From Calothrix sp. HK-06 (GTDB lineage Bacteria > Cyanobacteriota > Cyanobacteriia > Cyanobacteriales > Nostocaceae): a DNA stretch of 64,000 bases. Within the stretch, counting starts at the first letter, position 1. Every line of letters starts with the position of its first letter. Both the position numbers and the translations under genes were made by a program. The notes beneath the pieces are model-generated. The model was given only the letters and a program-made list of their open reading frames with translations, made no database searches and was not told where the DNA came from. Positions 1 through 64,000 of this stretch are shown here, in pieces. The DNA is taken from contig NZ_MRCD01000011.1 in NCBI RefSeq assembly GCF_001904745.1, positions 62,001 to 126,000 on the forward strand, written 5' to 3'.

Positions 1-10
1 CTTTATAAAA

Positions 11-538
11 TTATAACTTTCGTGTTAATATACTAACACATATTTTTCGTAAATTAGGATAATTTACAGCAATATAAAAGAAGCACGAAGTTGCAGCAAA
101 GCGCTGGTAATCTTCACGCGAATCATCATTAATATATTCTGTAAGTACAGGAATAGCTGGCGCCCCAATTAAACCGAAAGTTTTGGGCAAATCAAAATTA
201 GTCCAATCATCCTCAGTATCATGAAATAAAGTAATTAAGGGTTCAATTGCTTCCGTTGCACGTAGTTGACCCAGTGTTCGCCATGCATGAACAGGCGCCC
301 ATACCTCAAGGCTATCGAAGTTAGTTTCATCTAAATTTTTATCAGTTGCCAAACGTATTAGGTCAGGAATATGTTCTTTACTAAAACCAAATTCCTCAAT
401 ATAGTTAGGTAATTCCTTTAATTTACTACAATCAGCATAATCTAGTAATTTATTTACAGGAGACGAGTAAGGTTCACAAACCATACGTTTTTGATGAAAG
501 TATATTATCACTATTATCACGGAGTGGTGCCGATTCAA
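11..538 (-). CDS. HEAT-repeat-like protein, probably C-terminally shortened
   Basis: The 175-residue product has helical repeats of the HEAT/PBS-lyase kind, seen in stretches such as EVWAPVHAWRTLGQL and EAIEPLITLF around residues 80-105. Proteins with such repeats usually scaffold protein-protein contacts. I cannot name a partner. The frame stops soon after a further repeat begins (RFAATSCFFYIAVNYPNLR), so the protein is probably shorter than its relatives. The first 18 residues do not look like part of the fold, and the real start may be the Met at about residue 19. Two GGCGCC sites lie inside the gene. Confidence 0.55.
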   Translation of the reverse strand: MNRHHSVIIVIIYFHQKRMVCEPYSSPVNKLLDYADCSKLKELPNYIEEFGFSKEHIPDLIRLATDKNLDETNFDSLEVWAPVHAWRTLGQLRATEAIEPLITLFHDTEDDWTNFDLPKTFGLIGAPAIPVLTEYINDDSREDYQRFAATSCFFYIAVNYPNLRKICVSILTRKL

Positions 539-583
539 AAATCTTAATCAATAGAGTCAAGAGAATGGTATACTAGATTTCAA

Positions 584-844
584 ATGGGTTATATATTACG
601 AGTAGCTAGCGAGGATCAAATTTTAAATATGGCTTTTGAGCAAATCGAAGCATTTTTAAAGAAAATGCAGTCTGAACCTGAACTTAAAAACGAGGTGCTC
701 GCAGCACCAACCGCAGATGATGTTGCGCGAATAGCACTAAAGCTTGGTTTTGAATTTTCAGGTGATGAATTATTGAGAATGTCAGGTAAGAAAGTTGGCA
801 GCATTACTGTTAGAAAAACTGATCTTCCTGGAGAGTACAACTAG
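584..844 (+). CDS. Nif11-like leader peptide family protein
   Basis: The 86-residue protein carries a Nif11-like domain from about residue 16: FEQIEAFLKKMQSEPELK, then a glycine-poor helix, then ALKLGFEFSGDELLRMSG. This domain is the leader of many cyanobacterial RiPP precursors, and it also occurs in stand-alone proteins of unknown role. The tail after the leader (VGSITVRKTDLPGEYN) has no Cys and only two Thr and one Ser, so it is not an obvious lanthipeptide core. No modification enzyme or exporter lies nearby. The ATG at 584 was chosen; an internal Met at 629 would give a more typical leader start. Confidence 0.7.
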   Translation: MGYILRVASEDQILNMAFEQIEAFLKKMQSEPELKNEVLAAPTADDVARIALKLGFEFSGDELLRMSGKKVGSITVRKTDLPGEYN

Positions 845-851
845 GGGTCAC

Positions 852-888
852 TGTTACTAGACCCTGAAATCTTTCGGGTCTAGTGACA
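852..888 (+). terminator. Hairpin after the Nif11-like gene
   Basis: Positions 852-864 and 876-888 form a 13-bp inverted repeat with one mismatch (a G:U pair in RNA) and an 11-base loop, starting 8 bases after the Nif11-like stop codon. No T-run follows, so it could be a 3' stabilising hairpin instead of a true terminator. Its right arm overlaps the GTG proposed as start of the next frame. Confidence 0.5.
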
Positions 889-1188
889 GCTGTAGACTAC
901 TTGATTAAAAATCCTTCAAAAAAACAGATTTTATCTGGTGATGCCCTCTCTTGGAGTCAAACCCCTTCTTGGACTCAAGAAGAACCTCTTTTAAAATGCT
1001 TACTTACTATGATTCGCCGAGTTAGAAACAATTTATTTCATGGTGGTAAATTTCCTGGGGCGCCAGTAAAAGACCCAACAAGAGACCAGCTATTATTAGA
1101 ATATAGTATTTGTATATTAGTAGAATGCCTTTGTTTAGATGCGGCGCCTGCTCATAAAGTCAGAAAATACTTTCGTTCTGAAACTTGA
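883..1188 (+). CDS. HEPN-like protein, probably the C-terminal part of a larger gene
   Basis: The 101-residue product contains RVRNNLFHGGK at about residues 46-56. This fits the R-x4-6-H motif (RNNLFH) of HEPN domains, which are RNases or nucleotide-handling modules in toxin-antitoxin and abortive-infection proteins. The helix before it (EEPLLKCLLTMI) and the Leu-rich helix after it (LLEYSICILVECLCL) fit the HEPN helical pair. The GTG start lies within the preceding hairpin and has no ribosome site, so this is more likely a remnant than an expressed toxin. GGCGCC occurs at 1059 and just before the stop. Confidence 0.45.
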   Translation: MTAVDYLIKNPSKKQILSGDALSWSQTPSWTQEEPLLKCLLTMIRRVRNNLFHGGKFPGAPVKDPTRDQLLLEYSICILVECLCLDAAPAHKVRKYFRSET

Positions 1189-1306
1189 GTAGCGTAAAAG
1201 CTGACAACTACCTATAACAGTGGCGCCAAAACTTATGCGTACTTAGATGTTTAGGTATCCGAGTACTTATAAGTATTAGGCGCCTGCAAGCAGAAGCTTA
1301 ACAACA

Positions 1307-1951
1307 TTAATCATCATCTCCCGCCGCCCATCCATAATCAGGAAAGTCCTTTAATCTAATCGGGTCTAGGTATTCTCTAGTAGTTAAAACATAATCGTAA
1401 TCTTCATATTGATTATCTGTTTCATCTAAATCAATAACCTCATCTAATGTACTTGTAAGCAAGCGTTCAATCAACCATGACTTAGAAGAATAAAAGTCAC
1501 GCCTTAACCCTAAATAAATAGCACCAAATACAGCTTCAAACATTTCTGCAAAAAGCTTTCCTTGCTCATTTAAATTACTTCCTTTTAAACTTTTACCTAA
1601 TAAGCAATATTGATGTAAGTTTATTTTACGAGCAAACTCAGATAATTTTACTTTATTTACCAGTTGTTGTTTAAGTCGAGTTAGTTCGCCCTCCGTTAAA
1701 TCCAAGTATTGTTCATATAAATAATCTGTAACAATTGCGCCAATTATGGCATCTCCCAATTGAGCTAGGCACCTGTACTCTTTTTCTTGTAAATCTTGTT
1801 TCTTTCTATCTATATTTGACTCACATAAATATGACGGATGCATCAAACTTATTTCTATTAGTTCTTTATCTAAATCTGAGATACAAATGATTTTTAAAAA
1901 CGCTTGGATGTCTTGCCCACGTTTAGTACTAAAGTTATAAAATTGTACCAT
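1307..1951 (-). CDS. RNase III-domain protein with an altered active site
   Basis: The 214-residue protein has an RNase III fold: ISLMHPSY near residue 34, the signature region YRCLAQLGDAIIGAIV at 59-74, and AEMFEAVFGAIYLG at 135-148. In canonical RNase III the signature reads NERLEFLGD with two Glu before the Asp. Here those positions are Tyr/Arg and Ala, only D67 is kept, and the second-helix acidic pair is E136/E139. There is no double-stranded-RNA-binding domain; the C-terminus is acidic instead. It is probably RNA-binding with weak or no cleavage activity, but this is inferred from residues only. It is flanked by debris, with no operon partner. Confidence 0.65.
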   Translation of the reverse strand: MVQFYNFSTKRGQDIQAFLKIICISDLDKELIEISLMHPSYLCESNIDRKKQDLQEKEYRCLAQLGDAIIGAIVTDYLYEQYLDLTEGELTRLKQQLVNKVKLSEFARKINLHQYCLLGKSLKGSNLNEQGKLFAEMFEAVFGAIYLGLRRDFYSSKSWLIERLLTSTLDEVIDLDETDNQYEDYDYVLTTREYLDPIRLKDFPDYGWAAGDDD

Positions 1952-2383
1952 TTCCTTAAGGATATTATTCTATGAATTACAAATGACGCCTTTAGCTGAG
2001 GTAGTCAACTAGAAGTAATAGTTTCGACTTTTCTTTAAGTAGTTAATTAGTAATTAGGGAACACGAAGCGCGCGGTAAATGATATATCACTTGCGCTGCG
2101 TATTAGCTACGGAAAGATTACTCCTCAATCCAGGAAAATACAGAGAGGATGAGAACAATTTACTTTTGATGCAGTTTAGGTGCCTAAAGTCCTTCAGTTT
2201 TAAAGTGGCGCCAGCATTACAAAATTAGCACTCAATCCTTTAATGCATGGTCAATAGTTAAGAGTATTATTTGTAAATTAACTTGCCTCGACAGGTCGAG
2301 TTTGTCAAACGGCGCCTATATATGATGAAGCCACGTCTCGGACAGGGAACTATATATGATGCGCGTACATTCGAGACATTATT
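1952..2383. other. Gene-free stretch with short repeats
   Basis: No gene is supported here. It holds a 14-base hairpin (CTCGACAGGTCGAG near 2286), two GGCGCC sites (about 2206 and 2311) and two copies of the short motif TATATATGATG (near 2312 and 2351). It also holds a variant of the motif GTAATTAGTTAGAAGTA (near 2006) that recurs near 11891 and 16105. Confidence 0.5.
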
Positions 2384-2683
2384 ATGATTATTTTCTCTCA
2401 AGTCAATGTTGCTCCAGCAAATACAGGCGCCAGTGGTATAGGCATTATTTATGTAATTGCTGGTCTTACTTATCTAATATTTTACCTAAACAAGTTTAAT
2501 CAGCGCACAGCCTCTACTTTGGATATAGCACAATTGGTAATTGGTGCATCTGCACTGTTACTAAACGGTTTTATAATGATATTTCAACGCTGGCGCCTGG
2601 ATGTAGGTTTTCAATTTGCACAGTTTTTGATGTTATTGTTCGTTGGTTGCTTGGCGACTAAGGATATTTTGAAACAACTATGA
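2384..2683 (+). CDS. Ycf66-family membrane protein
   Basis: The 99-residue protein has three hydrophobic segments (about residues 18-35, 47-66 and 76-92). The pattern GFIMIFQRWRLDVGFQFAQF at 61-80 matches the core of the Ycf66 family (…LIFQGWRLDPILQFGQ…). Ycf66 proteins are small thylakoid-associated membrane proteins found in cyanobacteria and some plastids, and their function is not settled. The length covers the usual N-terminal membrane region without the longer C-terminal extension of some members. Two GGCGCC sites fall in the gene. No neighbour shares its strand in an operon. Confidence 0.7.
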   Translation: MIIFSQVNVAPANTGASGIGIIYVIAGLTYLIFYLNKFNQRTASTLDIAQLVIGASALLLNGFIMIFQRWRLDVGFQFAQFLMLLFVGCLATKDILKQL

Positions 2684-2690
2684 GTCCAGG

Positions 2691-2815
2691 TATCTCACAT
2701 CTTGCAGCATTCTCAATAAGCTTAAAGAAACCGGGCTTCTGTACGAAAAATCAACGTTTCATAGCAAAGTTTTTGTCAAGAAGCCCGGTTTCTAGGCCTG
2801 GTGCAAGATGTGAGG
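2691..2815. repeat. Nested inverted repeat, MITE-like
   Basis: Two nested inverted repeats lie here. The outer arms are CTCACATCTTGCA (about 2694-2706) and TGCAAGATGTGAG (about 2802-2814). The inner arms are AGAAACCGGGCTTCT (about 2727) and AGAAGCCCGGTTTCT (about 2779). The whole can fold into one long hairpin. An open frame across it (2680-2913) is a by-product of the repeat and is not annotated. No coding capacity or transposase is present; a non-autonomous element or a structured RNA are both possible. Confidence 0.6.
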
Positions 2816-2960
2816 TATGGTTTTTCCAACATGGAAACGGCACCTGTACTAGTACAAGCGCTTTACATGGAGCGGCGCCTGTCTTGGAAAATAGAAGGCA
2901 TATCTATATATAGGCGCCTGTTATGAAACAAAAGTTGCTATTAAAACCTTAACGTGATTT

Positions 2961-3072
2961 GGCGTTGCTGAATCAGCGTATGAATTTCAAATGTAGAGAC
3001 GCGATTAATCGCGTCTCTACAGGGGTTTGAACGTAGCGCAAAATTGCTTTCATACATCAAATCAGCAACGCC
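2961..3072. mobile_element. 112-bp MITE with terminal inverted repeats and 8-bp target duplication
   Basis: The element starts GGCGTTGCTGAATCAG and ends TGATTTGATG-like sequence closing with TCAGCAACGCC, so its termini are inverted repeats of about 12 bp. An internal perfect palindrome (TGTAGAGACGCGATTAATCG and its mirror, about 2992-3022) forms a second hairpin. It is flanked by the direct repeat CGTGATTT at 2953-2960 and 3073-3080, as expected of an 8-bp target duplication. No protein is encoded, so it must have been moved in trans by an IS sharing these ends. I cannot assign the family safely. Confidence 0.8.
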
Positions 3073-3165
3073 CGTGATTTTATCAGTACAAATACTCTAA
3101 TATTTTGAGTAAGCAAAAGGCGCCTTTAATAGTCTTATATAAATTTTTATTTCAACAAATTTTAT

Positions 3166-5691
3166 TCAAAACGCCTTGATGTACATTCGTCCTAACTCGG
3201 CTATTGCTTTGGTTAAGGTCGAAGGTTGATTACCTCGTTGGAGAGAGCGCATTAATTCGGTAGCACTTACGGTTCCCAGTTTTAGAGAGCCAGCTACTCG
3301 CAATATATCATCCCAATTTTCAGCTATCAAGTCAGTATTTATTTTATTTCTTGCCAACTTATCAAGGGCGCCATAAATCTCTTCTTCATCTAATCGCCAA
3401 AATCTTGTGTCACCAATATCTGCAATTCTAGGGCTAAACTGGTAGCCTAATACCCAAAATAGACCAAATACCACCTCACTATAACCAGCAGTATCAGTCA
3501 TTATTTCAATTGGTCGTAGACTGGTTATTTGCTCCAACAATCCTGATAGTAAAAACAGAGAATCGCGCAACGTACCAGGAATAACAATGCCGTGGAAACC
3601 AGTAAACTGGTCACTAGTAAAATTGTAATAAGTTACACCTCGACCCACACCAAAATATTTACTGTTGGGTGCTGCGTTGATAGTTCTTACAGGTACACTA
3701 AATCGTAAACCATCTGCGGATGCAACCTCCCCTCCTCCCCAAATTTGTGCAAGTGCAATGCGGGTTTGGGTATCAACGAGTCTGGCGTTAGCACGGATAA
3801 GTGTCTCACTGCGGATATAGTTTTGCTGCACCCAAGACAACCGTCCCTTGGTCAATGCGGGTATTTCTGGACGTACCAATGGTTCCAATCCAATATTACA
3901 TGCTTCTGCTAATAACACCGCACAAATACTAATATCCAAATCTTTTACACGGCTCGAAGTTTGGCTCAAATGGGTAAATTCTTTTGTAAAGCCAGTTCTT
4001 TTATCAATTTCTAACAATACTTCTGGCAAGTCAATGCGAGGCAACATTTCTGACACTTGTCTTTTTAAGGCAATTAAACTGGGTGGGTCAACCAGTTTAT
4101 CTAATCCCGTTAATACTAAATGCTCCTTGCCATCCTTTATTTCAATGCGTGCAGCGGCATTGTCATTAAAATTACTAGCTGTTCGGTGGTAAGCTTCATT
4201 CAGTTGGGATTTGAGGATAGACAAAGTTTTATCAAAAGTGGGTTCGAGGTCTAAAGTACGACATATCGCCGCACGTTGGATAGCCCAAGCTTCATCAGAT
4301 AAAAGTTTAGCGCGAGGGTCTGTATAACTTCGACTTTTAACAACAAAAACATCACGGCGCTGCAATGCAGACCGTAAGCATTGAAGGACACAAAACGTGT
4401 AAGCTCTACGGTCAATTACTCCGTCCGAGTTTACAACTAGCCGCAACCAAGACTTGGTAACAACTTTTAATGGTGCAGCGCTCATGTCTGGTTTTGTTTT
4501 TCCTTCAATACTACGCAAAAATTCAAGCGCTTCTAAGATTGGTTGTGCGTTCTCCATTCCAGAAAACTCAATTTTTGACAACAAAGACGGTAAAAAGATA
4601 CGTACATAGCGCCAACGGGATAAAATTGTATCCAGCATTTCATCCTTCGATGGGCGTGCCAAAGATTTTACTTGCTTTAAAGCTTGGCATAATTGCTCAC
4701 GGCTAACCCGCTCAAATGCTTCCGACCTAATACTAGTGTCCTCAAAATCATCATCAAGTACTACTTCGACCGCTTCTGCTAATTGCAAAGCTGCGGCATC
4801 TAAATCTTTTAATGTTCGCAGACGCTCACTTTCCCCTTCGCGTTTTGACCTTGCAAACAAACTTTTAATTAGTAAATCAAGCAGGTCAATCACGTCATCC
4901 GTAGCTGTATATTCAAGCTCATGTATAAATGTTAACAAGGTTGCAATTCTTTTTGCGTCCGGCATTCGAGCTATGGCATGAGTTCTTGAAGCCGCTGCAT
5001 ACCGTGCTAAAAATTTAACCCTCGCTGGCGGTATTTTAGATAAATCAATATCTCCAACACCAATCGCACGTATTTCTTCTAAACGATTTATCGCTGCAAC
5101 CTGGGATTGGCTGCTCACGCGAGTGGGGGAACGAGATAAACGGTCTAATGTGGAATATCGCTGGTTAGAAGGTATTAATAATAACTTCTCCAGTTCGCTT
5201 GCTTGTTTTTTCGACGGGAGTTTAGATAAGACATTCCACAAGCGGTTAGCTGCTCTATCCTTTACAGATGCTACCAAACGAGCAAGAACAGTAACACCTG
5301 GTAAAAGGATTCTTCGTTCTACCAAACGTGCAGTGGTAAGGTCAAATAACATACTTTGAGATTCCGTACCTAAACTCGCTTTTTGGTATAACCAACGCAC
5401 TAGTTTCCAATGTTCTGGTTGTGCATGGAAATCTACATATTCGTAGCGTTGTTTAATTAATGCTGTATGCTCCCACCTGGTTTCTGAGGTTCCGTAACGC
5501 GACAAGGACTCTGTATCATCAATACTTAATTGTTTGCTTAGAAAATCAATTATAACTTTCGGTACATCGGTTGGGTCAGTTAAAAAAGTACCCAAAAAGC
5601 GCACAGTACATAACTGTAAAGCTAGACCCAAGCGGTTATGATTACCCCTCCGTTCCTTAATTAATTTTAAATCAACCTTCCTGCACTTCAC
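3166..5691 (-). pseudogene. tnpA: Tn3-family transposase, truncated at both ends
   Basis: The 841-codon frame matches the body of Tn3-family DDE transposases (normally about 960-1000 residues). It begins within the conserved N-terminal block (RRGNHNRLGLALQL) and has the DDE Asp regions SADGLRFSVPV and IEIMTDTAGYSEVVFGLFW. It stops at LQRGNQPSTLTKAIAELGRMYIKAF, where intact enzymes continue for about 110 residues that hold the third catalytic residue. It should therefore be inactive. The first codon is GTG at 5691, exactly where a DUF416 fragment begins on the other strand, so the N-terminus was lost at a rearrangement junction. No resolvase or Tn3 ends were found. About 65 bp of its 3' end are repeated near 33796-33862. 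Confidence 0.9.
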
Positions 5692-6183
5692 AGAATCGCG
5701 TTTGCTGCGGCTTGTTGTGAGAGACTACTACCCAACTACAACGCTTTTGCCAGAGAGGAAAGCTGGGGTAATCCCTCTGTACTAAGGACTGCTCTAGACG
5801 AAGTTTGGCAAATCCTGCGAGGAAAACCACTCTTGAGTGCTACTATTCAACAACTAAGAGATGCTTGCGACAGCGATGACATAATCCCTCACTCGGACGA
5901 TTTTGGCGGATATGTTGCTTTATCTCAGGAGGCTGGTTTAGCTATCTACAAAACTTTGGATGCCTGCATTGAGCCAACTCCACAGCGTATTATCGACGTA
6001 GTAAAGCGTGTTGCGTTTACTATTGAATTTTTTACCTGGGACGAATCGATGAAATCTATGGGAACAGAAGAATGCATAGAGGCAATTGCTCGCCACTCGT
6101 TCGCGGTTAGAGAAATGGCAAAACTGTTAGGAGGATTTACAAAGGCTGAAGAATACCAAACAGCTAAATCGGGACTTTCTTGA
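5692..6183 (+). pseudogene. DUF416 (YjaG-like) protein, N-terminus missing
   Basis: Reading from 5692, the frame gives RIAFAAACCERLLPNYNAF and then SWGNPSVLRTALDEVW. This is the conserved start of DUF416, followed by the typical SDDF segment and C-terminal helices ending at 6183. The usual first 10-20 residues are absent, and upstream sequence belongs to the Tn3 transposase on the other strand. No credible start codon remains; a TTG at 5833 would remove a third of the domain. DUF416 has no established function. The remnant marks a deletion or insertion junction at about 5691. Confidence 0.75.
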
Positions 6184-6533
6184 ATGGCTTCGCAACTCAT
6201 CTTATCGCAATGGTAAAAGCCTGATTGACTTAGGCTAAGGCATGATTTATGCATTGGACTGCTAGCCGGAATTAGCTAAATACTTTTGAACTACCAAATA
6301 AGCAATATCGTAGTTCTACTGACATATTTTGCTTATCCCGGTTTTCTGTTCCGTTGCTACTCGCACCCCAGTATCTAGGTATTTATAAAGGCGCCTGTCA
6401 TCTAGATATTGGCACCTACCGAGATAGAACAGCTTGGTTTTAGGAAGGGCGCCAAGCGTCAAGATATTCATTATGCTTTGGCGCTCTGCTTTATGGTTGT
6501 GGTGGGCGCCATATGAGCATAAACAAGAGTTAT
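6184..6533. other. Gene-free stretch rich in GGCGCC
   Basis: No gene is supported. GGCGCC occurs near 6390, 6449 and 6504, with a GGCACC near 6411. The phrase CTAGGTATTTATAAAGGCGCC (near 6374) matches a short motif that recurs next to GGCGCC near 29044, 1240 and 31780. Confidence 0.4.
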
Positions 6534-6777
<244 letters not shown>

Positions 6778-6864
6778 TATGAATTTGTATATTTATAAAA
6801 TTGAATTTAGGCTACATATTTTACCAACCCTAATCATTTTAATATAAGATATATTAAATAATGT

Positions 6865-7640
6865 TTAACTCTTTTTCTGATAATACTTCTCAGTGTATTC
6901 TTTCATCAGAGAAGGAACATCTAACTTATGAAATACTAACCATTCCTGTATTTTTTGGTCATTAATATCATTAAATTTGTAATCTTTCATTTCTTTGAAA
7001 AATGAATATATATTAGTTTTTAAAAACTGAAGTTTCCCTTTTTTCATTATCTCTACTTCATGAGTAAAGTTAGCTTGATTTGAAACATCTTTAGTAGGAA
7101 TAATTAGTATCCTTTTTACCTTCTCTGTAGAGTATTCATTTTCAAACCAACCACAATGATTATTCATTTGACCTGTTTCAGTCTTTGTTATTTCTTTTCG
7201 TGAATCTTCAACTTCACTTTTACACTCAAAAATAAAATACTGTTCGCTTTCTGCACACCAAATATTATCTGGTCCTTTTTAAATTCTCTATCTGGTCTCT
7301 GACTAAGAAAACCAAGTGCTACACCCAAATCTTGAAGAGCTTTTTCAAAGTTGTCTGAAGGTTGCCCAAAACTTAAATTCTCAAGTATACTATTTAAAGT
7401 CATTATAAGCTCTTCATAATTTGAGTACAAATCTATCCAATTTTTGATTAGTTGAATTCTATTCCCGCTTATATATTGTAATTTTTGATAGTTAACATCT
7501 TCTCTAGGTTTTAAAAGTAATGTATTGGATTTAAAAGCACTTTTTTGAGTTTTGTTAGACTCAACTTTACTAATTTTATATTTATATCTAGCCAATGTTT
7601 GCAAATACCAACCTTTTTCTGTTTTATCTTGGCAGTAATT
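6865..7640 (-). pseudogene. C-terminal part of a restriction-type protein with PD-(D/E)xK-like motif, frameshifted
   Basis: Two frames belong to one protein. The first (7640 down to about 7280) includes FEKALQDLGVALGFLSQRPDREFKK. Shifting by one base at the A-run near 7275-7280 restores GPDNIWCAESEQYFIFECKSE, a GPDN...ExK nuclease-like signature, and then runs on to HCGWFENEY and the stop at 6865. This arrangement is typical of the end of large DEAD/DEAH-box restriction or defence helicases. The N-terminal helicase part is gone, and the junction with the DUF262 gene lies at about 7643-7650. It is an inactive remnant of a defence gene. Confidence 0.6.
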
Positions 7641-7642
7641 AT

Positions 7643-9217
7643 CTATAATTTTTTGTATATATTATCTGACCACTCAACCAAAGCATAGTTAGCAATTTGG
7701 TTTGTTTGCCGAACTTCAGTTATACCCAACTTCTTCAAATAAGCTTTAGGGAATAGGTGATGACGTTCAACCCCCGACTTCTTACTTTTAATAGCAGGGT
7801 CAAGCAGTTGCGACACCTTGAGTTTGGAGAATAAAGCATTGGCATTGAGTAGATTAAGTGCAGCAAAGTAAGCAAATAATACTGGAGTGCGCGCGGATGA
7901 TGTTTCCAAAGCGTTAACAAGTGTAATGTTCCAGTAGTCATCGGTAAGGGTATCTTTAATTACCGTATCTAAGGAATTAATAAATTCTTGAGCATTATTA
8001 ACTGACCGTAGTCTAGCTAAATCCGATTCCATGACGGTTTCAGCAGAAGACGTGTAACGCCCGGTGATAGCAGTCATGAAGAACCAACGAGCGATAACAT
8101 CCCGAAGTTGATTCGATTTTAGTTTAAACTCGTACTTACCGAGCAAAAACATTATATACGTATAGAGCAACCCAATATCGGAGGTAATCATGTTGCTGCT
8201 GAGGAAACCAGCTTGCATTAATGCTTTTTGAAACTCGTGCCAATTGGTTAAATCTAACGTTTTAGCTTGTGCAGCTTTGAGTTCATCAAACTGGACAAGG
8301 CGCCTTTCCTCAGAAAACTCTCCTGTCTCCAAGTCTTTACCACGAAGTATCGAGTACACATACTGCAACCGCGCGCGTTTAAATGCCAGTCCTACAGACA
8401 CTCGTAATATCTGGTCTGGGTCAGGGTGGATGAAATAATTGAATGGGGATGGCGCCGAGCTTGAGGATGGTACACGGCATTCTCTGCAAAATTTTTCTAG
8501 CTGTGTTCTGCCTTCGTCCCAATGTACTGATAGTAGTGTCAATATAAAGTCAGCTTGTTTTAAAGTTACACCCTTTGAGTTGATGCGAACAAATATCTCT
8601 GATACTTGTTCTTCATTTACGTTCGAGGCAATCTCCATCGTTGTGAACTGGTAACTCTCTAAATTTTTGAGGTCACTAATCGCTTCTTGAATGGTTTGAA
8701 TTTCTTCTTCAGAAACATCACGCGCTTTTTTAAGACGGTCGAGGTAAGAATTTACTAATCTAAATATACTAGTAGAGCTTGACCACAGTACTGAGATATT
8801 AGGTATAAACTCAGGGTCTTTCTGTACTGCGGCATCAGCTACAGCAAATGTAAAGTCTGTGGGACGGAATGCTATTTGAATCGTTATTTCCTTGAAATCT
8901 TTGGTTAAAACTGGGCGCCCTTTAAGGACAGCGTATAGTGAAGTTAATCGTTGTTGTCCATCGACTATTAATAAAAGAGGAATTTTCGGCTTTGAGTTTG
9001 AGCCAATTTGACGGCTGTTGTTTGAATGGGCGTTTTCCCAAAACAGTAGATAGCCAGCTGGAAACCCTCTGTACATTGAATCAAACAAATCTCTGACTTT
9101 CGCAGCCTCCCAAACAAACGGACGCTGAATGTCGGGTAATCCTATTTCACCCATATCTATACGTTCTATCAGGCTGGAAAGAGAGTAATCTGTTCTTTTG
9201 TACAAGGTTTTCGACAT
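7643..9217 (-). CDS. DUF262 (GmrSD/ParB-like) protein with HNH-like C-terminus, slightly truncated
   Basis: The 524-residue protein has the DUF262 signatures GLPDIQRPFVW (residues 26-36) and IVDGQQRLTSLY (84-95), the DGQQR nucleotide-binding loop. Near the C-terminus is an HNH-type motif, VERHHLFPKAYL (about 483-494). GmrSD-type proteins are type IV restriction enzymes that act on modified phage DNA. The end (ALVEWSDNIYKKL) falls where relatives continue for some tens of residues, and the next bases already belong to the helicase remnant, so the tail is lost. Whether it still functions is uncertain. The ATG at 9217 directly follows a GGCGCC. Confidence 0.75.
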   Translation of the reverse strand: MSKTLYKRTDYSLSSLIERIDMGEIGLPDIQRPFVWEAAKVRDLFDSMYRGFPAGYLLFWENAHSNNSRQIGSNSKPKIPLLLIVDGQQRLTSLYAVLKGRPVLTKDFKEITIQIAFRPTDFTFAVADAAVQKDPEFIPNISVLWSSSTSIFRLVNSYLDRLKKARDVSEEEIQTIQEAISDLKNLESYQFTTMEIASNVNEEQVSEIFVRINSKGVTLKQADFILTLLSVHWDEGRTQLEKFCRECRVPSSSSAPSPFNYFIHPDPDQILRVSVGLAFKRARLQYVYSILRGKDLETGEFSEERRLVQFDELKAAQAKTLDLTNWHEFQKALMQAGFLSSNMITSDIGLLYTYIMFLLGKYEFKLKSNQLRDVIARWFFMTAITGRYTSSAETVMESDLARLRSVNNAQEFINSLDTVIKDTLTDDYWNITLVNALETSSARTPVLFAYFAALNLLNANALFSKLKVSQLLDPAIKSKKSGVERHHLFPKAYLKKLGITEVRQTNQIANYALVEWSDNIYKKL

Positions 9218-9765
9218 AACAGGCGCCGTTTGGGTTTATCTACTGGTAGTCTGTACTACTTTAAACACCTGAGTTTACAAACGTCAATTTGTACTTCGAC
9301 CCCTATCTAATAATGTTTTTAGCCTTGCAATGCAAATGATAAATAAAATTTATGGTTGTAATGTTTGATGCAACAGGAGATTTTAATTATCGGCGCCTGT
9401 AATCAAGGCGGGTACGCCCAAAAATCGCCTGCCCAACTTAACAGCTTGTCCACCCGTGAAGCGAATAACAGCAGCAATTAAAGTCCGGCACCTGTCCAAA
9501 ACTCTTCGTACTTCATGTTTTCCCAACCATCCGATAAAGCATAGTACTCCAGCATTTACTTTAACTCGGCAGGTTTATTCTTATAACGTCAGCTAAACTG
9601 AGGTGTGCCCTTACATCAAGAGTATGGATGAAGTAGGTAACGTGATTTACCACAGTCTCAAAACGGGAAGCTCTTCGGAGAAATGCTTCCTAAAGACTTC
9701 CCAGTAAAAAAAAAATAGTTCGTGTTTACTACCCAGGAGCATGAACTATGAATTATCAATTATCA
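9218..9765. other. Stretch without an intact gene
   Basis: No intact gene is supported. A minus-strand open reading (about 9484 to 9382) gives LIAAVIRFTGGQAVKLGRRF and ends just after a GGCGCC at 9391. It looks like another shard, but I do not recognise it. The last 100 bases before 9765 contain an inverted pair (GGGAAGCTCTTCGGAG near 9667 and CTTCCCAG near 9698) followed by an A9 run. This could act as a terminator in the minus orientation only weakly. Confidence 0.35.
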
Positions 9766-11148
9766 TTATTTGTTTCCACACCCAAAAATTAGAGGTGAGG
9801 TTTCTAGCGCAAACTCAGATTGTATAAGATGCGAAATGTAGTTATTTTTTTCAGGAAGAGCAAAATCCATAAGAGTATTGATAACATTTTTCCCAATTTT
9901 TACATTTTGAGGATTTGGATGTCCTATCTTCAACAATATTTCAGAAAGTAGTATGGAAGGACGGGAATGAACACTAAAACTCAATCTATCTTCACCAGCA
10001 AAGCGTATATACCAATCATAATCTTGTAAAGTTTCAAGGGCAATTTTTTTTGTTCCTTCAAGGACTTCAACATGTTCAATATTAGAGTTAAATAAATTTC
10101 TGAAATCTTCTAACCCGTCATCCCAAATCATTTGATTCTCTGAAAATAGAACTTGGGTTTCAGGCTGTTTTTGTAACTCTAAACCTTTACGAAGACTGCG
10201 ATATAACAAAACATACTGATAAAGAATCTCAGGCATCTCTACACCGAGAGCATATAAACTAAGTCCTTTACAGAACGCATCAGCCTCATGACATATTTCA
10301 TTGATTAATGTAGTAATCTCTTTAACTGCAAAACTCGTATAATCTCCTCCTTTGGCTTCAAATGCATCAGCCTTAGCTCTTACGCTAAAAGCCAGAGCAA
10401 CAAATAATGGTAATCTTTCAGCTTTTCCTGGTTCAATGCGATTGAGTTGAGTACGTAGCCATGCTTCCAAATCTTCTGCTCTTTCAATTAACTGGTCTGC
10501 TTCTGTTAACTCAGGTAATATGTATGTAAATCGTTCATATGCCTTCAGAAGCTTAAAAGTCCGGGTTTCAAACTCTTCTCGTTTTCTTAACGCCTCTATA
10601 TCTTTAACCTCTTCAATGACTTGTTGAAATCCTGTACGCATCTCCTCACGGAGTATATTCATTTTTTTTGCAATGTCATTTTGGCTTGAAACGAGTAGCT
10701 CAAGTGTACGATGCTGTACTGTTAAAGCACTTTTAATGCTATTAAAACTTGCTTGTATTTGTTCGTGAATAATATTAAAAGCCGTTTGGACTTCTTCGTT
10801 GTTCCGTTCTAATTTGTTTTCTAGCTTTTCAATTCCTGATTGAACTTCCTGATGAATGTTTCCTAATTTTTTTTTAACCTTACGAAGCTGAGTGGCATTG
10901 TAGATACCAACACCAAGATTAAGAATATTTAATCCAAGACTAACAATGTTTAACATATCAAAACCTGGTTGAACAGATTGAATCGTTTCTCCACTTGCGC
11001 GATGACGTGTACACCAAGTACCCGCTCTACCAACAACAACTTCATAGTCAGAAGCATCTTCCCCCTTAAATAAATATGGTTCTGGTTTTTGAGTAAAAGA
11101 ATTGAGCATGTTAAGTTGCCACAGTACACTTACTTTTAGTATTCCCAC
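9766..11148 (-). CDS. Unrecognised coiled-coil protein with a hydrophobic segment
   Basis: I do not recognise a named family. The 460-residue product has an N-terminal region with VVVGRAGTWCTRHRASGE (about residues 37-54), then a hydrophobic, Gly/Leu-rich stretch FDMLNIVSLGLNILNLGVGI (about 63-82). A long heptad-rich coiled coil follows (about 90-200; LENKLERNNEEVQ, NIIHEQIQASF), then a helical C-terminal half. A single hydrophobic segment followed by a long coiled coil recalls helical pore-forming or membrane-tethered effectors, but that is only a structural analogy. The start may be the Met at residue 14. No GGCGCC occurs inside it. Confidence 0.6.
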   Translation of the reverse strand: MGILKVSVLWQLNMLNSFTQKPEPYLFKGEDASDYEVVVGRAGTWCTRHRASGETIQSVQPGFDMLNIVSLGLNILNLGVGIYNATQLRKVKKKLGNIHQEVQSGIEKLENKLERNNEEVQTAFNIIHEQIQASFNSIKSALTVQHRTLELLVSSQNDIAKKMNILREEMRTGFQQVIEEVKDIEALRKREEFETRTFKLLKAYERFTYILPELTEADQLIERAEDLEAWLRTQLNRIEPGKAERLPLFVALAFSVRAKADAFEAKGGDYTSFAVKEITTLINEICHEADAFCKGLSLYALGVEMPEILYQYVLLYRSLRKGLELQKQPETQVLFSENQMIWDDGLEDFRNLFNSNIEHVEVLEGTKKIALETLQDYDWYIRFAGEDRLSFSVHSRPSILLSEILLKIGHPNPQNVKIGKNVINTLMDFALPEKNNYISHLIQSEFALETSPLIFGCGNK

Positions 11149-11301
11149 AAACTCTCACAGTTTATCGCTTAATGCTAGGCAAATTTCTACATCTAGATTG
11201 TAAGCCACAAATAAGTTTGATATTTAATTAAATTAGAAATCTAAATTGAATTAGAAATTTCAAAAATAGCTTTAATTGTATTCTAAATAATATTTTTATA
11301 T

Positions 11302-11600
11302 TTATTCAGTATTTTTAAGGATATTACGAAGTCTAATGACATAAGTATTTTCCGAAGGAAAATTAAGATAATCATTATCTGGGCAAGCTATGCAAAGAAA
11401 GTTTAAATAGCTAATTGCCATTTTTTGTTTTTGTCTTACTTTGTTAATTATTGTTAGCGGCGCCAATATTTCGGAAGCAAGAAGAACTAGGACACCTTCA
11501 CAATCATAAATACAACCTTTAACTGTACTTATATTTGATGCTACGAAAATACCTTGTATAGCTGCCCATATTAGAGCAGCTTGGGAGCAAGGTAAACCAT
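11302..11600 (-). pseudogene. Open reading remnant without a start, unrecognised
   Basis: A minus-strand frame is open for about 99 codons up to the stop at 11302 and has no Met until its second half. It reads GLPCSQAALIWAAIQGIFVA near the start and ISYLNFLCIACPDNDYLNF later. It is bounded on its 5' side by a NucA/NucB remnant on the opposite strand. The composition looks protein-like, but I cannot assign a family. It contains GGCGCC at about 11459. Confidence 0.3.
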
Positions 11601-11605
11601 CAATC

Positions 11606-11900
11606 TTGACTTACGACGGTGGAGCAGGCCCAAAGCGCACAGCAAGACGTAACGCAGCATGTTCTGTATCGCGTGAGAGTATAAGAAATGCAGGTTTGAA
11701 AGACATGGAATGCGACGAATACCCACCAGCTATGAGTTTGGAAGGTAATTTTGGTGCTAGTGTGCGTGCGGCACCGTCGTCGTTGTGAACAACGTAGTTA
11801 AGGTGGAACAATGGGTAGTTTTGTGAGAACAAACAACTTAAAGTTAGGTGACAAATTTGAAGTCCAGATTGTTGGACAAAATTCATGCCTCGGTAATTAG
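11606..11900 (+). pseudogene. Broken NucA/NucB-type deoxyribonuclease
   Basis: The plus strand reads LTYDGGAGPKRTARRNAAC and MECDEYPPAMSLEGNFGASV, which are hallmarks of the NucA/NucB secreted DNase family. After a stop and frame disruption near 11787-11812 another frame resumes with GTMGSFVRTNNLKLGDKFEV, again family-like, ending at 11900. The N-terminal part is also missing. With an interrupted frame and no start it cannot be functional. Such nucleases often form the toxin tip of polymorphic toxins, which may be its source, but no toxin body remains here. Confidence 0.6.
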
Positions 11901-12267
11901 TTAGAAGTAATCTCGATTGCTCTGTGATACCGATGTATCCATGTATCCTTATGTTGCCGAGCGCCACTTAAGTAATAAATAAAGCAGACGGCGCCGCACT
12001 GCAAGCGACAAAGAAACCGAATTGATTACACAAGAGACTGCTGGAGCTATCGCGCATAATAAATCGTTAATTCTGTCTATCCTAATATTTCTGCGCTTGG
12101 ATTATGAGTAAACAGATAATGGCGAAATCCATTTAAATTTTCTGAGCAAAGAACAATGCGAACAAATAAGGTTTAGTCACATATCCACCATTAGCATTTA
12201 ATATTTTTACTACAATAGTCGTCGTAAAAAATTAACGAAAACGTTAAGAATACAAGCCGATAAATAT
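11901..12267. other. Gene-free stretch
   Basis: No gene is seen. One GGCGCC lies near 11991, and the repeated motif GTAATTAGTTAGAAGTA sits at about 11893. From here to 14626 no further GGCGCC occurs, which coincides with the glycosyltransferase and FkbM block. Confidence 0.4.
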
Positions 12268-13101
12268 CTACTCGGATTTTTGTCTCAAAGCATATAAACT
12301 AAAAATGTTAGAACCCTTGAATACGGGTTCCTGCTCTAATATAACCTTGCTGAATCCATTATTTTTAAGTATTTTTGCCATTTGATCAACTCTTCCATCT
12401 ACATCATGAACTTCAACAACCACTTGCTTTATCTTCTGCCAATCCTGCTCTTTAATTCCTAAAAATACATCTAATTCGCTTTTTTCGACATCAATTTTAA
12501 GCAAGTCTACTTTTTGAATATTATACTCTTGTAAAATATCCGATAAGGTTCTCATTTTACAAGTTACTCGCTCTACTTGAAAAGCTTTTTTTCCTTCTTG
12601 ATGTAAAATAATTGAACGCATAAATTTAGGAAGCCATCGCAGTCGGCGAATGCGAGGTGGTGCTTCATAAATATTATTTATAATAGCTGATTTAAGCTGA
12701 TTTTGCAACTGTTTTGCATCTTCTGGAAAGGCATTAGACAAAGCTGTCGCGTTAGGATAGTAGTCAAATTGAGTAATCTTTGACTCATCAGAAATTCCAC
12801 AGGGGAAAACCTTGATTTTTTCTAAATTGAAACGTTGAGCATTAGCTTGCAATACATTAAAAATTGCTGGAATAGGCTCGAAAGCAAAGATATTCACATT
12901 TTTATTACAGGATTCATACACTGACAGAGAAAACAAGCCAATATTAGCTCCGACATCAAATACAGTATCTCCTGGATGCAAAACGATTTCGTTCTTAAAA
13001 TATTCGTTAACTTGTTCATAAAGAACTAAGGCTTCTTCTTTACTAATGACGAATATTTTCAAGCCATTTGGAAGTATAGTTTCAGAGATTAAATTAGACA
13101 T
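12268..13101 (-). CDS. FkbM-family methyltransferase
   Basis: The 277-residue protein has the class I SAM-binding motif VFDVGANIGLFSLSVY (about residues 47-62), the acidic motif AFEPIPAIFNVLQAN, and the FkbM hallmark VDLLKIDVEKSELDVFLGI (about 200-218). FkbM enzymes are SAM-dependent O-methyltransferases, frequently acting on sugar hydroxyls of glycosides. It lies 29 bases downstream of a glycosyltransferase on the same strand, so the pair probably forms an operon in which a sugar is added and then O-methylated. No GGCGCC occurs in either gene. The substrate is unknown. Confidence 0.85.
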   Translation of the reverse strand: MSNLISETILPNGLKIFVISKEEALVLYEQVNEYFKNEIVLHPGDTVFDVGANIGLFSLSVYESCNKNVNIFAFEPIPAIFNVLQANAQRFNLEKIKVFPCGISDESKITQFDYYPNATALSNAFPEDAKQLQNQLKSAIINNIYEAPPRIRRLRWLPKFMRSIILHQEGKKAFQVERVTCKMRTLSDILQEYNIQKVDLLKIDVEKSELDVFLGIKEQDWQKIKQVVVEVHDVDGRVDQMAKILKNNGFSKVILEQEPVFKGSNIFSLYALRQKSE

Positions 13102-13130
13102 AACTCAATAACCTGTAAACATACTTGAGC

Positions 13131-14423
13131 TTAATTTATTGATAAATTCGAGCTAGCTAATACAGGTTTTCCCGTAGACACAACCTGTTCGATAATATCA
13201 GCAGCACTAGTAACTCCACCCGCCTGTTGATTAGCTTTTTGCAGTCTAATTGCATTTTTTTTATAAGAATCGTGTGTCAACACTTGTTTAATAGCAGTTC
13301 TTAATTTAGAAACGCTCAAATCCGACAGCTTTATCATTTCTCCACAACCAGTCCAGACAATACGTGCAGCTACTCCTGGTTGGTCATTAGCAATAGGAAT
13401 AGCGACCATAGGTACACCATTACCTAGCGATTCTAAAGTCGTATTTAACCCTGCATGAGTAATAGTGAGGCTCGCTTTTTGAAGCAATTCTAGTTGAGGC
13501 GCATATCCTACAACTAAAGGCGAACCAGGAAGCTCTGGTAAAGAGTCCTGGCTGATTCCACCACCAAGAGAAATTACTAATTGTGTATCCAATTCCGCAC
13601 ATGCTTCAGCAATAGTTTTAAAGACCTTCATCAGACGATTTTGTAAAGTTCCCATAGAAGCATAAATTAACGGTTGACCTGTTAATTTTTCAAATGGAAA
13701 ATCAGCAGAAGCTCTAGAAATTGGGTTATGGTAAGCACCAGTGAAATGAAAACATTCCGGCAAATTTACTCGTGGAAATTCAAACTCAGCAGGTTGCTGG
13801 CACAATTGAGCTAACTGCGAGTAACCATCATTCGGACTATAGTGTGGGGTTAAACTCCATTCACGTCGGTATTGGGTTATAACCTCTCGAATCGGCTTCC
13901 CAATTCGACGTAACAAAGCATAACCCATTCTGTTACGAATTTTCGCCCACCAAGCAGGGCTATAGTTCCAAGGAGTATTAAAAGGAGGAACGCTAATATC
14001 TTCGTTAACCATTAAGGCAGAAGACACGCTAATAAAGGGAATGTCTAAATATTCTGCAACAGTTCCTCCTGCTGGCGAAATTTGATCTACTAATAATGCG
14101 TCAATACCAGTATTTTTCACTGCTTCCGGTGCTTTTTGAAGGAAAATATCTGTCGCTTTCTGTATTACATCTACGGTGTATCGCAATGCAGCTAATCCGC
14201 TTAATTTTCCAAGTTCGTCGAATAATTGCGCCATAGTTCCATACGGATATTCTGACTCTGCGAACGCCTTAAAATCTAATCCTGCTGAATTAGCTTTTTT
14301 TTCAGCGTCAAGAATTCCAACTACGGTTACTCGATGTCCCCGTCTTTGAAGTTCGTATCCCAATGTTGTCATCGGATTGAGGTGACCTGTTGAAGCTGGG
14401 CATATAATACCAAAGTGAGTCAT
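13131..14423 (-). CDS. GT1/MGT-family glycosyltransferase (UDP-sugar type)
   Basis: The 430-residue protein has the GT-B layout: an N-terminal acceptor domain starting THFGIICPASTGHLNP with the GHLNP motif, and a C-terminal donor-binding signature ITHAGLNTTLESLGNGVP (about residues 340-357) followed by NDQPGVAARI. Such enzymes glucosylate or glycosylate small hydrophobic acceptors; zeaxanthin glucosyltransferase CrtX and macrolide glycosyltransferases are relatives. With the downstream FkbM gene it could make an O-methylated glycoside such as a decorated carotenoid or secondary metabolite, but nothing here fixes the acceptor. The length is normal and the frame intact. Confidence 0.85.
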   Translation of the reverse strand: MTHFGIICPASTGHLNPMTTLGYELQRRGHRVTVVGILDAEKKANSAGLDFKAFAESEYPYGTMAQLFDELGKLSGLAALRYTVDVIQKATDIFLQKAPEAVKNTGIDALLVDQISPAGGTVAEYLDIPFISVSSALMVNEDISVPPFNTPWNYSPAWWAKIRNRMGYALLRRIGKPIREVITQYRREWSLTPHYSPNDGYSQLAQLCQQPAEFEFPRVNLPECFHFTGAYHNPISRASADFPFEKLTGQPLIYASMGTLQNRLMKVFKTIAEACAELDTQLVISLGGGISQDSLPELPGSPLVVGYAPQLELLQKASLTITHAGLNTTLESLGNGVPMVAIPIANDQPGVAARIVWTGCGEMIKLSDLSVSKLRTAIKQVLTHDSYKKNAIRLQKANQQAGGVTSAADIIEQVVSTGKPVLASSNLSIN

Positions 14424-15008
14424 AGTAGATGTTTTCCCGTAAAATATAAAGTAAAACTAAGCAATTGTGGCTTTTATATAAGCTATTATTTTGCTTAATT
14501 TTATGATTAATCGGTCTGAAAATGAAAACCTTAATCAAAAACTTATATTTATATACTGTAGAGACTTCTATTTTTGTGTTTGAATATCATGATATTGAGT
14601 ACTGATGTTCGCACTCTTATAGACGGCGCCGCTTTCGGGAGCAAGCAGTGCTTTCAAGGTCTGACACAGCATGGTGCCAACTCAATCATTCATCACTCCA
14701 CCCACAATTCGGGCATATGTATTGCTCCTTTATAAGTTCAATCCTTTCAAACTTGTGATTGCAGTCAGGACAGGCGCCTGTAAACAAAGGATGCTCCTGA
14801 AAGCAGTGCTAACTTTTCTTCAATAGTCCGATTCTGTAATGCTTGTTTGATGACTTGTCCGTTATAAAGGGCGCCTATTTCAGGAGCATAGTATATACAT
14901 GGGTTTTGTTCTAGACTATTAGGTAATACCTCACAAGACAAAAAAGGATTATCACAGTAGAAGCGACAGCTAAGGCATTGTGGTAATTAATGTACCGTGT
15001 GAGGTTTA
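14424..15008. other. Region of gene shards separated by GGCGCC
   Basis: Two minus-strand shards are readable. One (14686-14778) is a zinc-ribbon tail, described separately. The other starts inside GGCGCC at about 14876 and reads GALYNGQVIKQALQNR then EEKLALLSGAS down to about 14790; I do not recognise its family. GGCGCC occurs near 14626, 14773 and 14871. No intact gene is seen. Confidence 0.4.
14686..14778 (-). pseudogene. Zinc-ribbon protein fragment
   Basis: Starting inside a GGCGCC (about 14773-14778), the minus strand reads CPDCNHKFERIELIKE and QYICPNCGWSDE, ending in a stop at 14686. Two CxxC pairs 21 residues apart form a zinc ribbon. Everything upstream of the first CxxC is missing, and there is no start codon. 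It is one of several protein shards here that begin at a GGCGCC hexamer. Confidence 0.5.
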
Positions 15009-15216
15009 ATCATACTAGTAGATATGTTTTATCAACCGTAGCATTGACGGTTGATACCTGTCTGTTGTGGAAAACGCTTATTCAAGTGGCGCCTGTCTTG
15101 TAATTGAAGCACCCCAGAAAGTGTGAACAAATTGTTCACATCGATATTATTGTCAGGCATGGCACCGGACATATCTATACAAGCATGTTTAAAGACTGTT
15201 TTAGGAAGGCGCCTGT
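15009..15216. repeat. Dispersed structured repeat, copy 1
   Basis: About 205 bp here align with 45371-45578 in the same orientation, with roughly three quarters of positions shared by eye. Shared features are a hairpin with arms TATCAACCGT and ACGGTTGATA around a 7-base loop (15030-15056), a GGCGCC near 15089, and the 19-base palindrome TGTGAACAAATTGTTCACA near 15122-15140. GGCACC near 15163 corresponds to GGCGCC in the other copy. No protein is supported. It could be a non-autonomous element, a protein-binding array or an RNA. Confidence 0.65.
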
Positions 15217-15240
15217 TCAACAGGTGAAAATCGCAGTTAG

Positions 15241-15829
15241 TTAGACATAACAAACCTGATAATGAAGTTCAGCAAAGCAATCTCCATACATTATTGCGTC
15301 TAAAAGTTTTAACGGAGGAGTGGTAATTCTACGTGGTAATAAAGGTGCCCCACTGCCGAGCGTTACCGAGGCAACAGAAACAATAATCTCATCAAGTAAT
15401 CTACAATCGTAAAATTGCCCGACTAAATCGCCTCCACCTACTAACCAAATATTTTTATTACCTGCCACAGCAAGCATTTCTTGATGAAATTGTCTAAGAG
15501 GATGTTTGAAAAGTATTAATATTTACCAAAACCTAACCCCTAACCCCTTCCCTACGAGGGAAGGGGAACGATAATATAAGGTTTTTAAAGCCTCTCCCCG
15601 ATACGGGGAGAGGTTTGGAGAGGGGTTTGATGTATATTTTTAGACTTTTCAAACAACCTCTAACATCTCCCTTAACAAATCGAATATCTGCTCCTTGAAT
15701 CGAAGGCAAAGTGCGAGATGAGAAAACCCAAGTTGGTTGTTCATATGGCCATGCTTGTGAATGCTCTGCATTTTCGTTAGTTTGGTGATTTAAAAGCCAT
15801 TCATAAGTTGTTGAACCCCATACTCTCAT
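15241..15829 (-). pseudogene. RibD/DHFR-like reductase gene, split by a MITE and N-terminally truncated
   Basis: The two halves read MRVWGSTTYEWLL … GADIRFVKGDV and FHQEMLAVAGNKNIWLVGGG … DEIIVSVASVTLGSGAPLLP. This is the second half of the dihydrofolate-reductase-like (RibD C-terminal) family, with the GGGDLVGQF nucleotide-binding turn. The frame is interrupted at 15498-15660 by a 163-bp insertion; removing it together with one TTA copy rejoins RFVKGDV and FHQEM in frame. The normal N-terminal 70 or so residues are also absent. It is a double casualty, and the reductase is not expected to be active. Confidence 0.75.
15498..15660. mobile_element. 163-bp MITE with 3-bp target duplication
   Basis: The ends are imperfect inverted repeats: GAGGATGTTTGAAAAGT at the left and ACTTTTCAAACAACCTC at the right. 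The direct repeat TAA flanks the element at 15495-15497 and 15661-15663. Inside are paired GC-rich palindromes (CCCTTCCCTACGAGGGAAGG and CTCTCCCCGATACGGGGAGAG) typical of cyanobacterial interspersed repeats. It interrupts the RibD/DHFR-like gene. A 3-bp TNA duplication fits mobilisation by an IS5-group transposase, which is an inference from known duplication lengths. Confidence 0.8.
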
Positions 15830-15847
15830 CAGGTAAGTAGTTGTGGT

Positions 15848-16075
15848 TTCTGGTCAGGTAGTGATAGTGTAGAACCTATTTTCTATGCCTATGCTTATCC
15901 AACACCATCCGGTTTTAAGGATTATTCAATTGAGCCAAAAGAAGCAAGTTATAGTGATGAACTAGGGGAATTTATATTGCCTTACGATGCAGTGCGAACA
16001 GCTTTGTCACCCGACGAGCTATTACTAACTTTTTTGCAAAGTACTTACCTTGCTGCTGCAAACCTTGGAGAGTGA
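15848..16075 (+). pseudogene. DUF5996 protein fragment (C-terminal part)
   Basis: The plus strand reads FWSGSDSVEPIFYAYAYPTP, then ELGEFILPYDAVRTALSP and LLTFLQSTYLAAANLGE before the stop at 16075. This is the conserved C-terminal third of DUF5996 proteins, whose function is unknown. Upstream sequence is the RibD-like remnant on the other strand, so about 200 N-terminal residues were lost at the junction near 15845. No start codon is available. Confidence 0.7.
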
Positions 16076-16456
16076 GATCGGGCTACACTAGAGCGTACAC
16101 AAGTAATTAGTTAGAAGTACTCAAATGGCGCCTGTATTCACAACCAATGTATCGGCGCCAGGAAATAAAATATTGTTTATTTCTGAGTTGGAATCGTTTA
16201 AAAATGGCATTATATATGATGGCAAGACTTACTGGTGTTTATCTACATTTAAGCGATTAAAGCATCATTCTCAAACCCACTTCACAAACCAACGGCGCCT
16301 GAATTATCTAACTGTAATATTATCAATACATTAGAACTATCACTTCTTGCTTCTCCTCTCTAACCTTCACACAGGCTCAATAAAGAATATAAGCTGAGTA
16401 AATATAGTTCAAATTGTCCGCTACAGGATGCACGTGCAACCAGACTGGTACTTCAT
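16076..16456. other. Short intergenic stretch with three GGCGCC sites
   Basis: GGCGCC occurs near 16127, 16154 and 16294, and the motif GTAATTAGTTAGAAGTA near 16101. A 69-codon frame (16125-16334) has a protein-like middle (ISELESFKNGIIYDGKTYW) but no recognisable family or ribosome site. I regard it as a possible shard only. Confidence 0.3.
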
Positions 16457-16557
16457 GTGCAAATCAAGCATTACAGTTTTCGACCGTTACAAGAGAAAGC
16501 GGTTAAATCAATAGTCAATAGGGAATGTCGATTAATAATGATGCCTACTGGGAAATT
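16457..16557 (+). pseudogene. RecQ-type helicase N-terminal shard
   Basis: The plus strand reads KHYSFRPLQEKAVKSIVNRE and then LIMMPTGK. This is the Q-motif-like FRPLQ box and the beginning of Walker A (MPTGxGKS) of RecQ-family helicases. It stops within Walker A, where the 3' end of the alcohol dehydrogenase gene on the other strand begins. Only about 35 codons remain. A possible C-terminal part of a long RecQ-like helicase lies near 19629-20083. Confidence 0.5.
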
Positions 16558-16588
16558 AGGGAACCATTGGTTCCCATCACATCTTTGT

Positions 16589-17602
16589 TTACGAATGACT
16601 AATAACAATTTTTCCAAAGTGCTTTCCTTTTTCGAGCAATTCGTAAGCTCGCTTAACTTCTGCAAAAGGAATAGTTTCATCAATTACGGGTAAAAGACGG
16701 TGTAATGAAATGGCTTTTATCATTGCCTCAAACATTTCTCGGCTACCTACATAAATTCCTTGAACTCGTAGATGATTAAAAAATACGGATGCTGGAGTCA
16801 AGCCACCGGAACCAAAACCTGTAAGAACACCAATTGTACCAATATAACCACCCATGCGTGCGGAAGAAAGCGAGCGTGAAAATGTACCTTCTCCACCAAC
16901 TTCAACCACTTGGTCAACACCTATTCCATCAGTCAAAGAACGTGCTATCTCTTGCCATTCAGGGTTGGTACGATAGTTAATAGTTTCGTCGGCGCCAAGC
17001 GCGCGTGTACGTTCAAGTTTTTCATCACTACTTGAGGTAATAATTACTTTGGCGCCGAATAACTTAGCAAATTGGAGTGCAAATATGGAAACTCCTCCAG
17101 TACCAAGAGTTAAAACTGTTTGCCCAGGTATTAAGCCACCAGTAGTAAGTGAATTCCAAGCTGTTACAGCAGCGCAAGGAAGTGTTGCTGCTTCTTCATA
17201 AGTAAGATGTTCTGGTATCTTGACCCATGCATGTTCGGGTAGAGCAACATAAGAAGCTAACATCCCGTCAATTCCTCCCCCTAGAGCCGTGTTCATCATA
17301 TCCTCGGTCGGCGCCCCCTGAACCCAATCTCGAAAGAATGTACCAGCGACTCTATCACCGACTTTAAAAGCAGTCACATTTTCACCAATCTCAACTACTT
17401 CACTGGCGCCGTCAGAAACAGGAATTACCGGAATTTTTTGATTGCGAGCGTACCCTCCACGAAGAATCACTAGCTCCCAGTAATTCATAGAGTTTGCATG
17501 AATTCTTACCAGTACATCATTTGAAACAACTTTGGGGCCTGGTAAATCAACCAGTTTGAGTGCATCGAGAGAATTATGTCCAATAAGTTGGTATGCTTTC
17601 AT
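16589..17602 (-). CDS. NAD(P)-dependent medium-chain alcohol dehydrogenase
   Basis: The 337-residue protein has the MDR superfamily layout: an N-terminal GroES-like domain (LVRIHANSMNYWELVILRGG; VGDRVAGTFF) and a Rossmann domain with VLTLGTGGVSIFALQFAKLF (about 165-184) and an acidic/basic turn TSSSDEKLERTRALGAD. It probably reduces or oxidises small carbonyl or alcohol substrates with NAD(P)H. The length and ends are normal. A HxlR-type regulator is transcribed divergently 120-140 bases away, an arrangement often seen for inducible oxidoreductases responding to electrophiles. Four GGCGCC sites lie in the gene, unlike the imported blocks. Confidence 0.9.
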   Translation of the reverse strand: MKAYQLIGHNSLDALKLVDLPGPKVVSNDVLVRIHANSMNYWELVILRGGYARNQKIPVIPVSDGASEVVEIGENVTAFKVGDRVAGTFFRDWVQGAPTEDMMNTALGGGIDGMLASYVALPEHAWVKIPEHLTYEEAATLPCAAVTAWNSLTTGGLIPGQTVLTLGTGGVSIFALQFAKLFGAKVIITSSSDEKLERTRALGADETINYRTNPEWQEIARSLTDGIGVDQVVEVGGEGTFSRSLSSARMGGYIGTIGVLTGFGSGGLTPASVFFNHLRVQGIYVGSREMFEAMIKAISLHRLLPVIDETIPFAEVKRAYELLEKGKHFGKIVISHS

Positions 17603-17742
17603 TTTTTCTACCTCAACTTGTAAGCCTATTTTGTGTGCTGGTCATATTTTTTAAATATCACTTCCTCTATCTGTACCGGAAGTATTTACTTAAAAGTGCT
17701 ATACTTACCAAAAAGTGAAAAATGCTATTCAAGAGGGTTTCA
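17603..17742. promoter_or_regulatory. Divergent promoter region of the dehydrogenase and HxlR genes
   Basis: The 140-base gap holds AAGTAT … ATACTT arms (about 17679-17706) with further half-sites TTACTT and AAAGTG between them, giving a dyad of about 27 bases. HxlR-family proteins bind such AT-rich dyads in shared promoters. The operator assignment is an inference from position and symmetry. Confidence 0.4.
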
Positions 17743-18162
17743 ATGAGTCAGCCCAATGTTAATTGTGATTTTTCAAAACCCAATTACCAGGCTCAACCAG
17801 TCTTAGAGCGGATTGCCAAAATTGAAATATTTGATGAAACCTGCGAGGGACATCAAGCTCTCGAACAAATTGCCAACAAGTGGACGATATTGATTATTTA
17901 TGCTTTAACACAAGGTACAAAACGATACAGTGATTTAAAACGGCAGATTCAGGGTGTATCCCCCAAAATGCTGATTCAGAATCTTCGGCGTTTAGAAAAA
18001 TGTGGGTTAGTTAGCCGCAAGGTTTATCCTGTTGTGCCACCTCAAGTTGAATATTCTTTAACTCCTTTAGGAGAAACATTAGTTGAGCCGTTGGCAATTC
18101 TTTGTGATTGGGCTTGCCAGCATATACACGAGGTTAAAGCAGCTTATAAGAGTAACTTATAA
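17743..18162 (+). CDS. HxlR-family winged-helix transcriptional regulator
   Basis: The HxlR domain runs from about the Cys in DETCEGHQALEQIANKWTI to SLTPLGETLVEPLAIL. It includes the recognition region RYSDLKRQIQGVSPKMLIQN and the wing SRKVYPVVPPQVEYSLT. HxlR proteins are dimeric regulators, several sensing electrophiles or oxidants through Cys; here the Cys just before the domain and two Cys in the last helix (LCDWACQ) are candidates. The ATG at 17743 was chosen because AAGAGGG lies 6 bases upstream; an ATG at 17722 lacks this. It is divergent from the dehydrogenase, its likely target. Confidence 0.85.
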   Translation: MSQPNVNCDFSKPNYQAQPVLERIAKIEIFDETCEGHQALEQIANKWTILIIYALTQGTKRYSDLKRQIQGVSPKMLIQNLRRLEKCGLVSRKVYPVVPPQVEYSLTPLGETLVEPLAILCDWACQHIHEVKAAYKSNL

Positions 18163-18293
18163 ATTATCTACAGCGTGATTAGAAAAATACTGGCGCCTCT
18201 ATAATAAAGAACAAACCTTGATTAACTTGATATGTCTGATACGCAAAGAGTGCTAGTGCAAAGCTTAGTGAAAGGAGCGGCGCCTGGCCTTCC

Positions 18294-18989
18294 TTAAGCA
18301 TAACTATCTATTAAATTGACATATTCTTGAGCAACTTCTAATTGCTCTGGGTTAAGTAAAGCTAAATGTTTTTGATAATATTTAGGTTTGTATTTCAATG
18401 CAGAATACACAGAGTCGATAAATGCATAACCACTGTTGTAGTTTAGAGAATAAATCATAAAGGCAGGTAAATAGTAGCGAAATCCTTTTGAGTCGAGAAA
18501 CCCAAAAGAATCTCCTAACTCTTCTATTAATTCTTTAGGAATCTCTTGCCATTTCTGTTTTCCAGCCATTTTTTGACTTATTTTTCTTGCTTCTTCCATG
18601 CTACACCAATCATCAAGCGCTCTTGCTCCATGTAAAGAAAGACCATCTTCAAGGCTGATACCATTAAAAGTTTGATTAATTCTTTCAATCAGTTGTAGTC
18701 TCTTATTCTCTAATATATGCTCTACAGGTTGCCAGTTAGAGTCACGAATATCTGCTTCAGTAGGACGACGAACATAATTTAACCATTCTTTATCACAGGC
18801 GTCGAACTCTAAAAAATTAAGTTGAGCTTGACGCAAAGAAATTTGACTATTACCTATCCAGTTATAATTTTTTGCTTCATCAACCCAAAAACAAATTGGG
18901 CAAAAAAGATAAGTACCAGGTGGCTTTGATTCTAAAGTTAAGTAACCACAACAAGGACAAGGATAAAGTTTGTTTATTTTATTTTCCAT
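18294..18989 (-). CDS. CPCC cysteine-rich protein fused to a DUF6714-like domain
   Basis: The N-terminal 60 residues hold YPCPCCGYLTLESKPPGTY and FCPICFWVDEA, the zinc-binding CPCC domain, followed by LRQAQLNFLEFDACDKEW. The C-terminal part (about 130-231) has EEARKISQKMAGKQKWQEIP and FLDSKGFRYYLPAFMIYSL, which match DUF6714-type proteins. Both domains are of unknown function and often appear near polymorphic toxin or immunity genes. The gene is intact (231 residues), lies alone on the minus strand and is bounded by GGCGCC on both sides (about 18280 and 19029). Confidence 0.65.
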   Translation of the reverse strand: MENKINKLYPCPCCGYLTLESKPPGTYLFCPICFWVDEAKNYNWIGNSQISLRQAQLNFLEFDACDKEWLNYVRRPTEADIRDSNWQPVEHILENKRLQLIERINQTFNGISLEDGLSLHGARALDDWCSMEEARKISQKMAGKQKWQEIPKELIEELGDSFGFLDSKGFRYYLPAFMIYSLNYNSGYAFIDSVYSALKYKPKYYQKHLALLNPEQLEVAQEYVNLIDSYA

Positions 18990-19628
18990 AATAACTTGGT
19001 ATATGACAAAACTACAAATATATACAAGGGCGCCTATAGATATATAAAAGATAAATCCGCGCTTGTATATATATTTTTTATCTCAGATGTATTCCCTCAA
19101 GCATCTCAAGCTGTTAATAAGCTGAAACGCTAGCGTCTAGGCACATACAGAATTATTCTTGTTGCGCGCACTTGAGGGAATACCACAGCTTTTTTATCAT
19201 GGGAAGAATGCACACCATTCCAGCAGCTTATGTTCACGTTCAACAAAAAATATAGATGTAGAGTGCAGAATAAATAATAGTTTAACGACATCCTTGCTTG
19301 GCGCCACATGATAATAGTTTAACGACATCCTTGCTTGGCGCCACATGATAATAATTTAATCAATCGGTTCGGGATAATTTTCAACAATCTATAAAAAATT
19401 ATCAGGGGTATGATGATAATTACTTAATCCTATAGTATCAAATTCATCTAAGTTTCCCTGACGTTCTACTCTTGAGGAATTACCATCCCATTCCAATAAT
19501 GCGCGGCAGCTGCAACCATTTAACCATCTTCATACGCTACAACATATGTACCCTGGAATCTTTCACCTATATCTTGCAACCCAACCGCGCGCGAATTAGA
19601 AAAACAATTATTAGAAGTACTAACAGAA
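18990..19628. other. Stretch without a supported gene
   Basis: It contains GGCGCC next to TATAGATATATA (near 19029), an exact tandem duplication at 19274-19347 (listed separately) and AT-rich sequence. Short open frames between 19472 and 19628 do not resemble known proteins. Confidence 0.4.
19274..19347. repeat. Perfect 37-bp tandem duplication
   Basis: Positions 19274-19310 and 19311-19347 are identical, and each contains a GGCGCC near its 3' end. A third partial start follows (ATAATAATTTAA). There are only two units and no spacers, so this is not a CRISPR array. It is probably recent slippage or duplication. Confidence 0.9.
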
Positions 19629-20252
19629 ATGTTAGGTTCGGCGCCGGAACTTCAAGTCAACCTACGTGGTTTAGCTTCTCGTCTTGACCCAGATAACTCT
19701 AAAAAGCTTAGAGCGTCAGTACTAATGGATATTTTAGAAGGTTGGGCTAGCCAAAAATGGATTAAATTAAATCACGTCACGCGCGATGTCGTTAAGCTCA
19801 GAGATATTAAAGTTGCTGAGAACTTAGGGCGCCATCAAATACTATCTGACGATGTACTCAAAATACTTTATGCAGCATTAGGGGATAAAAAAGGCGCCAG
19901 ATTACCATTACAGTACGAATTAGAACGTTTAGCGGACGAAGTCACCGATAGTACGCAATTAGTCTGGGACAGTAAAGAGTTAGAACAAATACTGTTGTGG
20001 TTACATCAAAGGAAAATTATCCGCTTAAGTGAAGGTCTTAACTTATTTCAACACTCTTTAAAAGTTCGCGTTATTAAAGGCGCCTTGACTAGAAGCGCCG
20101 TTAATTATTACTTGAAAATATGGGGGTATGACCAGGAACGCATGACCAGACAACCTCCTGCTGTGCGTTTTCAGGCGATGAAAAGCAACGAGTGTTGGCA
20201 TTTTGACCTTAGTCCATCTGATTTAAAAAACGACTTTGCGGCGTTTATTTGA
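19629..20252 (+). pseudogene. Chimera: RecQ-like helicase tail joined to a transposase fragment
   Basis: The first 150 codons (ELQVNLRGLASRLDPDNSKK … KIIRLSEGLNLFQHSLKVRV) look like the C-terminal part of a long cyanobacterial RecQ-type helicase. At the GGCGCC at 20080 the frame passes without interruption into TRSAVNYYLKIWGYDQERMT and FQAMKSNECWHFDLSPSDLK, the beginning of a DDE-type transposase. The transposase is cut after about 45 codons, where an AAA ATPase starts in another frame at about 20230. Both assignments rest on recollected family motifs; the fusion itself is directly visible. Confidence 0.5.
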
Positions 20253-20907
20253 GGTTTTGGAGAAGGAAGGCAAAATTTTGGTCTCGAAATCGCTTTCTCT
20301 AGATAAAGACCGGGCAACGCTACCAACACTGATTGCTGCCTTATTTTACGATTTATCAACAGACAAAGAAATTAAAATACCTTCTCTTGGAGAAAAGAGG
20401 GAACGAGAACTACGCGACCTGATTAGAAAAGGTAAAAAACCCGTAGCACTTTTTGTGGATGAGGCACACGACTTACATTACAGCACCCTGACAGGACTCA
20501 AGCGTTTAATTGAGGTAGTTGAAGATGGTGGCGGCACACTGAGCGTAGTATTGGCTGGTCATCCCAAACTCAAAAATGATTTGCGCCGTCCAACAATGGA
20601 AGAAATAGGCTATCGGGCAACGGTCTTCTCCTTGGAGGGGATTGTTGGTAACCAGCGAGAATATATTGAATGGTTGGTATCTAAATGTACTATTGAAGAT
20701 ACTCACATAAGTGACATATTGTCGGTAGAAGCCATTGATTTACTTGCCATGCGCTTGAGAACACCACTGCAAATAGAGCAACATTTGACACTTGCGTTTG
20801 AGGCTGCATATCTTTTTGGGGAAAAACCTGTCACCACGGCGATTATTGAGTCCGTTTTATCAAAGCAAATTGACGATTTGGAACCTACCCTAACCCGCAC
20901 TAAATAA
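20236..20907 (+). pseudogene. Transposon-type AAA ATPase (TniB/ExeA/MuB-like), N-terminus missing
   Basis: The frame opens with KTTLRRLFEVL, which is the end of a Walker A motif (GKTT). It continues to the Walker B VALFVDEAHDLHYSTLTGLK and sensor-like LSVVLAGHPKLKNDLRRPTM. Such ATPases are partners of DDE transposases in Mu/Tn7/Tn5090-type elements, choosing targets and activating transposase. The first half of the nucleotide-binding site is deleted, exactly where the preceding transposase fragment ends, so one internal deletion removed the transposase body and the ATPase N-terminus. It should be inactive. Confidence 0.7.
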
Positions 20908-20978
20908 TTCTTATGTACTAATAGGATTGACCTACATAGCAAATATACAATACGTATGTTTTCCTTTACTGGAGCAAC

Positions 20979-21224
20979 TTATTGTTTTTTGTCATGTTGA
21001 ACGCGGTGTAAAGCGTAAAGCGCAGCTTTTTCCGTAATCCGTAAACGGGGTTTTCCCTTTACTGGTAGGATTTCCTGAAGGGTAGGGTAACATCTCAGAG
21101 AATCTAGCTTGCGGCGAATGCTCCGCATTACGCTACGCTCAGAATCATAATTTTCGTAAAAATGCGTAAGTTCTAAAATTATTAAAATAGCCTGAATTAC
21201 GCCCAATTGTAGCAAAGCTGTCAC
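20979..21224 (-). CDS. Small hypothetical protein next to the transposon remnant
   Basis: The 81-residue product starts with a hydrophobic helix (LLQLGVIQAILIILELTHFY) followed by a basic part, SERSVMRSIRRKLDSLRCYP and KGKPRLRITEKAALYALHRV. I do not recognise it. Convergent placement after the ATPase suggests it may belong to the same transposon, but the start codon is not ATG and no ribosome site is evident. Confidence 0.3.
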   Translation of the reverse strand: MTALLQLGVIQAILIILELTHFYENYDSERSVMRSIRRKLDSLRCYPTLQEILPVKGKPRLRITEKAALYALHRVQHDKKQ

Positions 21225-22297
21225 CAGCCGTCACGCAAAGCTTGAAAACTTTACTGAGTAATGTTTTCATCAAAAATTATGCGACGCTTGAAAATACGAT
21301 GTACTTTATCAATCAATTATTTTGAAAGCATTGCTGTATAAGCATTTTAGCTATTATATGGCGACTCATAACAGTTTTGCTAGTATCACGCCTAATTGTG
21401 ACTAAATTAAAAGGATAGTTGATATACTTGAACCTTTTTTTGCTTTGCTTGATTTTTAAGCTATACTAAAGAAAGCATCGCGGACACTATTTATTCTTTT
21501 ATTTTTATTAATTTTTGTAAATATTATTAGACAAATATTACAGAATTTAGAAGCTTTGAATCGTTGATTGAGCAATTTTTGAAGAAGTTAGAAAAAGTAT
21601 GCCTAAAGGCGTATTACTAAAAATTAGAATTAATAGCTATTATTCAAATATATGTGACAGTAAATACCATTTCTCTATGAAGATGCGCTTAATGTTTTAA
21701 ATTCAGGTGGGTACTGCCCACCCTACAGCTTTTTATTTAGCGCAGCTTTACAAAGAATTGGTATAACTACTGTCGAATTTCTGAAAGTGCTGTTTCTTTT
21801 AGTTGGTAGTATTCAAGGAATATGAAAGATTTAATACTTAAGTATATACTTTTGTATTTCATTAGTTAACCAACACCAAGTAGTTCCCTAAAATAAAATA
21901 TACATCTGTATTTGCAAATAAGGCGAAGCAGAATGTACAGTAAAGCTTTTGTAAAAGCATAGTGTTTATGAAAAATGGCTTTCCTGGCACCAAAGACTAT
22001 CAGTACTAGCGATGGATAACAATTATACTCAGAGTTCGTTTCTTACTGATATGTATAAACACTAAAACTTAGTGGTGGTAGCTAGAGTACGTACCAATCT
22101 AATTTTGATGAATCTCCACCTACATACACGTTGCCTCGTCATAGAGGTTGCACGCTCGTCTTTGTGATTTGAGCTATATATATTTGGTGGATAATGGATT
22201 GGTGGTGAAATTTTTGCGCTCAAGGATTTATCTTTGCAATTATCCCCAAGCAAGCTGTCTTTATTAATAGATAATGATTAAATCAGGTGTCTGAATC
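21225..22297. other. Long intergenic region before the lipid operon
   Basis: About 1.07 kb without a supported gene. It is AT-rich, has no GGCGCC, and contains the short palindrome GGTGGGTACTGCCCACC near 21709 followed by CTACAGC, a common cyanobacterial interspersed repeat. The promoter of the downstream operon should lie near its right end; I cannot pick boxes with confidence. Confidence 0.4.
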
Positions 22298-23431
22298 ATG
22301 AATAATACCAGTGTTTTTCAAGATATCAAAAATCATATTCCTGTCATGGGAGATATAAATTTTAAAAGCCCATTTGCTTACCAAGCAACCTTTGATGTGA
22401 TTAAGACAGTCAATATGGTACAAATGTCAGCAGCAGAGGCTTATATCAATGGATATGAAGTCCCTGATTCTGTACTGAAAGCGCTTTTTGATGCATGTAT
22501 GCCCGTATTTTTTCAAGTTTTTCCATCACTTCTAACAGCGTATGAATGGGTATTAAAAGAAAGCGATAATCTCGCAGAAGGAGCACGAGATTTAATGAAG
22601 ATTCAGTATGACCTACCCCAAGAAATGTTTAATCTTATGTTAGGTAGCAGTGAGCTTATTTATCCTAAGTATACTGTAGGACTGTGGCAAAAGGGAGCCT
22701 TAAACCTAGAGCAAGCCCAAATCCACATGATGGACGATGTAATTGAAAAGCTAGATATCAAAGATGGAGACCATATTTTAGACATTGGATGTGGTTGGGG
22801 ATCTCTGGCAAATTATATTCTTGCCAAATTTCCAAAAGCCAAAGTTGTGGGCTTGAATTTAAGTCATGAGCAATGCGAGTATATCCGCCAGAAAATGAAA
22901 TCTCCTGAGAGCAACCTTAATTCTGATAGATTTGCCTTGTATGAAGGTGATTTTAATGATGCAAAATTTGATATCAAATTTGATAAAATTGTTTCGCTAG
23001 GTGTTTTTGAACATGTGGGTAATTTAACAAAAGGATTTCAAAAAATAGCTTCTTTTTTGAAGAAGGACGGCAAAGTTTTTATTCACATCATGACAATTCG
23101 TACTCCTAATAACGTATCTAGCGTTTTCACCCACAAATACATTTTTCCTCACGGGCGCTTCTGGAATTATAATGTAATTCCTAGTAAAAATCATCATCTC
23201 AAAACAATTAAAACTTGGTATATCAATGGACGCAATTATTCTAAAACCTACGAAAATTGGCTAAAGAATTTTGACGACAACCAAGCAATAATCAAGAATT
23301 TAGATTTTGGCATTGATTATCCTAAGTTTCGTCGTATGTGGAGATTTTATTTGATATGGTTTTCTCGTAATTTTGCCGCGTCTAATGGCGAATATAATGG
23401 CAACGGTCAATACCTAATGGTTCATGCTTAA
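22298..23431 (+). CDS. Cyclopropane-fatty-acid-synthase-like SAM methyltransferase
   Basis: The 377-residue protein has the CFA-synthase SAM motif ILDIGCGWGSLANYI (about residues 160-174), GLNLSHEQCEYIRQK, the acidic KIVSLGVFEHVG and a C-terminal WRFYLIWFSRNFAASNG. These enzymes transfer a methyl or methylene group to the double bond of an unsaturated acyl chain in phospholipids. It is first in a three-gene plus-strand operon with an acyl desaturase and a membrane protein, so it may modify a double bond placed by the desaturase. The frame is intact. No GGCGCC occurs from about 20086 to 26567, suggesting the block came from elsewhere. Confidence 0.85.
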   Translation: MNNTSVFQDIKNHIPVMGDINFKSPFAYQATFDVIKTVNMVQMSAAEAYINGYEVPDSVLKALFDACMPVFFQVFPSLLTAYEWVLKESDNLAEGARDLMKIQYDLPQEMFNLMLGSSELIYPKYTVGLWQKGALNLEQAQIHMMDDVIEKLDIKDGDHILDIGCGWGSLANYILAKFPKAKVVGLNLSHEQCEYIRQKMKSPESNLNSDRFALYEGDFNDAKFDIKFDKIVSLGVFEHVGNLTKGFQKIASFLKKDGKVFIHIMTIRTPNNVSSVFTHKYIFPHGRFWNYNVIPSKNHHLKTIKTWYINGRNYSKTYENWLKNFDDNQAIIKNLDFGIDYPKFRRMWRFYLIWFSRNFAASNGEYNGNGQYLMVHA

Positions 23432-23551
23432 TGACTGAACATCTCCCCTGTTCAGATTTGCCTGTATTTGTAGCTCTGCTTGTAAAGAAAAAGCAGATAC
23501 AAGGGAAGGCTATATAAACAATTTGACATTTACCAATAAAACCAAGTAATT

Positions 23552-24394
23552 ATGAATGATAAAAACATATTACCGATAACTCACCTCCATATTTTTTACT
23601 TTGGCACTCACCTATTAGCGTTGTCTGTCTTCTGGTCAGAATTTAATTGGTTCTTGGTATCGCTTTGTTTGATCAGCTACTTTGTTCGTCAATTCGGAGT
23701 TGTGGCAGGATACCATCGTTACTTTTCTCATCGATCTTTCAAAACGTCGCGTTGGATGCAGTTCCTCCTAGCTCTTTATGGCTGTCTGTGCGGCCAACGT
23801 GGTCCTCTGTGGTGGGCCCAAACACATCGCCTTCATCATCGCTACTCGGATACACCCGATGACCTTCATTCACCACGTTATCAAGGATTAATTTACTCTC
23901 ACAGTGGGTGGTTCTTTAATAAGCGCTTTGCGAAGACCTATTACGACCAAATTCCGGATTTCGCGAAGTTTCCAGAACTCGTATGGCTAGATCAGCGGTT
24001 TATCCTGCCGTGGCTAGTTTTTGGTGCTAGTATGTTTTTCTTCTTTGGATGGGAAGGATTTTTGTGGGGATTTTGCGTCAGCAACGTGATGATTTGGCAT
24101 ACGACTCATTTGATTCAGTCAGCTTGTCATTGCCCTAACGGGTACCGACGCTTTGAGACTACAGATGACAGCCGTAACCTTTGGGCTTTTGGTTTGGTAT
24201 CCCTAGGTGAAGGATTTCACAATAACCATCATTACGACCCTAGCTCTGCACGGCACGGATTTGTATGGTGGGAAATTGATATAGCCTGGTACATTTTGAA
24301 ATGTTTGAATTGGCTCGGTTTAGTGTGGGACTTGAAAACTCCAAAAAAATGGGAGAAACAACGCTCATTAAACTTAGGGGAACTGGATAAATGA
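23552..24394 (+). CDS. Membrane acyl-lipid/acyl-CoA desaturase
   Basis: The 280-residue protein has the three histidine boxes of delta-9-type membrane desaturases: HRYFSH (55-60), HRLHHR (92-97) and HNNHH (223-227). Hydrophobic segments lie around 10-50, 66-82 and 150-185. It introduces a double bond into a fatty acyl chain using a di-iron centre and electrons from ferredoxin or cytochrome b5. It sits 120 bases after the CFA-like methyltransferase and 127 bases before a CxxC membrane protein, all on the same strand. A methyltransferase next to a desaturase is also the layout of branched- and furan-fatty-acid pathways; whether that applies here is open. Confidence 0.9.
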   Translation: MNDKNILPITHLHIFYFGTHLLALSVFWSEFNWFLVSLCLISYFVRQFGVVAGYHRYFSHRSFKTSRWMQFLLALYGCLCGQRGPLWWAQTHRLHHRYSDTPDDLHSPRYQGLIYSHSGWFFNKRFAKTYYDQIPDFAKFPELVWLDQRFILPWLVFGASMFFFFGWEGFLWGFCVSNVMIWHTTHLIQSACHCPNGYRRFETTDDSRNLWAFGLVSLGEGFHNNHHYDPSSARHGFVWWEIDIAWYILKCLNWLGLVWDLKTPKKWEKQRSLNLGELDK

Positions 24395-24521
24395 TAAAAG
24401 CCTGGTAAAACTGACGACTAAGATGCTTTGCTAGCAAGAATTGTCACAGCTTTCTGCTAAAAAAGCAGATGGATAAAAATGGATAAAATCTTTACTTTAT
24501 TTAAGGAACAAATTACAAATT

Positions 24522-25310
24522 ATGAATACATTTGTTACAACATGTATAACTGTTGTTTGTGTAGAAAGTATTATGGTCTTGTTACTGATGTCGATACCTC
24601 GACTCAGTTTCCTTAGCAAAACCCTTTCTGAAGCATTCACTAAAGCACCCTTGCTTGATCTAATCATTTCCATCCTAATCTGGATTCCCTGGCTTATTAG
24701 TAGCATGGTATCTGGTTGGGTAGGAATAGCGGGGACTTTGGTTGGGCAGATCATAACTATGCAATTGTGGATTGTTTATCATGAATGGACTTATCGTAAT
24801 GCTGCACAGGGCCCAAGAATAGTAAGCTTTCTCAATCAGCGCTTCGGCTGGTGGCGCAACCATCTGGGATTATGGGTAACCGCTATGGCACTGCCAGTGT
24901 TTTTTGCCATCCGTTTAGCGCAAATCTTTGTGTATCCGTTTCTCATATGGTTATTAGGGTTCCCAAATTACAAACATAGCGATTGGATCAATGTCAGTCG
25001 TCAGAAGTTTGAAGGATTGATCGGACACGATCTGATTTGGTGTTTGTACTGTGATTGGATGACTGGCGTGTACTCCCTTGGCGCTGAAATGCTGCGGAAT
25101 GTAGAATCTTTTTGGTGTCCTATCCGCTTTTATTACGGCAAGAAGTGTGAAAATTGTCAGATCGATTTTCCAGATATCGAAGGTGGTTGGGTTTCTGCTG
25201 ACAGTACGATGGCAGATGTTGTACAAACATTGCAAGAACATATGCCCAGCGATCATAGTTGGTCATGGTTTGGTCATTCAAAGAAGCTACACGGCAAGGA
25301 AAATCATTAA
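24522..25310 (+). CDS. Membrane protein with a CxxC motif, third gene of the lipid operon
   Basis: I do not recognise a named family. The 262-residue product has about four hydrophobic segments (6-24, 42-60, 68-84 and 115-145), a conserved-looking HEWTYRNAAQGPRIVSFLN loop, and a soluble C-terminal part with WCLYCDWMTGVYSLGAEMLR and KKCENCQIDFPDIEGGW (CxxC, about residue 208). The CxxC could bind metal or be redox-active. Its place behind a lipid methyltransferase and a desaturase suggests a role in membrane lipid modification or electron supply. That is inferred from context only. Confidence 0.6.
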   Translation: MNTFVTTCITVVCVESIMVLLLMSIPRLSFLSKTLSEAFTKAPLLDLIISILIWIPWLISSMVSGWVGIAGTLVGQIITMQLWIVYHEWTYRNAAQGPRIVSFLNQRFGWWRNHLGLWVTAMALPVFFAIRLAQIFVYPFLIWLLGFPNYKHSDWINVSRQKFEGLIGHDLIWCLYCDWMTGVYSLGAEMLRNVESFWCPIRFYYGKKCENCQIDFPDIEGGWVSADSTMADVVQTLQEHMPSDHSWSWFGHSKKLHGKENH

Positions 25311-26257
25311 CGGCACTTCCGAGAGTTAGTGATAATACTTCTCAAGAAGCTCTGTTTGTGAGTCAACAATTGCTTCGGTTTGACCTTACCCCACTCAAAT
25401 TAACATTATGGGTGGGGACTGCGGTCAACATTTTTGCTAATTTGTGAATGAGCGTTTTAAGAATGTAGTAATTACAGTTCGATTACCGCATCGGCAGGAA
25501 AAAACGTCATGCTTACACAAAATCTTGCAAAAATGGTGCTGTTGTTGGTAATGCACATTGGAAAACCTACACAACATTTATAGATTACAACCCTCAATAT
25601 TTTTTGGTGGAAGCAGATAGCGCAGCTAGCAAAAAGATGATTAAACGTGTTTGTTCTTTGTCTGCTTATAAAACCAATTAATAGATTTGCAATAATTAGC
25701 CGAGGGCAGAATGTGGCAGCAAGTGCAAATAACTCTTTTGGGTAGGTGCCTTTTCTCGAAGTCAGAAAATAAACCTCAAATTTAGACTGGTCTTAACTTT
25801 CAAATTTTGACCAAGATTATTGTTTTACGAGAGTGACAAAAGAAAGTTAGTCATCGTCATCACCAGGCTTGAAGTTTCAACAGACTTAGATAATTTGTCA
25901 AATAGACAGAAAGTGCAGATTTATAAGAGGCTGAAAGAACAATGGGAAAATCGTGATGAATGCTATGTTGTAAAAAATTTGAGACTTTGTACTTTACAAA
26001 CTACAACTAAAACAAGTTAATTGAATCAGTGCCTAAACAGAATAGATTAGTAAATGATTTATTTTTTTTGCGTTTAGTGCCTAAAAGTAGTAAAAAAAAA
26101 CATCTTCTGGAGCTTTAGCCCGAAAACTTTGCCTAATAATACTTTTAGCAATTCGTCTGATTCGAGCGCGTACAGAAAATCTTTTTCGGTGCGATAACCC
26201 CATAACTGGCGGACAATAAAAAGATAGAGTTATCTGTTGTAAACGCAGGAAATTAAA
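25311..26257. other. Stretch without an intact gene
   Basis: A plus-strand tail near 25550-25682 reads AHWKTYTTFIDYNPQYFLVE and ends in a stop; it is an unrecognised shard. A frame at 25820-26020 (TRLEVSTDLDNLSNRQKVQI) may be another small protein, but its ends look random. No GGCGCC is present. Confidence 0.35.
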
Positions 26258-26542
26258 ATGTCAGACGAAAAGACTTTTACTAAACCCGAAATTGATTCTG
26301 CTGCTGAATACCTTTTAGGTCTTGGTTTTACTCGTCCTCGCAATAGAGAAATTGAAGGTCAAATGCTGTTTACCCGTACTGCAAGAGACGAGAATGTTTC
26401 AATAACTGTGATTATCCTCTCAAATAACAGCATTAGATACGATATATCTTCTGGAGGAGGCGACGAGGACTATCCTATTGAAACTGGTGAAATCAATTCA
26501 CTCTCCCAATTGCGTCTTAAGGTAGCCGAGTTAATTGATTAG
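26258..26542 (+). CDS. Small hypothetical protein
   Basis: The 94-residue product begins MSDEKTFTKPEIDSAAEYLL and has strand-rich alternation later (SITVIILSNNSIRYDIS) and an acidic turn GGGDEDYP. I recognise no family. The start is supported by GCAGG about 10 bases upstream (AAACGCAGGAAATTAAAATG). It stands alone on the plus strand, with GGCGCC appearing again just after it. Confidence 0.5.
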   Translation: MSDEKTFTKPEIDSAAEYLLGLGFTRPRNREIEGQMLFTRTARDENVSITVIILSNNSIRYDISSGGGDEDYPIETGEINSLSQLRLKVAELID

Positions 26543-26629
26543 CAATATTACACGTATTTATATATCGGCGCCTCTACATATAAAGCAAGTAAGAAAATAA
26601 GGATACAGCACTTGTTCTTTGTTTCCTAT

Positions 26630-27025
26630 TCAAACTGCTTTTCTAATTTTGGCTGTAATTAAAGGCGCCAATGCTAGCACCAACAACCCAATCGGTAATA
26701 AACCACCATGTAGTATATCGTAATCAGATAATATTCTCTCCCAAGTGTATTGAAAAACAAGGCGCCCTAAAACAATTTCAAACGTGAGAGTAAGACAAAG
26801 CCATAAAATACCAATGCCAAGCAACTGGTAAATATTAACTGTATGAAGCCAGTGTATAAACAGTGCAGCGATAAACAATATAATAACGGCGCCTGTAAAT
26901 ACTGAAATTTGCCGTGCGGTAAAATCACCCACCAGTGGCACCAGAAGTAATGTTCGTGCGGCGCCGTGTAATGTTTCTGCGAGTATAATAACAAACCAAA
27001 TAGCAAGTGCTTTTAAGTAAATCAT
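26630..27025 (-). CDS. Small four-helix membrane protein, function unknown
   Basis: The 131-residue protein has four hydrophobic segments (about 3-20, 36-60, 66-84 and 104-124). The polar signature AETLHGAARTLLLVPLVGDF follows helix 1, and VLGRLVFQYTWERILSDYDI lies before the last helix. These look like a conserved family of inner-membrane proteins, but I cannot name it. Five GGCGCC sites fall in or beside the gene, including three inside codons, so it has adapted to, or arisen in, this genome. Confidence 0.55.
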   Translation of the reverse strand: MIYLKALAIWFVIILAETLHGAARTLLLVPLVGDFTARQISVFTGAVIILFIAALFIHWLHTVNIYQLLGIGILWLCLTLTFEIVLGRLVFQYTWERILSDYDILHGGLLPIGLLVLALAPLITAKIRKAV

Positions 27026-27291
27026 TTATCAAACCCTCAATATTTATTACTAATTATGATGTTGAGAGAGATTTTAAGAGCAGTGACGAATTAACTGTAT
27101 ATGGGCGCCTTCAAAATAGCAGTATTTAGAAAAAAAGTATCATTTATTACCATAAATGCAGGTCATCTACAGAAAAACAAGCGCCTATTATGGAGCTTGA
27201 GTAGCAGGTGAATCGAAAAGTGCCATAAGCTTGAAAATGTTATTAAATAACGTTAACTATAATATTAAACGCTACGTTGCATCCATTATTT

Positions 27292-27647
27292 ATGGAAGAA
27301 TATTTTTTACAAGTAAACGGTTCTAAATTATGGGTTACCGAACAAGGTAGTGGCTTGCCTGTAGTATTAATTAGCGGTGGTCCTGGTTGCTGCGACTACC
27401 TCGACCCGTTGCTGCACTTATTGATGATGTCGCGCGCACAATCAGGGTTGACCCACATGGATGTGGTCGTTCTTCCTCTTCACCCGCGTATGACCTGCAG
27501 GCTATAATTGCAGACCTGGATAAAATACGCAAAAGACTTGGTATCAAACAATGGGTGCTGCTAGGGCATTCTTGGGGCGCCGATGTAGCGCTTGCTTATG
27601 CTCTTAAATATCCTACTTATACTCGAGTTACGGCTGATTTTACATGA
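27292..27647 (+). pseudogene. Alpha/beta hydrolase (proline-iminopeptidase-like), frameshifted and truncated
   Basis: The first frame gives EEYFLQVNGSKLWVTEQGSG and VVLISGGPGCCDYLDP, the oxyanion GGPG motif of proline-iminopeptidase-like hydrolases. After a shift near 27420-27440 the next frame continues with VDPHGCGRSSSSPAYDLQAI and WVLLGHSWGADVALAYALKYP, the nucleophile elbow GHSWG. It then ends about 10 codons later, so the C-terminal half with the catalytic Asp and His is missing. GGCGCC lies inside the elbow (27576). Not functional. Confidence 0.75.
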
Positions 27648-28727
27648 TTTTTTAGATTTGTAGTAGGTGTTGATCAAAGTGGCGCCACAAAACAGGGATG
27701 ATGGGATTGCCAAAGTAGAAGAAATCCTTGGTGATGGGATGGGAAGACCTAAAAAGGTTAAATCGGCTAACGCTGCCTGAAACCCTTATTATTTACTTCA
27801 CTCACAAAAGTTTTCGATTTACTAAATGTATGTAAATATTACAATGTATTAAAGTTTAGATAATATCAGCCTTTAGACATATACTACCTTGTATAAAAGT
27901 TGTTTAAATGGGTAGTAGAAACTCTTAGTTTAGAATCAAATCGAAAATGAAACATGTAAGTTGATTTTTGAATGATTCTGACTACTATTAATATGCTGGT
28001 GTCTGTTATGCGGTTAGCGGTGAGTGAAGTCTTACGCTTTGATAGCCTGTAAATATTCTCTATTAAGTAAGTCAGTACAATAAAACTAATGTAAGTTTAG
28101 TTTTGTAAAGGCTTTAGGATGTCCTATTTTTGAGGATATTGGGCTATTTTACATTTTCTGATATAGGTTTATTTTTTAACGCCGACTTACTTACTACTAT
28201 ATTTAATAATATTGCTCCCGCTTGTCTTAAGGCGCTTTTATGAGTATTAAGCGCAGGTAAACTTTTTGTCCAAAGTCCAAATATAGCATTCCTACATCAT
28301 TCGTGAAAAGTTAGAATTCCGGTAACTTCTACTAAACCGGGATTCTGGGACTTGCAATTTTTACAACTCATAACGGTTTAGTTCAAAGCTCAAATTGTTA
28401 TAAATCTCGAATTTGACCAGACATTTATTTACAACATTGGGAGAACTCTTGTTAAAGGCACCGGAACATGAATTAGTAGCGGCTGCTCAACATTGTACCC
28501 TGGACAATTGGCTCATATCAAGAAGGCGCACATCATGAGGTTTAAACCGCTCCGGTTGATTTTTGCCGTGAGCGCTGCTTTCTTTGGGCAGCTGCTTTCT
28601 GGGTAGAGATGTTGATATAAGAACTTCGTCTGGCGCCAGGTTATTAGTGAAACTTGGGAATTTGCGTCCTTGGTTGGGGATTTAGAAACGAGCGGAAAGG
28701 CAAGTACAGGCGCCTGTAAAAACGCAT
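27648..28727. other. Long debris region without a gene
   Basis: Only short open stretches are seen, for example VEEILGDGMGRPKKVKSANA ending near 27780 and APEHELVAAAQHCTLDNWL near 28455-28515, neither recognisable. GGCGCC occurs near 27681, 28632 and 28709. The rest is AT-rich without clear repeats. Confidence 0.4.
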
Positions 28728-29027
28728 TTACTCATCACCGTAACGCTCAAGCCGGACGTTATACTCAACTTTCCATCCTTGTAATTCTAAGGGTTTTAAT
28801 AATTTAGCTACGTTTTCCTCTGCGACGGCACCTTGTTTTACAGCTTCTCTTAGTACATATTTTTCAGTAAGACCATGAATTTTAAGCGAAACGGGCATAC
28901 TACGAACTAATTCTACAACTTTATGATCCAAAAATGGAAGGCGCCCTTCAATTGAATGTGCCATTTCAACACCGTCACCTAACATCCGTAGAAGCTGAGT
29001 TACTGTTTGCCGCGCGGTAAAACTCCA
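28728..29027 (-). pseudogene. Asparagine synthetase (glutamine-hydrolysing) fragment
   Basis: Beginning inside a GGCGCC at about 29027, the minus strand reads SFTARQTVTQLLRMLGDGVE, AHSIEGRLPFLDHKVVELV and EKYVLREAVK. This is the conserved C-terminal synthetase region of AsnB-type enzymes (normally about 600-650 residues). The fragment ends with RLERYGDE at 28728, 13 bases before another GGCGCC (28709). The ATP-pyrophosphatase loop and glutaminase domain are absent. It is a clear shard held between two GGCGCC sites. Confidence 0.85.
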
Positions 29028-29202
29028 GGCGCCTATTGTAAATATCTAGGTATTTATAAATGTCGGCGCCCCCTAAACGCTTACATCGCTTATCTATTTA
29101 TTGAGTAAATTTATATACATTTTTCCGAAAGACTAGCAATCTAACTTGTAGAACCAATAGAACTAACAGATTGGCTCAAAAAACATTAGTAAGGAAAAAG
29201 TT

Positions 29203-29493
29203 ATGTCAGTAGAAACTCAAGACCGTACATTAAAGCTCCACGACAAAGGTAATGATGTCAAACATCTGCAAGATGATCTGAATATTGTACGCTTTGGTTT
29301 TGGTAAAAATAAAGTTGATGGTGACATTGGTAGTCGTCCTGCATTAACAGTTGATGGTGATTTTGGTTTAAAAACCGAAGCTGAGGTCAAAATTTTCCAA
29401 CGCGAGAACCATTTGAATGTGGATGGAATTGTTGGACCGAAAACTTGGCTTCTGCTGCATGAATTAGCAGCAAGCGCAAGAAGAGCCGGCTAA
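29203..29493 (+). CDS. Peptidoglycan-binding domain protein
   Basis: The 96-residue protein is a single PG_binding_1 domain: LKLHDKGNDVKHLQDDLNIV, ALTVDGDFGLKTEAEVKIFQ and VDGIVGPKTWLLLHELA. Such domains bind cell-wall peptidoglycan and normally accompany an enzymatic domain, missing here. An insert between the first helix and VDGDFG (KNKVDGDIGSRPA) is unusual. There is no signal peptide, and AAGGAAAAAG precedes the ATG at good spacing. It may be a stand-alone wall binder or the remains of a larger hydrolase. A second, broken copy of this domain lies at 40571-40654. Confidence 0.75.
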   Translation: MSVETQDRTLKLHDKGNDVKHLQDDLNIVRFGFGKNKVDGDIGSRPALTVDGDFGLKTEAEVKIFQRENHLNVDGIVGPKTWLLLHELAASARRAG

Positions 29494-29719
29494 TGTATGG
29501 CATGAATAAACGACAGTGCTAGGGTGTCCGCCGAGCGCAAACGAGTGAGGTTTTTTCATCCTGATGTAACGAAAGTGTCTGTGATAGTGGCACTTGTCGT
29601 TTGTAAATATTTCTAAGTGTCGTTTCACAAGTAGGCATAAAAGTAGCGAGGCTGACATCAGCCGCCATGCAGCGGCTGTAACCTTTATCCCAGCAACCTT
29701 TCAGGAAAAACTTTTCACT

Positions 29720-29965
29720 TTAAGCAGTGCTAGGGCAGGTCATTTTCAGCAATAGAATTGGTTCTTCCACTACCTCTTGACCGTTAACATAACCTGTGGT
29801 CGGCGTTTCAATCCGTAGCAGCGTATATTCGCGCCAAGTATCGAGTGTCTGTGCCTGTAGCTCCTGACACAAGCGCCCGTACCCAATCTCCTGAATTAAA
29901 ATTTGCCTAATTTCAGCATTGGTTTCGCTTAGAACCCACTTGGCTTTCCACTGATGCGGATGCAA
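29720..29965 (-). pseudogene. DUF6745 protein fragment 1
   Basis: The reading KWVLSETNAEIRQILIQEIG, ELQAQTLDTWREYTLLRIE and EEPILLLKMTCPSTA matches the C-terminal core of DUF6745 proteins, often found with leucine-rich-repeat proteins. Relatives are several hundred residues long and continue after the CPST motif. Here the frame stops, and the 5' side is cut by the PRISE-reductase fragment on the other strand at about 29966. A second shard of the same family lies at 35940-36104. Confidence 0.6.
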
Positions 29966-29966
29966 C

Positions 29967-30593
29967 GACCAGGAAGATTACCTGCGCGATGTCTCTAAGG
30001 GCAAGCGTTGGGGATGGACGGCGCTACGACCTGACATCATATTTGGCTTTGCAGTTGGCAACCCCATGAACCTCGGTAACTTGCTTGCCGTTTATGCGAG
30101 CCTGTGCAAGGAACTAGGCGTACCGTTGCGCTATCCTGCTAGTCCCAAAGCTTACAATATTCTTGCCAATGCTACTGATGCAACTTTACTAGCGAAAGCG
30201 ATGGAATGGGCAGCATTGAACGAGACGTGTTATGGCGAAATATTCAACATTACTAATGGCGATGTGTTTCGCTGGAGCCAAGTCTTCCCGCAAATCGCCG
30301 AATCCTTTGGCATCAAATGCGCCGATCCCCAGACCTTCTCGCTTGTTGAGGCAATGCAGGATAAGGAACCAATTTGGTCTCAGATGGTACAAAAATATGG
30401 ACTTATACCAAATTCTCTAAAAGACCTTGCCAACTGGCCGTTCGGCGCTTTCATCTTCAACGTCGAGAATGATGCTTTTTTCGACGTGAATAAAGCACGG
30501 CGGTTTGGTTTCCACGAGATGTATCTCGACACCAGCGAGGAAATTGTGAAGCTTTGGAGCTACCTAAAGGAACAAAAGATCGTCCCGATGTGA
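29967..30593 (+). pseudogene. PRISE-type (progesterone 5-beta-reductase-like) SDR, C-terminal part
   Basis: From 29967 the frame reads DQEDYLRDVSKGKRWGWTAL, RPDIIFGFAVGNPMNLGNLL and GEIFNITNGDVFRWSQVFP, ending with RRFGFHEMYLDTSEEIVKLW. This is the C-terminal 60% of PRISE-like NAD(P)H-dependent enone reductases, normally about 350 residues. The Rossmann domain is absent, and the sequence begins at the junction with the DUF6745 fragment. A start at 30066 (Met) would lack the active-site region. Its codon pattern has more G and C than neighbours, suggesting a different source. Not functional. Confidence 0.75.
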
Positions 30594-31294
30594 GATTTAC
30601 ATTTGAATATAATGAAGATAAGGTTCGGCGCCTTGTTTATAAACCATTATTAAAGTTAGAACAGAAGAAAATACCACAACTTAAAAAACAATGCTTTGTT
30701 AAGCGTTCAACTTCGGACATTAACGGTGCCACAGTTTTCTCAACTTGGGAGTTTACGACTTTAGCAGCGAGTGACACCTGTCAATTTTAAGCGTTGATTT
30801 GATGTGAGATGGTTATTTGTGATGATTGAGTTTACCTAGGTGTTTTTGAATTAGAGTTACCTATTAACGACAGTATCACACCTATTGCTCCAAAAATACC
30901 AATCACTGTAATATATGTATTTCGTATTTGCTTCCAATTGAGAGGAACTCGTTGTACAAAGTAGTTAGTTGAACGACCAACATTTTTACTCCCCCTGGTG
31001 TTCCTCATCAACCACGGAATTTGAGGGCAACAGAACCTGTTTATGTACTAGCCGCGCGTAACGACCCAGATCAAAAAGAGAAAGTTGTACCCTATAGCCC
31101 AACGTTGGAAAGTCAGTTTTGTTAAAGTATTTTACCCTGGAATTATCAGTTCTCTGCATAAGTTGAATTTACATAAATCTATTAACCATCAACAAGTAAA
31201 AACAATCTTGACCTTGGATAAAATCAACAACTGAAGTGTTACATAAATTTCAGGTGTAAGAATATATCACCTTTCTTAACATTATTAACTACAA
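30594..31294. other. Debris region between the reductase fragment and a secreted protein
   Basis: Two shards meet here. On the minus strand 30832-30981 reads STNYFVQRVPLNWKQIRNTY and ITVIGIFGAIGVILSLIG, a membrane-protein tail. On the plus strand 30985-31125 reads FTPPGVPHQPRNLRATEPVY, a cupin-like segment (separate entry). A frame at 30594-30790 (YNEDKVRRLVYKPLLKLEQ) includes GGCGCC and is unrecognised. Confidence 0.4.
30985..31125 (+). pseudogene. Cupin-like C-terminal shard
   Basis: The frame FTPPGVPHQPRNLRATEPVY followed by VLAARNDPDQKEKVVPYSPT resembles the last part of a cupin fold, with the PPGVPH metal-binding turn. It has no start codon and begins at the boundary with a membrane-protein shard on the opposite strand. 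The substrate is unknown. Confidence 0.4.
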
Positions 31295-31744
31295 ATGAAA
31301 CTTAATATTATGAAGAACAAAGTCATCGCAGCTACACTCGCTTTAAGCACATTTTCGATTGGAACATTTGCCTTTGCTGGTTCGAGTAATGCTCAAAACT
31401 CCAGTCCACAAGAATCTTCTGCCTATCAAGCGGGACATCACGATAGTTTTAGCGGTTCGACAGCACAGAAAGAAAACAATCCGGGACAAGGCGCTGAATA
31501 CATTCAACTCATCGCTGTACTAGCTTTAAGCGGGTTAGCAATTGGAGCATTAGCTTATGTTAGTTCGAGTAATGCTCAAAACTCCAATCAACAAGAATCT
31601 TTTGCCTATCAAGCGGGATATCGCGATGGTTTTTGCGGTTCAACAACACGGAGAGAAAACTATCCGGGACAGGAAACTGAATATATGCGAGGTCATCAGA
31701 AGGGTTGGCATGATGGACAAGGACAACCAAGAACGACGTTTTAG
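31295..31744 (+). CDS. Secreted small protein made of two tandem copies of itself
   Basis: The 149-residue product contains one module twice. Copy 1 has a hydrophobic segment (VIAATLALSTFSIGTFAFAG), then SSNAQNSSPQESSAYQAGHH; copy 2 has LIAVLALSGLAIGALAYVSS, then NAQNSNQQESFAYQAGYRDG. The first hydrophobic stretch is a signal peptide with an AFA-like cleavage site; the second has become an internal hydrophobic segment. The modules share a YQAG(H/Y)(H/R)D motif and R/KEN.PGQ. The DNA copies (about 31316-31500 and 31508-31690) are clearly homologous. Function unknown. Confidence 0.6.
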   Translation: MKLNIMKNKVIAATLALSTFSIGTFAFAGSSNAQNSSPQESSAYQAGHHDSFSGSTAQKENNPGQGAEYIQLIAVLALSGLAIGALAYVSSSNAQNSNQQESFAYQAGYRDGFCGSTTRRENYPGQETEYMRGHQKGWHDGQGQPRTTF

Positions 31745-31889
31745 CATCAGGGACTTTAAAACTGATAAACGGCGCCTATTCATAAGTACCTAGATGTTTA
31801 AGTATCGTGCGTATTTATAAGATTGGCGCCATTAATGCTATTAAGCAGCTATTTCTTCTTGATTTTCTTCTGATGAAATAGCTGTCAAC
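31745..31889. repeat. GGCGCC-flanked short motif and a hairpin
   Basis: Between GGCGCC at 31771 and 31825 lies a version of the motif TACCTAGATGTTTAAGTAT found beside GGCGCC near 1236. A 9-bp hairpin (AGCTATTTC … GAAATAGCT, about 31849-31885) follows. No gene is seen. Confidence 0.5.
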
Positions 31890-32096
31890 TTGATGTTCGT
31901 TCTACCTATCTTAAGGGAAGAATATAGGACACAACCTATTAAACGTAGAGGTTGGGTGTTGGTACATGCGTCTTTATCAAAAGCCAGTGATGAATATTGT
32001 TTTTTGATTGATATAGTCAGGAATGCTAATAATCTTATAGTTGGCAGACTTTTTATAGTAATTCAAGGTGCCGAAATCATGTATAGTACAAAATAA
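31890..32096 (+). pseudogene. ASCH-domain-like shard
   Basis: The frame contains EEYRTQPIKRRGWVLVHASL then SKASDEY, like the core strand-turn of ASCH domains (…R…RG.llIhAS…), which are RNA-binding or amidohydrolase-type folds. The conserved N-terminal Lys and the rest of the barrel are missing, and no proper start codon exists. GGCGCC flanks it on both sides (31825 and 32148). Confidence 0.35.
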
Positions 32097-32248
32097 CTTA
32101 ACTACTGTACTCTAATTAAATTGATTAATAATCAAAAGTTTGCAGTTGGCGCCTATTCTTAAAAACGGCGCCTGCTATAGTTTTGTGAGATTATGGTAGT
32201 AACTTTTGTGTAAACTAAAGTTAATTAGTTTTCTTGGAGTGCAAAGGG
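32097..32248 (+). promoter_or_regulatory. Upstream region of the OCP gene
   Basis: The 150 bases contain two GGCGCC (32148 and 32166), then no more until 33898. A candidate ribosome site TTGGAG lies about 12 bases before the ATG at 32249. I cannot choose promoter boxes with confidence. Confidence 0.3.
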
Positions 32249-33211
32249 ATGTCAATTAGCATCGAATCAGCCCGTCATATTTTTCCTGAAACACTTGCAG
32301 CGGATGTAGTTCCAGCGATTATTGCCCGTTTCAAGCAATTGACAATTGAAGATAGATTGGCATTAATTTGGTTTGCCTATTTGGAAATGGGCAAAAAACT
32401 CTCAATCGCAACTCCTGATGCAGTGAACATGCAATTTGTGAGCAGCACCCTCAGTCAAATCGAGCGGATGAGTTTTACCGAGCAAGAACAATTAATGCAC
32501 GACCTAGCGAGCGGTATGGATCGACCCATTTGTCGCATCTATGCAACCTGGTCGGTAAATATCAAACTCGGCTTCTGGTTCCAACTAGGGAAGTGGATGG
32601 AAGCGGGGGTTGTCAGCCCAATACCCCAAGGTTACCAACTTTCAGCCAATGCCCTGGCAGTCTTGCAAGCAATTCGGGATGTAGACCCCGGTCAACAAAT
32701 TACCGTTCTTCGCAATACAGTGGTGGATATGGGCTTTGACGCATCCCAATTAGGCAGTTACAGTCGTGTTGCCGAACCCGTAGCCCCACCCAAAGAAATA
32801 TCCGATGCAAACCGAATTACGGCTATTCCTGGTGTCGAAAACCAGATAATTTTGGAATACATGAACAACATGAACGCCAATCAATTCGATGCCTTGATTC
32901 AAATTTTTGCTCCCGACGGTGGTTTACAACCTCCATTCCAGCGTCCAATTGTGGGTCACGATGAGATTCTCCGCTTTTTCCGGGAAGACTGCCAGAACTT
33001 AAAATTGATACCAGAACGGGGAATTACCGAACCGACAGAAGATGGTTATACCCAAATTAAAGTAACTGGCAAAGTGCAAACTCCTTGGTTTGGACAAGAT
33101 GTGGGCATGAATATTGCTTGGCGATTTCTGCTCAATCCAGAAAATCAGATTTTCTTTGTGGCAATCGATTTATTGGCTTCTTCTAAGGAGTTGCTCAACC
33201 TGAGTCGTTAA
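32249..33211 (+). CDS. ocp: Orange carotenoid protein
   Basis: The 320-residue protein is a full-length OCP: an all-helical carotenoid-binding N-terminal domain (FPETLAADVVPAIIARFKQL), a linker (about 165-190) and an NTF2-like C-terminal domain (MNNMNANQFDALIQIFAPDG … PFQRPIVGHDEILRFFRE). Counting from this Met, Y44, N104, W110 and R155 are at the positions known for carotenoid contact and domain closure, and the C-terminal Tyr and Trp that hold the keto group are kept (Y204, W291). On blue-green light it converts to the red form and quenches phycobilisomes. FRP follows 186 bases downstream. No GGCGCC occurs inside. Confidence 0.97.
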   Translation: MSISIESARHIFPETLAADVVPAIIARFKQLTIEDRLALIWFAYLEMGKKLSIATPDAVNMQFVSSTLSQIERMSFTEQEQLMHDLASGMDRPICRIYATWSVNIKLGFWFQLGKWMEAGVVSPIPQGYQLSANALAVLQAIRDVDPGQQITVLRNTVVDMGFDASQLGSYSRVAEPVAPPKEISDANRITAIPGVENQIILEYMNNMNANQFDALIQIFAPDGGLQPPFQRPIVGHDEILRFFREDCQNLKLIPERGITEPTEDGYTQIKVTGKVQTPWFGQDVGMNIAWRFLLNPENQIFFVAIDLLASSKELLNLSR

Positions 33212-33397
33212 GTCCGCTACTTTCAATTCGCTTTATCCATTTATGAGGATTGCATTCGTTGGAGAGCGGTTATGTAAGCTTTTGTACGGATTGTACAAAT
33301 AATTATTTAATTACTGAGAATTTAAACGATAATTGACGCTACCAATTCTCAATGTGAGGATTGTAGGGGAATTAAGTAGCTTTGTAGTGGTAAGTTT

Positions 33398-33751
33398 ATG
33401 GACGTTCGACAAGTTGAAAGTGGTAACGAAGGAATTGAGAACGGTTGGTCTTTGCAGGAGCAGACAATCGCGCATTACTGTTTTGACCTAGCCTACGAGC
33501 GGGAAATTGCTGGATTGATGAGATCGGTTCGCGATCGGACTTCCAGTATCACTACTGTCGATGATATATGGCATTTACACGATTTTTTAAGTGCAAGACG
33601 ACACAACGTTGATGGTAAATACGATTTTCGCTATCCTTTTTTGATTATGGTGTTTGCCCAATTAGTTAAAGAAGGCTGGCTGCAACTTCAGGAGTTGGAA
33701 GGATTGGACTCCTTAAAGCGAGCCAAAATTGCCGCCCTTTCCAAGATGTGA
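33398..33751 (+). CDS. frp: Fluorescence recovery protein
   Basis: The 117-residue protein matches FRP: WSLQEQTIAHYCFDLAYERE, then TTVDDIWHLHDFLSARRHNV and DGKYDFRYPFLIMVFAQLVKE. FRP is an all-helical dimer that binds the C-terminal domain of active red OCP, detaches it from phycobilisomes and speeds its return to the orange form. It lies just downstream of the OCP gene on the same strand. Its presence marks the neighbour as an OCP1-type protein, since other OCP clades work without FRP. The N-terminus is about 8 residues longer than usual. Confidence 0.93.
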   Translation: MDVRQVESGNEGIENGWSLQEQTIAHYCFDLAYEREIAGLMRSVRDRTSSITTVDDIWHLHDFLSARRHNVDGKYDFRYPFLIMVFAQLVKEGWLQLQELEGLDSLKRAKIAALSKM

Positions 33752-34313
33752 AATAACTTTTGGTCATAGGTCAAATTAAAGTCTGTAGCGAGCGGCACCT
33801 TTAATAGTTTTATATAAATTTTTATTTCAAAAAAATTTATTCAAAATTCCTTGATATACATTTTATATAAACTTTACAAATAAACATATTTTTGTGGGCG
33901 CCTGTTGTTTGGTGTGGGTGCCTTGCTCTTTGATTTCCATTAAGAGCTAACAAAGGGCAACTACAGGCGCATCGCTGCTAACAACACAGGCGCCTGCCTA
34001 TATCAAAACCAAGCTTTACGCCGTTGTAAGATATTATTTACTAGTAAACCATTGGTTGCCATCTGGTGTGGTGCCATATATCAAGCTAATTTTTGATCTA
34101 CGCGATCACATTTGTCCAGTAGTACTTTTGCTCGGATAAACAATTGGTTTTGGCAACGCCGCGTTGTCAAATCTTGAATATTAGATACAGGTGCCTTCCC
34201 TACTACACGTAACATCAAGATTCAGTGAATTTAGCAGGATTTAAATGACTTTACCTCTAAAAATCATTATAGTATTTCTACTTAATTAATGCGTCACCCA
34301 TACAATATCTATA
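33752..34313. other. Gene-free stretch with repeats
   Basis: Positions about 33796-33862 are a diverged copy of the 3' end of the Tn3 transposase fragment and its downstream DNA (3118-3185), with GGCACC where the other copy has GGCGCC. Further GGCGCC sites lie near 33898 and 33989, and GGTGCC near 34071 and 34190. No gene is seen. Confidence 0.6.
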
Positions 34314-35432
34314 ATGAATAGCAAAATTCTGCTCCAAACTGCATTAACTCTAACTACGTTGGCTTTGGGTATTGGACTAGAAACTGCCAGTGCAACTTTA
34401 CTAATTGGCAATACAAGAGGTGACAATGTAGTATTATTCGATGAAGAAAGCGGTAACTTTTTGGGTGAGTTTATTACTCCGGGTAGTGGAGGTTTGAAGG
34501 CGCCGGACAGTTTGCTATTCGGTGTTGACGGTAACTTTTACGTATCGAGTGGAGATACAAAGGAAAACTCTGCGATTCTTCGATACGACGGAACAACTGG
34601 AAAATTCATTGATACTTTTGCAAGTGGTGGTGGGTTGATTCGTCCTTATGGTGCAGCATTTGGTTCTGACGGTAATCTTTATGTGAGTAGTTTTTTAACA
34701 GACCAAATTTTACGCTACGACGGTAAAACAGGCGCCTTTATTGATGTATTTGCACAGGGTAATGGTAAAGCTGGGGGGTTAAATGGTCCCAATGGCTTAT
34801 TATTTGATTCTGATGGAAATCTTTACGTTACAACTCAAGGTAGCGTTGCGGTAGATGGGAAACCGGATTTTAGCTTTGGTTTACCTTCTCAAGTATTACG
34901 TTTCGATGTTGCGAACAAAACATCTGCTGTATTTATAGACCAGCCAACACCATCACCAGATAGTTTTGGTTTTGTTAGTTTTCTAGGATTGGTGCAGGGA
35001 AACGGTGGTGATTTATTTGTTAGCGATTTTGCAAATGATATTAGACGTTACGACTCGAAAACAGGAGCTTTGCTTGATACTTTATCTACCAACTACACAG
35101 ATACTGTTCCTTCGAGTAACTTCATTGGCAGTTTAACGTTAGATACTAATAATATCCTTTACAGTGTAGGATTTGATAATACAGCGAACAGTAGAAACCT
35201 TGGTGCCATTCTCCGTTATGATGCGGCTAGTGGTAAACCATTACCTTCAGCAGGTAATAGCGGTTCGGTGTTTGTTCCAACCAACGATAAGCTTTTACGA
35301 CCAATTGGAATTATTTATACCGATAGGAAAGTTATTCCTGTACCCGAATCATCTTTAACGGTTAGTGTGCTTGCTTGTTTGTCTTTCTATGCAGCTTTAA
35401 GAATATTGAACAAGAAAACTAAAAGCGTTTAG
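34314..35432 (+). CDS. PEP-CTERM protein with NHL-type beta-propeller repeats
   Basis: The 372-residue protein starts with a signal peptide (about 1-26, LTLTTLALGIGLETASA). It has at least five NHL-like repeats (DSLLFGVDGNFYVSSGD, GAAFGSDGNLYVSSF, GLLFDSDGNLYVTTQ) that should form a beta-propeller. It ends with the sorting signal VPESS, a hydrophobic helix and the basic tail LNKKTKS. PEP-CTERM proteins are processed by an exosortase and exported, often to the outer surface or extracellular matrix. Two GGCGCC sites in the gene suggest it is long resident. Confidence 0.88.
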   Translation: MNSKILLQTALTLTTLALGIGLETASATLLIGNTRGDNVVLFDEESGNFLGEFITPGSGGLKAPDSLLFGVDGNFYVSSGDTKENSAILRYDGTTGKFIDTFASGGGLIRPYGAAFGSDGNLYVSSFLTDQILRYDGKTGAFIDVFAQGNGKAGGLNGPNGLLFDSDGNLYVTTQGSVAVDGKPDFSFGLPSQVLRFDVANKTSAVFIDQPTPSPDSFGFVSFLGLVQGNGGDLFVSDFANDIRRYDSKTGALLDTLSTNYTDTVPSSNFIGSLTLDTNNILYSVGFDNTANSRNLGAILRYDAASGKPLPSAGNSGSVFVPTNDKLLRPIGIIYTDRKVIPVPESSLTVSVLACLSFYAALRILNKKTKSV

Positions 35433-35571
35433 TTACGGCGCCTTAAACAATAGACAATCAAAGCGATAGGCGCAGCTGTTTCCAGTCTTGGTGTACTTTT
35501 ACTATAAATGTCGACGCCGTTCAATATAGCTTACAATTTTGATTAAACTTAATTGACTTATAAAAGAACAT

Positions 35572-35931
35572 ATGCTTACTGAAAGTCAAGCACATACGCT
35601 CGCAGAACACTGGGTTGAGGCATGGAATTCTCACGACCTTAATATAATTATGTCTCACTATGCAGAATATGTAATCTTAGTATCGCCTGTCGCAGCAAAG
35701 CTTCTTGATGACCCATCAGGGACAGTAATAGGTAAAAATTTGTTACGAGAATATTTCAAAAAGGGGCTTGAAGTTTACCCAAATCTAAAGTTTGAACTCA
35801 TCGATGTTATGTGGGGAGTTTCGAGTGTTGTACTTTACTATATCAATCAGAAGGCTACAAAAACAGCAGAATTTATGGAAGTAGATTCAACTGGAAAAGT
35901 CACCAAAGTAATTGCTAATTATAGCGGATAA
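35572..35931 (+). CDS. NTF2-like (SnoaL-type) protein
   Basis: The 119-residue product has the NTF2-like cone fold pattern: AHTLAEHWVEAWNSHDLNII at the N-terminus, GTVIGKNLLREYFKKGLEVY in the middle, then alternating strands ending with EFMEVDSTGKVTKVIANYSG. Members include ketosteroid isomerase and SnoaL-type cyclases; many small ones have no known substrate. It stands alone on the plus strand. GGCGCC follows 6 bases after the stop. Confidence 0.8.
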   Translation: MLTESQAHTLAEHWVEAWNSHDLNIIMSHYAEYVILVSPVAAKLLDDPSGTVIGKNLLREYFKKGLEVYPNLKFELIDVMWGVSSVVLYYINQKATKTAEFMEVDSTGKVTKVIANYSG

Positions 35932-35939
35932 GACAATTG

Positions 35940-36104
35940 GCGCCTCGATGGTTGCTTTCTGAACGCAATGCCGAACTACGAAGGGTTTTAATGCAAGGTA
36001 TTAGATACTCTCGTATTTGCCAAGAACTCAAAGTTAAAGAAATCGATGTTTGGGAAGAGTATAAACTTTTAAAAATTGATGAAATAGTAGATGTAGGGGT
36101 ATGA
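35940..36104 (+). pseudogene. DUF6745 protein fragment 2, starting at GGCGCC
   Basis: From the GGCGCC at 35939 the frame reads APRWLLSERNAELRRVLMQG, then ICQELKVKEIDVWEEYKLLK and stops at 36104. It aligns with the first DUF6745 shard (29720-29965) through WxLSE.NAE.R..L.Q.I.Y.R.CQEL and D.W.EY.LL.I, but is a different copy. There is no start codon, and the frame is cut exactly at the hexamer. Confidence 0.55.
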
Positions 36105-36548
36105 GTAACATTCGCATAGAAAACCGGGTTAAGAGATATTACATAAGTAATACAAGCATGTTTAGAAACTGAAACCCTTATTGTCTCGTTGAGTGGTGAC
36201 TGATGATAAGCAAAGCGTGAATGACCTTCGTTCTGGATAGAATCTTTGTCGAATAAGACTTTCAAGCTTATCCAGGTTTTCGGTGCGACTGCTACTCAAA
36301 GTCCGACAAGTTAATTCCCAACTTTTTTGATTAACCAGATTACTCATTTACAAGCTCCATGATTTATCAGTACAGATGCATAGCGCGAGATATCAGGTAT
36401 TGGCGCCTGCTAGATAATAGACACGTATAAACATCAATTCTTTGTTGCCACTCTAGTTCGTAGCGTCACAATTAGTTAGGGTGCGTTCCAAAACCATTTT
36501 TTGCAATTTAAGCGCACCCTAACTACTTCAAATAGCGCAGCACTACTG
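36105..36548. repeat. Intergenic region with an inverted repeat
   Basis: Perfect 12-bp arms AGTTAGGGTGCG (36474-36485) and CGCACCCTAACT (36513-36524) enclose a 27-base loop, just after the stop of the DUF1772 gene on the opposite strand. It may serve as its transcription terminator or be a small interspersed repeat. GGCGCC lies near 36401. No gene is seen. Confidence 0.5.
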
Positions 36549-37055
36549 TTAGCTCAAAACTCCTGCTACAATCAGAAACCCAATTGCGAAGGTCATAGCT
36601 AATGCCCGTCCGACAATAACACTGTCCCAGCAGTTCTGGAGATCGCGAATATTGTCTGGAATGTTGCCCAGTTGTACAGCTTCTGTCATTTTTTGATTGA
36701 CAGGTTTAGCAACGGTCAAATATAAGCTCAACTGAGTCAATAACCCTGCCAATGCCATCAATGCTAACCAACTCGCAATTGTTCCGAGATGAGCGACAAT
36801 AGCAAAGGCTAAGGTTGCTAGCACTCCGAGAACTCCAAACAAAGGTATTCGAGCATCTGCTGTTTTATGTATATGTCCCATGACGTTGGCGATTGCTCCA
36901 TCATCACTGGCTGCTAAGGCCGAGCGTCCCACAACTGCAAAGAATACATCAACCCCATAAACCACACCAGCCGACATAATTGCAAGTATTAGTAAGGTGT
37001 TAGCCAGCAAAGCGCTGCCCATGTGTTCCGTTGCTCCCATAACTAAAACATTCAT
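36549..37055 (-). CDS. DUF1772 (anthrone-oxygenase-like) membrane protein
   Basis: The start at 37055 gives a 168-residue protein with four hydrophobic helices (about 12-35, 70-90, 96-112 and 150-166). The family motif PVNQKMTEAVQLGNIPDN is followed by the conserved W in LQNCWDSVIVGRAL. DUF1772 proteins resemble anthrone oxygenases, but many have no known reaction. GGAG lies 12 bases upstream of the ATG. A matched operator sits at 37080-37095, and a TetR gene is 90 bases upstream on the same strand. No GGCGCC is present in the block. Confidence 0.8.
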   Translation of the reverse strand: MNVLVMGATEHMGSALLANTLLILAIMSAGVVYGVDVFFAVVGRSALAASDDGAIANVMGHIHKTADARIPLFGVLGVLATLAFAIVAHLGTIASWLALMALAGLLTQLSLYLTVAKPVNQKMTEAVQLGNIPDNIRDLQNCWDSVIVGRALAMTFAIGFLIVAGVLS

Positions 37056-37079
37056 GATTGAAATTTCTCCAAAAAATAG

Positions 37080-37095
37080 TTGGTCAACCAACCAA
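37080..37095. promoter_or_regulatory. TetR-type operator upstream of the DUF1772 gene
   Basis: TTGGTCAACCAACCAA (TTGGT-N6-ACCAA) lies 25 bases before the DUF1772 start codon. The same arms and spacing occur upstream of the TetR gene at 37745-37760, each within AG…AAAT context. Two identical-format dyads in the promoters of a regulator and its neighbour are strong evidence for a binding site. Confidence 0.7.
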
Positions 37096-37144
37096 ATTCA
37101 CTCAAAATAAACAGAGCTATTACTAATAAACCAACACGAAGCTC

Positions 37145-37732
37145 TCAACCGTCACTCAATTGTGAGATGAACATCTGGAACAGGACACGGTAGGAGCTTT
37201 CCAAATCAAAATCTGGATCTGCTAGCTTCTGTAAAGCCAGCCCATCAAATGCTGCTAGCAAAATGGCCGCCATTGATTCTGGATTAGCGATCGCTTCTCC
37301 TGCTATCTGGCGCACCAAACGAGTAATGCACTGTCGTCCCGTTGAGAGCATGACCTGAACAGCTTCATGAAAGTTGGTATTGCGTAGCCCTAATGCAAAA
37401 AGTTCACACCGTAACCGAAACCATTCTGGCTCATTAACGACTCGTTGTTGTGGTTCGGTAAACGTCGTCGAGAGCAACTGCTGTGGGGACAGGGTATTAC
37501 ACCACTGCTCCACTTCTTTCACATACCGTTCTCCTGCTGTATATAACACTTCTTGCAGCAGTTCATCCTTGCTGTTGAAGTAATAGTGAATCAACCCAGG
37601 AGCCACCCCAGCCGCATTCGCAATCTCCTTCATTGTTGCAGCATCGTATCCTGACTCTGCCAGAAGCTTATATGCTGCTGAAACAATATGCGAACGATTA
37701 TTAGCACTGCTCAATGTTGTTTTCTTACCCAT
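37145..37732 (-). CDS. TetR-family transcriptional regulator
   Basis: The 195-residue protein has the N-terminal TetR helix-turn-helix: IVSAAYKLLAESGYDAATMK, EIANAAGVAPGLIHYYFNSK and DELLQEVL. A C-terminal ligand/dimer domain (about 60-195) includes FRLRCELFALGLRN and AILLAAFDGLALQKL. It likely represses itself and the downstream DUF1772 gene through the TTGGT-N6-ACCAA sites. Its coding sequence contains the only GCGATCGC (HIP1) I noticed (near 37290) and no GGCGCC, pointing to a donor cyanobacterium with HIP1. Confidence 0.9.
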   Translation of the reverse strand: MGKKTTLSSANNRSHIVSAAYKLLAESGYDAATMKEIANAAGVAPGLIHYYFNSKDELLQEVLYTAGERYVKEVEQWCNTLSPQQLLSTTFTEPQQRVVNEPEWFRLRCELFALGLRNTNFHEAVQVMLSTGRQCITRLVRQIAGEAIANPESMAAILLAAFDGLALQKLADPDFDLESSYRVLFQMFISQLSDG

Positions 37733-37744
37733 TTAAAATTTTAG

Positions 37745-37760
37745 TTGGTCGTTCAACCAA
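37745..37760. promoter_or_regulatory. TetR-type operator upstream of the TetR gene
   Basis: TTGGTCGTTCAACCAA (TTGGT-N6-ACCAA) lies 12 bases upstream of the TetR start codon, matching the site at 37080-37095 in arms and spacing. Its position fits autorepression. Confidence 0.7.
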
Positions 37761-37945
37761 ATACTAACTCACTTAACTAAATATTGGCAATACTTACTAA
37801 TTAGTATTATTTATTGCGTGATAATCCTGGTGTTCATTTCTAGAAGACTGGCGCCACTCCTGTTCGTAGTTTATGAGGGATGGCGCCTCTTGGAAGCTCA
37901 TGGGTACGCTCAAAGTCATTTTTAGGAATATAAACGTACCCTAAC

Positions 37946-38121
37946 AAGGCATTGAGCCGAGATATGTGTTTTTTCTGCATTCCGGGTCTGAAAACCCCTA
38001 TCCTGTCTAGGTTTGAAAATTTGCTACATTAGAGCCAGAAAAGTCGTTATTTACAACGCGCTCATCAAGCCTTTTTAAGGTCATATTGCAGGTTTTTACA
38101 CGCATCCTGGCTCAATGCCTT
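37946..38121. mobile_element. 176-bp MITE-like element
   Basis: Terminal inverted repeats AAGGCATTGAGCC (37946-37958) and GGCTCAATGCCTT (38109-38121) are perfect over 13 bp and continue imperfectly. There is no coding capacity. I could not identify a flanking target duplication, so the element class is unsure. It lies in a gene-free stretch with GGCGCC near 37850, 37880 and 38146. Confidence 0.6.
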
Positions 38122-38298
38122 TATGTACTAGCTGATGGCGCCATAAATCTATAAGAAAGCACCCATACACATTCTTAGAGCGTTATCCAAGAAAAATAAC
38201 TATTTTAGTAATATTAAGTCTTATGACAAATTCACAAACATCTCGTGAGATTTTAGAATTCCTCGTATCAGATGAATACGGTAATTAATCTATCAATT

Positions 38299-39351
38299 TT
38301 AAGTATTTATTCTTTGTTGCCACTCTGATAAGGCAACCTCTATTAAATTATTTAGAGAGCATGAATCCATTGACTTACCTGTTATTGATTTATAAAGCTT
38401 GAGGTATTGATTAGGAGAGTAAAGATAATCGTAAGTATTAATAGCTAAAGGATTAGGATTTTTTAATATTGCTAGAGTAGGTGCCTTATCTGGATAAATC
38501 ATGTTAACCAGAACTTTTTCTATTTTCTTTTTATAGGTGCCGCTGGTACGCCGCGTGCTTGGGACAGGTAGCCATAGTGAGAAACAAAGATGAAGCCATT
38601 CACCTTTAAATGAATAACTATAAAATTCGCCTACCATGCGCGTTATAGGTATTTCTCCATTACATTTTTTAAGACCGTAGCGAGTAACAACTGATGTGCT
38701 TACTTCTGCGATTCGCTCATCAAAACTCATTATCTTGTCTCGAATTTGCAATGCTAGCTCTTTTTCTTTAGGATGACGTTCAATAAGCATTTTCTCAAAT
38801 AATCTGGAAATGCGCGGGACAACTTTGATATCAGGTAAGGAAAGATGATTTGTTTCATCCGTGACATACGAGTCTGGGTATTCAAGCTTTTGAGAAGCAA
38901 CAATTTTATCCTCCAAATCTTTCAGATAAAACATTAACTCTTTATTCATTTGATTAATTTCAAACTTTAAAAAGATAATTGGTAGGTTAATATAAAACTT
39001 ATCAATATAATTATGACGATGGAAGCTAGGGGCAATTGCAATTAGTTTTATTGGTTGAGTATAATCAATTAAGTCAGCTAGAGGTTTTTCTTTCAATAAA
39101 TTATGGCAGTAGCGTGTTAGTTGCTGCACCACATACCTACCTTCTACATTCTTTAATTCAATAATTACTAGTTGTCTTGACTTTAATAAACCTAAAATAT
39201 CACATCTTTCACCTTGAACTGTATATTGGCGTTTTAGAGGTTCTAATCCAAATAGTATTTCTAAGTTTTTCCAAACAAAGTCTTCTAGGTCAACTTCATT
39301 TACAAATTTCCAACATTCAGGAGTTTTAACCAAAGCATTCGGATGTAACAT
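38299..39351 (-). CDS. NucS/RecB-like nuclease-fold protein, paralogue 1
   Basis: The 350-residue protein has an N-terminal PD-(D/E)xK-like core: DLEDFVWKNLEILFGLEPLK, then RCDILGLLKSRQLVIIELKN (about 47-66), giving the D…ExK catalytic pattern, and GRYVVQQLTRYCHNL. This resembles the DUF91/NucS endonuclease family. The remaining 200 residues are not recognised. It is a tandem paralogue of the next upstream gene (39492-40529), 140 bases apart on the same strand. A nuclease pair of this kind could be a DNA-repair or defence unit. Confidence 0.6.
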   Translation of the reverse strand: MLHPNALVKTPECWKFVNEVDLEDFVWKNLEILFGLEPLKRQYTVQGERCDILGLLKSRQLVIIELKNVEGRYVVQQLTRYCHNLLKEKPLADLIDYTQPIKLIAIAPSFHRHNYIDKFYINLPIIFLKFEINQMNKELMFYLKDLEDKIVASQKLEYPDSYVTDETNHLSLPDIKVVPRISRLFEKMLIERHPKEKELALQIRDKIMSFDERIAEVSTSVVTRYGLKKCNGEIPITRMVGEFYSYSFKGEWLHLCFSLWLPVPSTRRTSGTYKKKIEKVLVNMIYPDKAPTLAILKNPNPLAINTYDYLYSPNQYLKLYKSITGKSMDSCSLNNLIEVALSEWQQRINT

Positions 39352-39491
39352 GTATCAAAGTAATTATATATATGTTGATTAAACAAAGTTTTAGTACCCT
39401 AGGCACCTGCTTTATAAAAGAATATTAATACTTTTATATGCTATTTATAATCCGAGAGAGAGTTTGTGGGTAGGTGCCTATCTTGAGTATA

Positions 39492-40529
39492 TTAAATGCG
39501 AGCAAGCCAATTTTGTAATGCTACATCCGCTAGTGACTCTAGAGAAGCAGGATTATAAGCTAATTTACTATAAAAACTATTAATACGAACAGGAGAAAAT
39601 GATTTGTGGCTACAGCTATGAAATAATCGTAAAGGTCTTTTTTCCCTTGGCATTGCATTCCACTCAGATTCTAGTTTCATCCGACCAAAACCCTCGCTTA
39701 TATGACCTGCATGGGTAACATTACCGTCCATAACCCATAATCGCATTCGACTAATAACTTGCTTTCTGCCCTCAAATAAAAGCGAAGACGGTGTAGGCAG
39801 CCACATAAATACGATTGGTTTATTAAGTTGTCGATAAAAGCAAAGCTCTACTATTGATTTACCCTTACCTTGGTATCTAATCGTTTTCTTAGCTTCGATT
39901 TCCTCAGTTACCCGCGCGTCAAAACTCAATATCTTCTCTCGCATCTTTAATATTGCGATTTGTTCATCACCTGGAACGGCGCCCAACCAATCAAGTAACA
40001 ACTGCGATGGCGCCTCAATATTACTACATGTACTGTTAATATCAAGCTTCTGATAAGGAATTTGAATTTCAGTACTAACGTTAGTATCAACATCTATAAG
40101 GTGCAAGTAAAAATCTTGAGATTTCTCAACTACAGTGATTTGTACAAAATCTATATCTAATTTACAGTGCTTACAGTCAATGTAATTATGACGGTGAAAA
40201 GTCGGCGCCAGTGCTATCAACTTAACTGGCAGGTTGTAATCTATCAGTTGTGCAAACGGTTTAGTATCAAGTAAATTATCGTAGTAGCGTGTTAGTTGCT
40301 GGACAACATATCTATCTTCGGTGTTCTTCAGTTCGAGTATTGACAGCTGTTTGTTATTTACAGCGAGGATGTCGCAAAACTCCCCCTTTGCAGGATGTTG
40401 GCGTGCAACAGGTTTAAGTTGAAACAATTGTTCTAAATTATTCCAAACAAACTCTTCGAGTGCGTACTCCGATGAGAACTCATGACCAGTACATGTTTTG
40501 CGTAGAGCGGCACCTGCAAGCATATACAC
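39492..40529 (-). CDS. NucS/RecB-like nuclease-fold protein, paralogue 2
   Basis: The 345-residue protein parallels its neighbour: EEFVWNNLEQLFQLKPVARQ, FCDILAVNNKQLSILELKNT, RYVVQQLTRYYDNLL and FHRHNYID. D and ExK residues of the nuclease core are kept. The C-terminal halves are related but far more diverged, with deletions, so the conserved nuclease domain may be combined with different recognition parts. This copy has GGCGCC at 39978, 40009 and 40203; paralogue 1 has none. The start codon is uncertain (ATG at 40529 or 40523). Confidence 0.6.
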   Translation of the reverse strand: MYMLAGAALRKTCTGHEFSSEYALEEFVWNNLEQLFQLKPVARQHPAKGEFCDILAVNNKQLSILELKNTEDRYVVQQLTRYYDNLLDTKPFAQLIDYNLPVKLIALAPTFHRHNYIDCKHCKLDIDFVQITVVEKSQDFYLHLIDVDTNVSTEIQIPYQKLDINSTCSNIEAPSQLLLDWLGAVPGDEQIAILKMREKILSFDARVTEEIEAKKTIRYQGKGKSIVELCFYRQLNKPIVFMWLPTPSSLLFEGRKQVISRMRLWVMDGNVTHAGHISEGFGRMKLESEWNAMPREKRPLRLFHSCSHKSFSPVRINSFYSKLAYNPASLESLADVALQNWLARI

Positions 40530-40570
40530 ATGAATATAAAACTATATGTAAGTATATATCATGTTGAACA

Positions 40571-40654
40571 GGCGCCGCTGTACGCGATTTACAACAAGAT
40601 TTAACTATTCTCAAATATTACACAGGTGCCGTCGATGGTGTGTTCGGCGCCCCT
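40571..40654 (+). pseudogene. Peptidoglycan-binding domain shard between two GGCGCC sites
   Basis: From GGCGCC at 40571 to GGCGCC at 40646 the frame reads AAVRDLQQDLTILKYYTGAV and VDGVFGAP. This is one PG_binding_1 half-repeat (…V..LQ..L…G.VDG.fG). Both ends coincide with the hexamer, and GGTGCC lies in the middle at the GAV codons. No start or stop belongs to it. Confidence 0.6.
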
Positions 40655-40722
40655 AGCCTACCACTACAACCCCATGACTTTCGGAGGCTACGGGCATGGC
40701 ACGCTCGCACGCTCGTGGGAAT

Positions 40723-41742
40723 TTACGATTTACTCAAATTTGGTTCGACAACTAGAGGATAGTTATCAAAGTTGCGTCGTACCCAATCCATTCCGACTTC
40801 ATTATTAAGCTTAATTTTTTGCGGTATATTTGGGTAAATCTTCCCTAAAATATCCGAATCTTGTTCAACTACGATTTTTGCTAAATCCAGAGACATCTGT
40901 TCAAATGCTTTGAATAGAGGATTTTTTGATAAACCAAATAACATTACATAAGTTCGGGTATGTGTGATTGATTCAGGTATAAATACATAAATTTGAGCAA
41001 CTTTACCCATATCAACTTCACCGTGAAATATTATCAAGGATGGAAAATAATTTTCTAAATGTGCTTTGAGAACTTTGGGCATTAAGAGTAAACCAGGATT
41101 CTTAATTTTCTCGACTAGATTCGCAGCTTTTGTTGGCATATGATAATAAGCGTGCGAATGATGTCCGTTATCGATAAACTTTTCAAAATTGACTTCCTGA
41201 ATTTGAAATAATGCTCGATGCGTACCATTTTGATGATTATAATCGTGCATATTCAATAACATTGATATTAAATCTGTCTTAACACTAGTATCAGCACCAC
41301 ATCCAATAAATTTATATTTGGCAGCAATTTCATTCAATATATTTGGGATTGTTTGTTTCGCTGACTTTCCTCCATAGGTCCAAATAAAATCACCTTGAAT
41401 TATCAGTTGTAATGGTTCCAATTGCGGCAAAGTCTTTTTTTTAGAACCTGGTAAAACCGTGCATCCTTCGCTATCGAATTCCAGTGCATGAAACGGACAA
41501 ACCACCACACTGGTTTTATCTTCCTTCTGTTGACACCATCCTTCTGAAAGCATCGCACCCATATGTGGGCAAGCATTCTGTAAAGCGTTGATATTACCTG
41601 ATGCATCTTTCCACAACACGTAATCATTACAATATAGCGACACCTTAAAAGGTTTATTAACCGCTAGCATTGATTTATGTGCTATTAACCAAGGAGAACC
41701 TTCTAACATCGACATTGTTTTTTCCTTTAGAGCGATTGACAA
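40723..41742 (-). CDS. Rieske non-heme iron oxygenase (alpha-subunit-like)
   Basis: The 339-residue protein has a Rieske [2Fe-2S] domain with CPHMGAMLSEGWC (about 58-70) and CPFHALEF (about 82-89), that is C-x-H … C-x2-H. A catalytic domain follows with NMHDYNHQNGTH (about 163-174), the mononuclear iron 2-His motif. Such enzymes hydroxylate, demethylate or desaturate organic substrates using reductase-supplied electrons. An AraC regulator lies 120 bases upstream on the same strand and an ester cyclase is divergent from it, so the three probably form a small catabolic or biosynthetic unit. No GGCGCC is present. Confidence 0.88.
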   Translation of the reverse strand: MSIALKEKTMSMLEGSPWLIAHKSMLAVNKPFKVSLYCNDYVLWKDASGNINALQNACPHMGAMLSEGWCQQKEDKTSVVVCPFHALEFDSEGCTVLPGSKKKTLPQLEPLQLIIQGDFIWTYGGKSAKQTIPNILNEIAAKYKFIGCGADTSVKTDLISMLLNMHDYNHQNGTHRALFQIQEVNFEKFIDNGHHSHAYYHMPTKAANLVEKIKNPGLLLMPKVLKAHLENYFPSLIIFHGEVDMGKVAQIYVFIPESITHTRTYVMLFGLSKNPLFKAFEQMSLDLAKIVVEQDSDILGKIYPNIPQKIKLNNEVGMDWVRRNFDNYPLVVEPNLSKS

Positions 41743-41862
41743 AATATATTTTGCGAAAATCTGGGACGGATAGGTTACGTCCCGTTGATTATTGATTGTA
41801 TGAGTGTTTTCGTCTGCGTGTCTCGCTCATTCTTCCAAAAAATCGCTCCATATTCCGAAAAA

Positions 41863-42807
41863 TTATCGCTGCTGATACAGCTTGGGTGTGATGCCAACAT
41901 GTTTGCGAAAAACCTTAGCAAAATGGCTTTGGCTTTGATATCCGACAAGCTGCGAAACTTGGGTGATTGATAAATTCTTAGTGAGATAGTGCTTGGCTCG
42001 TTCGATGCGACATTGAGTGAGATATTGGTGAGGCGCAACTCCAGTAGATTGTTTGAATAATGTCGCAAAATAATGAGGGCTCATGTGTACAATAGTTGCA
42101 ATTTCTATGAGCGAAATATTTTGTTCGAGATTATCGTTGATGTAAGCGATTGCCACTCTCAAGTTATAGTTTGATAATCCACCAGTACGCTCACTAAAAA
42201 CAGGCTGATGTGCCGAATATCGTTTCAACAAATGAACCGCTAGCATTGTCGCAACTGTCGAAGCATACAAACGGCTGTCAACAGCACCCACTTCTAACTC
42301 TTGTTTTAATGACAATCCAAGCTGTAGAATCAATGGATCATGTACAATTAACTGCTGGACAATCTCAATTCGCTCTGCATCAACAGATTCAAAGGCAACC
42401 TGAGAGAGACTTGCAGGCTCAAGATAAAGGTGAATGATTCCTAGTTCCTGCTCAAATATTGTAGCAGGGGCAACTTGTTGAGATGGAAAAATCCCGCAAT
42501 CACCGACCTCACACCATCGCTGTTGCCAGTGACCATTAAGTTTAACTTTTGCCGAAAATGGGTTAGTGCAGATGTTGATTGTGTGTTGTGCAGGATAAGT
42601 TTCAGGAATGGAATAAGGAGATTGGCGATGATAGGCAAAGTAAAAACTACCCCAATCCGCTTTCCGGCTAGAAAGAATAAGGGGTTTGGGTAGTAGTGGG
42701 TTGAAACTGTCTGAAGAAGAGGCATCGATCCGTATAGGTTGCTCAGTGGACATTGCAAAGGGTATCTCTACTAGTACTGCTATAGGTATTATTGGCTCAG
42801 TTTTCAA
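41863..42807 (-). CDS. AraC-family transcriptional regulator
   Basis: The C-terminal 100 residues carry the two helix-turn-helix motifs of AraC/XylS: AIAYINDNLEQNISLIEIA, HMSPHYFATLFKQSTGVAPH and LSITQVSQLVGYQSQSHFAK followed by VFRKHVGITPKLYQQ. The N-terminal part (about 30-190) is a cupin-like sensor. The likely start is the Met at about residue 19, giving some 296 residues. It is upstream of the Rieske gene and divergent from the ester cyclase, with a palindrome in the shared gap, and is the probable activator of both. Confidence 0.9.
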   Translation of the reverse strand: MKTEPIIPIAVLVEIPFAMSTEQPIRIDASSSDSFNPLLPKPLILSSRKADWGSFYFAYHRQSPYSIPETYPAQHTINICTNPFSAKVKLNGHWQQRWCEVGDCGIFPSQQVAPATIFEQELGIIHLYLEPASLSQVAFESVDAERIEIVQQLIVHDPLILQLGLSLKQELEVGAVDSRLYASTVATMLAVHLLKRYSAHQPVFSERTGGLSNYNLRVAIAYINDNLEQNISLIEIATIVHMSPHYFATLFKQSTGVAPHQYLTQCRIERAKHYLTKNLSITQVSQLVGYQSQSHFAKVFRKHVGITPKLYQQR

Positions 42808-42888
42808 TTAAACGTGCGTTAAATACAATAAAAAATGGCTTTAAAGTTCCAAGCACATCTGTTGATACCTGACTATCTAAGCAGTTTT

Positions 42889-42904
42889 TTCTCACTCGTG
42901 AGAA
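42889..42904. promoter_or_regulatory. Palindrome in the AraC/ester-cyclase divergent promoter
   Basis: TTCTCACTCGTGAGAA is a perfect 7+2+7 dyad about 50 bases upstream of the ester cyclase start. A -10-like GATATACT follows near 42911. A role as operator, perhaps for the AraC protein, is inferred from position. Confidence 0.45.
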
Positions 42905-42952
42905 ATTCGGGATATACTACTCGATGGAAAACTACTCTCTGGAGAAAAGCTA

Positions 42953-43375
42953 ATGAGCGACATTGATAAAAACAAGCAAGTCATCCAGAACTTTATCCAA
43001 GTAGTTTGGAACGGTCGCGATCTCTCGGCATTGAAAGATTTCTGGGCAGAAGATTGTGTAAACCATGCGATGCCAGGAACAGACAATCGCGGTCTTAACG
43101 CGCTTCGGATCTATCATGATTCATTCTTTGATGATTTTTTCTCCGCTTTCCCTGACATCCAGATTGAGATCATGCAGCAGGTTGCGGAAGGCGATCTAAT
43201 TGCGACATACATCACCAGCCAAGGCACACATAGTGGCTCGTTCTACGGCATTCCGCCAACAGGCAAGCACATCTCTACATCTGTGATCCGAATTGATCGG
43301 GTTCAAGACAGAAAGATTACAGAGCATTGGTCGGTTTCCGACGCGGCAGGTCTGATGCAGCAAATTCAATCTTGA
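42953..43375 (+). CDS. Ester cyclase / SnoaL-like protein
   Basis: The 140-residue protein matches the SnoaL-like ester cyclase family: KNKQVIQNFIQVVWNGRDLS, then FFSAFPDIQIEIMQQVAEGD, and GTHSGSFYGIPPTGKHISTS before IDRVQDRKITEHWSVSDAAG. Members are polyketide cyclase relatives with an NTF2-like fold; most single-gene members have no assigned substrate. GGAGA lies 8 bases upstream of the ATG. It is divergent from the AraC gene and probably co-regulated with the Rieske oxygenase. Confidence 0.85.
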   Translation: MSDIDKNKQVIQNFIQVVWNGRDLSALKDFWAEDCVNHAMPGTDNRGLNALRIYHDSFFDDFFSAFPDIQIEIMQQVAEGDLIATYITSQGTHSGSFYGIPPTGKHISTSVIRIDRVQDRKITEHWSVSDAAGLMQQIQS

Positions 43376-43791
43376 AACGACCAACGATTTAAAAATGTGC
43401 TTATATCTCAAGCTTTACAACCTAAAAACACGTCTGAGTTTTGTTCATTATTAGGCTTACCAAAAGAAACATCTTAAAATCGGCGCCATGACCCCTTTCC
43501 ACAGGCACCCACTAAATACATAAAAAGCACCAATTTTATTTCTTCAGTAGTACAGGCGCCACTTGTTCGCAATATGAAATATCTCAAACACTTATTATAG
43601 CGTTTGTTCTAGGCGCCTGCTCTCTCCATGCTTGTTGAGGCTAAAACCGCTGTATGTAAATCTTTGAGAGATTTCGGAGATATCTATTGAGAGAATTCCA
43701 AAAATCATCTAAATTGTGATTTGATGCTTTTGGGTTAAACACATTGCTATACCTTTTTCGTAATAAGCTGCTTCATTGATAAAAGTTGGAT
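43376..43791. other. Intergenic stretch with GGCGCC sites
   Basis: The GGCGCC hexamer returns here (near 43482, 43555 and 43611) after a 2.8-kb absence. A short plus-strand tail near 43396-43467 (LISQALQPKNTSEFCSLLGL) looks like a protein end but is unrecognised. Confidence 0.35.
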
Positions 43792-44332
43792 CCCACATTC
43801 CGCACTTCAAAATGTCGTATCAAATATTACATAAATACTTAATGAAAAGAGTAAATAAAATTACATATAATAATTAAGTAAGTTGATATCTTGCATATAA
43901 CGAGAAAACTCGTAAAAAGTAAATACAAATCACATAAATATAACAGCAATCAAAAAATAGCTTTCAAATATAAATAATAACTACTGAAGCTACAAGTTTG
44001 GTATTATTACGTAAAGTGAATAATGCGCGCGATACCATTCGTGAGAGAATCAAAAAAACTCAAAAATATTTTAGAGGTAAAAAGTGTCTCCAATATCAGA
44101 TGCAAAAATTAAGAATATAGACCACCTAGGAATCGTAGCTGGACTAATTGATGAAATAGGAATAGTTGAAACAATTAATTCAAAATTAGGAGTAGACTCC
44201 CGTGAGAGGATTACTGCGGGAATATTAGTTAAAGCTGTTTTAATCAATGGATTAGTTTCTTTATCATCCTAATTTTTTGCTTTTTGCTTACTTGTAATCT
44301 GTTGTACTTCAACTTGAAGTGCGGAATGTGGG
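43792..44332. mobile_element. 541-bp deletion derivative of an IS1634-family element
   Basis: Perfect 19-bp terminal inverted repeats CCCACATTCCGCACTTCAA (43792-43810) and its complement (44314-44332) enclose a short transposase start. At 44084-44272 the frame reads KIKNIDHLGIVAGLIDEIGI then GILVKAVLINGLV, the DUF4277 N-terminal domain of IS1634 transposases, and stops after 62 codons. Most of the transposase is deleted while both ends remain, so it could still be moved in trans. I found no matching target duplication. Confidence 0.8.
44084..44272 (+). pseudogene. IS1634 transposase N-terminal remnant
   Basis: Sixty-two codons of the DUF4277 domain (NIDHLGIVAGLIDEIGIVET … SRERITAGILVKAVLING) inside the deletion derivative above. 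Full transposases are about 500-600 residues, and the DDE domain is gone. Confidence 0.75.
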
Positions 44333-44362
44333 TCTTAAAGCTATTGACAACCTATTTAAGGG

Positions 44363-44626
44363 CATGGGCTAGTCACTGTAACTCTAGACAAGAAACGGCA
44401 ACCGCAAGCTTTGCGCGACCAGGACGACTGGCATTTATTCGCTCTAGCCCACTTCAGCGAGGCGCATTATTTAGTCAGCGGAGACGGAGACGTTCTGGCG
44501 CTTAAACCCAAATGGGGTAAAGCCAATATCCTAACTTTAAGGGAGTTTTCAAACAAATTTGTTACCATACCTTCGTCAACACCTCTAATGTATTATTTTA
44601 TACTATTAACTAGATCTATCAGTTAG
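44363..44626 (+). pseudogene. PIN-domain (VapC-like) toxin remnant
   Basis: The frame HGLVTVTLDKKRQ, then DQDDWHLFALAHFSEAHYLV and SGDGDVLALKPKWGKANILT with LREF near the end, matches the C-terminal half of PIN-domain RNases: the DxD(D/W) acidic pair and the sGDxDLL motif. The N-terminal catalytic Asp region is missing; instead the IS1634 right end lies 30 bases upstream. It is the wreck of a VapC-type toxin. Confidence 0.55.
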
Positions 44627-44649
44627 TAAAAAAATTTTAATGTTTGAAC

Positions 44650-45174
44650 ATGATCACTCTAAGAAAAGCCACAAAATCCGATATTCCAACACTTGAGTAT
44701 TGGGACAGACAGCCTCATGTTATTGCCGCCCATACTGACGGGGGCGAGTACGACAGCGATGATTGGACTTGGGAGCAAGACCTTGCCATGAATCCTCTCT
44801 ACTACCAAACTTATATTGCTTTTCTAGATACACAGCCTTTAGGAGTGATACAAATTTGCGACCCAGCCAACGAAGAATCTCATTATTGGGGAGAGATGGA
44901 GCAGAATCAAAGAGCCATAGATATCTGGATCGGGGAATTGACCAATACTGGCAAGGGCTACGGAACAATAATGATGCGTGAGGCTATTGAATTGTGTTTC
45001 TCTGACCCTAAAGTTACAACTATTTGGGTTGACCCGCTAGCTAGCAACGAAAGGGCTATTAAATTCTATCAACAAATTGGCTTTGTCTTTGTACAGTATC
45101 GCCACTTTAACGATGATTACTGTGCTGTACTGAAACTGAATAGAGTTGGCTATAACTTGATTAAGAATAATTAG
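44650..45174 (+). CDS. GNAT-family acetyltransferase (AAC(6')-like)
   Basis: The 174-residue protein shows the GNAT fold: MITLRKATKSDIPTLEYWDR, then YIAFLDTQPLGVIQICDPAN, the acetyl-CoA loop GELTNTGKGYGTIMMREAIE, and VDPLASNERAIKFYQQIGF. The layout, with the IWIGELTNTGKGYGT segment, is like aminoglycoside 6'-N-acetyltransferases, but many such genes acetylate other amines. The ATG at 44650 was preferred over a TTG at 44644. It stands alone. Confidence 0.85.
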   Translation: MITLRKATKSDIPTLEYWDRQPHVIAAHTDGGEYDSDDWTWEQDLAMNPLYYQTYIAFLDTQPLGVIQICDPANEESHYWGEMEQNQRAIDIWIGELTNTGKGYGTIMMREAIELCFSDPKVTTIWVDPLASNERAIKFYQQIGFVFVQYRHFNDDYCAVLKLNRVGYNLIKNN

Positions 45175-45904
45175 GTAGATAACACTCTGTAAATCCTCAA
45201 TAACACCTAGTTAATCAATCAAAGCTATAAACACGTGTTTAAACAGGCCTTAACAAGCCGCACGCAAATTGGGTATGGATAAAGGCGCCTCAAACTGCGC
45301 GCGTTAAGTTAATTAACCATATATCTTGTTTAAAACACATTAGTAATGAACTAGGCGTAGATATAGGTAATAGTAAACGTGTTTTATCAACCGTAGCATT
45401 CATGGTTGATACCTGTCTGTTGTGAAAAACCCTTATTCAAGTGGCGCCTGTTTACCCTGGAATTAAAACATCCAAGAAAATGTGAACAAATTGTTCACAT
45501 CGATATTGCTATCACGCATGGCGCCGAACGTATCTATATAAACAGGTTGTAACGCAGTTTTATTGTTGGCGCCTTTTCTATAATTCCTGAAGATTTAGAG
45601 TTACCTAAGTGACTTTTCAGCAACTTCCTTGAGCTTTAATAAGGCTTTCTGCCACATTTCGAGCATCTGACTATGACATTCGTCAAAAACTAATACAATC
45701 ATATTAGTAATTATTGCTCTGAGTGAGTTGATCATTCATATTTTGGGGCGCCAATAGTAAAGAATTACAGTTGCCTTTTACTTTGGCATCGCAACAGGTT
45801 GCAAAGTTCACAGAATGGCAAAGAAGTAGTTTAAAACTGGCACCGCTCAAAAAGTGCTGTTTGTAAAGGTTGGTGCCGATAATCTCTAAAGCAGCAGTTC
45901 GTGT
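45175..45904. other. Region before the transposon left end
   Basis: It holds repeat copy 2 (45371-45578) and a minus-strand shard (about 45714 to 45611) reading VLVFDECHSQMLEMWQKALL and ending LKEVAEKSLR, which I cannot assign. GGCGCC sites lie at 45283, 45443, 45520, 45568 and 45746. No intact gene and no tRNA is seen next to the transposon end. Confidence 0.4.
45371..45578. repeat. Dispersed structured repeat, copy 2
   Basis: Counterpart of 15009-15216 in the same orientation. The hairpin arms TATCAACCGT / ATGGTTGATA differ from copy 1 only by a change that turns G:C into a G:U pair. The palindrome TGTGAACAAATTGTTCACA is unchanged. GGCGCC near 45520 corresponds to GGCACC in copy 1. Confidence 0.65.
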
Positions 45905-46140
45905 TGTACATTAACTAATTATTTGTCAATTTAACAAATTATTGTCACAAATGTAGGAAATCCTGAAAACCCTGCCATCTAAAGGTTTGTGGCAGGTTTT
46001 TTATTATTTTAAGATTCCAAGCCTGTCAAAGCTTAATTAACATATTAACTGTCAAATCCCAGAAATATAACACATTAATTGTCAGTTCCCAAAAATCAAA
46101 CAAATTAATGATTTTATAAAATTTAACAAATTCTTTGTCC
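45905..46140 (+). mobile_element. Left end of a Tn7-like (type V-K CAST) transposon
   Basis: The end starts with TGTACA at 45905 and contains at least five related TnsB-type sites of form TTAACAxATTAxTTGTCA: about 45911-45928, 45931-45948, 46037-46054, 46067-46084 and 46123-46140, plus a weaker one near 46098. The tnsB start codon follows 43 bases later. This matches the known arrangement of type V-K CAST left ends, where TGT-initiated ends carry long and short TnsB repeats. The 5-bp target duplication would be CGTGT (45900-45904); I did not find its partner in the window. Confidence 0.85.
45971..45996 (+). terminator. Terminator inside the transposon left end
   Basis: CCTGCCA (45971-45977) and TGGCAGG (45990-45996) form a 7-bp stem, flanked by AAAA before and followed by TTTTTTA. 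It lies between TnsB-type sites 2 and 3 and would stop transcription entering from flanking DNA before tnsB. Confidence 0.75.
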
Positions 46141-46182
46141 ATTTATTAATATAATACAACTATGTTTTTATAAAACACATCT

Positions 46183-47946
46183 ATGAAGGATGCAAAATCT
46201 ACTACAAACTCTGCAATGACACATGCCAGCATTGCGGATGTAGAAAACGGTAAAGCAGAAGCAAATATTATTGTTTCTGAACTGTCAGATGAAGCTTTGT
46301 TAAAAATGGAGGTTATTCAAACCCTATTAAAAAATAGCGACTGTAGCACACGTGGTGAGCTTCTCAAACAATCAGCAGAAAAACTTGGTAAGTCTGTACG
46401 AACTGTGCGGCGCCTAGTTGATAAGTGGGAAAAAGAAGGTTTAGCTGGGTTGGTTCAGAATCAACGAGATGATAAAGGTAAGCACCGAGTTAACAAATAC
46501 TGGCAAGAGTTTGTTTTGACGACTTACAAAGAAAATAATAAGGGCAGTAAAAGAATGACTCGCCAGCAGGTATTTATTAGAGCCAAGGCGAGAGCAGATG
46601 AACTAGGTATTGAACCTCCTTCACACATGACGGTTTACCGAATTTTAAAACCGTTAATAGACAAGCAGGAACAAGCTAAAAGTATTCGTAGTCCAGGTTG
46701 GCGCGGTTCGCGTTTATCAGTAAAAACCCGTGATGGCAAAGATTTACAAGTAGAGCATAGTAATCAGGTTTGGCAGTGTGACCATACCCGCGTTGATGTT
46801 TTATTGGTAGACCAGCATGGGAAAATTCTTAGTCGTCCTTGGTTAACAACAGTAATCGATAGTTATTCGCGTTGCATTATGGGCATTAACTTGGGTTACG
46901 ATGCACCGAGTTCGACTGTTGTGGCTTTGGCGTTACGTCATGCAATTTTGCCTAAGCAGTACAGTTCAGAATATGGACTTCATGAAGAATGGGGTACTTA
47001 TGGTTTACCGCAAAATTTCTATACGGACGGAGGTAAAGATTTTCGCTCTAACCATTTGCAGCAAATAGGAGTGCAACTAGGGTTTGTGTGTCATTTACGT
47101 GACAGACCATCTGAGGGTGGTAGTGTTGAGCGTCCATTTAAAACTTTAAATACAGAATTATTTTCAACTTTGGCGGGGTATACAGGTTCTAACGTTCAAG
47201 AAAGACCAGAAGAAGCAGAGAAAGAAGCTTGTTTAACACTACGCCAACTAGAGAAGATGTTGGTGCGTTATATCGTCGATAACTATAACCAACGAATCGA
47301 TGCACGAATGGGCGACCAGACAAGATTTCAACGCTGGGAATCTGGGTTAATTGCAATGCCAGATTTACTTTCTGAAAGGGATTTAGATATTTGCTTAATG
47401 AAGCAAACACGGCGCCAAATTCAACGCGGGGGATATCTACAATTTGAAAACTTGATATACCGAGGTGAGCTTTTAGCGGGTTACGCGGGAGAAAGTGTTG
47501 TATTGCGTTATGACCCTAAAGACATCACAAAAATTTTGGTTTATCGCATGTCCGAGGGTAAAGAAATATTTCTTGCCCGTGCTTATGCTCAAGATTTAGA
47601 GGCAGAAGAACTATCTTTAGATGAAGCAAAAGCGAGCAGCCGTAAAGTCAGGGAAACAGGTAAAGCTATCAATAATCGCTCAATTTTGGCAGAGATAAGA
47701 GAACGGGAAACATTCCCAACTCAAAAGAAAACTAGAAAAGAGCGTCAAAAATTGGAACAGACTGAGGTCAAAAAAGCTAAACAACTTACACCTGTCGAAA
47801 CGGAGAAAGCAATAGATGTGGTATCTATTGATGCAAAACCTACTGGTAAAAATCCTGTTGAGAGTGAGCTTTGCACTGAATCTGGAGAGCTAGATATGCC
47901 AGAAGTACTTGACTACGAACAAATGCGTGAAGATTACGGGTGGTAA
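46183..47946 (+). CDS. tnsB: Transposase TnsB of a type V-K CRISPR-associated transposon
   Basis: The 587-residue protein matches cyanobacterial V-K TnsB along its whole length. It has an N-terminal helix-turn-helix (EKLGKSVRTVRRLVDKWEKE), KSIRSPGWRGSRLSVKTRDG, and the DDE catalytic residues D200 (VWQCDHTRVDVLL), D282 (FYTDGGKDFRS) and E316 (GSVERPFKTLN). The C-terminal TnsC-contact tail ends DYEQMREDYGW. It cuts and joins the 3' transposon ends. All catalytic residues and the tail are intact. The tnsC start is 3 bases after its stop. Confidence 0.97.
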   Translation: MKDAKSTTNSAMTHASIADVENGKAEANIIVSELSDEALLKMEVIQTLLKNSDCSTRGELLKQSAEKLGKSVRTVRRLVDKWEKEGLAGLVQNQRDDKGKHRVNKYWQEFVLTTYKENNKGSKRMTRQQVFIRAKARADELGIEPPSHMTVYRILKPLIDKQEQAKSIRSPGWRGSRLSVKTRDGKDLQVEHSNQVWQCDHTRVDVLLVDQHGKILSRPWLTTVIDSYSRCIMGINLGYDAPSSTVVALALRHAILPKQYSSEYGLHEEWGTYGLPQNFYTDGGKDFRSNHLQQIGVQLGFVCHLRDRPSEGGSVERPFKTLNTELFSTLAGYTGSNVQERPEEAEKEACLTLRQLEKMLVRYIVDNYNQRIDARMGDQTRFQRWESGLIAMPDLLSERDLDICLMKQTRRQIQRGGYLQFENLIYRGELLAGYAGESVVLRYDPKDITKILVYRMSEGKEIFLARAYAQDLEAEELSLDEAKASSRKVRETGKAINNRSILAEIRERETFPTQKKTRKERQKLEQTEVKKAKQLTPVETEKAIDVVSIDAKPTGKNPVESELCTESGELDMPEVLDYEQMREDYGW

Positions 47947-47948
47947 AA

Positions 47949-48785
47949 ATGGTAGCAAAAGAAGCGCAAGAAGTCGCCAAACAGCTAGGTGATATTCCTG
48001 TTAATGATGAGCAATTACAAGCTCAAATCCATCGATTAAATCGCAAAGGATTTGTTCCCTTAGAACAAGTGCAAACTCTGCATGACTGGCTAGAAGGAAA
48101 ACGGCAATCACGTCAATCAGGACGTGTGGTAGGAGAGTCTAGAACTGGTAAGACTATGGGTTGTGATGCATATCGATTAAGAAATAAGCCCAAACAAGAA
48201 GCAGGAAAACCGCCAACAGTGCCTGTAGCTTACATCCAAATTCCTCAAGAGTGCGGCGCCAAAGAATTATTTGGGGTAATTATGGAGCATTTGAAGTACC
48301 AAGTAACTAAAGGAACAGTGGCAGAAATTAGAGATAGAACGCTGCGTGTTCTTAAAGGTTGTGGGGTTGAGATGTTAATCATTGATGAGGCTGACCGTTT
48401 CAAACCCAAGACTTTTGCTGAGGTTCGTGATATTTTCGACAAGTTGGAAATCCCAGTTATTTTGGTGGGGACTGACCGCTTGGATGGTGTGATTAAGCGC
48501 GATGAGCAGGTCTATAACCGTTTTCGGTCTTGTCATCGTTTTGGCAAATTGTCGGGGGAAGAATTTAAACGGACTGTGGAAATTTGGGAAAAGAAGGTTT
48601 TGCAGTTACCAGTAGCTTCCAATCTTTCTAGTAAAACGATGTTGAAAAGCTTGGGGGAAGCGACAGGGGGTTATATCGGTTTGCTCGATATGATTTTGCG
48701 AGAGAGCGCAATCCGTGCCCTGAAAAAGGGATTGCAAAAAATTGATTTGGACACTTTAAAGGAAGTCACTGCGGAGTATCGGTAG
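47949..48785 (+). CDS. tnsC: AAA+ transposition regulator TnsC (type V-K CAST)
   Basis: The 278-residue ATPase has Walker A GESRTGKT (62-69), Walker B MLIIDEAD (141-148) and the sensor region PVILVGTDRLDGVIKRDEQV. It matches short V-K TnsC proteins, which polymerise on DNA and link the Cas12k-TniQ target complex with TnsB. The ATG at 47949 was chosen because the product then starts MVAKEAQEVAKQLG like its relatives; a GTG at 47940 would overlap tnsB. Its stop overlaps the tniQ start by one base. Confidence 0.96.
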   Translation: MVAKEAQEVAKQLGDIPVNDEQLQAQIHRLNRKGFVPLEQVQTLHDWLEGKRQSRQSGRVVGESRTGKTMGCDAYRLRNKPKQEAGKPPTVPVAYIQIPQECGAKELFGVIMEHLKYQVTKGTVAEIRDRTLRVLKGCGVEMLIIDEADRFKPKTFAEVRDIFDKLEIPVILVGTDRLDGVIKRDEQVYNRFRSCHRFGKLSGEEFKRTVEIWEKKVLQLPVASNLSSKTMLKSLGEATGGYIGLLDMILRESAIRALKKGLQKIDLDTLKEVTAEYR

Positions 48786-49294
48786 TGGAAGAAGAATATA
48801 TTAAACCTTGGCTATTTCAAGTTGAGCCATTTGAAGGAGAAAGTTTAAGTCACTTTTTGGGAAGGTTTCGACGCGCAAATGAGTTAACACCTGGCGGGTT
48901 GGGCAAAGCTACGGGACTTGGAGGAGCAATTGCTCGTTGGGAGAAATTTCGATTTAATCCTCCCCCAGATGGTCAGCAATTAGAGAAACTAGCTGTCGTG
49001 ACAGCTATTAATGTTGATAGGTTGACACAAATGTTGGCGCCTCCTGGTACAGGTATGAAACTTGAGCCGATTCGTTTGTGTGGGGCTTGTTATGCTGAGT
49101 CACCTTGCCACAAAATTGAGTGGCAGTTTAAGGAAACACAAGGGTGTAAGCACCATAAATTGCGTTTGTTATCAGAATGTCCTAATTGTGGCGCCAGGTT
49201 TAAGGTTCCGGCTTTATGGATGGATGGGTGGTGTCATCGGTGTTTTACACCGTTTGTGGAGATGGTTAAGTGGCAAAAACAAACTAACCATTAA
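48785..49294 (+). CDS. tniQ: Target-selection protein TniQ (type V-K CAST)
   Basis: The 169-residue protein is a short TniQ. The N-terminal KPWLFQVEPFEGESLSHFLG and RFRRANELTPGGLG are the family hallmark; zinc-binding pairs follow in LCGACYAESPCH, CPNCGARF and CHRC. In V-K CASTs TniQ caps the TnsC filament at the Cas12k R-loop. The GTG start at 48785 overlaps the tnsC stop, indicating translational coupling. Size and motifs match intact relatives. Confidence 0.95.
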   Translation: MEEEYIKPWLFQVEPFEGESLSHFLGRFRRANELTPGGLGKATGLGGAIARWEKFRFNPPPDGQQLEKLAVVTAINVDRLTQMLAPPGTGMKLEPIRLCGACYAESPCHKIEWQFKETQGCKHHKLRLLSECPNCGARFKVPALWMDGWCHRCFTPFVEMVKWQKQTNH

Positions 49295-49329
49295 AATGAA
49301 AACACAGTTTGGTTAAGTACTTTCATTTT
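49293..49329. terminator. Bidirectional terminator between tniQ and the HNH remnant
   Basis: Perfect 9-bp arms AAAATGAAA (49293-49301) and TTTCATTTT (49321-49329), starting at the tniQ stop codon. The A/T-rich flanks allow termination in both directions between convergent genes. Confidence 0.65.
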
Positions 49330-49330
49330 G

Positions 49331-49940
49331 CTAATCCCCATCAATATCATGAATTGACTCAAGGCTTAAATTTTTGCCCATTGCCTTGCTAATTAGTTCC
49401 ATAAGAGCTTCTGCTCTCGCTTGGAAAAATGCTTCAAAGTCGTCACATCGTAAAGTTTCTAGTGTGATGCAGTGTGATTGCAGTATTCTATCAAGGTTAG
49501 TAGCCCCTGTTCCACATAGCTCAAATTCTTTTAGGTAAAGCGAAGGCGCCTTACAGCCTATTGTTTTGTTGGTTTTGGCGCTCAATGGGGTGCGGTTAAC
49601 AAGACAGTTATATTTTTTGGGGTCAATTCCTTGTTTACGACACCATGCAACAGGAAATATGTGGCGAGAATCGATTTGTTCCTCAAAATAAACAACGTCG
49701 TTAATTTCTTCTGCTGTAAACCAATCAACGGCACCTTCGCTTCGTAGTAATGCGGCGAATCCTTGGTAAACGGCGCCAAGTTGCTTTCTAACGCTGATTA
49801 GTCGCTCCAATGAGAAATTTGCTTGCGTAATAGCAAAAGGACTTGAGCCACCATCAAGCCATGCTGGAATTTCAACAATATCTCGTTCAGCTTGAGAATG
49901 GTGCGAGTAAGTATAAATCTCACCAAATATCCCGTGTTTA
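49331..49940 (-). pseudogene. C-terminal remnant of a DUF262-HNH (GmrSD-like) gene
   Basis: The reading runs from about 49940 (GIFGEIYTYSHHSQAERDIV) through VRKQLGAVYQGFAALL and the HNH motif QIDSRHIFPVAWC with YNCLVNRTPL to the stop at 49331. It aligns throughout with the last 200 residues of the next gene (50066-51922), so it is a second copy whose DUF262 half is deleted. Two GGCGCC sites lie inside. The HNH residues remain, but without the nucleotide-binding half it is probably dead. Confidence 0.75.
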
Positions 49941-50065
49941 ATTCAGTGTTGCTTTTCGATAGACTACTGTTTTTTGTTCATGATACAGAAAGAGACGATT
50001 GCTTAGTGTTAAATTAACATTAGCTCAGTTTTCTAATTCTAAAAATCTTTATTTCTTAGTCAAGA

Positions 50066-51922
50066 TTAAATCAATTGTATTTGCTGTACCCTGTTTTGCA
50101 TATTTTTTGTTTTTGACTCCTTGCTTGTGGCTTCTGTAGTATCTAATACAACTGATTTACCCATTGCTTTTGCTATTAAATCAAGTAATGCTCGACGCCG
50201 TAATACAAAGAATGTTTCAAAGTCGTCCATCCAAAGGGTTTCCGGCTCTATTAAATGTGAAGTTAAAATCTTATCCAACCTTTTTTTAGAAATGCCCTGT
50301 TGTTGGACTAGTTTCAATAAGTACTCAGAAGGTGCCTTTCCACCAATAAATCTATTTGTCCTATCTCGCAGTGGTGTCCGGTTTATCAAACAATTATAAA
50401 GGTGAGCCTCAATATTTTGCTTTTTACACCATGCCTCTGGAAATACGTGATGTGATTCAATCGCATCGTCAAATGCTTTTACATTACTCAACTCCTCCCC
50501 AGTCGAAAAATCAATTGCTCCATGTTTCCGCAGTAAGGCATTTAGGGCTTTAAATACTGCACCTTGTCGCCTAGTAACCGTCAATAATCGTTTTCCATCG
50601 AAACTTGTTGATTCTATTAGACTCGGCACTTTTCCTGAGCTAATCCACTCAGGTGCTTCTAACATGTCCTTCGCAGTAAGGTGGCTTTGCCAAGCAATAT
50701 ATTTCTCTCCAAACAACCCCGACCACCACCAACGCTCTAATTTGGAACGAGAATTGTCGTTGAGTAACCCAACGACGCTAATAATTGCTGCTAAAGTCAC
50801 TAACTGCATTGGATAAGCAATATCACTTGGTTGCTGGAACCCTAGCCCGTGGAGAAATTTAGCAGTTTCTTTAAACCCAGCTAACATTTGATAGGAATGT
50901 GTTTTGTATTCCTCTAGGCTTAAGTTATAGACCCGCGTCCGACAGCCCACACCAGGAAGTTGGTGAACATTCGCTCCTGATTGAATTACGTTTTGGCGCC
51001 GATGGTAAGTTGCGAGGAGTGTGACACCAGCAAGCCAATCTGTATTACGTATTTCCTGTAGTACATTAAATTTGTATAATTCGCGAGTAACATCCTCAAA
51101 ATGGTTGCGTAGTGAAAAATCTGACGCAGCAAACAAGGCTGTTGTTAAATCAAAGAATGTCAGTGGTGTTGGCATTTCATTAACATCCTCGAATACCTGG
51201 CAAACTGCAATTTTTGATAGTTCCGGTCTTAACTCGATGACAGCAATTTGGTAATGCTCGAACTTCTTGATAATTTCGGTCTCAAACTGCTCTATCAGCT
51301 TTAATTTATCAGCTTCATATTTCCAATGTTTTTGAAATTCTCCTCGCCAAGCTGGAAAATTGAACACCTCACTGACGGGAAACATCATCAATTCGTACTC
51401 TCTTTCTGGAGTTGAGCAATTTGCATAACCGTACCGACCTTTTTTGATACGGGTCACTGGAAAGCTGATAATTGCATCAATCCTATCAATATTGGGGTCT
51501 AAAGCAGCACGTATATTGATATAGTATACACGTTCTTGGATTTTTTGAGTGCGCTTATCGCGGATGAGTACTGGTCTTCCAGAACGAAAACACATATAAG
51601 ATGTTGTAGCCCGCTGCTGCCCATCTAAAATCATGCTTTCTGGATTTGGTGGATTGTTAAGTTCTACCCCTTCAAGCAATCTTGGTTTAAAGATGGCGAT
51701 GGCGCCTGTTTCATTTGTTTTTAGCGTCAAGAATGACCCAATAGGGAAAGATTGCGAAATACTTGAAATCAATTTCATGACTTGCTGGTCTGACCACACA
51801 AAGCTGCGTTGTAGGTCAGGAAGTTGGATTGTTCCCGAATGGATGTTTTCCAAGAAGTCTGATAATGCTTCTTTGGCATTGTCGAACATACTGATAGAAT
51901 TCATTGCTGCTTCAAATTGCAA
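50066..51922 (-). CDS. DUF262-HNH protein (GmrSD-like type IV restriction enzyme)
   Basis: The 618-residue protein has DUF262 motifs IQLPDLQRSFVWSDQQVMKL (about 33-52) and MILDGQQRATTSYMCF (about 96-111), a long helical middle, and a C-terminal HNH-type nuclease DAIESHHVFPEAWC (about 490-503) with YNCLINRTPLRDRTN. Fusion of the two domains corresponds to GmrS plus GmrD, an NTP-dependent nuclease cutting phage DNA with modified cytosines. It is the first intact cargo-type gene after the transposition genes. Start: ATG at 51922 or 51904. Confidence 0.82.
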   Translation of the reverse strand: MQFEAAMNSISMFDNAKEALSDFLENIHSGTIQLPDLQRSFVWSDQQVMKLISSISQSFPIGSFLTLKTNETGAIAIFKPRLLEGVELNNPPNPESMILDGQQRATTSYMCFRSGRPVLIRDKRTQKIQERVYYINIRAALDPNIDRIDAIISFPVTRIKKGRYGYANCSTPEREYELMMFPVSEVFNFPAWRGEFQKHWKYEADKLKLIEQFETEIIKKFEHYQIAVIELRPELSKIAVCQVFEDVNEMPTPLTFFDLTTALFAASDFSLRNHFEDVTRELYKFNVLQEIRNTDWLAGVTLLATYHRRQNVIQSGANVHQLPGVGCRTRVYNLSLEEYKTHSYQMLAGFKETAKFLHGLGFQQPSDIAYPMQLVTLAAIISVVGLLNDNSRSKLERWWWSGLFGEKYIAWQSHLTAKDMLEAPEWISSGKVPSLIESTSFDGKRLLTVTRRQGAVFKALNALLRKHGAIDFSTGEELSNVKAFDDAIESHHVFPEAWCKKQNIEAHLYNCLINRTPLRDRTNRFIGGKAPSEYLLKLVQQQGISKKRLDKILTSHLIEPETLWMDDFETFFVLRRRALLDLIAKAMGKSVVLDTTEATSKESKTKNMQNRVQQIQLI

Positions 51923-52046
51923 TTGGTAATATTACAAACTCTTACAACAGTAACCTTGGTTGGCGTATGACAATCAACAATCAATAAAGGCAGTATCAAG
52001 GTGATACTTTTTTATAAATTTTTGTTAACAATATATTGACTATTGT

Positions 52047-52340
52047 TCAAGAAGGACAAATACGCTGTTGAAGTTGTTCTGGAATCTCATCAAACGATTC
52101 AAGAAAAATATCAGCCAATGCAAGATAACGCATGTGATACTTCGTTGGAGGGCTGAAATTCTCCCCTTGCTCGAACCAGCGTTTGACATTTGCGACACTA
52201 CAGTTACACAATGCTGCCATTTGCGCGCGCGTCACATCCCATTTCGCTTCAAATTCACGGGGAGTCATGCCCAGTTGGCAGTTAGCAAACCTTTGGATTA
52301 AACCTAGTTCATTTTGTCTTAAACGACGGGGAGTGTTCAT
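52047..52340 (-). CDS. Helix-turn-helix protein B
   Basis: Taking the ATG at 52340 gives 97 residues starting MNTPRRLRQNELG. The middle, EAKWDVTRAQMAALCNCSVA then NVKRWFEQGENF, is a helix-turn-helix; the rest is helical. The ATG overlaps the stop of the preceding gene (ATGA), so they are translationally coupled. It is a distant paralogue of protein A (53258-53599), with the shared pattern W.V.R…A..C.CS…V..WF.QG. It is probably a DNA-binding regulator of this small operon. Confidence 0.6.
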   Translation of the reverse strand: MNTPRRLRQNELGLIQRFANCQLGMTPREFEAKWDVTRAQMAALCNCSVANVKRWFEQGENFSPPTKYHMRYLALADIFLESFDEIPEQLQQRICPS

Positions 52341-52879
52341 TGTACTTCCGACTGGGTAAGTGTTACTGGTTCTAAATGATGCTCCCAAGCGGTATCAGCC
52401 AAACAAAACTGAGCGCTGTGGGATTCTTTATCGAGCAAAATCAAATATTTCCATGTCCACTGGTGCCGATTTGAAGCGTAAGCATAAAAGCGACCAATGG
52501 CTACTCCTGTGTCGGTTTCGTCTTCTTCTGATAACGGACGCCACTGTAAGCGGTCACCGTATAAGAAGCTCGGCATGGCAGCACTGTCAGGGAAATCTTC
52601 GGGTAGCGTGGTGTTTAGGGGAGGCACTTCTAAGTTAATACGCGGTAAATCAGTAATGTCATTCCCAAAGCGTAGGTTATCGGCAAAGTTGGTAACAATT
52701 TCGTGATTGAGATTTTGGCTCAATTGCTGGATAAGCAATGCTGCTAAGGCGTTAATCTCGTTTGCGTGCAATATTTGACCCGAAGCGCTGGTAATTTTGG
52801 AGATATTTTCCAGCAGTTGAGTTACACCGAAATTTTGTACCAATTCTTGGGCGCCTTCAAAGTTGTGTATTGAGGTCAT
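52337..52879 (-). CDS. Unrecognised protein between two HTH genes
   Basis: I do not recognise this 180-residue protein. It is acidic and has an N-terminal helical part (HANEINALAALLIQQLSQNL, about 38-57), a proline-rich middle (LEVPPLNTTLPEDFPDSAAM) and a C-terminal strand-rich part with VAIGRFYAYASNRHQWTWKY. Its stop overlaps the start of HTH protein B by ATGA. The conserved operon context (A, a small helical protein, this one, B) suggests one regulatory or plasmid/transposon-maintenance module. Confidence 0.5.
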   Translation of the reverse strand: MTSIHNFEGAQELVQNFGVTQLLENISKITSASGQILHANEINALAALLIQQLSQNLNHEIVTNFADNLRFGNDITDLPRINLEVPPLNTTLPEDFPDSAAMPSFLYGDRLQWRPLSEEDETDTGVAIGRFYAYASNRHQWTWKYLILLDKESHSAQFCLADTAWEHHLEPVTLTQSEVQ

Positions 52880-52900
52880 TGCTTAATTGACGGTAGTATT

Positions 52901-53149
52901 TTATAGTTCTAGGGCTGTGCTTTCTACGAGTTTGGCTGCGTTTTGAAATGCTTGCTTATGTAAGTAAAAAGCTACAGAGAGTAAACAATCCGCAAGCAAG
53001 TGACCACAATCGACTAACTCTAACAACACTACGTTGATAATTTGTTGGAGATTTTGCAGCTGCATGAGTTCTACGGACTGACGTACACCTTCACGTAAGC
53101 CTGTAGTATCAAAAATATCTTCTTTATTAGAGTCCATACTTTGAAACAC
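52901..53149 (-). CDS. Small helical protein of the HTH operon
   Basis: The product of 78-82 residues (start ATG at 53149, or 53137 giving MDSNKEDIFDTTG) is nearly all helical: VRQSVELMQLQNLQQIINVV, LLELVDCGHLLADCLLSVAF and HKQAFQNAAKLVESTALEL. No family is recognised. Two palindromic operator sites lie 73-108 bases upstream of its start. Confidence 0.45.
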   Translation of the reverse strand: MFQSMDSNKEDIFDTTGLREGVRQSVELMQLQNLQQIINVVLLELVDCGHLLADCLLSVAFYLHKQAFQNAAKLVESTALEL

Positions 53150-53221
53150 TTATGGTCGTAATAATCGATTGAGCGGTGTTTAGAATGTAAAACCACCCAA
53201 TTAATGACCATAGAATAATTA

Positions 53222-53257
53222 TTGCCATCATGGCAAGAAAAACTTGCCATTTGGCAA
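53222..53257. promoter_or_regulatory. Pair of TTGCCAT…GGCAA palindromes
   Basis: TTGCCATCATGGCAA (53222-53236) and TTGCCATTTGGCAA (53244-53257) lie in tandem upstream of the 52901-53149 gene, beginning right after the stop codon of HTH protein A. The second is identical to the site at 53605-53618. They are good candidates for the operator of protein A or B. Confidence 0.65.
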
Positions 53258-53599
53258 TTAGGAATTGTTAAGATTTTTTCGTGGCTTTTGGCGATACATT
53301 TCCCGTAACTTTTGTAAATACTCTGGTTCTGTGTCAATAGCAGTCCAAATGTGGTGTACCAAAGCTAGACGTTGCTTGTGTTTTTCGCTTGGCGTTCTGC
53401 GGTCAATACCTTGCGAAAACCAGTGATTGACTGTTGTTAGGGAACAGTCGCAGATAAAAGCTAATTCCTCTCGTGACACTTCCCAGTGCCTGAGAAACTC
53501 GTCGAGTTCCATCAAATACTCGTTTAGGGGGTTTAGATATGCGTTGAACGCATCCCAGTGTCGCTGAGTAGGATTTTTTGCAGCAATACCCATAGCCAT
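53258..53599 (-). CDS. Helix-turn-helix protein A
   Basis: The 113-residue protein has FLRHWEVSREELAFICDCSL then TTVNHWFSQGIDRRTPSEKH, a helix-turn-helix with a W at the recognition helix, and a helical C-terminus with a basic tail (YRQKPRKNLNNS). The palindrome TTGCCATTTGGCAA lies 6 bases upstream of its start and again just after its stop, so it probably regulates itself and the genes that follow. Same strand as 52047-53149. Confidence 0.6.
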   Translation of the reverse strand: MAMGIAAKNPTQRHWDAFNAYLNPLNEYLMELDEFLRHWEVSREELAFICDCSLTTVNHWFSQGIDRRTPSEKHKQRLALVHHIWTAIDTEPEYLQKLREMYRQKPRKNLNNS

Positions 53600-53604
53600 C
53601 TATA

Positions 53605-53618
53605 TTGCCATTTGGCAA
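53605..53618. promoter_or_regulatory. TTGCCATTTGGCAA operator upstream of HTH protein A
   Basis: This perfect 14-base palindrome ends 6 bases before the ATG of protein A and is identical to 53244-53257. Binding here would block the ribosome site or promoter, fitting autorepression. Confidence 0.65.
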
Positions 53619-53668
53619 ATTAAGCTATCATACCTTTTGGGAATGCGAAATTCTACCAAAAAAATCGA

Positions 53669-53682
53669 CCGCCTAACGGCGG
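53669..53682 (-). other. Hairpin downstream of variable repeat A
   Basis: CCGCCTAACGGCGG forms a 5-bp stem with a 4-base loop about 70 bases beyond the end of variable repeat A. The 85 bases between repeat and hairpin are conserved at the other target gene (hairpin CCGCCGTCAGGCGG, 56387-56400), with loop changes only. Hairpins with a 4-base loop just downstream of the variable repeat are needed for efficient retrohoming in the Bordetella phage DGR, so this is a likely homing hairpin as well as a terminator (T-runs on the minus strand). Confidence 0.6.
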
Positions 53683-53736
53683 AAAAAAAGGAAAAAAGAA
53701 AAAAAGTAAAGGGCAATAGAACTAAAGTATAAAGGG

Positions 53737-54615
53737 CTACTGAAGAACCCTCCCAACCCCGCAGACTACGCGAAAACCAAACCTGTAGTAGTTGATGCCG
53801 ACGCGCTCCGCCCTATCGTTGAGGAAGCGAGACGCAGAACGGCAGTCTCCTGGATAGTCATACCAGGAACCGCCACGCAGCACAGCACTTCCTTGCTTTT
53901 GATAAATATTATCATTCTTATTATCAAACCAAGCACTACCATCCACTGGCGCCCCTTCATAATTATTGTGCCAATCATCAAGACACCATTCCCATACGTT
54001 TCCATGCATATCGTATAACCCAAACGCATTCGCGGCGCCAAAACTTCCTACGGGTGTTGTTTTGCGACGGGATTTTCCTTTAGAACCTCGACCATAGGAG
54101 CCTGACAATTTATATTCTTTGTCATTCGTGCCATGATAATTAGCTAAATCAGTTGTAATTGTCTCGCCTAAGTGAAATGGTGTAGTAGTACCCGCACGGC
54201 AAGCATATTCCCATTCTGCTTCACTAGGAAGACTATATTTTCTTTTTGTATTTGTGTAGCTAGTAAGACGCGAGCAAAATTCAACAGCATCGTACCAACT
54301 GACCTGCTCAACAGGTAGGTTATCACCTTTAAATCTTGATGGGTCTGGTTTTAAATCGCTGTTAACTCGCAGATGCCCCATATTCGCTACTGCTCGCCAT
54401 TGTGCTTGGGTAATAGGATATTTACCCATAAAGAAAGTTGGAACTGTAACTTCGTGTTGGGGACGTTCACGACTCGTACTACCTTCTTCCGTTTCTGGCG
54501 CCCCCATTGTAAAAGTACCACCCCTAATCAGCACCATCTCTAGTTTGACTCCATTTCCCAAGTCTTCAACAAAATGTAGTCCTGTCCGGCGGTGTTTGGT
54601 GATTGCTAGTGCCAT
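53737..54615 (-). CDS. DGR target protein A, formylglycine-generating-enzyme (C-type lectin) fold
   Basis: The 292-residue protein is a single FGE-sulfatase/SUMF1 domain: LVLIRGG-type start (MVLIRGGTFTMGAPETEEGS), LPSEAEWEYACRAGTTTPF, GLYDMHGNVWEWCLDDW and AVLRGGSWYDYPGDCRSASR, ending GFRVVCGVGRVLQ. In DGR targets this C-type-lectin fold displays a variable ligand-binding face. Its last 43 codons are variable repeat A, related to the template at 54792-54918. It lacks the extra N-terminal domain of target B. It is probably a secondary target or a diversified partner. Confidence 0.9.
   Translation of the reverse strand: MALAITKHRRTGLHFVEDLGNGVKLEMVLIRGGTFTMGAPETEEGSTSRERPQHEVTVPTFFMGKYPITQAQWRAVANMGHLRVNSDLKPDPSRFKGDNLPVEQVSWYDAVEFCSRLTSYTNTKRKYSLPSEAEWEYACRAGTTTPFHLGETITTDLANYHGTNDKEYKLSGSYGRGSKGKSRRKTTPVGSFGAANAFGLYDMHGNVWEWCLDDWHNNYEGAPVDGSAWFDNKNDNIYQKQGSAVLRGGSWYDYPGDCRSASRFLNDRAERVGINYYRFGFRVVCGVGRVLQ
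53751..53880 (-). repeat. DGR variable repeat A
   Basis: The 130-bp repeat corresponds to the 127-bp template. Most differences replace template adenines: AAC to GAC, AAT to TAT, GAA to GGA, AAC to TTC and CTC. One codon more is present between GAGCGC and GGTTTTCGC than in the template, and an AGG codon there cannot come from adenine changes alone. So this copy was not made entirely from the present template. Confidence 0.88.
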
Positions 54616-54791
54616 ATTTATTTTTATTTTTTATAATATTTTGAAGGTGAGATAACTTTTCAGCTTGCTTACTAAGCTACCTCACCTAGTTTGATTTTTG
54701 GATATCGTCACCGACATCTCAGGAACAGGCTGGACTCTTCAATTACACCCTCGACAGATTCCCACCTGCCGACTCTCGCGGTGAAGAGACA
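54616..54791. other. Spacer between target gene A and the template repeat
   Basis: It contains a 7-bp inverted repeat AGGTGAG … CTCACCT (about 54645-54687), and TTATAATATTTT close to the target A start. It probably holds the promoter and ribosome site of target A or a processing hairpin of the template RNA. Confidence 0.35.
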
Positions 54792-54918
54792 TCCCAACCC
54801 CGCAGACTACGCGAAAACCAATATTGTTGTTGTTGTTGTCGCGCTCCGCCCTATTGTTGTTGTTGCGAGACGCAGAACGGCAGTTTTCTGGATTGTTATA
54901 CCAGGAACCGCCACGCAG
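54792..54918 (-). ncRNA. DGR template repeat
   Basis: The 127-bp template lies 21 bases downstream of the reverse-transcriptase stop. Read on the minus strand it would encode WYNNPENCRSASRNNNNRAE and RDNNNNNIGFRVVCGVG, with twelve AAC/AAT codons where the variable repeats have many residues. Conserved ends CTGCGTGGCGG and GGGGTTGGGA match both variable repeats. AAC/AAT codons are typical because adenine-specific mutagenesis of them never gives a stop codon. The RNA is copied by RT-Avd into mutated cDNA. Confidence 0.93.
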
Positions 54919-54939
54919 TCGGGTTCGCCTATCCCTTCT

Positions 54940-55998
54940 CTACTCCCTCAACCATTCGAGCGAAGTAAATATCTGTTGACGTAAGCGCCAAGTATCTCCG
55001 TGTTCTAAATGAGCAAACCAACTTTGTATCGATTGATTTACTTTTTCCCGGTCGATTTTACCACGAGCATATTCTGATTGCAAGCGTCTGAGTCGGCGCC
55101 TAGCTAAATGCAAATTACTACTTCGCACGCGAATTCTATCGGGAAATATTCTAAATCCCAGAAAGGTGGCGCCGATTTTTGTTGCAAATAATTGGCTTTT
55201 AATTGGATGAATTTGCAGTCTTAATTGAGCTAAATATGCTTCAATAGCTAATCGTGCTGAGGCTAAAAATTCCCAATCATCTGAAAATAAGGCGAAGTCA
55301 TCGACATAACGAACATACTTACGAACTTTTAGTTGTTCCTTGACAAAATGGTCAAAGCCATTTAAGTAGATGTTCGCAAAAAATTGACTAGTTAAGTTTC
55401 CAATTGGTAAACCGCGTCTGCGAGTAATGGGAGTGAGCAAATCATCGCCAGGAAAATATTCAATTACGGGTTCTTGTTCGTTACTATTATCTATAATAGT
55501 ATCAATTAACCACAGAGTCTCATTACATTTAATTTTTCGACGTAGTAATTCTTTTAATATGATATGGTCAATGCTCGGAAAATACTTCCTGATATCGCAC
55601 TGGAGTACATAGCGACTATTGCGGGCAAAGTGAGTAAATCTCTTTAATGCTTGATGAGTTCCAAAGCCAACTCGATTAGCGTAAGAATCTTGAATAAATG
55701 TAGACTCAAAAATCGGTACAATAATATTACACAAAGCATGATGGACAACTCTATCTCGATAAGGTGCAGCGGAGATAAGGCGACTTTTAAGACCCGTTAA
55801 GTGAAAAGTTCGGTAATTTCCTGGTTGGTAAGTTTTATTTGTTAACTCTTTTTGTAAATTAATTAATTCTGTTTCGAGATGGTAATTAAAATCTAAAACA
55901 TTATCCCGAAATCGTTTACCTCTTTGCGCCTGACGCGCGGCTGAAAGTAGGTTTGTAAATTCTATAATTTGAGGATAGAGATTACCGCGACGCTTCAT
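54940..55998 (-). CDS. Reverse transcriptase of a diversity-generating retroelement
   Basis: The 352-residue RT has [12 protein letters not shown] (133-144, first catalytic Asp), the DGR-type motif [10 protein letters not shown] (196-205; retroviral and group II enzymes have QG here) and the active site YVDD (231-234), then a thumb region with [12 protein letters not shown]. It lacks maturase or endonuclease domains, as DGR RTs do. With Avd and template RNA it makes cDNA mutated at adenines and homes it into the target genes. Avd ends 6 bases upstream. Confidence 0.95.
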
Positions 55999-56004
55999 TA
56001 TTCT

Positions 56005-56340
56005 TTATTTCTTCTGTTGTTTTATCCAGCCACCAAGTTCTATACCAATTTCATCTATCAGTTTAATTACATATTCATATCGCTGGGCGCAAATAAAGTC
56101 AAAATCGAGTAACATCCGCGTCTGATAGCGTAAAATATCTAACTGAGTGTTTAAAGGCTCTAAGTGAGTTAGTTTATTTTTAGCGTATTTAGCTTGAATC
56201 AATCCCTCTAATAAACTGTACAAACCATTGATAATTCTATCTCCTAAAGTAAACTTATGAATCTTGGGTAAGCGCTCAATAATCGGCACATACCATTTAA
56301 TACAATCATAAGTCTTTTGGATAACAGATAGTTCTTTCAT
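56005..56340 (-). CDS. avd: Avd, accessory variability determinant of the DGR
   Basis: The 111-residue, basic, all-helical protein (YDCIKWYVPIIERLPKIHKF, LGDRIINGLYSLLEGLIQAK, RMLLDFDFICAQRYEYVIKL) has the size and four-helix pattern of Avd/bAvd proteins. Avd forms a pentamer that binds the RT and template RNA and is required for mutagenic homing. It lies between target B and the RT on the same strand, the usual DGR order. Confidence 0.88.
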   Translation of the reverse strand: MKELSVIQKTYDCIKWYVPIIERLPKIHKFTLGDRIINGLYSLLEGLIQAKYAKNKLTHLEPLNTQLDILRYQTRMLLDFDFICAQRYEYVIKLIDEIGIELGGWIKQQKK

Positions 56341-56386
56341 TTTTACTTATTTTTATAAATCTTAATATTTAGCCAAAAAAAATCGA

Positions 56387-56400
56387 CCGCCGTCAGGCGG
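56387..56400 (-). other. Hairpin downstream of variable repeat B
   Basis: CCGCCGTCAGGCGG, a 5-bp stem with a 4-base loop, lies at the same distance beyond variable repeat B as the related hairpin near target A. Flanking bases (AAAAAAATCGA and CTAAAGTATAAAGGGCTACT) are shared by both loci, pointing to duplication of the whole target 3' cassette. Confidence 0.6.
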
Positions 56401-56454
56401 AGGGGAAGGAAAAAAGAAAAAGAATAAAGGGTAATAGCGCTAAAGTATAAAGGG

Positions 56455-58044
56455 CTACTCAAGAATCCTCCCAACCCCGCAGACTACGCGAAATCCAAAA
56501 TTGTAGTTGACGTAGTCGCGCACCGCCCTAGAGTTGATGTAGCGAGACGCAGAACGGCAGACTTCTGGATTGAGAAACCAGGAACCGCCACGCAGCACAG
56601 CACTTCCTTGCTTTTGATAAATATTATCATTCTTATTATCAAACCAAGCACTACCATCCACTGGCGCCCCTTCATAATTATTGTGCCAATCATCAAGACA
56701 CCATTCCCATACGTTTCCATGCATATCGTATAACCCAAATGCATTAGCTACACGAAAACTTCCTACAGGTGTTGTTTTGCGACGGGATTTTCCTTTGGGA
56801 GCATCACCGTAAGACGAACTACCATCGTAGCTAGCAAGTTCTGATGTAATGGTCTCGCCAAAATGGAATGGTGTAGTCGTACCCGCGCGACAAGCATATT
56901 CCCATTCGGCTTCACTTGGTAAAGTGTAGTCTCTACCTGTATACTCTGAGAGACGCAAGCAAAACTCCACGGCATCGTACCAAGAAACGCGCTCAACGGG
57001 TCGTTTATCGCCTTTAAATTCAGATGGGTCTAGTTTTAGTTCTCTATTTATCTGGGGTAATTGGGCAACAAATTTCCACTGTGCCTGAGTTATAGAGTAT
57101 TTACCTATGAAAAAAGGCTGTACGGTAACTGGATGCTGGGGACTCTCGTCTTTATCACGTCCAGCTTCATCTTCTGGCGCTCCCATTATAAAGCTTCCTC
57201 CCGGTATTGCGACCATTTCTATGCCCAGTTCGGATGGTTTGCCTGGGGTTTCACCTAAATATTCGGTAAAGTAAAATGCTTCTTTTTGTTCTTGCTTAAT
57301 GATTTGCCCACGTATATCAACTGTGACTGTTTTAAACTGAAAAGGTTTTAATTCTTCTAGTCCGTCATCGATAATGAGCGCTACGTAATATTCAAAGGGT
57401 TTTAACTCAACTCCTAATGCTGCTGAAATTTTTTGCTCTTCTTCATCCAGAGGATGTAGTTCGTCTTTTGATAATAATGGCGCAAAACCTCGCTCTTGCA
57501 GAAAATCGTCATATTTTTCTGACAATTCTCTCCACTCGATATCTTTCTCATCTTTCTCAGATAAGGAAAGTATTAACTCCCGCAATTTTTGCTTGAGAGT
57601 ATTAAATTTTTCATCACCTTCAATTAAATATGTTAGTGGTGTCCATTGATATTCGTTATCATTTTGGTTGATGCGGTTGGAAATGTAATGGAACATGAAA
57701 TTACCAAGTTCCTCGATACGCTTTTTGTTTCTCTCGTCCAATTCCTTAAGTAAAGCATTTCTCGTTTCCGACTCCATTTCATACAAGTCATAACCTATAG
57801 TTTCGCATAACCCCGATAGCAAAATATCCGCGACAGCATACCAGGGACAGTCTTTGACAAAGGTCTCGCGCAAACAATAAAGTAAATCTGAAGTGAGGGT
57901 GAGAGGAAAAGCAGCGTGGTAGGCTAAAAGCTCCACTTGTTCTCGATGTTTTTTTTCCTCGTAGCGTTGTACAATAACACTGAGGCGCCGGGTTGTTAAA
58001 TCTTCTCTTCTACTGAGTTGGTTTACAGGTGGAGGATTTGACAT
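56455..58044 (-). CDS. DGR target protein B: conflict-module domain plus FGE-fold domain
   Basis: The 529-residue protein has an N-terminal helical domain (about 35-110; LLAYHAAFPLTLTSDLLYCL, VKDCPWYAVADILLSGLCET) seen in cyanobacterial FGE proteins linked with SAV_2336-type genes. A linker and a C-terminal FGE/C-type-lectin domain follow (about 280-529; MVAIPGGSFIMGAPEDEAGR, LPSEAEWEYACRAGTTTPF, GNVWEWCLDDW). The last 42 codons are variable repeat B. The gene overlaps the vWA-like gene by 22 bases, so recognition (this protein) and signalling (vWA, MoxR) are co-expressed. Confidence 0.9.
   Translation of the reverse strand: MSNPPPVNQLSRREDLTTRRLSVIVQRYEEKKHREQVELLAYHAAFPLTLTSDLLYCLRETFVKDCPWYAVADILLSGLCETIGYDLYEMESETRNALLKELDERNKKRIEELGNFMFHYISNRINQNDNEYQWTPLTYLIEGDEKFNTLKQKLRELILSLSEKDEKDIEWRELSEKYDDFLQERGFAPLLSKDELHPLDEEEQKISAALGVELKPFEYYVALIIDDGLEELKPFQFKTVTVDIRGQIIKQEQKEAFYFTEYLGETPGKPSELGIEMVAIPGGSFIMGAPEDEAGRDKDESPQHPVTVQPFFIGKYSITQAQWKFVAQLPQINRELKLDPSEFKGDKRPVERVSWYDAVEFCLRLSEYTGRDYTLPSEAEWEYACRAGTTTPFHFGETITSELASYDGSSSYGDAPKGKSRRKTTPVGSFRVANAFGLYDMHGNVWEWCLDDWHNNYEGAPVDGSAWFDNKNDNIYQKQGSAVLRGGSWFLNPEVCRSASRYINSRAVRDYVNYNFGFRVVCGVGRILE
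56469..56595 (-). repeat. DGR variable repeat B
   Basis: The 127-bp repeat has the same length as the template. Compared codon by codon, TAT to TTT, AAC to CTC, AAC to GTC, AAC to TAC, AAC to ATC, AAT to TCT, GAG to GTG and ATT to TTT all change template adenines only. One exception is GGT to GGA next to the invariant 3' end, beyond the last mutated codon. This is clear evidence of adenine-specific diversification from the present template. Confidence 0.93.
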
Positions 58045-59186
58045 ATCTTAATCTTACTTTCCTGTGGATTTTGTTTAACTACAGTTTGTAAACTAGTTGG
58101 TTCGTATGTTAACATTTCACCATTGAGTATTTTGTGTATTTCCCAAGCAGAGGTATGGCGCCAACGTTGAGATGGTAAAGGATTTAACCAGATTAATTGG
58201 CGAATACAAGGGGATAGGTTATGTAAAAATTTCCAGATTCCTTGTATTCGTTCTTCGCTATAAATACCTAGTGTGGCGCCTGCATCGCTTATAATTAGGG
58301 CAATAGTGCGGTTTTGATGTAATTTGGATAAGAGATTTGTAATTAGTTCGGCTTTAGTTGGATGATGCCATTGGTACAAATATTCGTCTGGATAACTTGT
58401 AAACCGATATACCCTTGCGGGGGTAATTCGAGCTTGGTCAATTGCTTGAGTAAAAGGCTGGAGAGCAGCGAAAAAGGGTATCATCGCTAAGTTATCATCA
58501 ATTAGTAATAAAAGTTCGGCTCGACGAACTTTAACTGGTCGCATTACTACGTCACTAAAAATACCTTCTCGCTCAATTAAGTCAATTGTTGCATCAATAT
58601 CTAATTCGTATTCTTTGCCAATAGGTACTGGTCGTTTTAAAATTTTCCAAGCATCTCGAACGTCTTGCAGTTTTATCGGAAAATGCTGAGGTGTGAGAAT
58701 ATATTTATTACTACTGTCTTCCGAAAAAGCTTTTTCTTCCGGAGTGAAAGGAGTTTTGAGAGCAGCAGGAACTTGTGTATTGTTTTCGTCTGATGCTTCT
58801 GCTGAAGGTGTTCCTGTTTTTTTGGGTGTTCTCCGAGGTGGAATTTTGGGAAGGTTTTCTTTATCCTCTACAGGAGGAGGGGGAGGTTCTTGTTGTGGTT
58901 CCTCTGGTTCTGCGTCTTCGGTGTCACGATGTTGCTGTTGGATATTCTTCTTAAAAGCTGCAAAAGCGTCCTCGAAAGTCTTAGCATCGTAGTTAGCGCT
59001 GGGTTTGAACCACAGTAACCGACATACCCGTTCTAAATCTGACCATCCACCTAAACCGTAACCTAGGGAGATTGCTTCTCGTAACAGCTGATACTGTTCC
59101 AATGTTAAAGTTATTCCAGACTCTCGCATTTTTTGGAACAAGTCTAATAGTAAGGAATCGATTTGGGCATACTCAGAGCTAATCAT
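58023..59186 (-). CDS. SAV_2336-like protein with a vWA-type domain
   Basis: The 387-residue protein begins with a helical SAV_2336-like N-terminal domain (about 1-75; YQLLREAISLGYGLGGWSDL, RVCRLLWFKP). A low-complexity acidic/proline linker follows (about 90-130), then a vWA-like domain (about 205-350) with RRAELLLLIDDNLAMIPFFA, where the MIDAS motif DxSxS has become DDNLAM, and TIALIISDAGATLGIY. vWA proteins work with MoxR AAA+ ATPases as chaperone-like or effector-loading pairs. It overlaps target B and follows the MoxR gene by 23 bases. Confidence 0.75.
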   Translation of the reverse strand: MISSEYAQIDSLLLDLFQKMRESGITLTLEQYQLLREAISLGYGLGGWSDLERVCRLLWFKPSANYDAKTFEDAFAAFKKNIQQQHRDTEDAEPEEPQQEPPPPPVEDKENLPKIPPRRTPKKTGTPSAEASDENNTQVPAALKTPFTPEEKAFSEDSSNKYILTPQHFPIKLQDVRDAWKILKRPVPIGKEYELDIDATIDLIEREGIFSDVVMRPVKVRRAELLLLIDDNLAMIPFFAALQPFTQAIDQARITPARVYRFTSYPDEYLYQWHHPTKAELITNLLSKLHQNRTIALIISDAGATLGIYSEERIQGIWKFLHNLSPCIRQLIWLNPLPSQRWRHTSAWEIHKILNGEMLTYEPTSLQTVVKQNPQESKIKICQILHL

Positions 59187-59209
59187 AGTATTATTTAAGT
59201 TAAATTTGT

Positions 59210-60328
59210 CTAACTATTTTCCATAACTTTTGGGTATATGTTCTGTGCTTCTTTTGTTTTCAATAGTGTCCCTTTTAAGGATAATTTATTGCGGAAGAAC
59301 TTATCTAAATCCATTAATGCTGTACTAGTATCACTTTTATCTAAATTTAAAAGAGCAGTAATAAAATCCATAAATTCGCTAGTTCCAGGTGGTCTAATTC
59401 CAGGGTAGTCTTTCAGCTTATCGTGAATTTCATAAAAACTTTCTATGGCTTTGTTAACCAATTTTTCTTTATTTACACTCTGTTTACTAAAGCGTAATTC
59501 AATAATCTCCTTTAATTTTTCTTTTTGAGGAAATTCAACATAAAAGTAAAGACAGCGACGTAAGAATGGTTCTGGTAATGGTTTCTCGCGATTGCTAGTT
59601 ATAAAAATAATCGGTTTATTATTGGGAGTTGAAACTTTTTCTCCCGTTTCTGGAATTTCAAAACGCAGTTCTTCTAATTCCAGTAGTAAGTCATTTGCAA
59701 AATCACTATCTGCTTTGTCAATTTCATCAATTAGTAAAATAGGACGATAAGAATGATTTCGTAATGCTTGACCTAATGCTCCAAACTCTCTATAACTTGT
59801 TTTATCCTTCAACCGCTTCTTTAATTCACCAGTACTATTTAGGTATTCTTGCAATTGCTCTATGTTTGTTCCCATCATTCCCATTACTGGGTTTGTTCCC
59901 ATCATTCCTATTAATTGAGCATCTCGCAATCTTGCAACAGCATCATACCTGTAAAGTCCATCACGCGCGCGCGTCGTAGATTTAATATTCCAGATATAAT
60001 AAGACCACCATACTTGTGTACTATTCTGGTTTTCTGGGTTTTGATTTCCGAGTTTTTTTAGATATTCTTGATTTTTTTGTGTAAATTCATACACAACTGA
60101 TGAAGCTAAACGAGTTTTACCACAACCGGGTTCCCCTTCCAATAGTAATGGTCGTTCGAGTGCAATAGCTAAATTTACCGCTTCGATTAAATCATTACTG
60201 GGTAAGTAAGGGTAATACACTCGTCCTTCTGAGTCTGTTGGGTAATGTTCATTTTCCTTTTTAGGTTGGTATTTGTCCGTATACTTGTAATCGGGTTGTA
60301 TTTCTTGTGACTCTTGTTCATTATTCAT
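59210..60328 (-). CDS. MoxR-family AAA+ ATPase
   Basis: The 372-residue ATPase has Walker A LLEGEPGCGKTRLASS (about 62-77), Walker B RPILLIDEIDKADSDFANDL, and sensor/arginine-finger region IIFITSNREKPLPEPFLRRC. This is the MoxR/GvpN-type pattern with the PEPFLRR box. An insert with a repeated GMMGTNPV/GMMGTNIE segment precedes the second half. MoxR ATPases remodel vWA-domain partners. The gene begins 4 bases after the stop of 60333-61556 and is followed by the vWA-like gene, so the three are one transcription unit. Confidence 0.88.
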   Translation of the reverse strand: MNNEQESQEIQPDYKYTDKYQPKKENEHYPTDSEGRVYYPYLPSNDLIEAVNLAIALERPLLLEGEPGCGKTRLASSVVYEFTQKNQEYLKKLGNQNPENQNSTQVWWSYYIWNIKSTTRARDGLYRYDAVARLRDAQLIGMMGTNPVMGMMGTNIEQLQEYLNSTGELKKRLKDKTSYREFGALGQALRNHSYRPILLIDEIDKADSDFANDLLLELEELRFEIPETGEKVSTPNNKPIIFITSNREKPLPEPFLRRCLYFYVEFPQKEKLKEIIELRFSKQSVNKEKLVNKAIESFYEIHDKLKDYPGIRPPGTSEFMDFITALLNLDKSDTSTALMDLDKFFRNKLSLKGTLLKTKEAQNIYPKVMENS

Positions 60329-60332
60329 AATT

Positions 60333-61556
60333 TTACCCTTGTTCTAGTTTCCAATAATCTTTAATTGTTTCATCATGCTCATCCAATCCAAACACATATT
60401 TAAAAATATTAGTTATCACAGCGTAAGGTTCTGTTGTAAATTTTTTAATGTTTTCGTATGTGTCTTGATTTATATTTAAAGCTTTTTGTGAGTCGTTTTG
60501 ATTTTCCAAATAAATTATCCATTTGTAAAGTTCCTCGGATGAGATTTCATCTAAACTAAGTAAGGTCATATTTTGATTATCAATACTAACATTATTATTT
60601 AATTTTCCCATCAAAAAGAAAATCAAATATTTTGGCATTCCTTGCTGATTGTGTTTTGCTAAAGAATCACGAATTTTTGGATTTTGAATTAAATCAGAAT
60701 AAAATGTGTATAATTTATCTAATCCTTTAAAAGTAAAACTACTTGGACAAGAGATATAAAAAATTACAGTTTTTGTTTTATAGTAATCAGCTAAATTTGT
60801 AATAACTGCTTCTCTATCTGGATTTTTTACCGTTTTATCCTTTGTAATTTTTTGAATAAATACATTATCAAAATTGGTTTCCAGCATTACATTGTCAATT
60901 TGGATTGGAATTTTTTTCGCGGTCTGTAAACCTCCTATATTTTGTTCTAAAACATATCTAAACCAAGGAAGGATTTCGTGTTTATCTGCTTGAATTATAA
61001 AAAAACCTGTTCTATTTTTTATCTTCTCTGAAAAACTTTTTTTCTGGTCTTCACAATTTAATGAGAGTAAATATTTATTTAAGGTCGGATAGTCTTTATT
61101 ATTGATTGAGCTTGAAATTGTGTCATTAATATCTTTGTATTGGGCAGTAGGGTTTTTATTATTTTTACTGGCTTGTTCTCTTATCAATTGTTTGTAGTCA
61201 TTTGGCTTTAATTGAACAATTTCATAAAAAGCTTTATCTTCAATTTTAACGCCTTCATATTTAAAGTCCTGTGTATATTTATTATCATCGTAATATTTTT
61301 GAAAATTTTCAAATAACATATTTATAGTCTTTTCATTAACTCCTTTCTGACGATTCATAATTTTACTTATTGTTCGGACGTGTAGCTTATCATCCAAGCA
61401 TTTTGATAATTTTGCGTTCGATGGGTCGCCTTTCTTAAACAATATTTTGCAAATCTTCTCGATTTTTTGCATACCTTGTTCAGTCATTATATATGCTGGT
61501 TTTGATTTTACTTTTTTAGTATCACTTGGTTCTTTTTCTGAATTTTGGCTTGGCAT
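60333..61556 (-). CDS. Probable inactive-STAND (iSTAND) conflict-system protein with HTH-like N-terminus
   Basis: The 407-residue, Lys/Asn-rich protein starts with a basic tail and a helix-turn-helix-like region (KLSKCLDDKLHVRTISKIMN, about 49-68). From about residue 160 it follows the pattern of cyanobacterial iSTAND domains: YLLSLNCEDQKKSFSEKIKN, RTGFFIIQADKHEILPWFR, a helix and strand, then TKTVIFYISCPSSF and YLIFFLMG. There is no Walker A glycine loop, as in inactive members. In MoxR-vWA conflict systems such proteins sense or gate the effector. The assignment rests on pattern only. It is first gene of the operon. Confidence 0.55.
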   Translation of the reverse strand: MPSQNSEKEPSDTKKVKSKPAYIMTEQGMQKIEKICKILFKKGDPSNAKLSKCLDDKLHVRTISKIMNRQKGVNEKTINMLFENFQKYYDDNKYTQDFKYEGVKIEDKAFYEIVQLKPNDYKQLIREQASKNNKNPTAQYKDINDTISSSINNKDYPTLNKYLLSLNCEDQKKSFSEKIKNRTGFFIIQADKHEILPWFRYVLEQNIGGLQTAKKIPIQIDNVMLETNFDNVFIQKITKDKTVKNPDREAVITNLADYYKTKTVIFYISCPSSFTFKGLDKLYTFYSDLIQNPKIRDSLAKHNQQGMPKYLIFFLMGKLNNNVSIDNQNMTLLSLDEISSEELYKWIIYLENQNDSQKALNINQDTYENIKKFTTEPYAVITNIFKYVFGLDEHDETIKDYWKLEQG

Positions 61557-61574
61557 TCCTTACTCCCAGTAACC

Positions 61575-61893
61575 TATCATCAGCACCCCAACAAGCCCTT
61601 AATGTCGGAAGACTTGCAGAGACTAACGTTAACTGACTGCATTTTAAACAATAAGCTTAACTAGTACATTATCATAGCAAGTATCAACCCAAAAAGTCTT
61701 TAATGCCAGAAGCGTTACTGGGAATGGCTTTGACGGCATTAAAAAAATAACTTTAAAAAACAGTCGATCATCATCGTGATCATCATAGCAAGTATCAAAC
61801 AAAAAAATATTTAATGCCAGAAACGTAACTGGAACTGACTTTGACTGCGTTAAACAAAATGACAATTAAAAACAGTCGATCATTATCGCGATC
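61575..61893. repeat. Tandem repeats of about 111 bp upstream of the conflict operon
   Basis: Unit 1 (61671-61781) and unit 2 (61782-61893) share ATCATAGCAAGTATCAA, TTTAATGCCAGAA and the dyad-like end CAGTCGATCAT with about 75-80% identity. A shorter, more degenerate unit (about 61575-61670) precedes them. They occupy the upstream region of the minus-strand operon that starts at 61556. An open frame across them is a by-product. They may be regulatory binding arrays. Confidence 0.6.
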
Positions 61894-62057
61894 ATTTGCT
61901 GCATCTGCTTTTACCTTTTGATATCTATAAAACAAGGGTCACCAAACAGCGTTAGTGGTAGCTTGCTGACGAGACGCTTGTCGCTCCCTCCGCCAGGTAA
62001 CCCGTGTACTCCCTGTGTAAATGGTGTGTATATGTTGGAACAAATGAAAAATAAGGA
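61894..62057. repeat. Interspersed cyanobacterial-type repeat before the sigma-like gene
   Basis: The stretch around 61935-62010 (GGTCACCAAACAGCGTTAGT … GACGAGACGCTTGTCGCTCC … CAGGTAACCCGTGTACTCC) resembles a repeat I recall in many Nostocales genomes, often giving a spurious frame. No gene is annotated here. Confidence 0.4.
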
Positions 62058-62066
62058 ATGTGTGTC

Positions 62067-62906
62067 ATGTGTAGACGAAAAAACGAGCTTCAAATGCCCA
62101 TTACTCAAAAATTCTTCACTCAAAAAAATCCGCTAGAAGATTTGGTTGAGCCAATTAATCAATTAGTACTCAGCAAAGAACGAAACGCGATGCTTAATCA
62201 ACAACTACGAGATTTAGTAGAGCAAATGAAACAATTACCACCATCAAGTAGAGAGTGGCGCAAACTCCTCAATCAATTATTAAAGATACTTAATACCCCA
62301 GGCGTATTATCCTCCATCGAAACATTAATGTATCGTGGAGTTACAGTGCATTCTCGGCGTATCCAGTTGATTTGTCCCGAAAAATGGCGTGAGGAAGTCT
62401 ACGCTGAAGCAAAGGCAAATGCTTTTGTGCGTATTGTTGAAGGAATCAATAATTATAAGCCCGAAAAAGCAACATTTAAGACTTGGGTTAATCAAATCCT
62501 TGGGGTGGAATATTTAAAGGCTCATAATAATATAGTACGAAACAAAGTACAAACAATGAGCCTGGATGCTATAAGTCATGATTCTACAGCACTAAGCGAA
62601 GAAGATAAATTACTTCGAGAGTTTATTGAACAAGATACAGGCGAACTACTCCGTAAACCGCTCAGTTACATAAATCAAGAGACACAAGTGAAAGGACGTA
62701 TCTTACTTAAAGAAGTATTGTTAATGCTTTTGGATGGTTACAAACAGAAAGACATACGCAGTGAATTACATATTCCCCCACAATCTTTATCCTCATTTAT
62801 TAAGCGCAACGGGGAAAAGGCAATAGACTATTTACGCAAGAACGGCTTCGACTTTGAGCCAAACATAGAAAAGAAGCGTAAAGTTGATGATACGAAAAAC
62901 GCTTAG
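62067..62906 (+). CDS. Sigma-70-family (ECF-like) sigma factor homologue
   Basis: The product of about 279 residues has a long N-terminal region of unknown role. A region-2-like helix follows (EEVYAEAKANAFVRIVEGIN, NYKPEKATFKTWVNQILGVE, the last being the KA.f.tWv…i.. core), and a region-4-like C-terminal helix-turn-helix (LLMLLDGYKQKDIRSELHIP … SLSSFIKRNGEKAIDYLRKN). This matches a cyanobacterial group of sigma-like proteins found beside DUF1822 genes. The ATG at 62067 has AAGGA 11 bases upstream; a start at 62094 is possible. It may control the neighbouring conflict genes. Confidence 0.7.
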   Translation: MCRRKNELQMPITQKFFTQKNPLEDLVEPINQLVLSKERNAMLNQQLRDLVEQMKQLPPSSREWRKLLNQLLKILNTPGVLSSIETLMYRGVTVHSRRIQLICPEKWREEVYAEAKANAFVRIVEGINNYKPEKATFKTWVNQILGVEYLKAHNNIVRNKVQTMSLDAISHDSTALSEEDKLLREFIEQDTGELLRKPLSYINQETQVKGRILLKEVLLMLLDGYKQKDIRSELHIPPQSLSSFIKRNGEKAIDYLRKNGFDFEPNIEKKRKVDDTKNA

Positions 62907-63002
62907 GCATTGCTACTTAAAGTCAGTGGGGTTTGTAAGTACTGGAACAACTTACGTTCAAAGCCGCGACAATAGATATTTACTAACCTAAACCAACCAA
63001 AA

Positions 63003-63521
63003 CTAACCAATGTTTATTGTCGCACCTTCTGACAAATCAGTCAAATAGTCAATTAAATCGTCTACTGATAGTAGTTCATCTAAACCAACTTGTGCTGAGG
63101 GAGTTTTGGTAAACCCTAAAATTACTGCCTCTGCTAGCGATGGACTTAATTTGACAATAACATAGCCTATTCTGTTAGACCAAACTTCTGATGGAATTTC
63201 GCAATACTCTGTTTCGTTTGTTACAGGAATGCACTCTAGTACACCAATATTTTTTACTGATAAATCTGCTGGGGAGAAGAATTTGAGCGTTAGCTTATCT
63301 TGACTACTGCTGCGCTCAGGTTCTGTTTCAAATCCTAAAATCTCTAGGTAATAATTAACTGCGTATACTGCCAAACTGTTGAGATATACGAGTTGAGCTT
63401 TATCGGTATTCTGATCAGGACAATATATGGATTGGCTAGAAATGCTTGCAGTTTCATGGGCTTTAGTACCGAGGGGTATGGCGAATGATACTTTTTGAGC
63501 TTTGTCAAATGCCTCAAACAT
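63003..63521 (-). CDS. DUF1822-family protein
   Basis: The 172-residue protein has the DUF1822 pattern: VSFAIPLGTKAHETASISSQ at the N-terminus, VYLNSLAVYAVNYYLEILGF, ECIPVTNETEYCEIPSEVWS and RIGYVIVKLSPSLAEAVILG. The family is common in cyanobacteria, often next to sigma-factor-like and CHASE2/CHAT or peptidase genes. Its function is unknown. It is convergent with the sigma-like gene, separated by about 96 bases. No GGCGCC lies inside; the hexamer returns at 63650. Confidence 0.75.
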   Translation of the reverse strand: MFEAFDKAQKVSFAIPLGTKAHETASISSQSIYCPDQNTDKAQLVYLNSLAVYAVNYYLEILGFETEPERSSSQDKLTLKFFSPADLSVKNIGVLECIPVTNETEYCEIPSEVWSNRIGYVIVKLSPSLAEAVILGFTKTPSAQVGLDELLSVDDLIDYLTDLSEGATINIG

Positions 63522-64000
63522 AGTTACTTACCCTCTTTTAGCTTGTTTCTCTAAAAAATACAACTGTTTAGCGGAATACACAAAATTATGACTAATAAAA
63601 GTATATCAACTCTAGTTTCAGTAAACCTAACAATGCTGGTTATTTGACGGCGCCTAACAATAATACAACCACTGCACACCTCAACACAGGCGCCTGCCAG
63701 TATACAGTATGCATCTCACAGATAGCACAGCTAGATAGTGTTCAGAGTGCTGTCATGTATTATCAGCCAAAAAAAATTCAGAAATTGCGGAAAAGACTTT
63801 TAGATTTGACTAATAAAAGTAGAAAAGAAAACAGATGCTTTTTGAAACCTCCTAAAGTTATTTTTCAGCACTGCGGAAAAAACCTTGAGGTTTGACTAAT
63901 AAAGGTAGACAAGATTTTTAGCCGGAGAACTATTAATATGTTACGCAAAAAAAACAGAAATATCAGAATTCCTATAGCTTTTCAAGGAGGAGGAGTACGT
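63522..64000. other. Right edge without an intact gene
   Basis: GGCGCC occurs near 63650 and 63690. A direct repeat of 42 bases, about 80% identical, lies at 63787-63828 and 63873-63914, containing TTTGACTAATAAAAGTAGA and TTTGACTAATAAAGGTAGA. A frame at 63644-63895 runs through it and looks random. A promising ribosome site (AAGGAGGAG) at 63984 ends the window, so a gene may start beyond it. Confidence 0.5.

Follow-up and report, generated by a model that had tools for sequence, protein, structure and literature searches.

Calothrix sp. HK-06 very probably carries a single type V-K CRISPR-associated transposon (CAST) of 30,741 bp that, judging from its sequence, inserted in one piece next to the start of a DUF5996 gene. 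A complete diversity-generating retroelement (DGR) and a MoxR-containing putative conflict operon lie between its matched ends, as an earlier sequence-only reading had proposed. The element spans position 45905 of the window (the whole stretch of 64,000 nucleotides analysed) to extended position 76645. Extended coordinates are the window numbering carried past 64000 (position on the contig continuation L004 plus 62000); contig NZ_MRCD01000011.1 continues for 22.7 kb beyond the window.

Ends and transposition genes

The tnsB-side end (45905–46160, plus strand), comprising a 24-bp terminal repeat and TnsB-like sites, starts with TGTACATTAAC at 45905 and is directly preceded by CGTGT. The cas12k-side end (extended 76562–76645) has the identical 24-bp repeat and closes on TGTACA, followed by CGTGT. 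The target-site duplication CGTGT (no strand assigned) thus occupies 45900–45904 and, beyond the window, extended 76646–76650. The DNA to the right of 64000 has the cas12k gene, the CRISPR array and the TGTACA–CGTGT end that had been predicted for it. The tnsB side had been called a TGTACA-type left end with five TnsB-like sites. The end itself was confirmed, and five good sites and one weak site were read by eye; the word "left" had to be given up, since published V-K CASTs have the cas12k end as the left and the tnsB end as the right end, according to the available text of PMC9938897. A scan with one consensus, allowing up to four mismatches, found one site at the tnsB-side end, three at the cas12k-side end and 30 elsewhere in 86.7 kb, among which only those at 51238 and 86221 had two mismatches or fewer. 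A laxer scan for site clusters picked the cas12k-side end and a place at 55434 and missed the tnsB-side end. Both scans favoured the cas12k end only, and the five-site reading at the tnsB end is partly backed. An internal transposon end between 49294 and about 53600, in the stretch from tniQ to the DGR, was absent, as this interval contained neither TGTACA nor a TnsB-site cluster. Two further exact copies of the 24-bp terminus occur elsewhere in the HK-06 genome (C215 and C243), and the cargo may contain an assembly join.

The genes tnsB (46183–47946; 587 aa), tnsC (TniB/AAA; 47940–48785; 281 aa) and tniQ (48785–49294; 169 aa) follow one another on the plus strand in that order at the end opposite cas12k. 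Their frames are open and match Mu-transpos_C, TniB and TniQ over the cut-offs, in agreement with their earlier description as intact; in TnsB, the motifs CDHT, YTDGG and SVERPF stand at residues 199, 280 and 314. The intact cas12k gene (extended 73511–75670, plus strand) encodes a protein that scored 920 bits against NF038191 (cut-off 150; E 4.9e-277). The best PDB matches were solved V-K TnsB and Cas12k chains. A cvkR-like gene for a MerR-type regulator (extended 73015–73455, minus strand) is in the cvkR position, and a TnsB fragment of 215 aa (extended 72194–72841, minus strand) lies inside the cargo. The CRISPR array has four repeats (extended 76128–76386, spacer 3 from 76310) and matched Rfam CRISPR-DR15. 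Rfam returned no match for a tracrRNA after cas12k, where extended 75177–76166 was 88.7% identical to the sister element described below, and no match in the window.

Spacer match and insertion site

Array spacer 3 pairs just beyond the cas12k end over 18 of 19 nt with a one-base gap, next to the PAM GGTT and at 65 nt from the end. The protospacer (extended 76692–76710, minus strand) and the PAM (extended 76711–76714, minus strand) are both outside the element, over the start of the DUF5996 gene, which is the next gene past this end. The spacer–target score was 16, compared with a maximum of 10 among 1,378 control junctions. A separate 17-nt anchor spacer was not recognised by eye; array spacer 4, of 17 nt, had outside the array only matches with two mismatches (six on C156, one on C200).

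Insertion beside a tRNA gene is usual for V-K CASTs, not defining. A tRNA was located 3' of cas12k in 22 of 30 V-K loci (L006–L035) and, of two more loci scanned, in L164 from congener G353 and not in L158. The window, the contig continuation and L005 contain no tRNA, and the HK-06 insertion is not beside one.

The extra base of the HK-06 target recurs in the DUF5996 gene of congener G390, and neither form of the target was found exactly in G399, a genome of the same family. Thus, given the one-base gap, no perfect ancestral match was demonstrated. In the search for an empty site, the DUF5996 gene was present in 9 of 41 genomes, HK-06 counted. In the best two relatives, G399 and G390 (same genus), the right flank matched from its 12th or 13th base on, and the left flank was not beside it, so that there is no empty site there; none was recovered from the relatives checked. 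A partial DUF5996 copy at window position 15819–16182 is 94% identical to that of G390, compared with 88% for the CAST-side copy, which therefore looks like a paralog.

Congener G353 carries a sister element of 11,847 bp with the same backbone and without the DGR (identity to HK-06 of 96% for TnsC, 83% for TniQ and 87% for Cas12k); no match to the RT, Avd or DGR targets was found in it. Its spacer pairs over 17 of 17 nt with tRNA-Val, next to GGTT and at 63 nt. Its tnsB is split into two frames. Since its ends are unlike each other and lack a 5-bp duplication, the sister supports the backbone and the targeting, not the ends.

The retroelement and its putative conflict island

The DGR begins 4.44 kb past tniQ, close to the 4.4 kb first noted, and its reverse transcriptase, Avd, template repeat (TR) and two variable target genes all lie on the minus strand, matching the single direction described before. 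The reverse transcriptase (54940–55998; 352 aa) has GNLTSQ at 200 and YVDD at 231, and Avd (56005–56340; 111 aa) scored 140 bits against NF033474 (cut-off 80). The TR (54784–54918) is followed downstream by a strong predicted hairpin (folded stretch 54600–54740, z −4.0). Target 1 (56455–58044; 529 aa), with a C-terminal FGE-sulfatase domain, contains VR1 (56461–56595); target 2 (53737–54615; 292 aa), with an FGE-sulfatase (C-type-lectin-like) domain, contains VR2 (53741–53880).

In the established DGR mechanism, the TR is copied by the reverse transcriptase and Avd, which make errors at its adenines, and the resulting cDNA replaces the VRs. Adenine accounts for 34 of the 135 TR bases. Within the repeats, VR1 and VR2 each have 16 mismatches, 15 of which fall on a template A; this count leaves out three mismatches beyond the 3' end of either VR and the 3 nt by which VR2 differs in length. 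The DGR of Calothrix PCC 7103 had 13 of 13 and 15 of 15 mismatches at A. Between its VR1 and that of HK-06, 20 of 125 positions differ, and 17 of these are TR adenines; the two TRs have three differences. Differences between orthologous VR1s (21/127) were no more frequent than in flanking DNA (88/600), and are special only in their placement at A. For D. desertica, an ungapped TR/VR comparison of the last 89 nt is not clean, with 20 of 40 mismatches at A in one case and 18 of 31 in the other; the lengths differ. By analogy, the HK-06 reverse transcriptase and Avd would copy the TR with adenine errors, and the cDNA would replace the 3'-terminal VRs of the two FGE/C-type-lectin genes.

The DGR is part of an island (53650–63913, minus strand) that is collinear with Dulcicalothrix desertica PCC 7102, with a main block of 82% identity over 8,259 bp. 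Its minus-strand operon also encodes a vWA-like protein (58023–59186; 387 aa; weak VWA_CoxE match below the cut-off, E 0.0019), a MoxR-like AAA+ ATPase (59210–60328; 372 aa; AAA_5 with 46.9 bits, cut-off 22; bpMoxR below the cut-off) and a third component (60333–61556; 407 aa). The latter had no family match over the cut-off; its C-terminal part is conserved in four aligned proteins whose N-termini differ, and its structure model, which is of low confidence (mean pLDDT of 54), shows an alternating helix/strand core. It is possibly a VMAP/iSTAND-type partner. A sigma-factor-like gene (62058–62906, plus strand; weak matches only) and a DUF1822 gene (63003–63521, minus strand) are likewise collinear with D. 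desertica. The targets and the MoxR-like, vWA-like and third-component genes would together form a ternary conflict system, i.e., an immune sensor, whose binding surface is varied.

To the left of the island, the cargo stretch 49331–51922 holds a GmrSD-type gene (50066–51922, minus strand) and a shorter downstream ORF (49331–49810, minus strand) that weakly matches a related defence model, and the stretch 52047–53599 holds small minus-strand ORFs (52047–52388, 52337–52879 and 53258–53599) without family matches over the cut-off. To its right follow genes for a patatin (63938–extended 64843, plus strand; in the window up to 64000), a GH18 protein (extended 65259–68087, plus strand), a 223-aa protein with a weak RIP-domain match (extended 68204–68875, plus strand), a DUF4145/HEAT protein (extended 69858–70988, minus strand) and an MT-A70 methylase (extended 71163–72053, minus strand).

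Origin of the cargo and relation to known systems

In D. desertica and Calothrix PCC 7103, which share the operon, the island is outside any V-K CAST, and it is at three different places in the three congeners. Apart from short repeats, its flanks in those two match neither each other nor the HK-06 contig beyond the island; thus, the island is not chromosome of the HK-06 insertion site. Collinearity of the DGR with DNA of relatives lacking the transposon had been named as evidence against a transposon-borne DGR: the collinear operon does exist in two congeners, between unrelated flanks, and does not represent the chromosome of this site. Together with the sister element lacking the island, this indicates that the HK-06 element acquired the approximately 10-kb stretch as cargo. 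We suggest that a crRNA from spacer 3 led Cas12k to mark the DUF5996 site, and that TnsC, TniQ and TnsB joined the element there. Since most of its kin are at tRNA genes, the HK-06 copy would have reached another site by means of an array spacer.

Avd or reverse transcriptase of a DGR was located within 100 kb of Cas12k on the same contig in 1 of 105 sampled Cas12k genomes, HK-06 only (counted by eye among the Cas12k matches listed, down to an E of about 2e-49; G390 and G392 searched with the reverse transcriptase only). The search of other CASTs for RT-Avd genes thus yielded none besides HK-06, and broken contigs may hide some: of the listed plus-strand Cas12k matches that scored above 500 bits, HK-06 left out, 40 of 61 had at least 20 kb of contig upstream (by eye). 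Among plasmids, Cas12k occurred in two records and an HK-06-type reverse transcriptase (E up to 1e-60) in 12, with no record having both. The one Cas12k contig in IMG/VR had no DGR part in its 12.5 kb. None of 80 loci kept of 102 with related reverse transcriptases had the element's TnsB, TnsC, TniQ or Cas12k nearby, 10 kb on both sides being covered in 25 of the 80.

The island may also be independently mobile and have entered the CAST by chance, the CAST being no help to its spread. This reading, which is compatible with acquisition as cargo and has not far short of an even chance, would fit the three unrelated loci in three congeners and the single co-location among 105 genomes. However, the island boundaries as compared share no repeats of at least 11 nt, so no mobile unit of the island's own was identified. 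A fixed, inactive relic with a passively trapped DGR, transposon and DGR both being dead today, is a rather unlikely reading of the element. No second copy of the DGR-carrying element was found in the samples, leaving one example only, and the imperfect spacer match and the split tnsB of the sister point the same way, whereas the HK-06 core genes are open, the ends, reverse transcriptase and Avd look intact, and the TR/VR pattern is clean within the repeats. Very improbably, ordinary chromosome with the DGR is flanked by a tnsB-side and a cas12k-side CAST half that arrived in separate insertions or were brought together by misassembly, the 30.7 kb never having moved as one: the termini at C215 and C243, the TnsB fragment within the cargo, the island outside CASTs in congeners and the unrecovered empty site would agree with this, but the two flanking copies of CGTGT, the identity of the 24-bp ends, spacer pairing at the distance expected from the far end, the match of both halves to one sister element and the lack of an end within the stretch from tniQ to the DGR argue against it.

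With a somewhat less than even chance, the HK-06 element is a living RNA-guided transposon spreading an immune sensor of an anticipatory, self-diversifying kind: a spacer would change where the element lands, the DGR would change the binding specificity of the cargo, and an array spacer would already have taken this copy away from the usual tRNA sites. If true, one element would combine two independently reprogrammable recognition systems. Tn7-family cargo is rich in innate defence genes; the DGR would add a cargo module that constantly alters its own specificity, and the CAST would give DGR-diversified sensors a targeted vehicle. How DGR conflict systems at unrelated loci in related cyanobacteria spread becomes a testable question, and spacer 3 with its DUF5996 target makes this V-K element a natural candidate for homing to a protein gene, not a tRNA, through a spacer of the array.

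V-K CASTs have a GTN PAM, PAM-to-end distances of 46–82 nt with one exception of 147, and frequent restriction-modification cargo, as far as the available text of PMC9938897 describes them. Like ShCAST and AnCAST, the HK-06 element has the order tnsB-tnsC-tniQ, cargo, cvkR, cas12k and CRISPR array, a GTN PAM and, with 65 nt, a corresponding PAM-to-end distance (PMC9938897). Unlike these, it is not beside a tRNA and its cargo has a DGR; its homing match is in an array spacer that follows a full repeat, instead of in a 17-nt anchor spacer that follows a truncated one. The putative conflict operon, common to HK-06, D. desertica and Calothrix PCC 7103, resembles the cyanobacterial DGR-linked MoxR-vWA ternary conflict systems in its MoxR-like ATPase, vWA-like protein and FGE/C-type-lectin target varied by RT-Avd-TR (PMC7159879; PMC10907252, as far as their available text goes). 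Unlike in those systems, the vWA-like and FGE parts are separate genes and the carrier is an RNA-guided transposon. Kaur 2020 ties the DGR link to the VMAP class of ternary conflict systems (PMC7159879).

In Vibrio sp. RC586, of another host phylum, a DGR was noted near Tn7-type sequences, where Tn7 usually carries resistance genes, and CRISPR guidance is not mentioned in the available text (Schillinger 2012, PMC3521204). The novelty here is therefore the RNA-guided carrier. A survey of Tn7-like cargo lists defence genes including retron and defensive reverse transcriptases and tabulates 78 Cas12k elements; the words diversity-generating, retroelement and DGR are absent from its main text as available (Benler 2021, PMC8649781). 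The earlier statement that no RNA-guided transposon with a DGR was known to have been described held for the genomes and literature examined, qualified by the Vibrio precedent. A V-K CAST with a complete DGR as cargo apparently is an unreported combination of known parts.

Ends and genes of the transposon

The window (G000:C13:62001-126000, from the 10-Mb genome) leaves, to its right, 22.7 kb of the 148,713-base contig C13, which was analyzed as loci L004 and L005. The tnsB-side end was located at 45900-45928 as CGTGT|TGTACATTAACTAATTATTTGTCA, and the far end, TGACAAATAATTAGTTAATGTACA|CGTGT, to the right of the window, beyond the four repeats of a CRISPR array. The two termini share 24 identical bp and are both flanked by CGTGT. 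The element thus extends from 45905 to 76645 (30,741 bp; positions beyond 64000 are extended coordinates, i.e., L004 position plus 62000). Also to the right of the window are an intact cas12k (719 aa, 0 internal stops; 920 bits to NF038191, cut-off 150) and a gene for a MerR-type regulator that occupies the place of cvkR. The best PDB matches of TnsB and Cas12k were solved V-K TnsB and V-K (Sh)Cas12k chains, respectively. The cas12k, array and CGTGT-flanked TGTACA end that the sequence-only reading had proposed to look for to the right of 64000 were all present, and the DGR and the conflict operon both lie between the matched ends, as it had proposed. A sequence scan of 49294-53600 revealed neither TGTACA nor a TnsB-site cluster, which speaks against a transposon right end in this stretch before the DGR. 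Five TnsB-like sites were counted by eye at the tnsB end; site scans supported the cas12k end better. Naming the tnsB side the left end had to be reversed, since the cas12k end is left and the tnsB end right in V-K CASTs (PMC9938897, part consulted).

Within the cargo, the opposite strand encodes 215 aa of a TnsB (extended 72194-72841; L004:10194-10841; 47% to the element's own TnsB), probably what remains of another CAST. Elsewhere in G000, the 24-bp terminus recurs twice without mismatch (L179, G000:C215:18199; L180, G000:C243:15092): one copy is back-to-back with another CAST-like end and near a tRNA-Val gene, the other adjoins tRNA-Cys. Since G000 has only one Cas12k match, they possibly mark a non-autonomous CAST.

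Spacer match at the insertion site

Array spacer 3 starts CAGTCATTCAACAACTCC. Directly outside the cas12k end, the minus strand carries GGTT-CAGTCATTCAAACAACTCC; this stretch covers the beginning of a DUF5996 gene, and its PAM lies 65 nt away from the element. When the four spacers were scored against GTN sites 46-82 nt from a junction on both sides, the real junction scored 16, whereas none of 1,378 control junctions of this contig exceeded 10. The pairing requires a one-base gap, and the same extra base occurs in the DUF5996 gene of the congener G390. Array aside, an ungapped genome search with up to 2 mismatches returned a single site for spacer 3, on C197, with 2 mismatches. A tRNA lies 3' of cas12k in 22 of the 30 Cas12k loci L006-L035; searches of the window and of L004 and L005 gave no tRNA. 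The spacer match beside the element and this lack of a tRNA place the element at a non-tRNA site matched by its array, and its insertion would have been RNA-guided. A partial second DUF5996 copy at window 15819-16182 showed 94% to that of G390, compared to 88% for the CAST-side copy.

The sister element of the congener G353 (L163, L164) showed the usual targeting geometry (17/17 nt to tRNA-Val, GGTT, 63 nt). Its two ends are unlike each other and lack a matching duplication, and its tnsB is split over two overlapping frames (L163:10210-11969).

The retroelement island and its origin

RT, Avd, TR and the two variable targets point in one direction, as first described. Inside the repeats, 15 of 16 TR/VR mismatches fall at template A in each VR and the remaining one at T; each alignment has three further mismatches at the extreme 3' end, and VR2 carries 3 extra bases. 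In Calothrix PCC 7103 (L070), 13/13 and 15/15 mismatches were at A. Between this strain and G000, TR differs at 3/125 positions and VR1 at 20/125, 17 of these at TR adenines. Since flanking DNA differs at 88/600 positions, the total VR1 rate is not raised, and placement at A is the distinguishing mark. For Dulcicalothrix desertica PCC 7102 (L066), 20/40 and 18/31 mismatches were at A over the last 89 nt, ungapped, a comparison that is not clean. The TR of this strain (L066:11060-11175) reads shorter than that of G000 in its 5' part, as if the sequence separating two copies of CTGCGT had dropped out. Downstream of the G000 TR, folding predicts a strong hairpin (z -4.0). A second DGR in G000 (C98:3947-5423) comprises an Avd and an RT with 71% to that of the element.

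Beyond the DGR, the operon encodes a protein weakly matching vWA, then a MoxR-like ATPase and, as third component, a 407-aa protein whose C-terminal part is common to three relatives with differing N-termini. The operon fits the MoxR-vWA ternary conflict systems (PMC7159879, part consulted) as a candidate whose vWA part and third component are putative family members and whose class would be VMAP or iSTAND. Elsewhere in the cargo, a 223-aa protein adjoining the GH18 gene (extended 68204-68875; L004:6204-6875) has a weak ribosome-inactivating-protein domain match (E 9.2e-7). A repeat of about 56 bp lies upstream of the patatin and GH18 genes (extended 63768-63909 and 65158-65213; L004:1768-1823, 1854-1909 and 3158-3213) and precedes other genes in D. 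desertica (L066:1363-1430); one frame reads LRKRLLDLTNKSR in G000 and LRKKLLDLTNKSR in D. desertica.

D. desertica is collinear with window 53,650-63,913 (main block 82% over 8,259 bp), and PCC 7103 with the MoxR-to-DGR part. Their RT matches have the same coordinates as those of G391 and G392, respectively, two genomes assigned to the genus. The D. desertica genome gave no Cas12k match; PCC 7103 has Cas12k on C12, a fragment on C7 and the island on C10. No tns or Cas12k proteins were found within 10 kb on either side of the island in L066 or L070, and these flanks matched neither each other nor the G000 contig, short dispersed repeats excepted. The island therefore occupies three places in three genomes, which argues against the DGR being resident chromosomal DNA of this site, collinear in relatives lacking the transposon. 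The sister element of G353 shares the backbone but contains no DGR, and the island is accordingly interpreted as cargo that the element acquired.

Prevalence and comparison with described elements

Cas12k exceeded the cut-off in 100 and Avd in 84 of 388 genomes of the order. The phylum sample (n = 386) gave 35 and 31, largely in the same genomes, and the genus sample Cas12k in 4/7 and the element's RT in 5/7. Among the 105 distinct Cas12k genomes (100 from the order, G424, G517 and G529 from the phylum, G390 and G392 from the genus), only G000 had Cas12k and Avd (RT for G390 and G392) within 100 kb on one contig, in tables compared by eye and with broken contigs possibly hiding cases. In the other genomes, the shortest distances noticed were about 259 kb in G289 and 327 kb in G265.

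The sequence-only reading knew of no described RNA-guided transposon with a DGR, and searches of open-licence PMC papers on DGRs together with CRISPR-associated, Tn7 or RNA-guided transposition, Cas12k or cyanobacterial transposon cargo brought up none that describes a DGR on a transposon of this type. The parts consulted of a review (PMC8987985) and of Dore 2024 (PMC10907252) describe none, and those of a 2023 meeting report (PMC10680173) hold separate talks only; a DGR/Tn7-type case concerns Vibrio sp. RC586 (Schillinger 2012, PMC3521204, part consulted). The anatomy of the present element, as read from one genome, is solid. All of its modules are known already; what appears to be new, on the evidence of this single genome, is their occurrence together, at a protein-gene site that a spacer matches.
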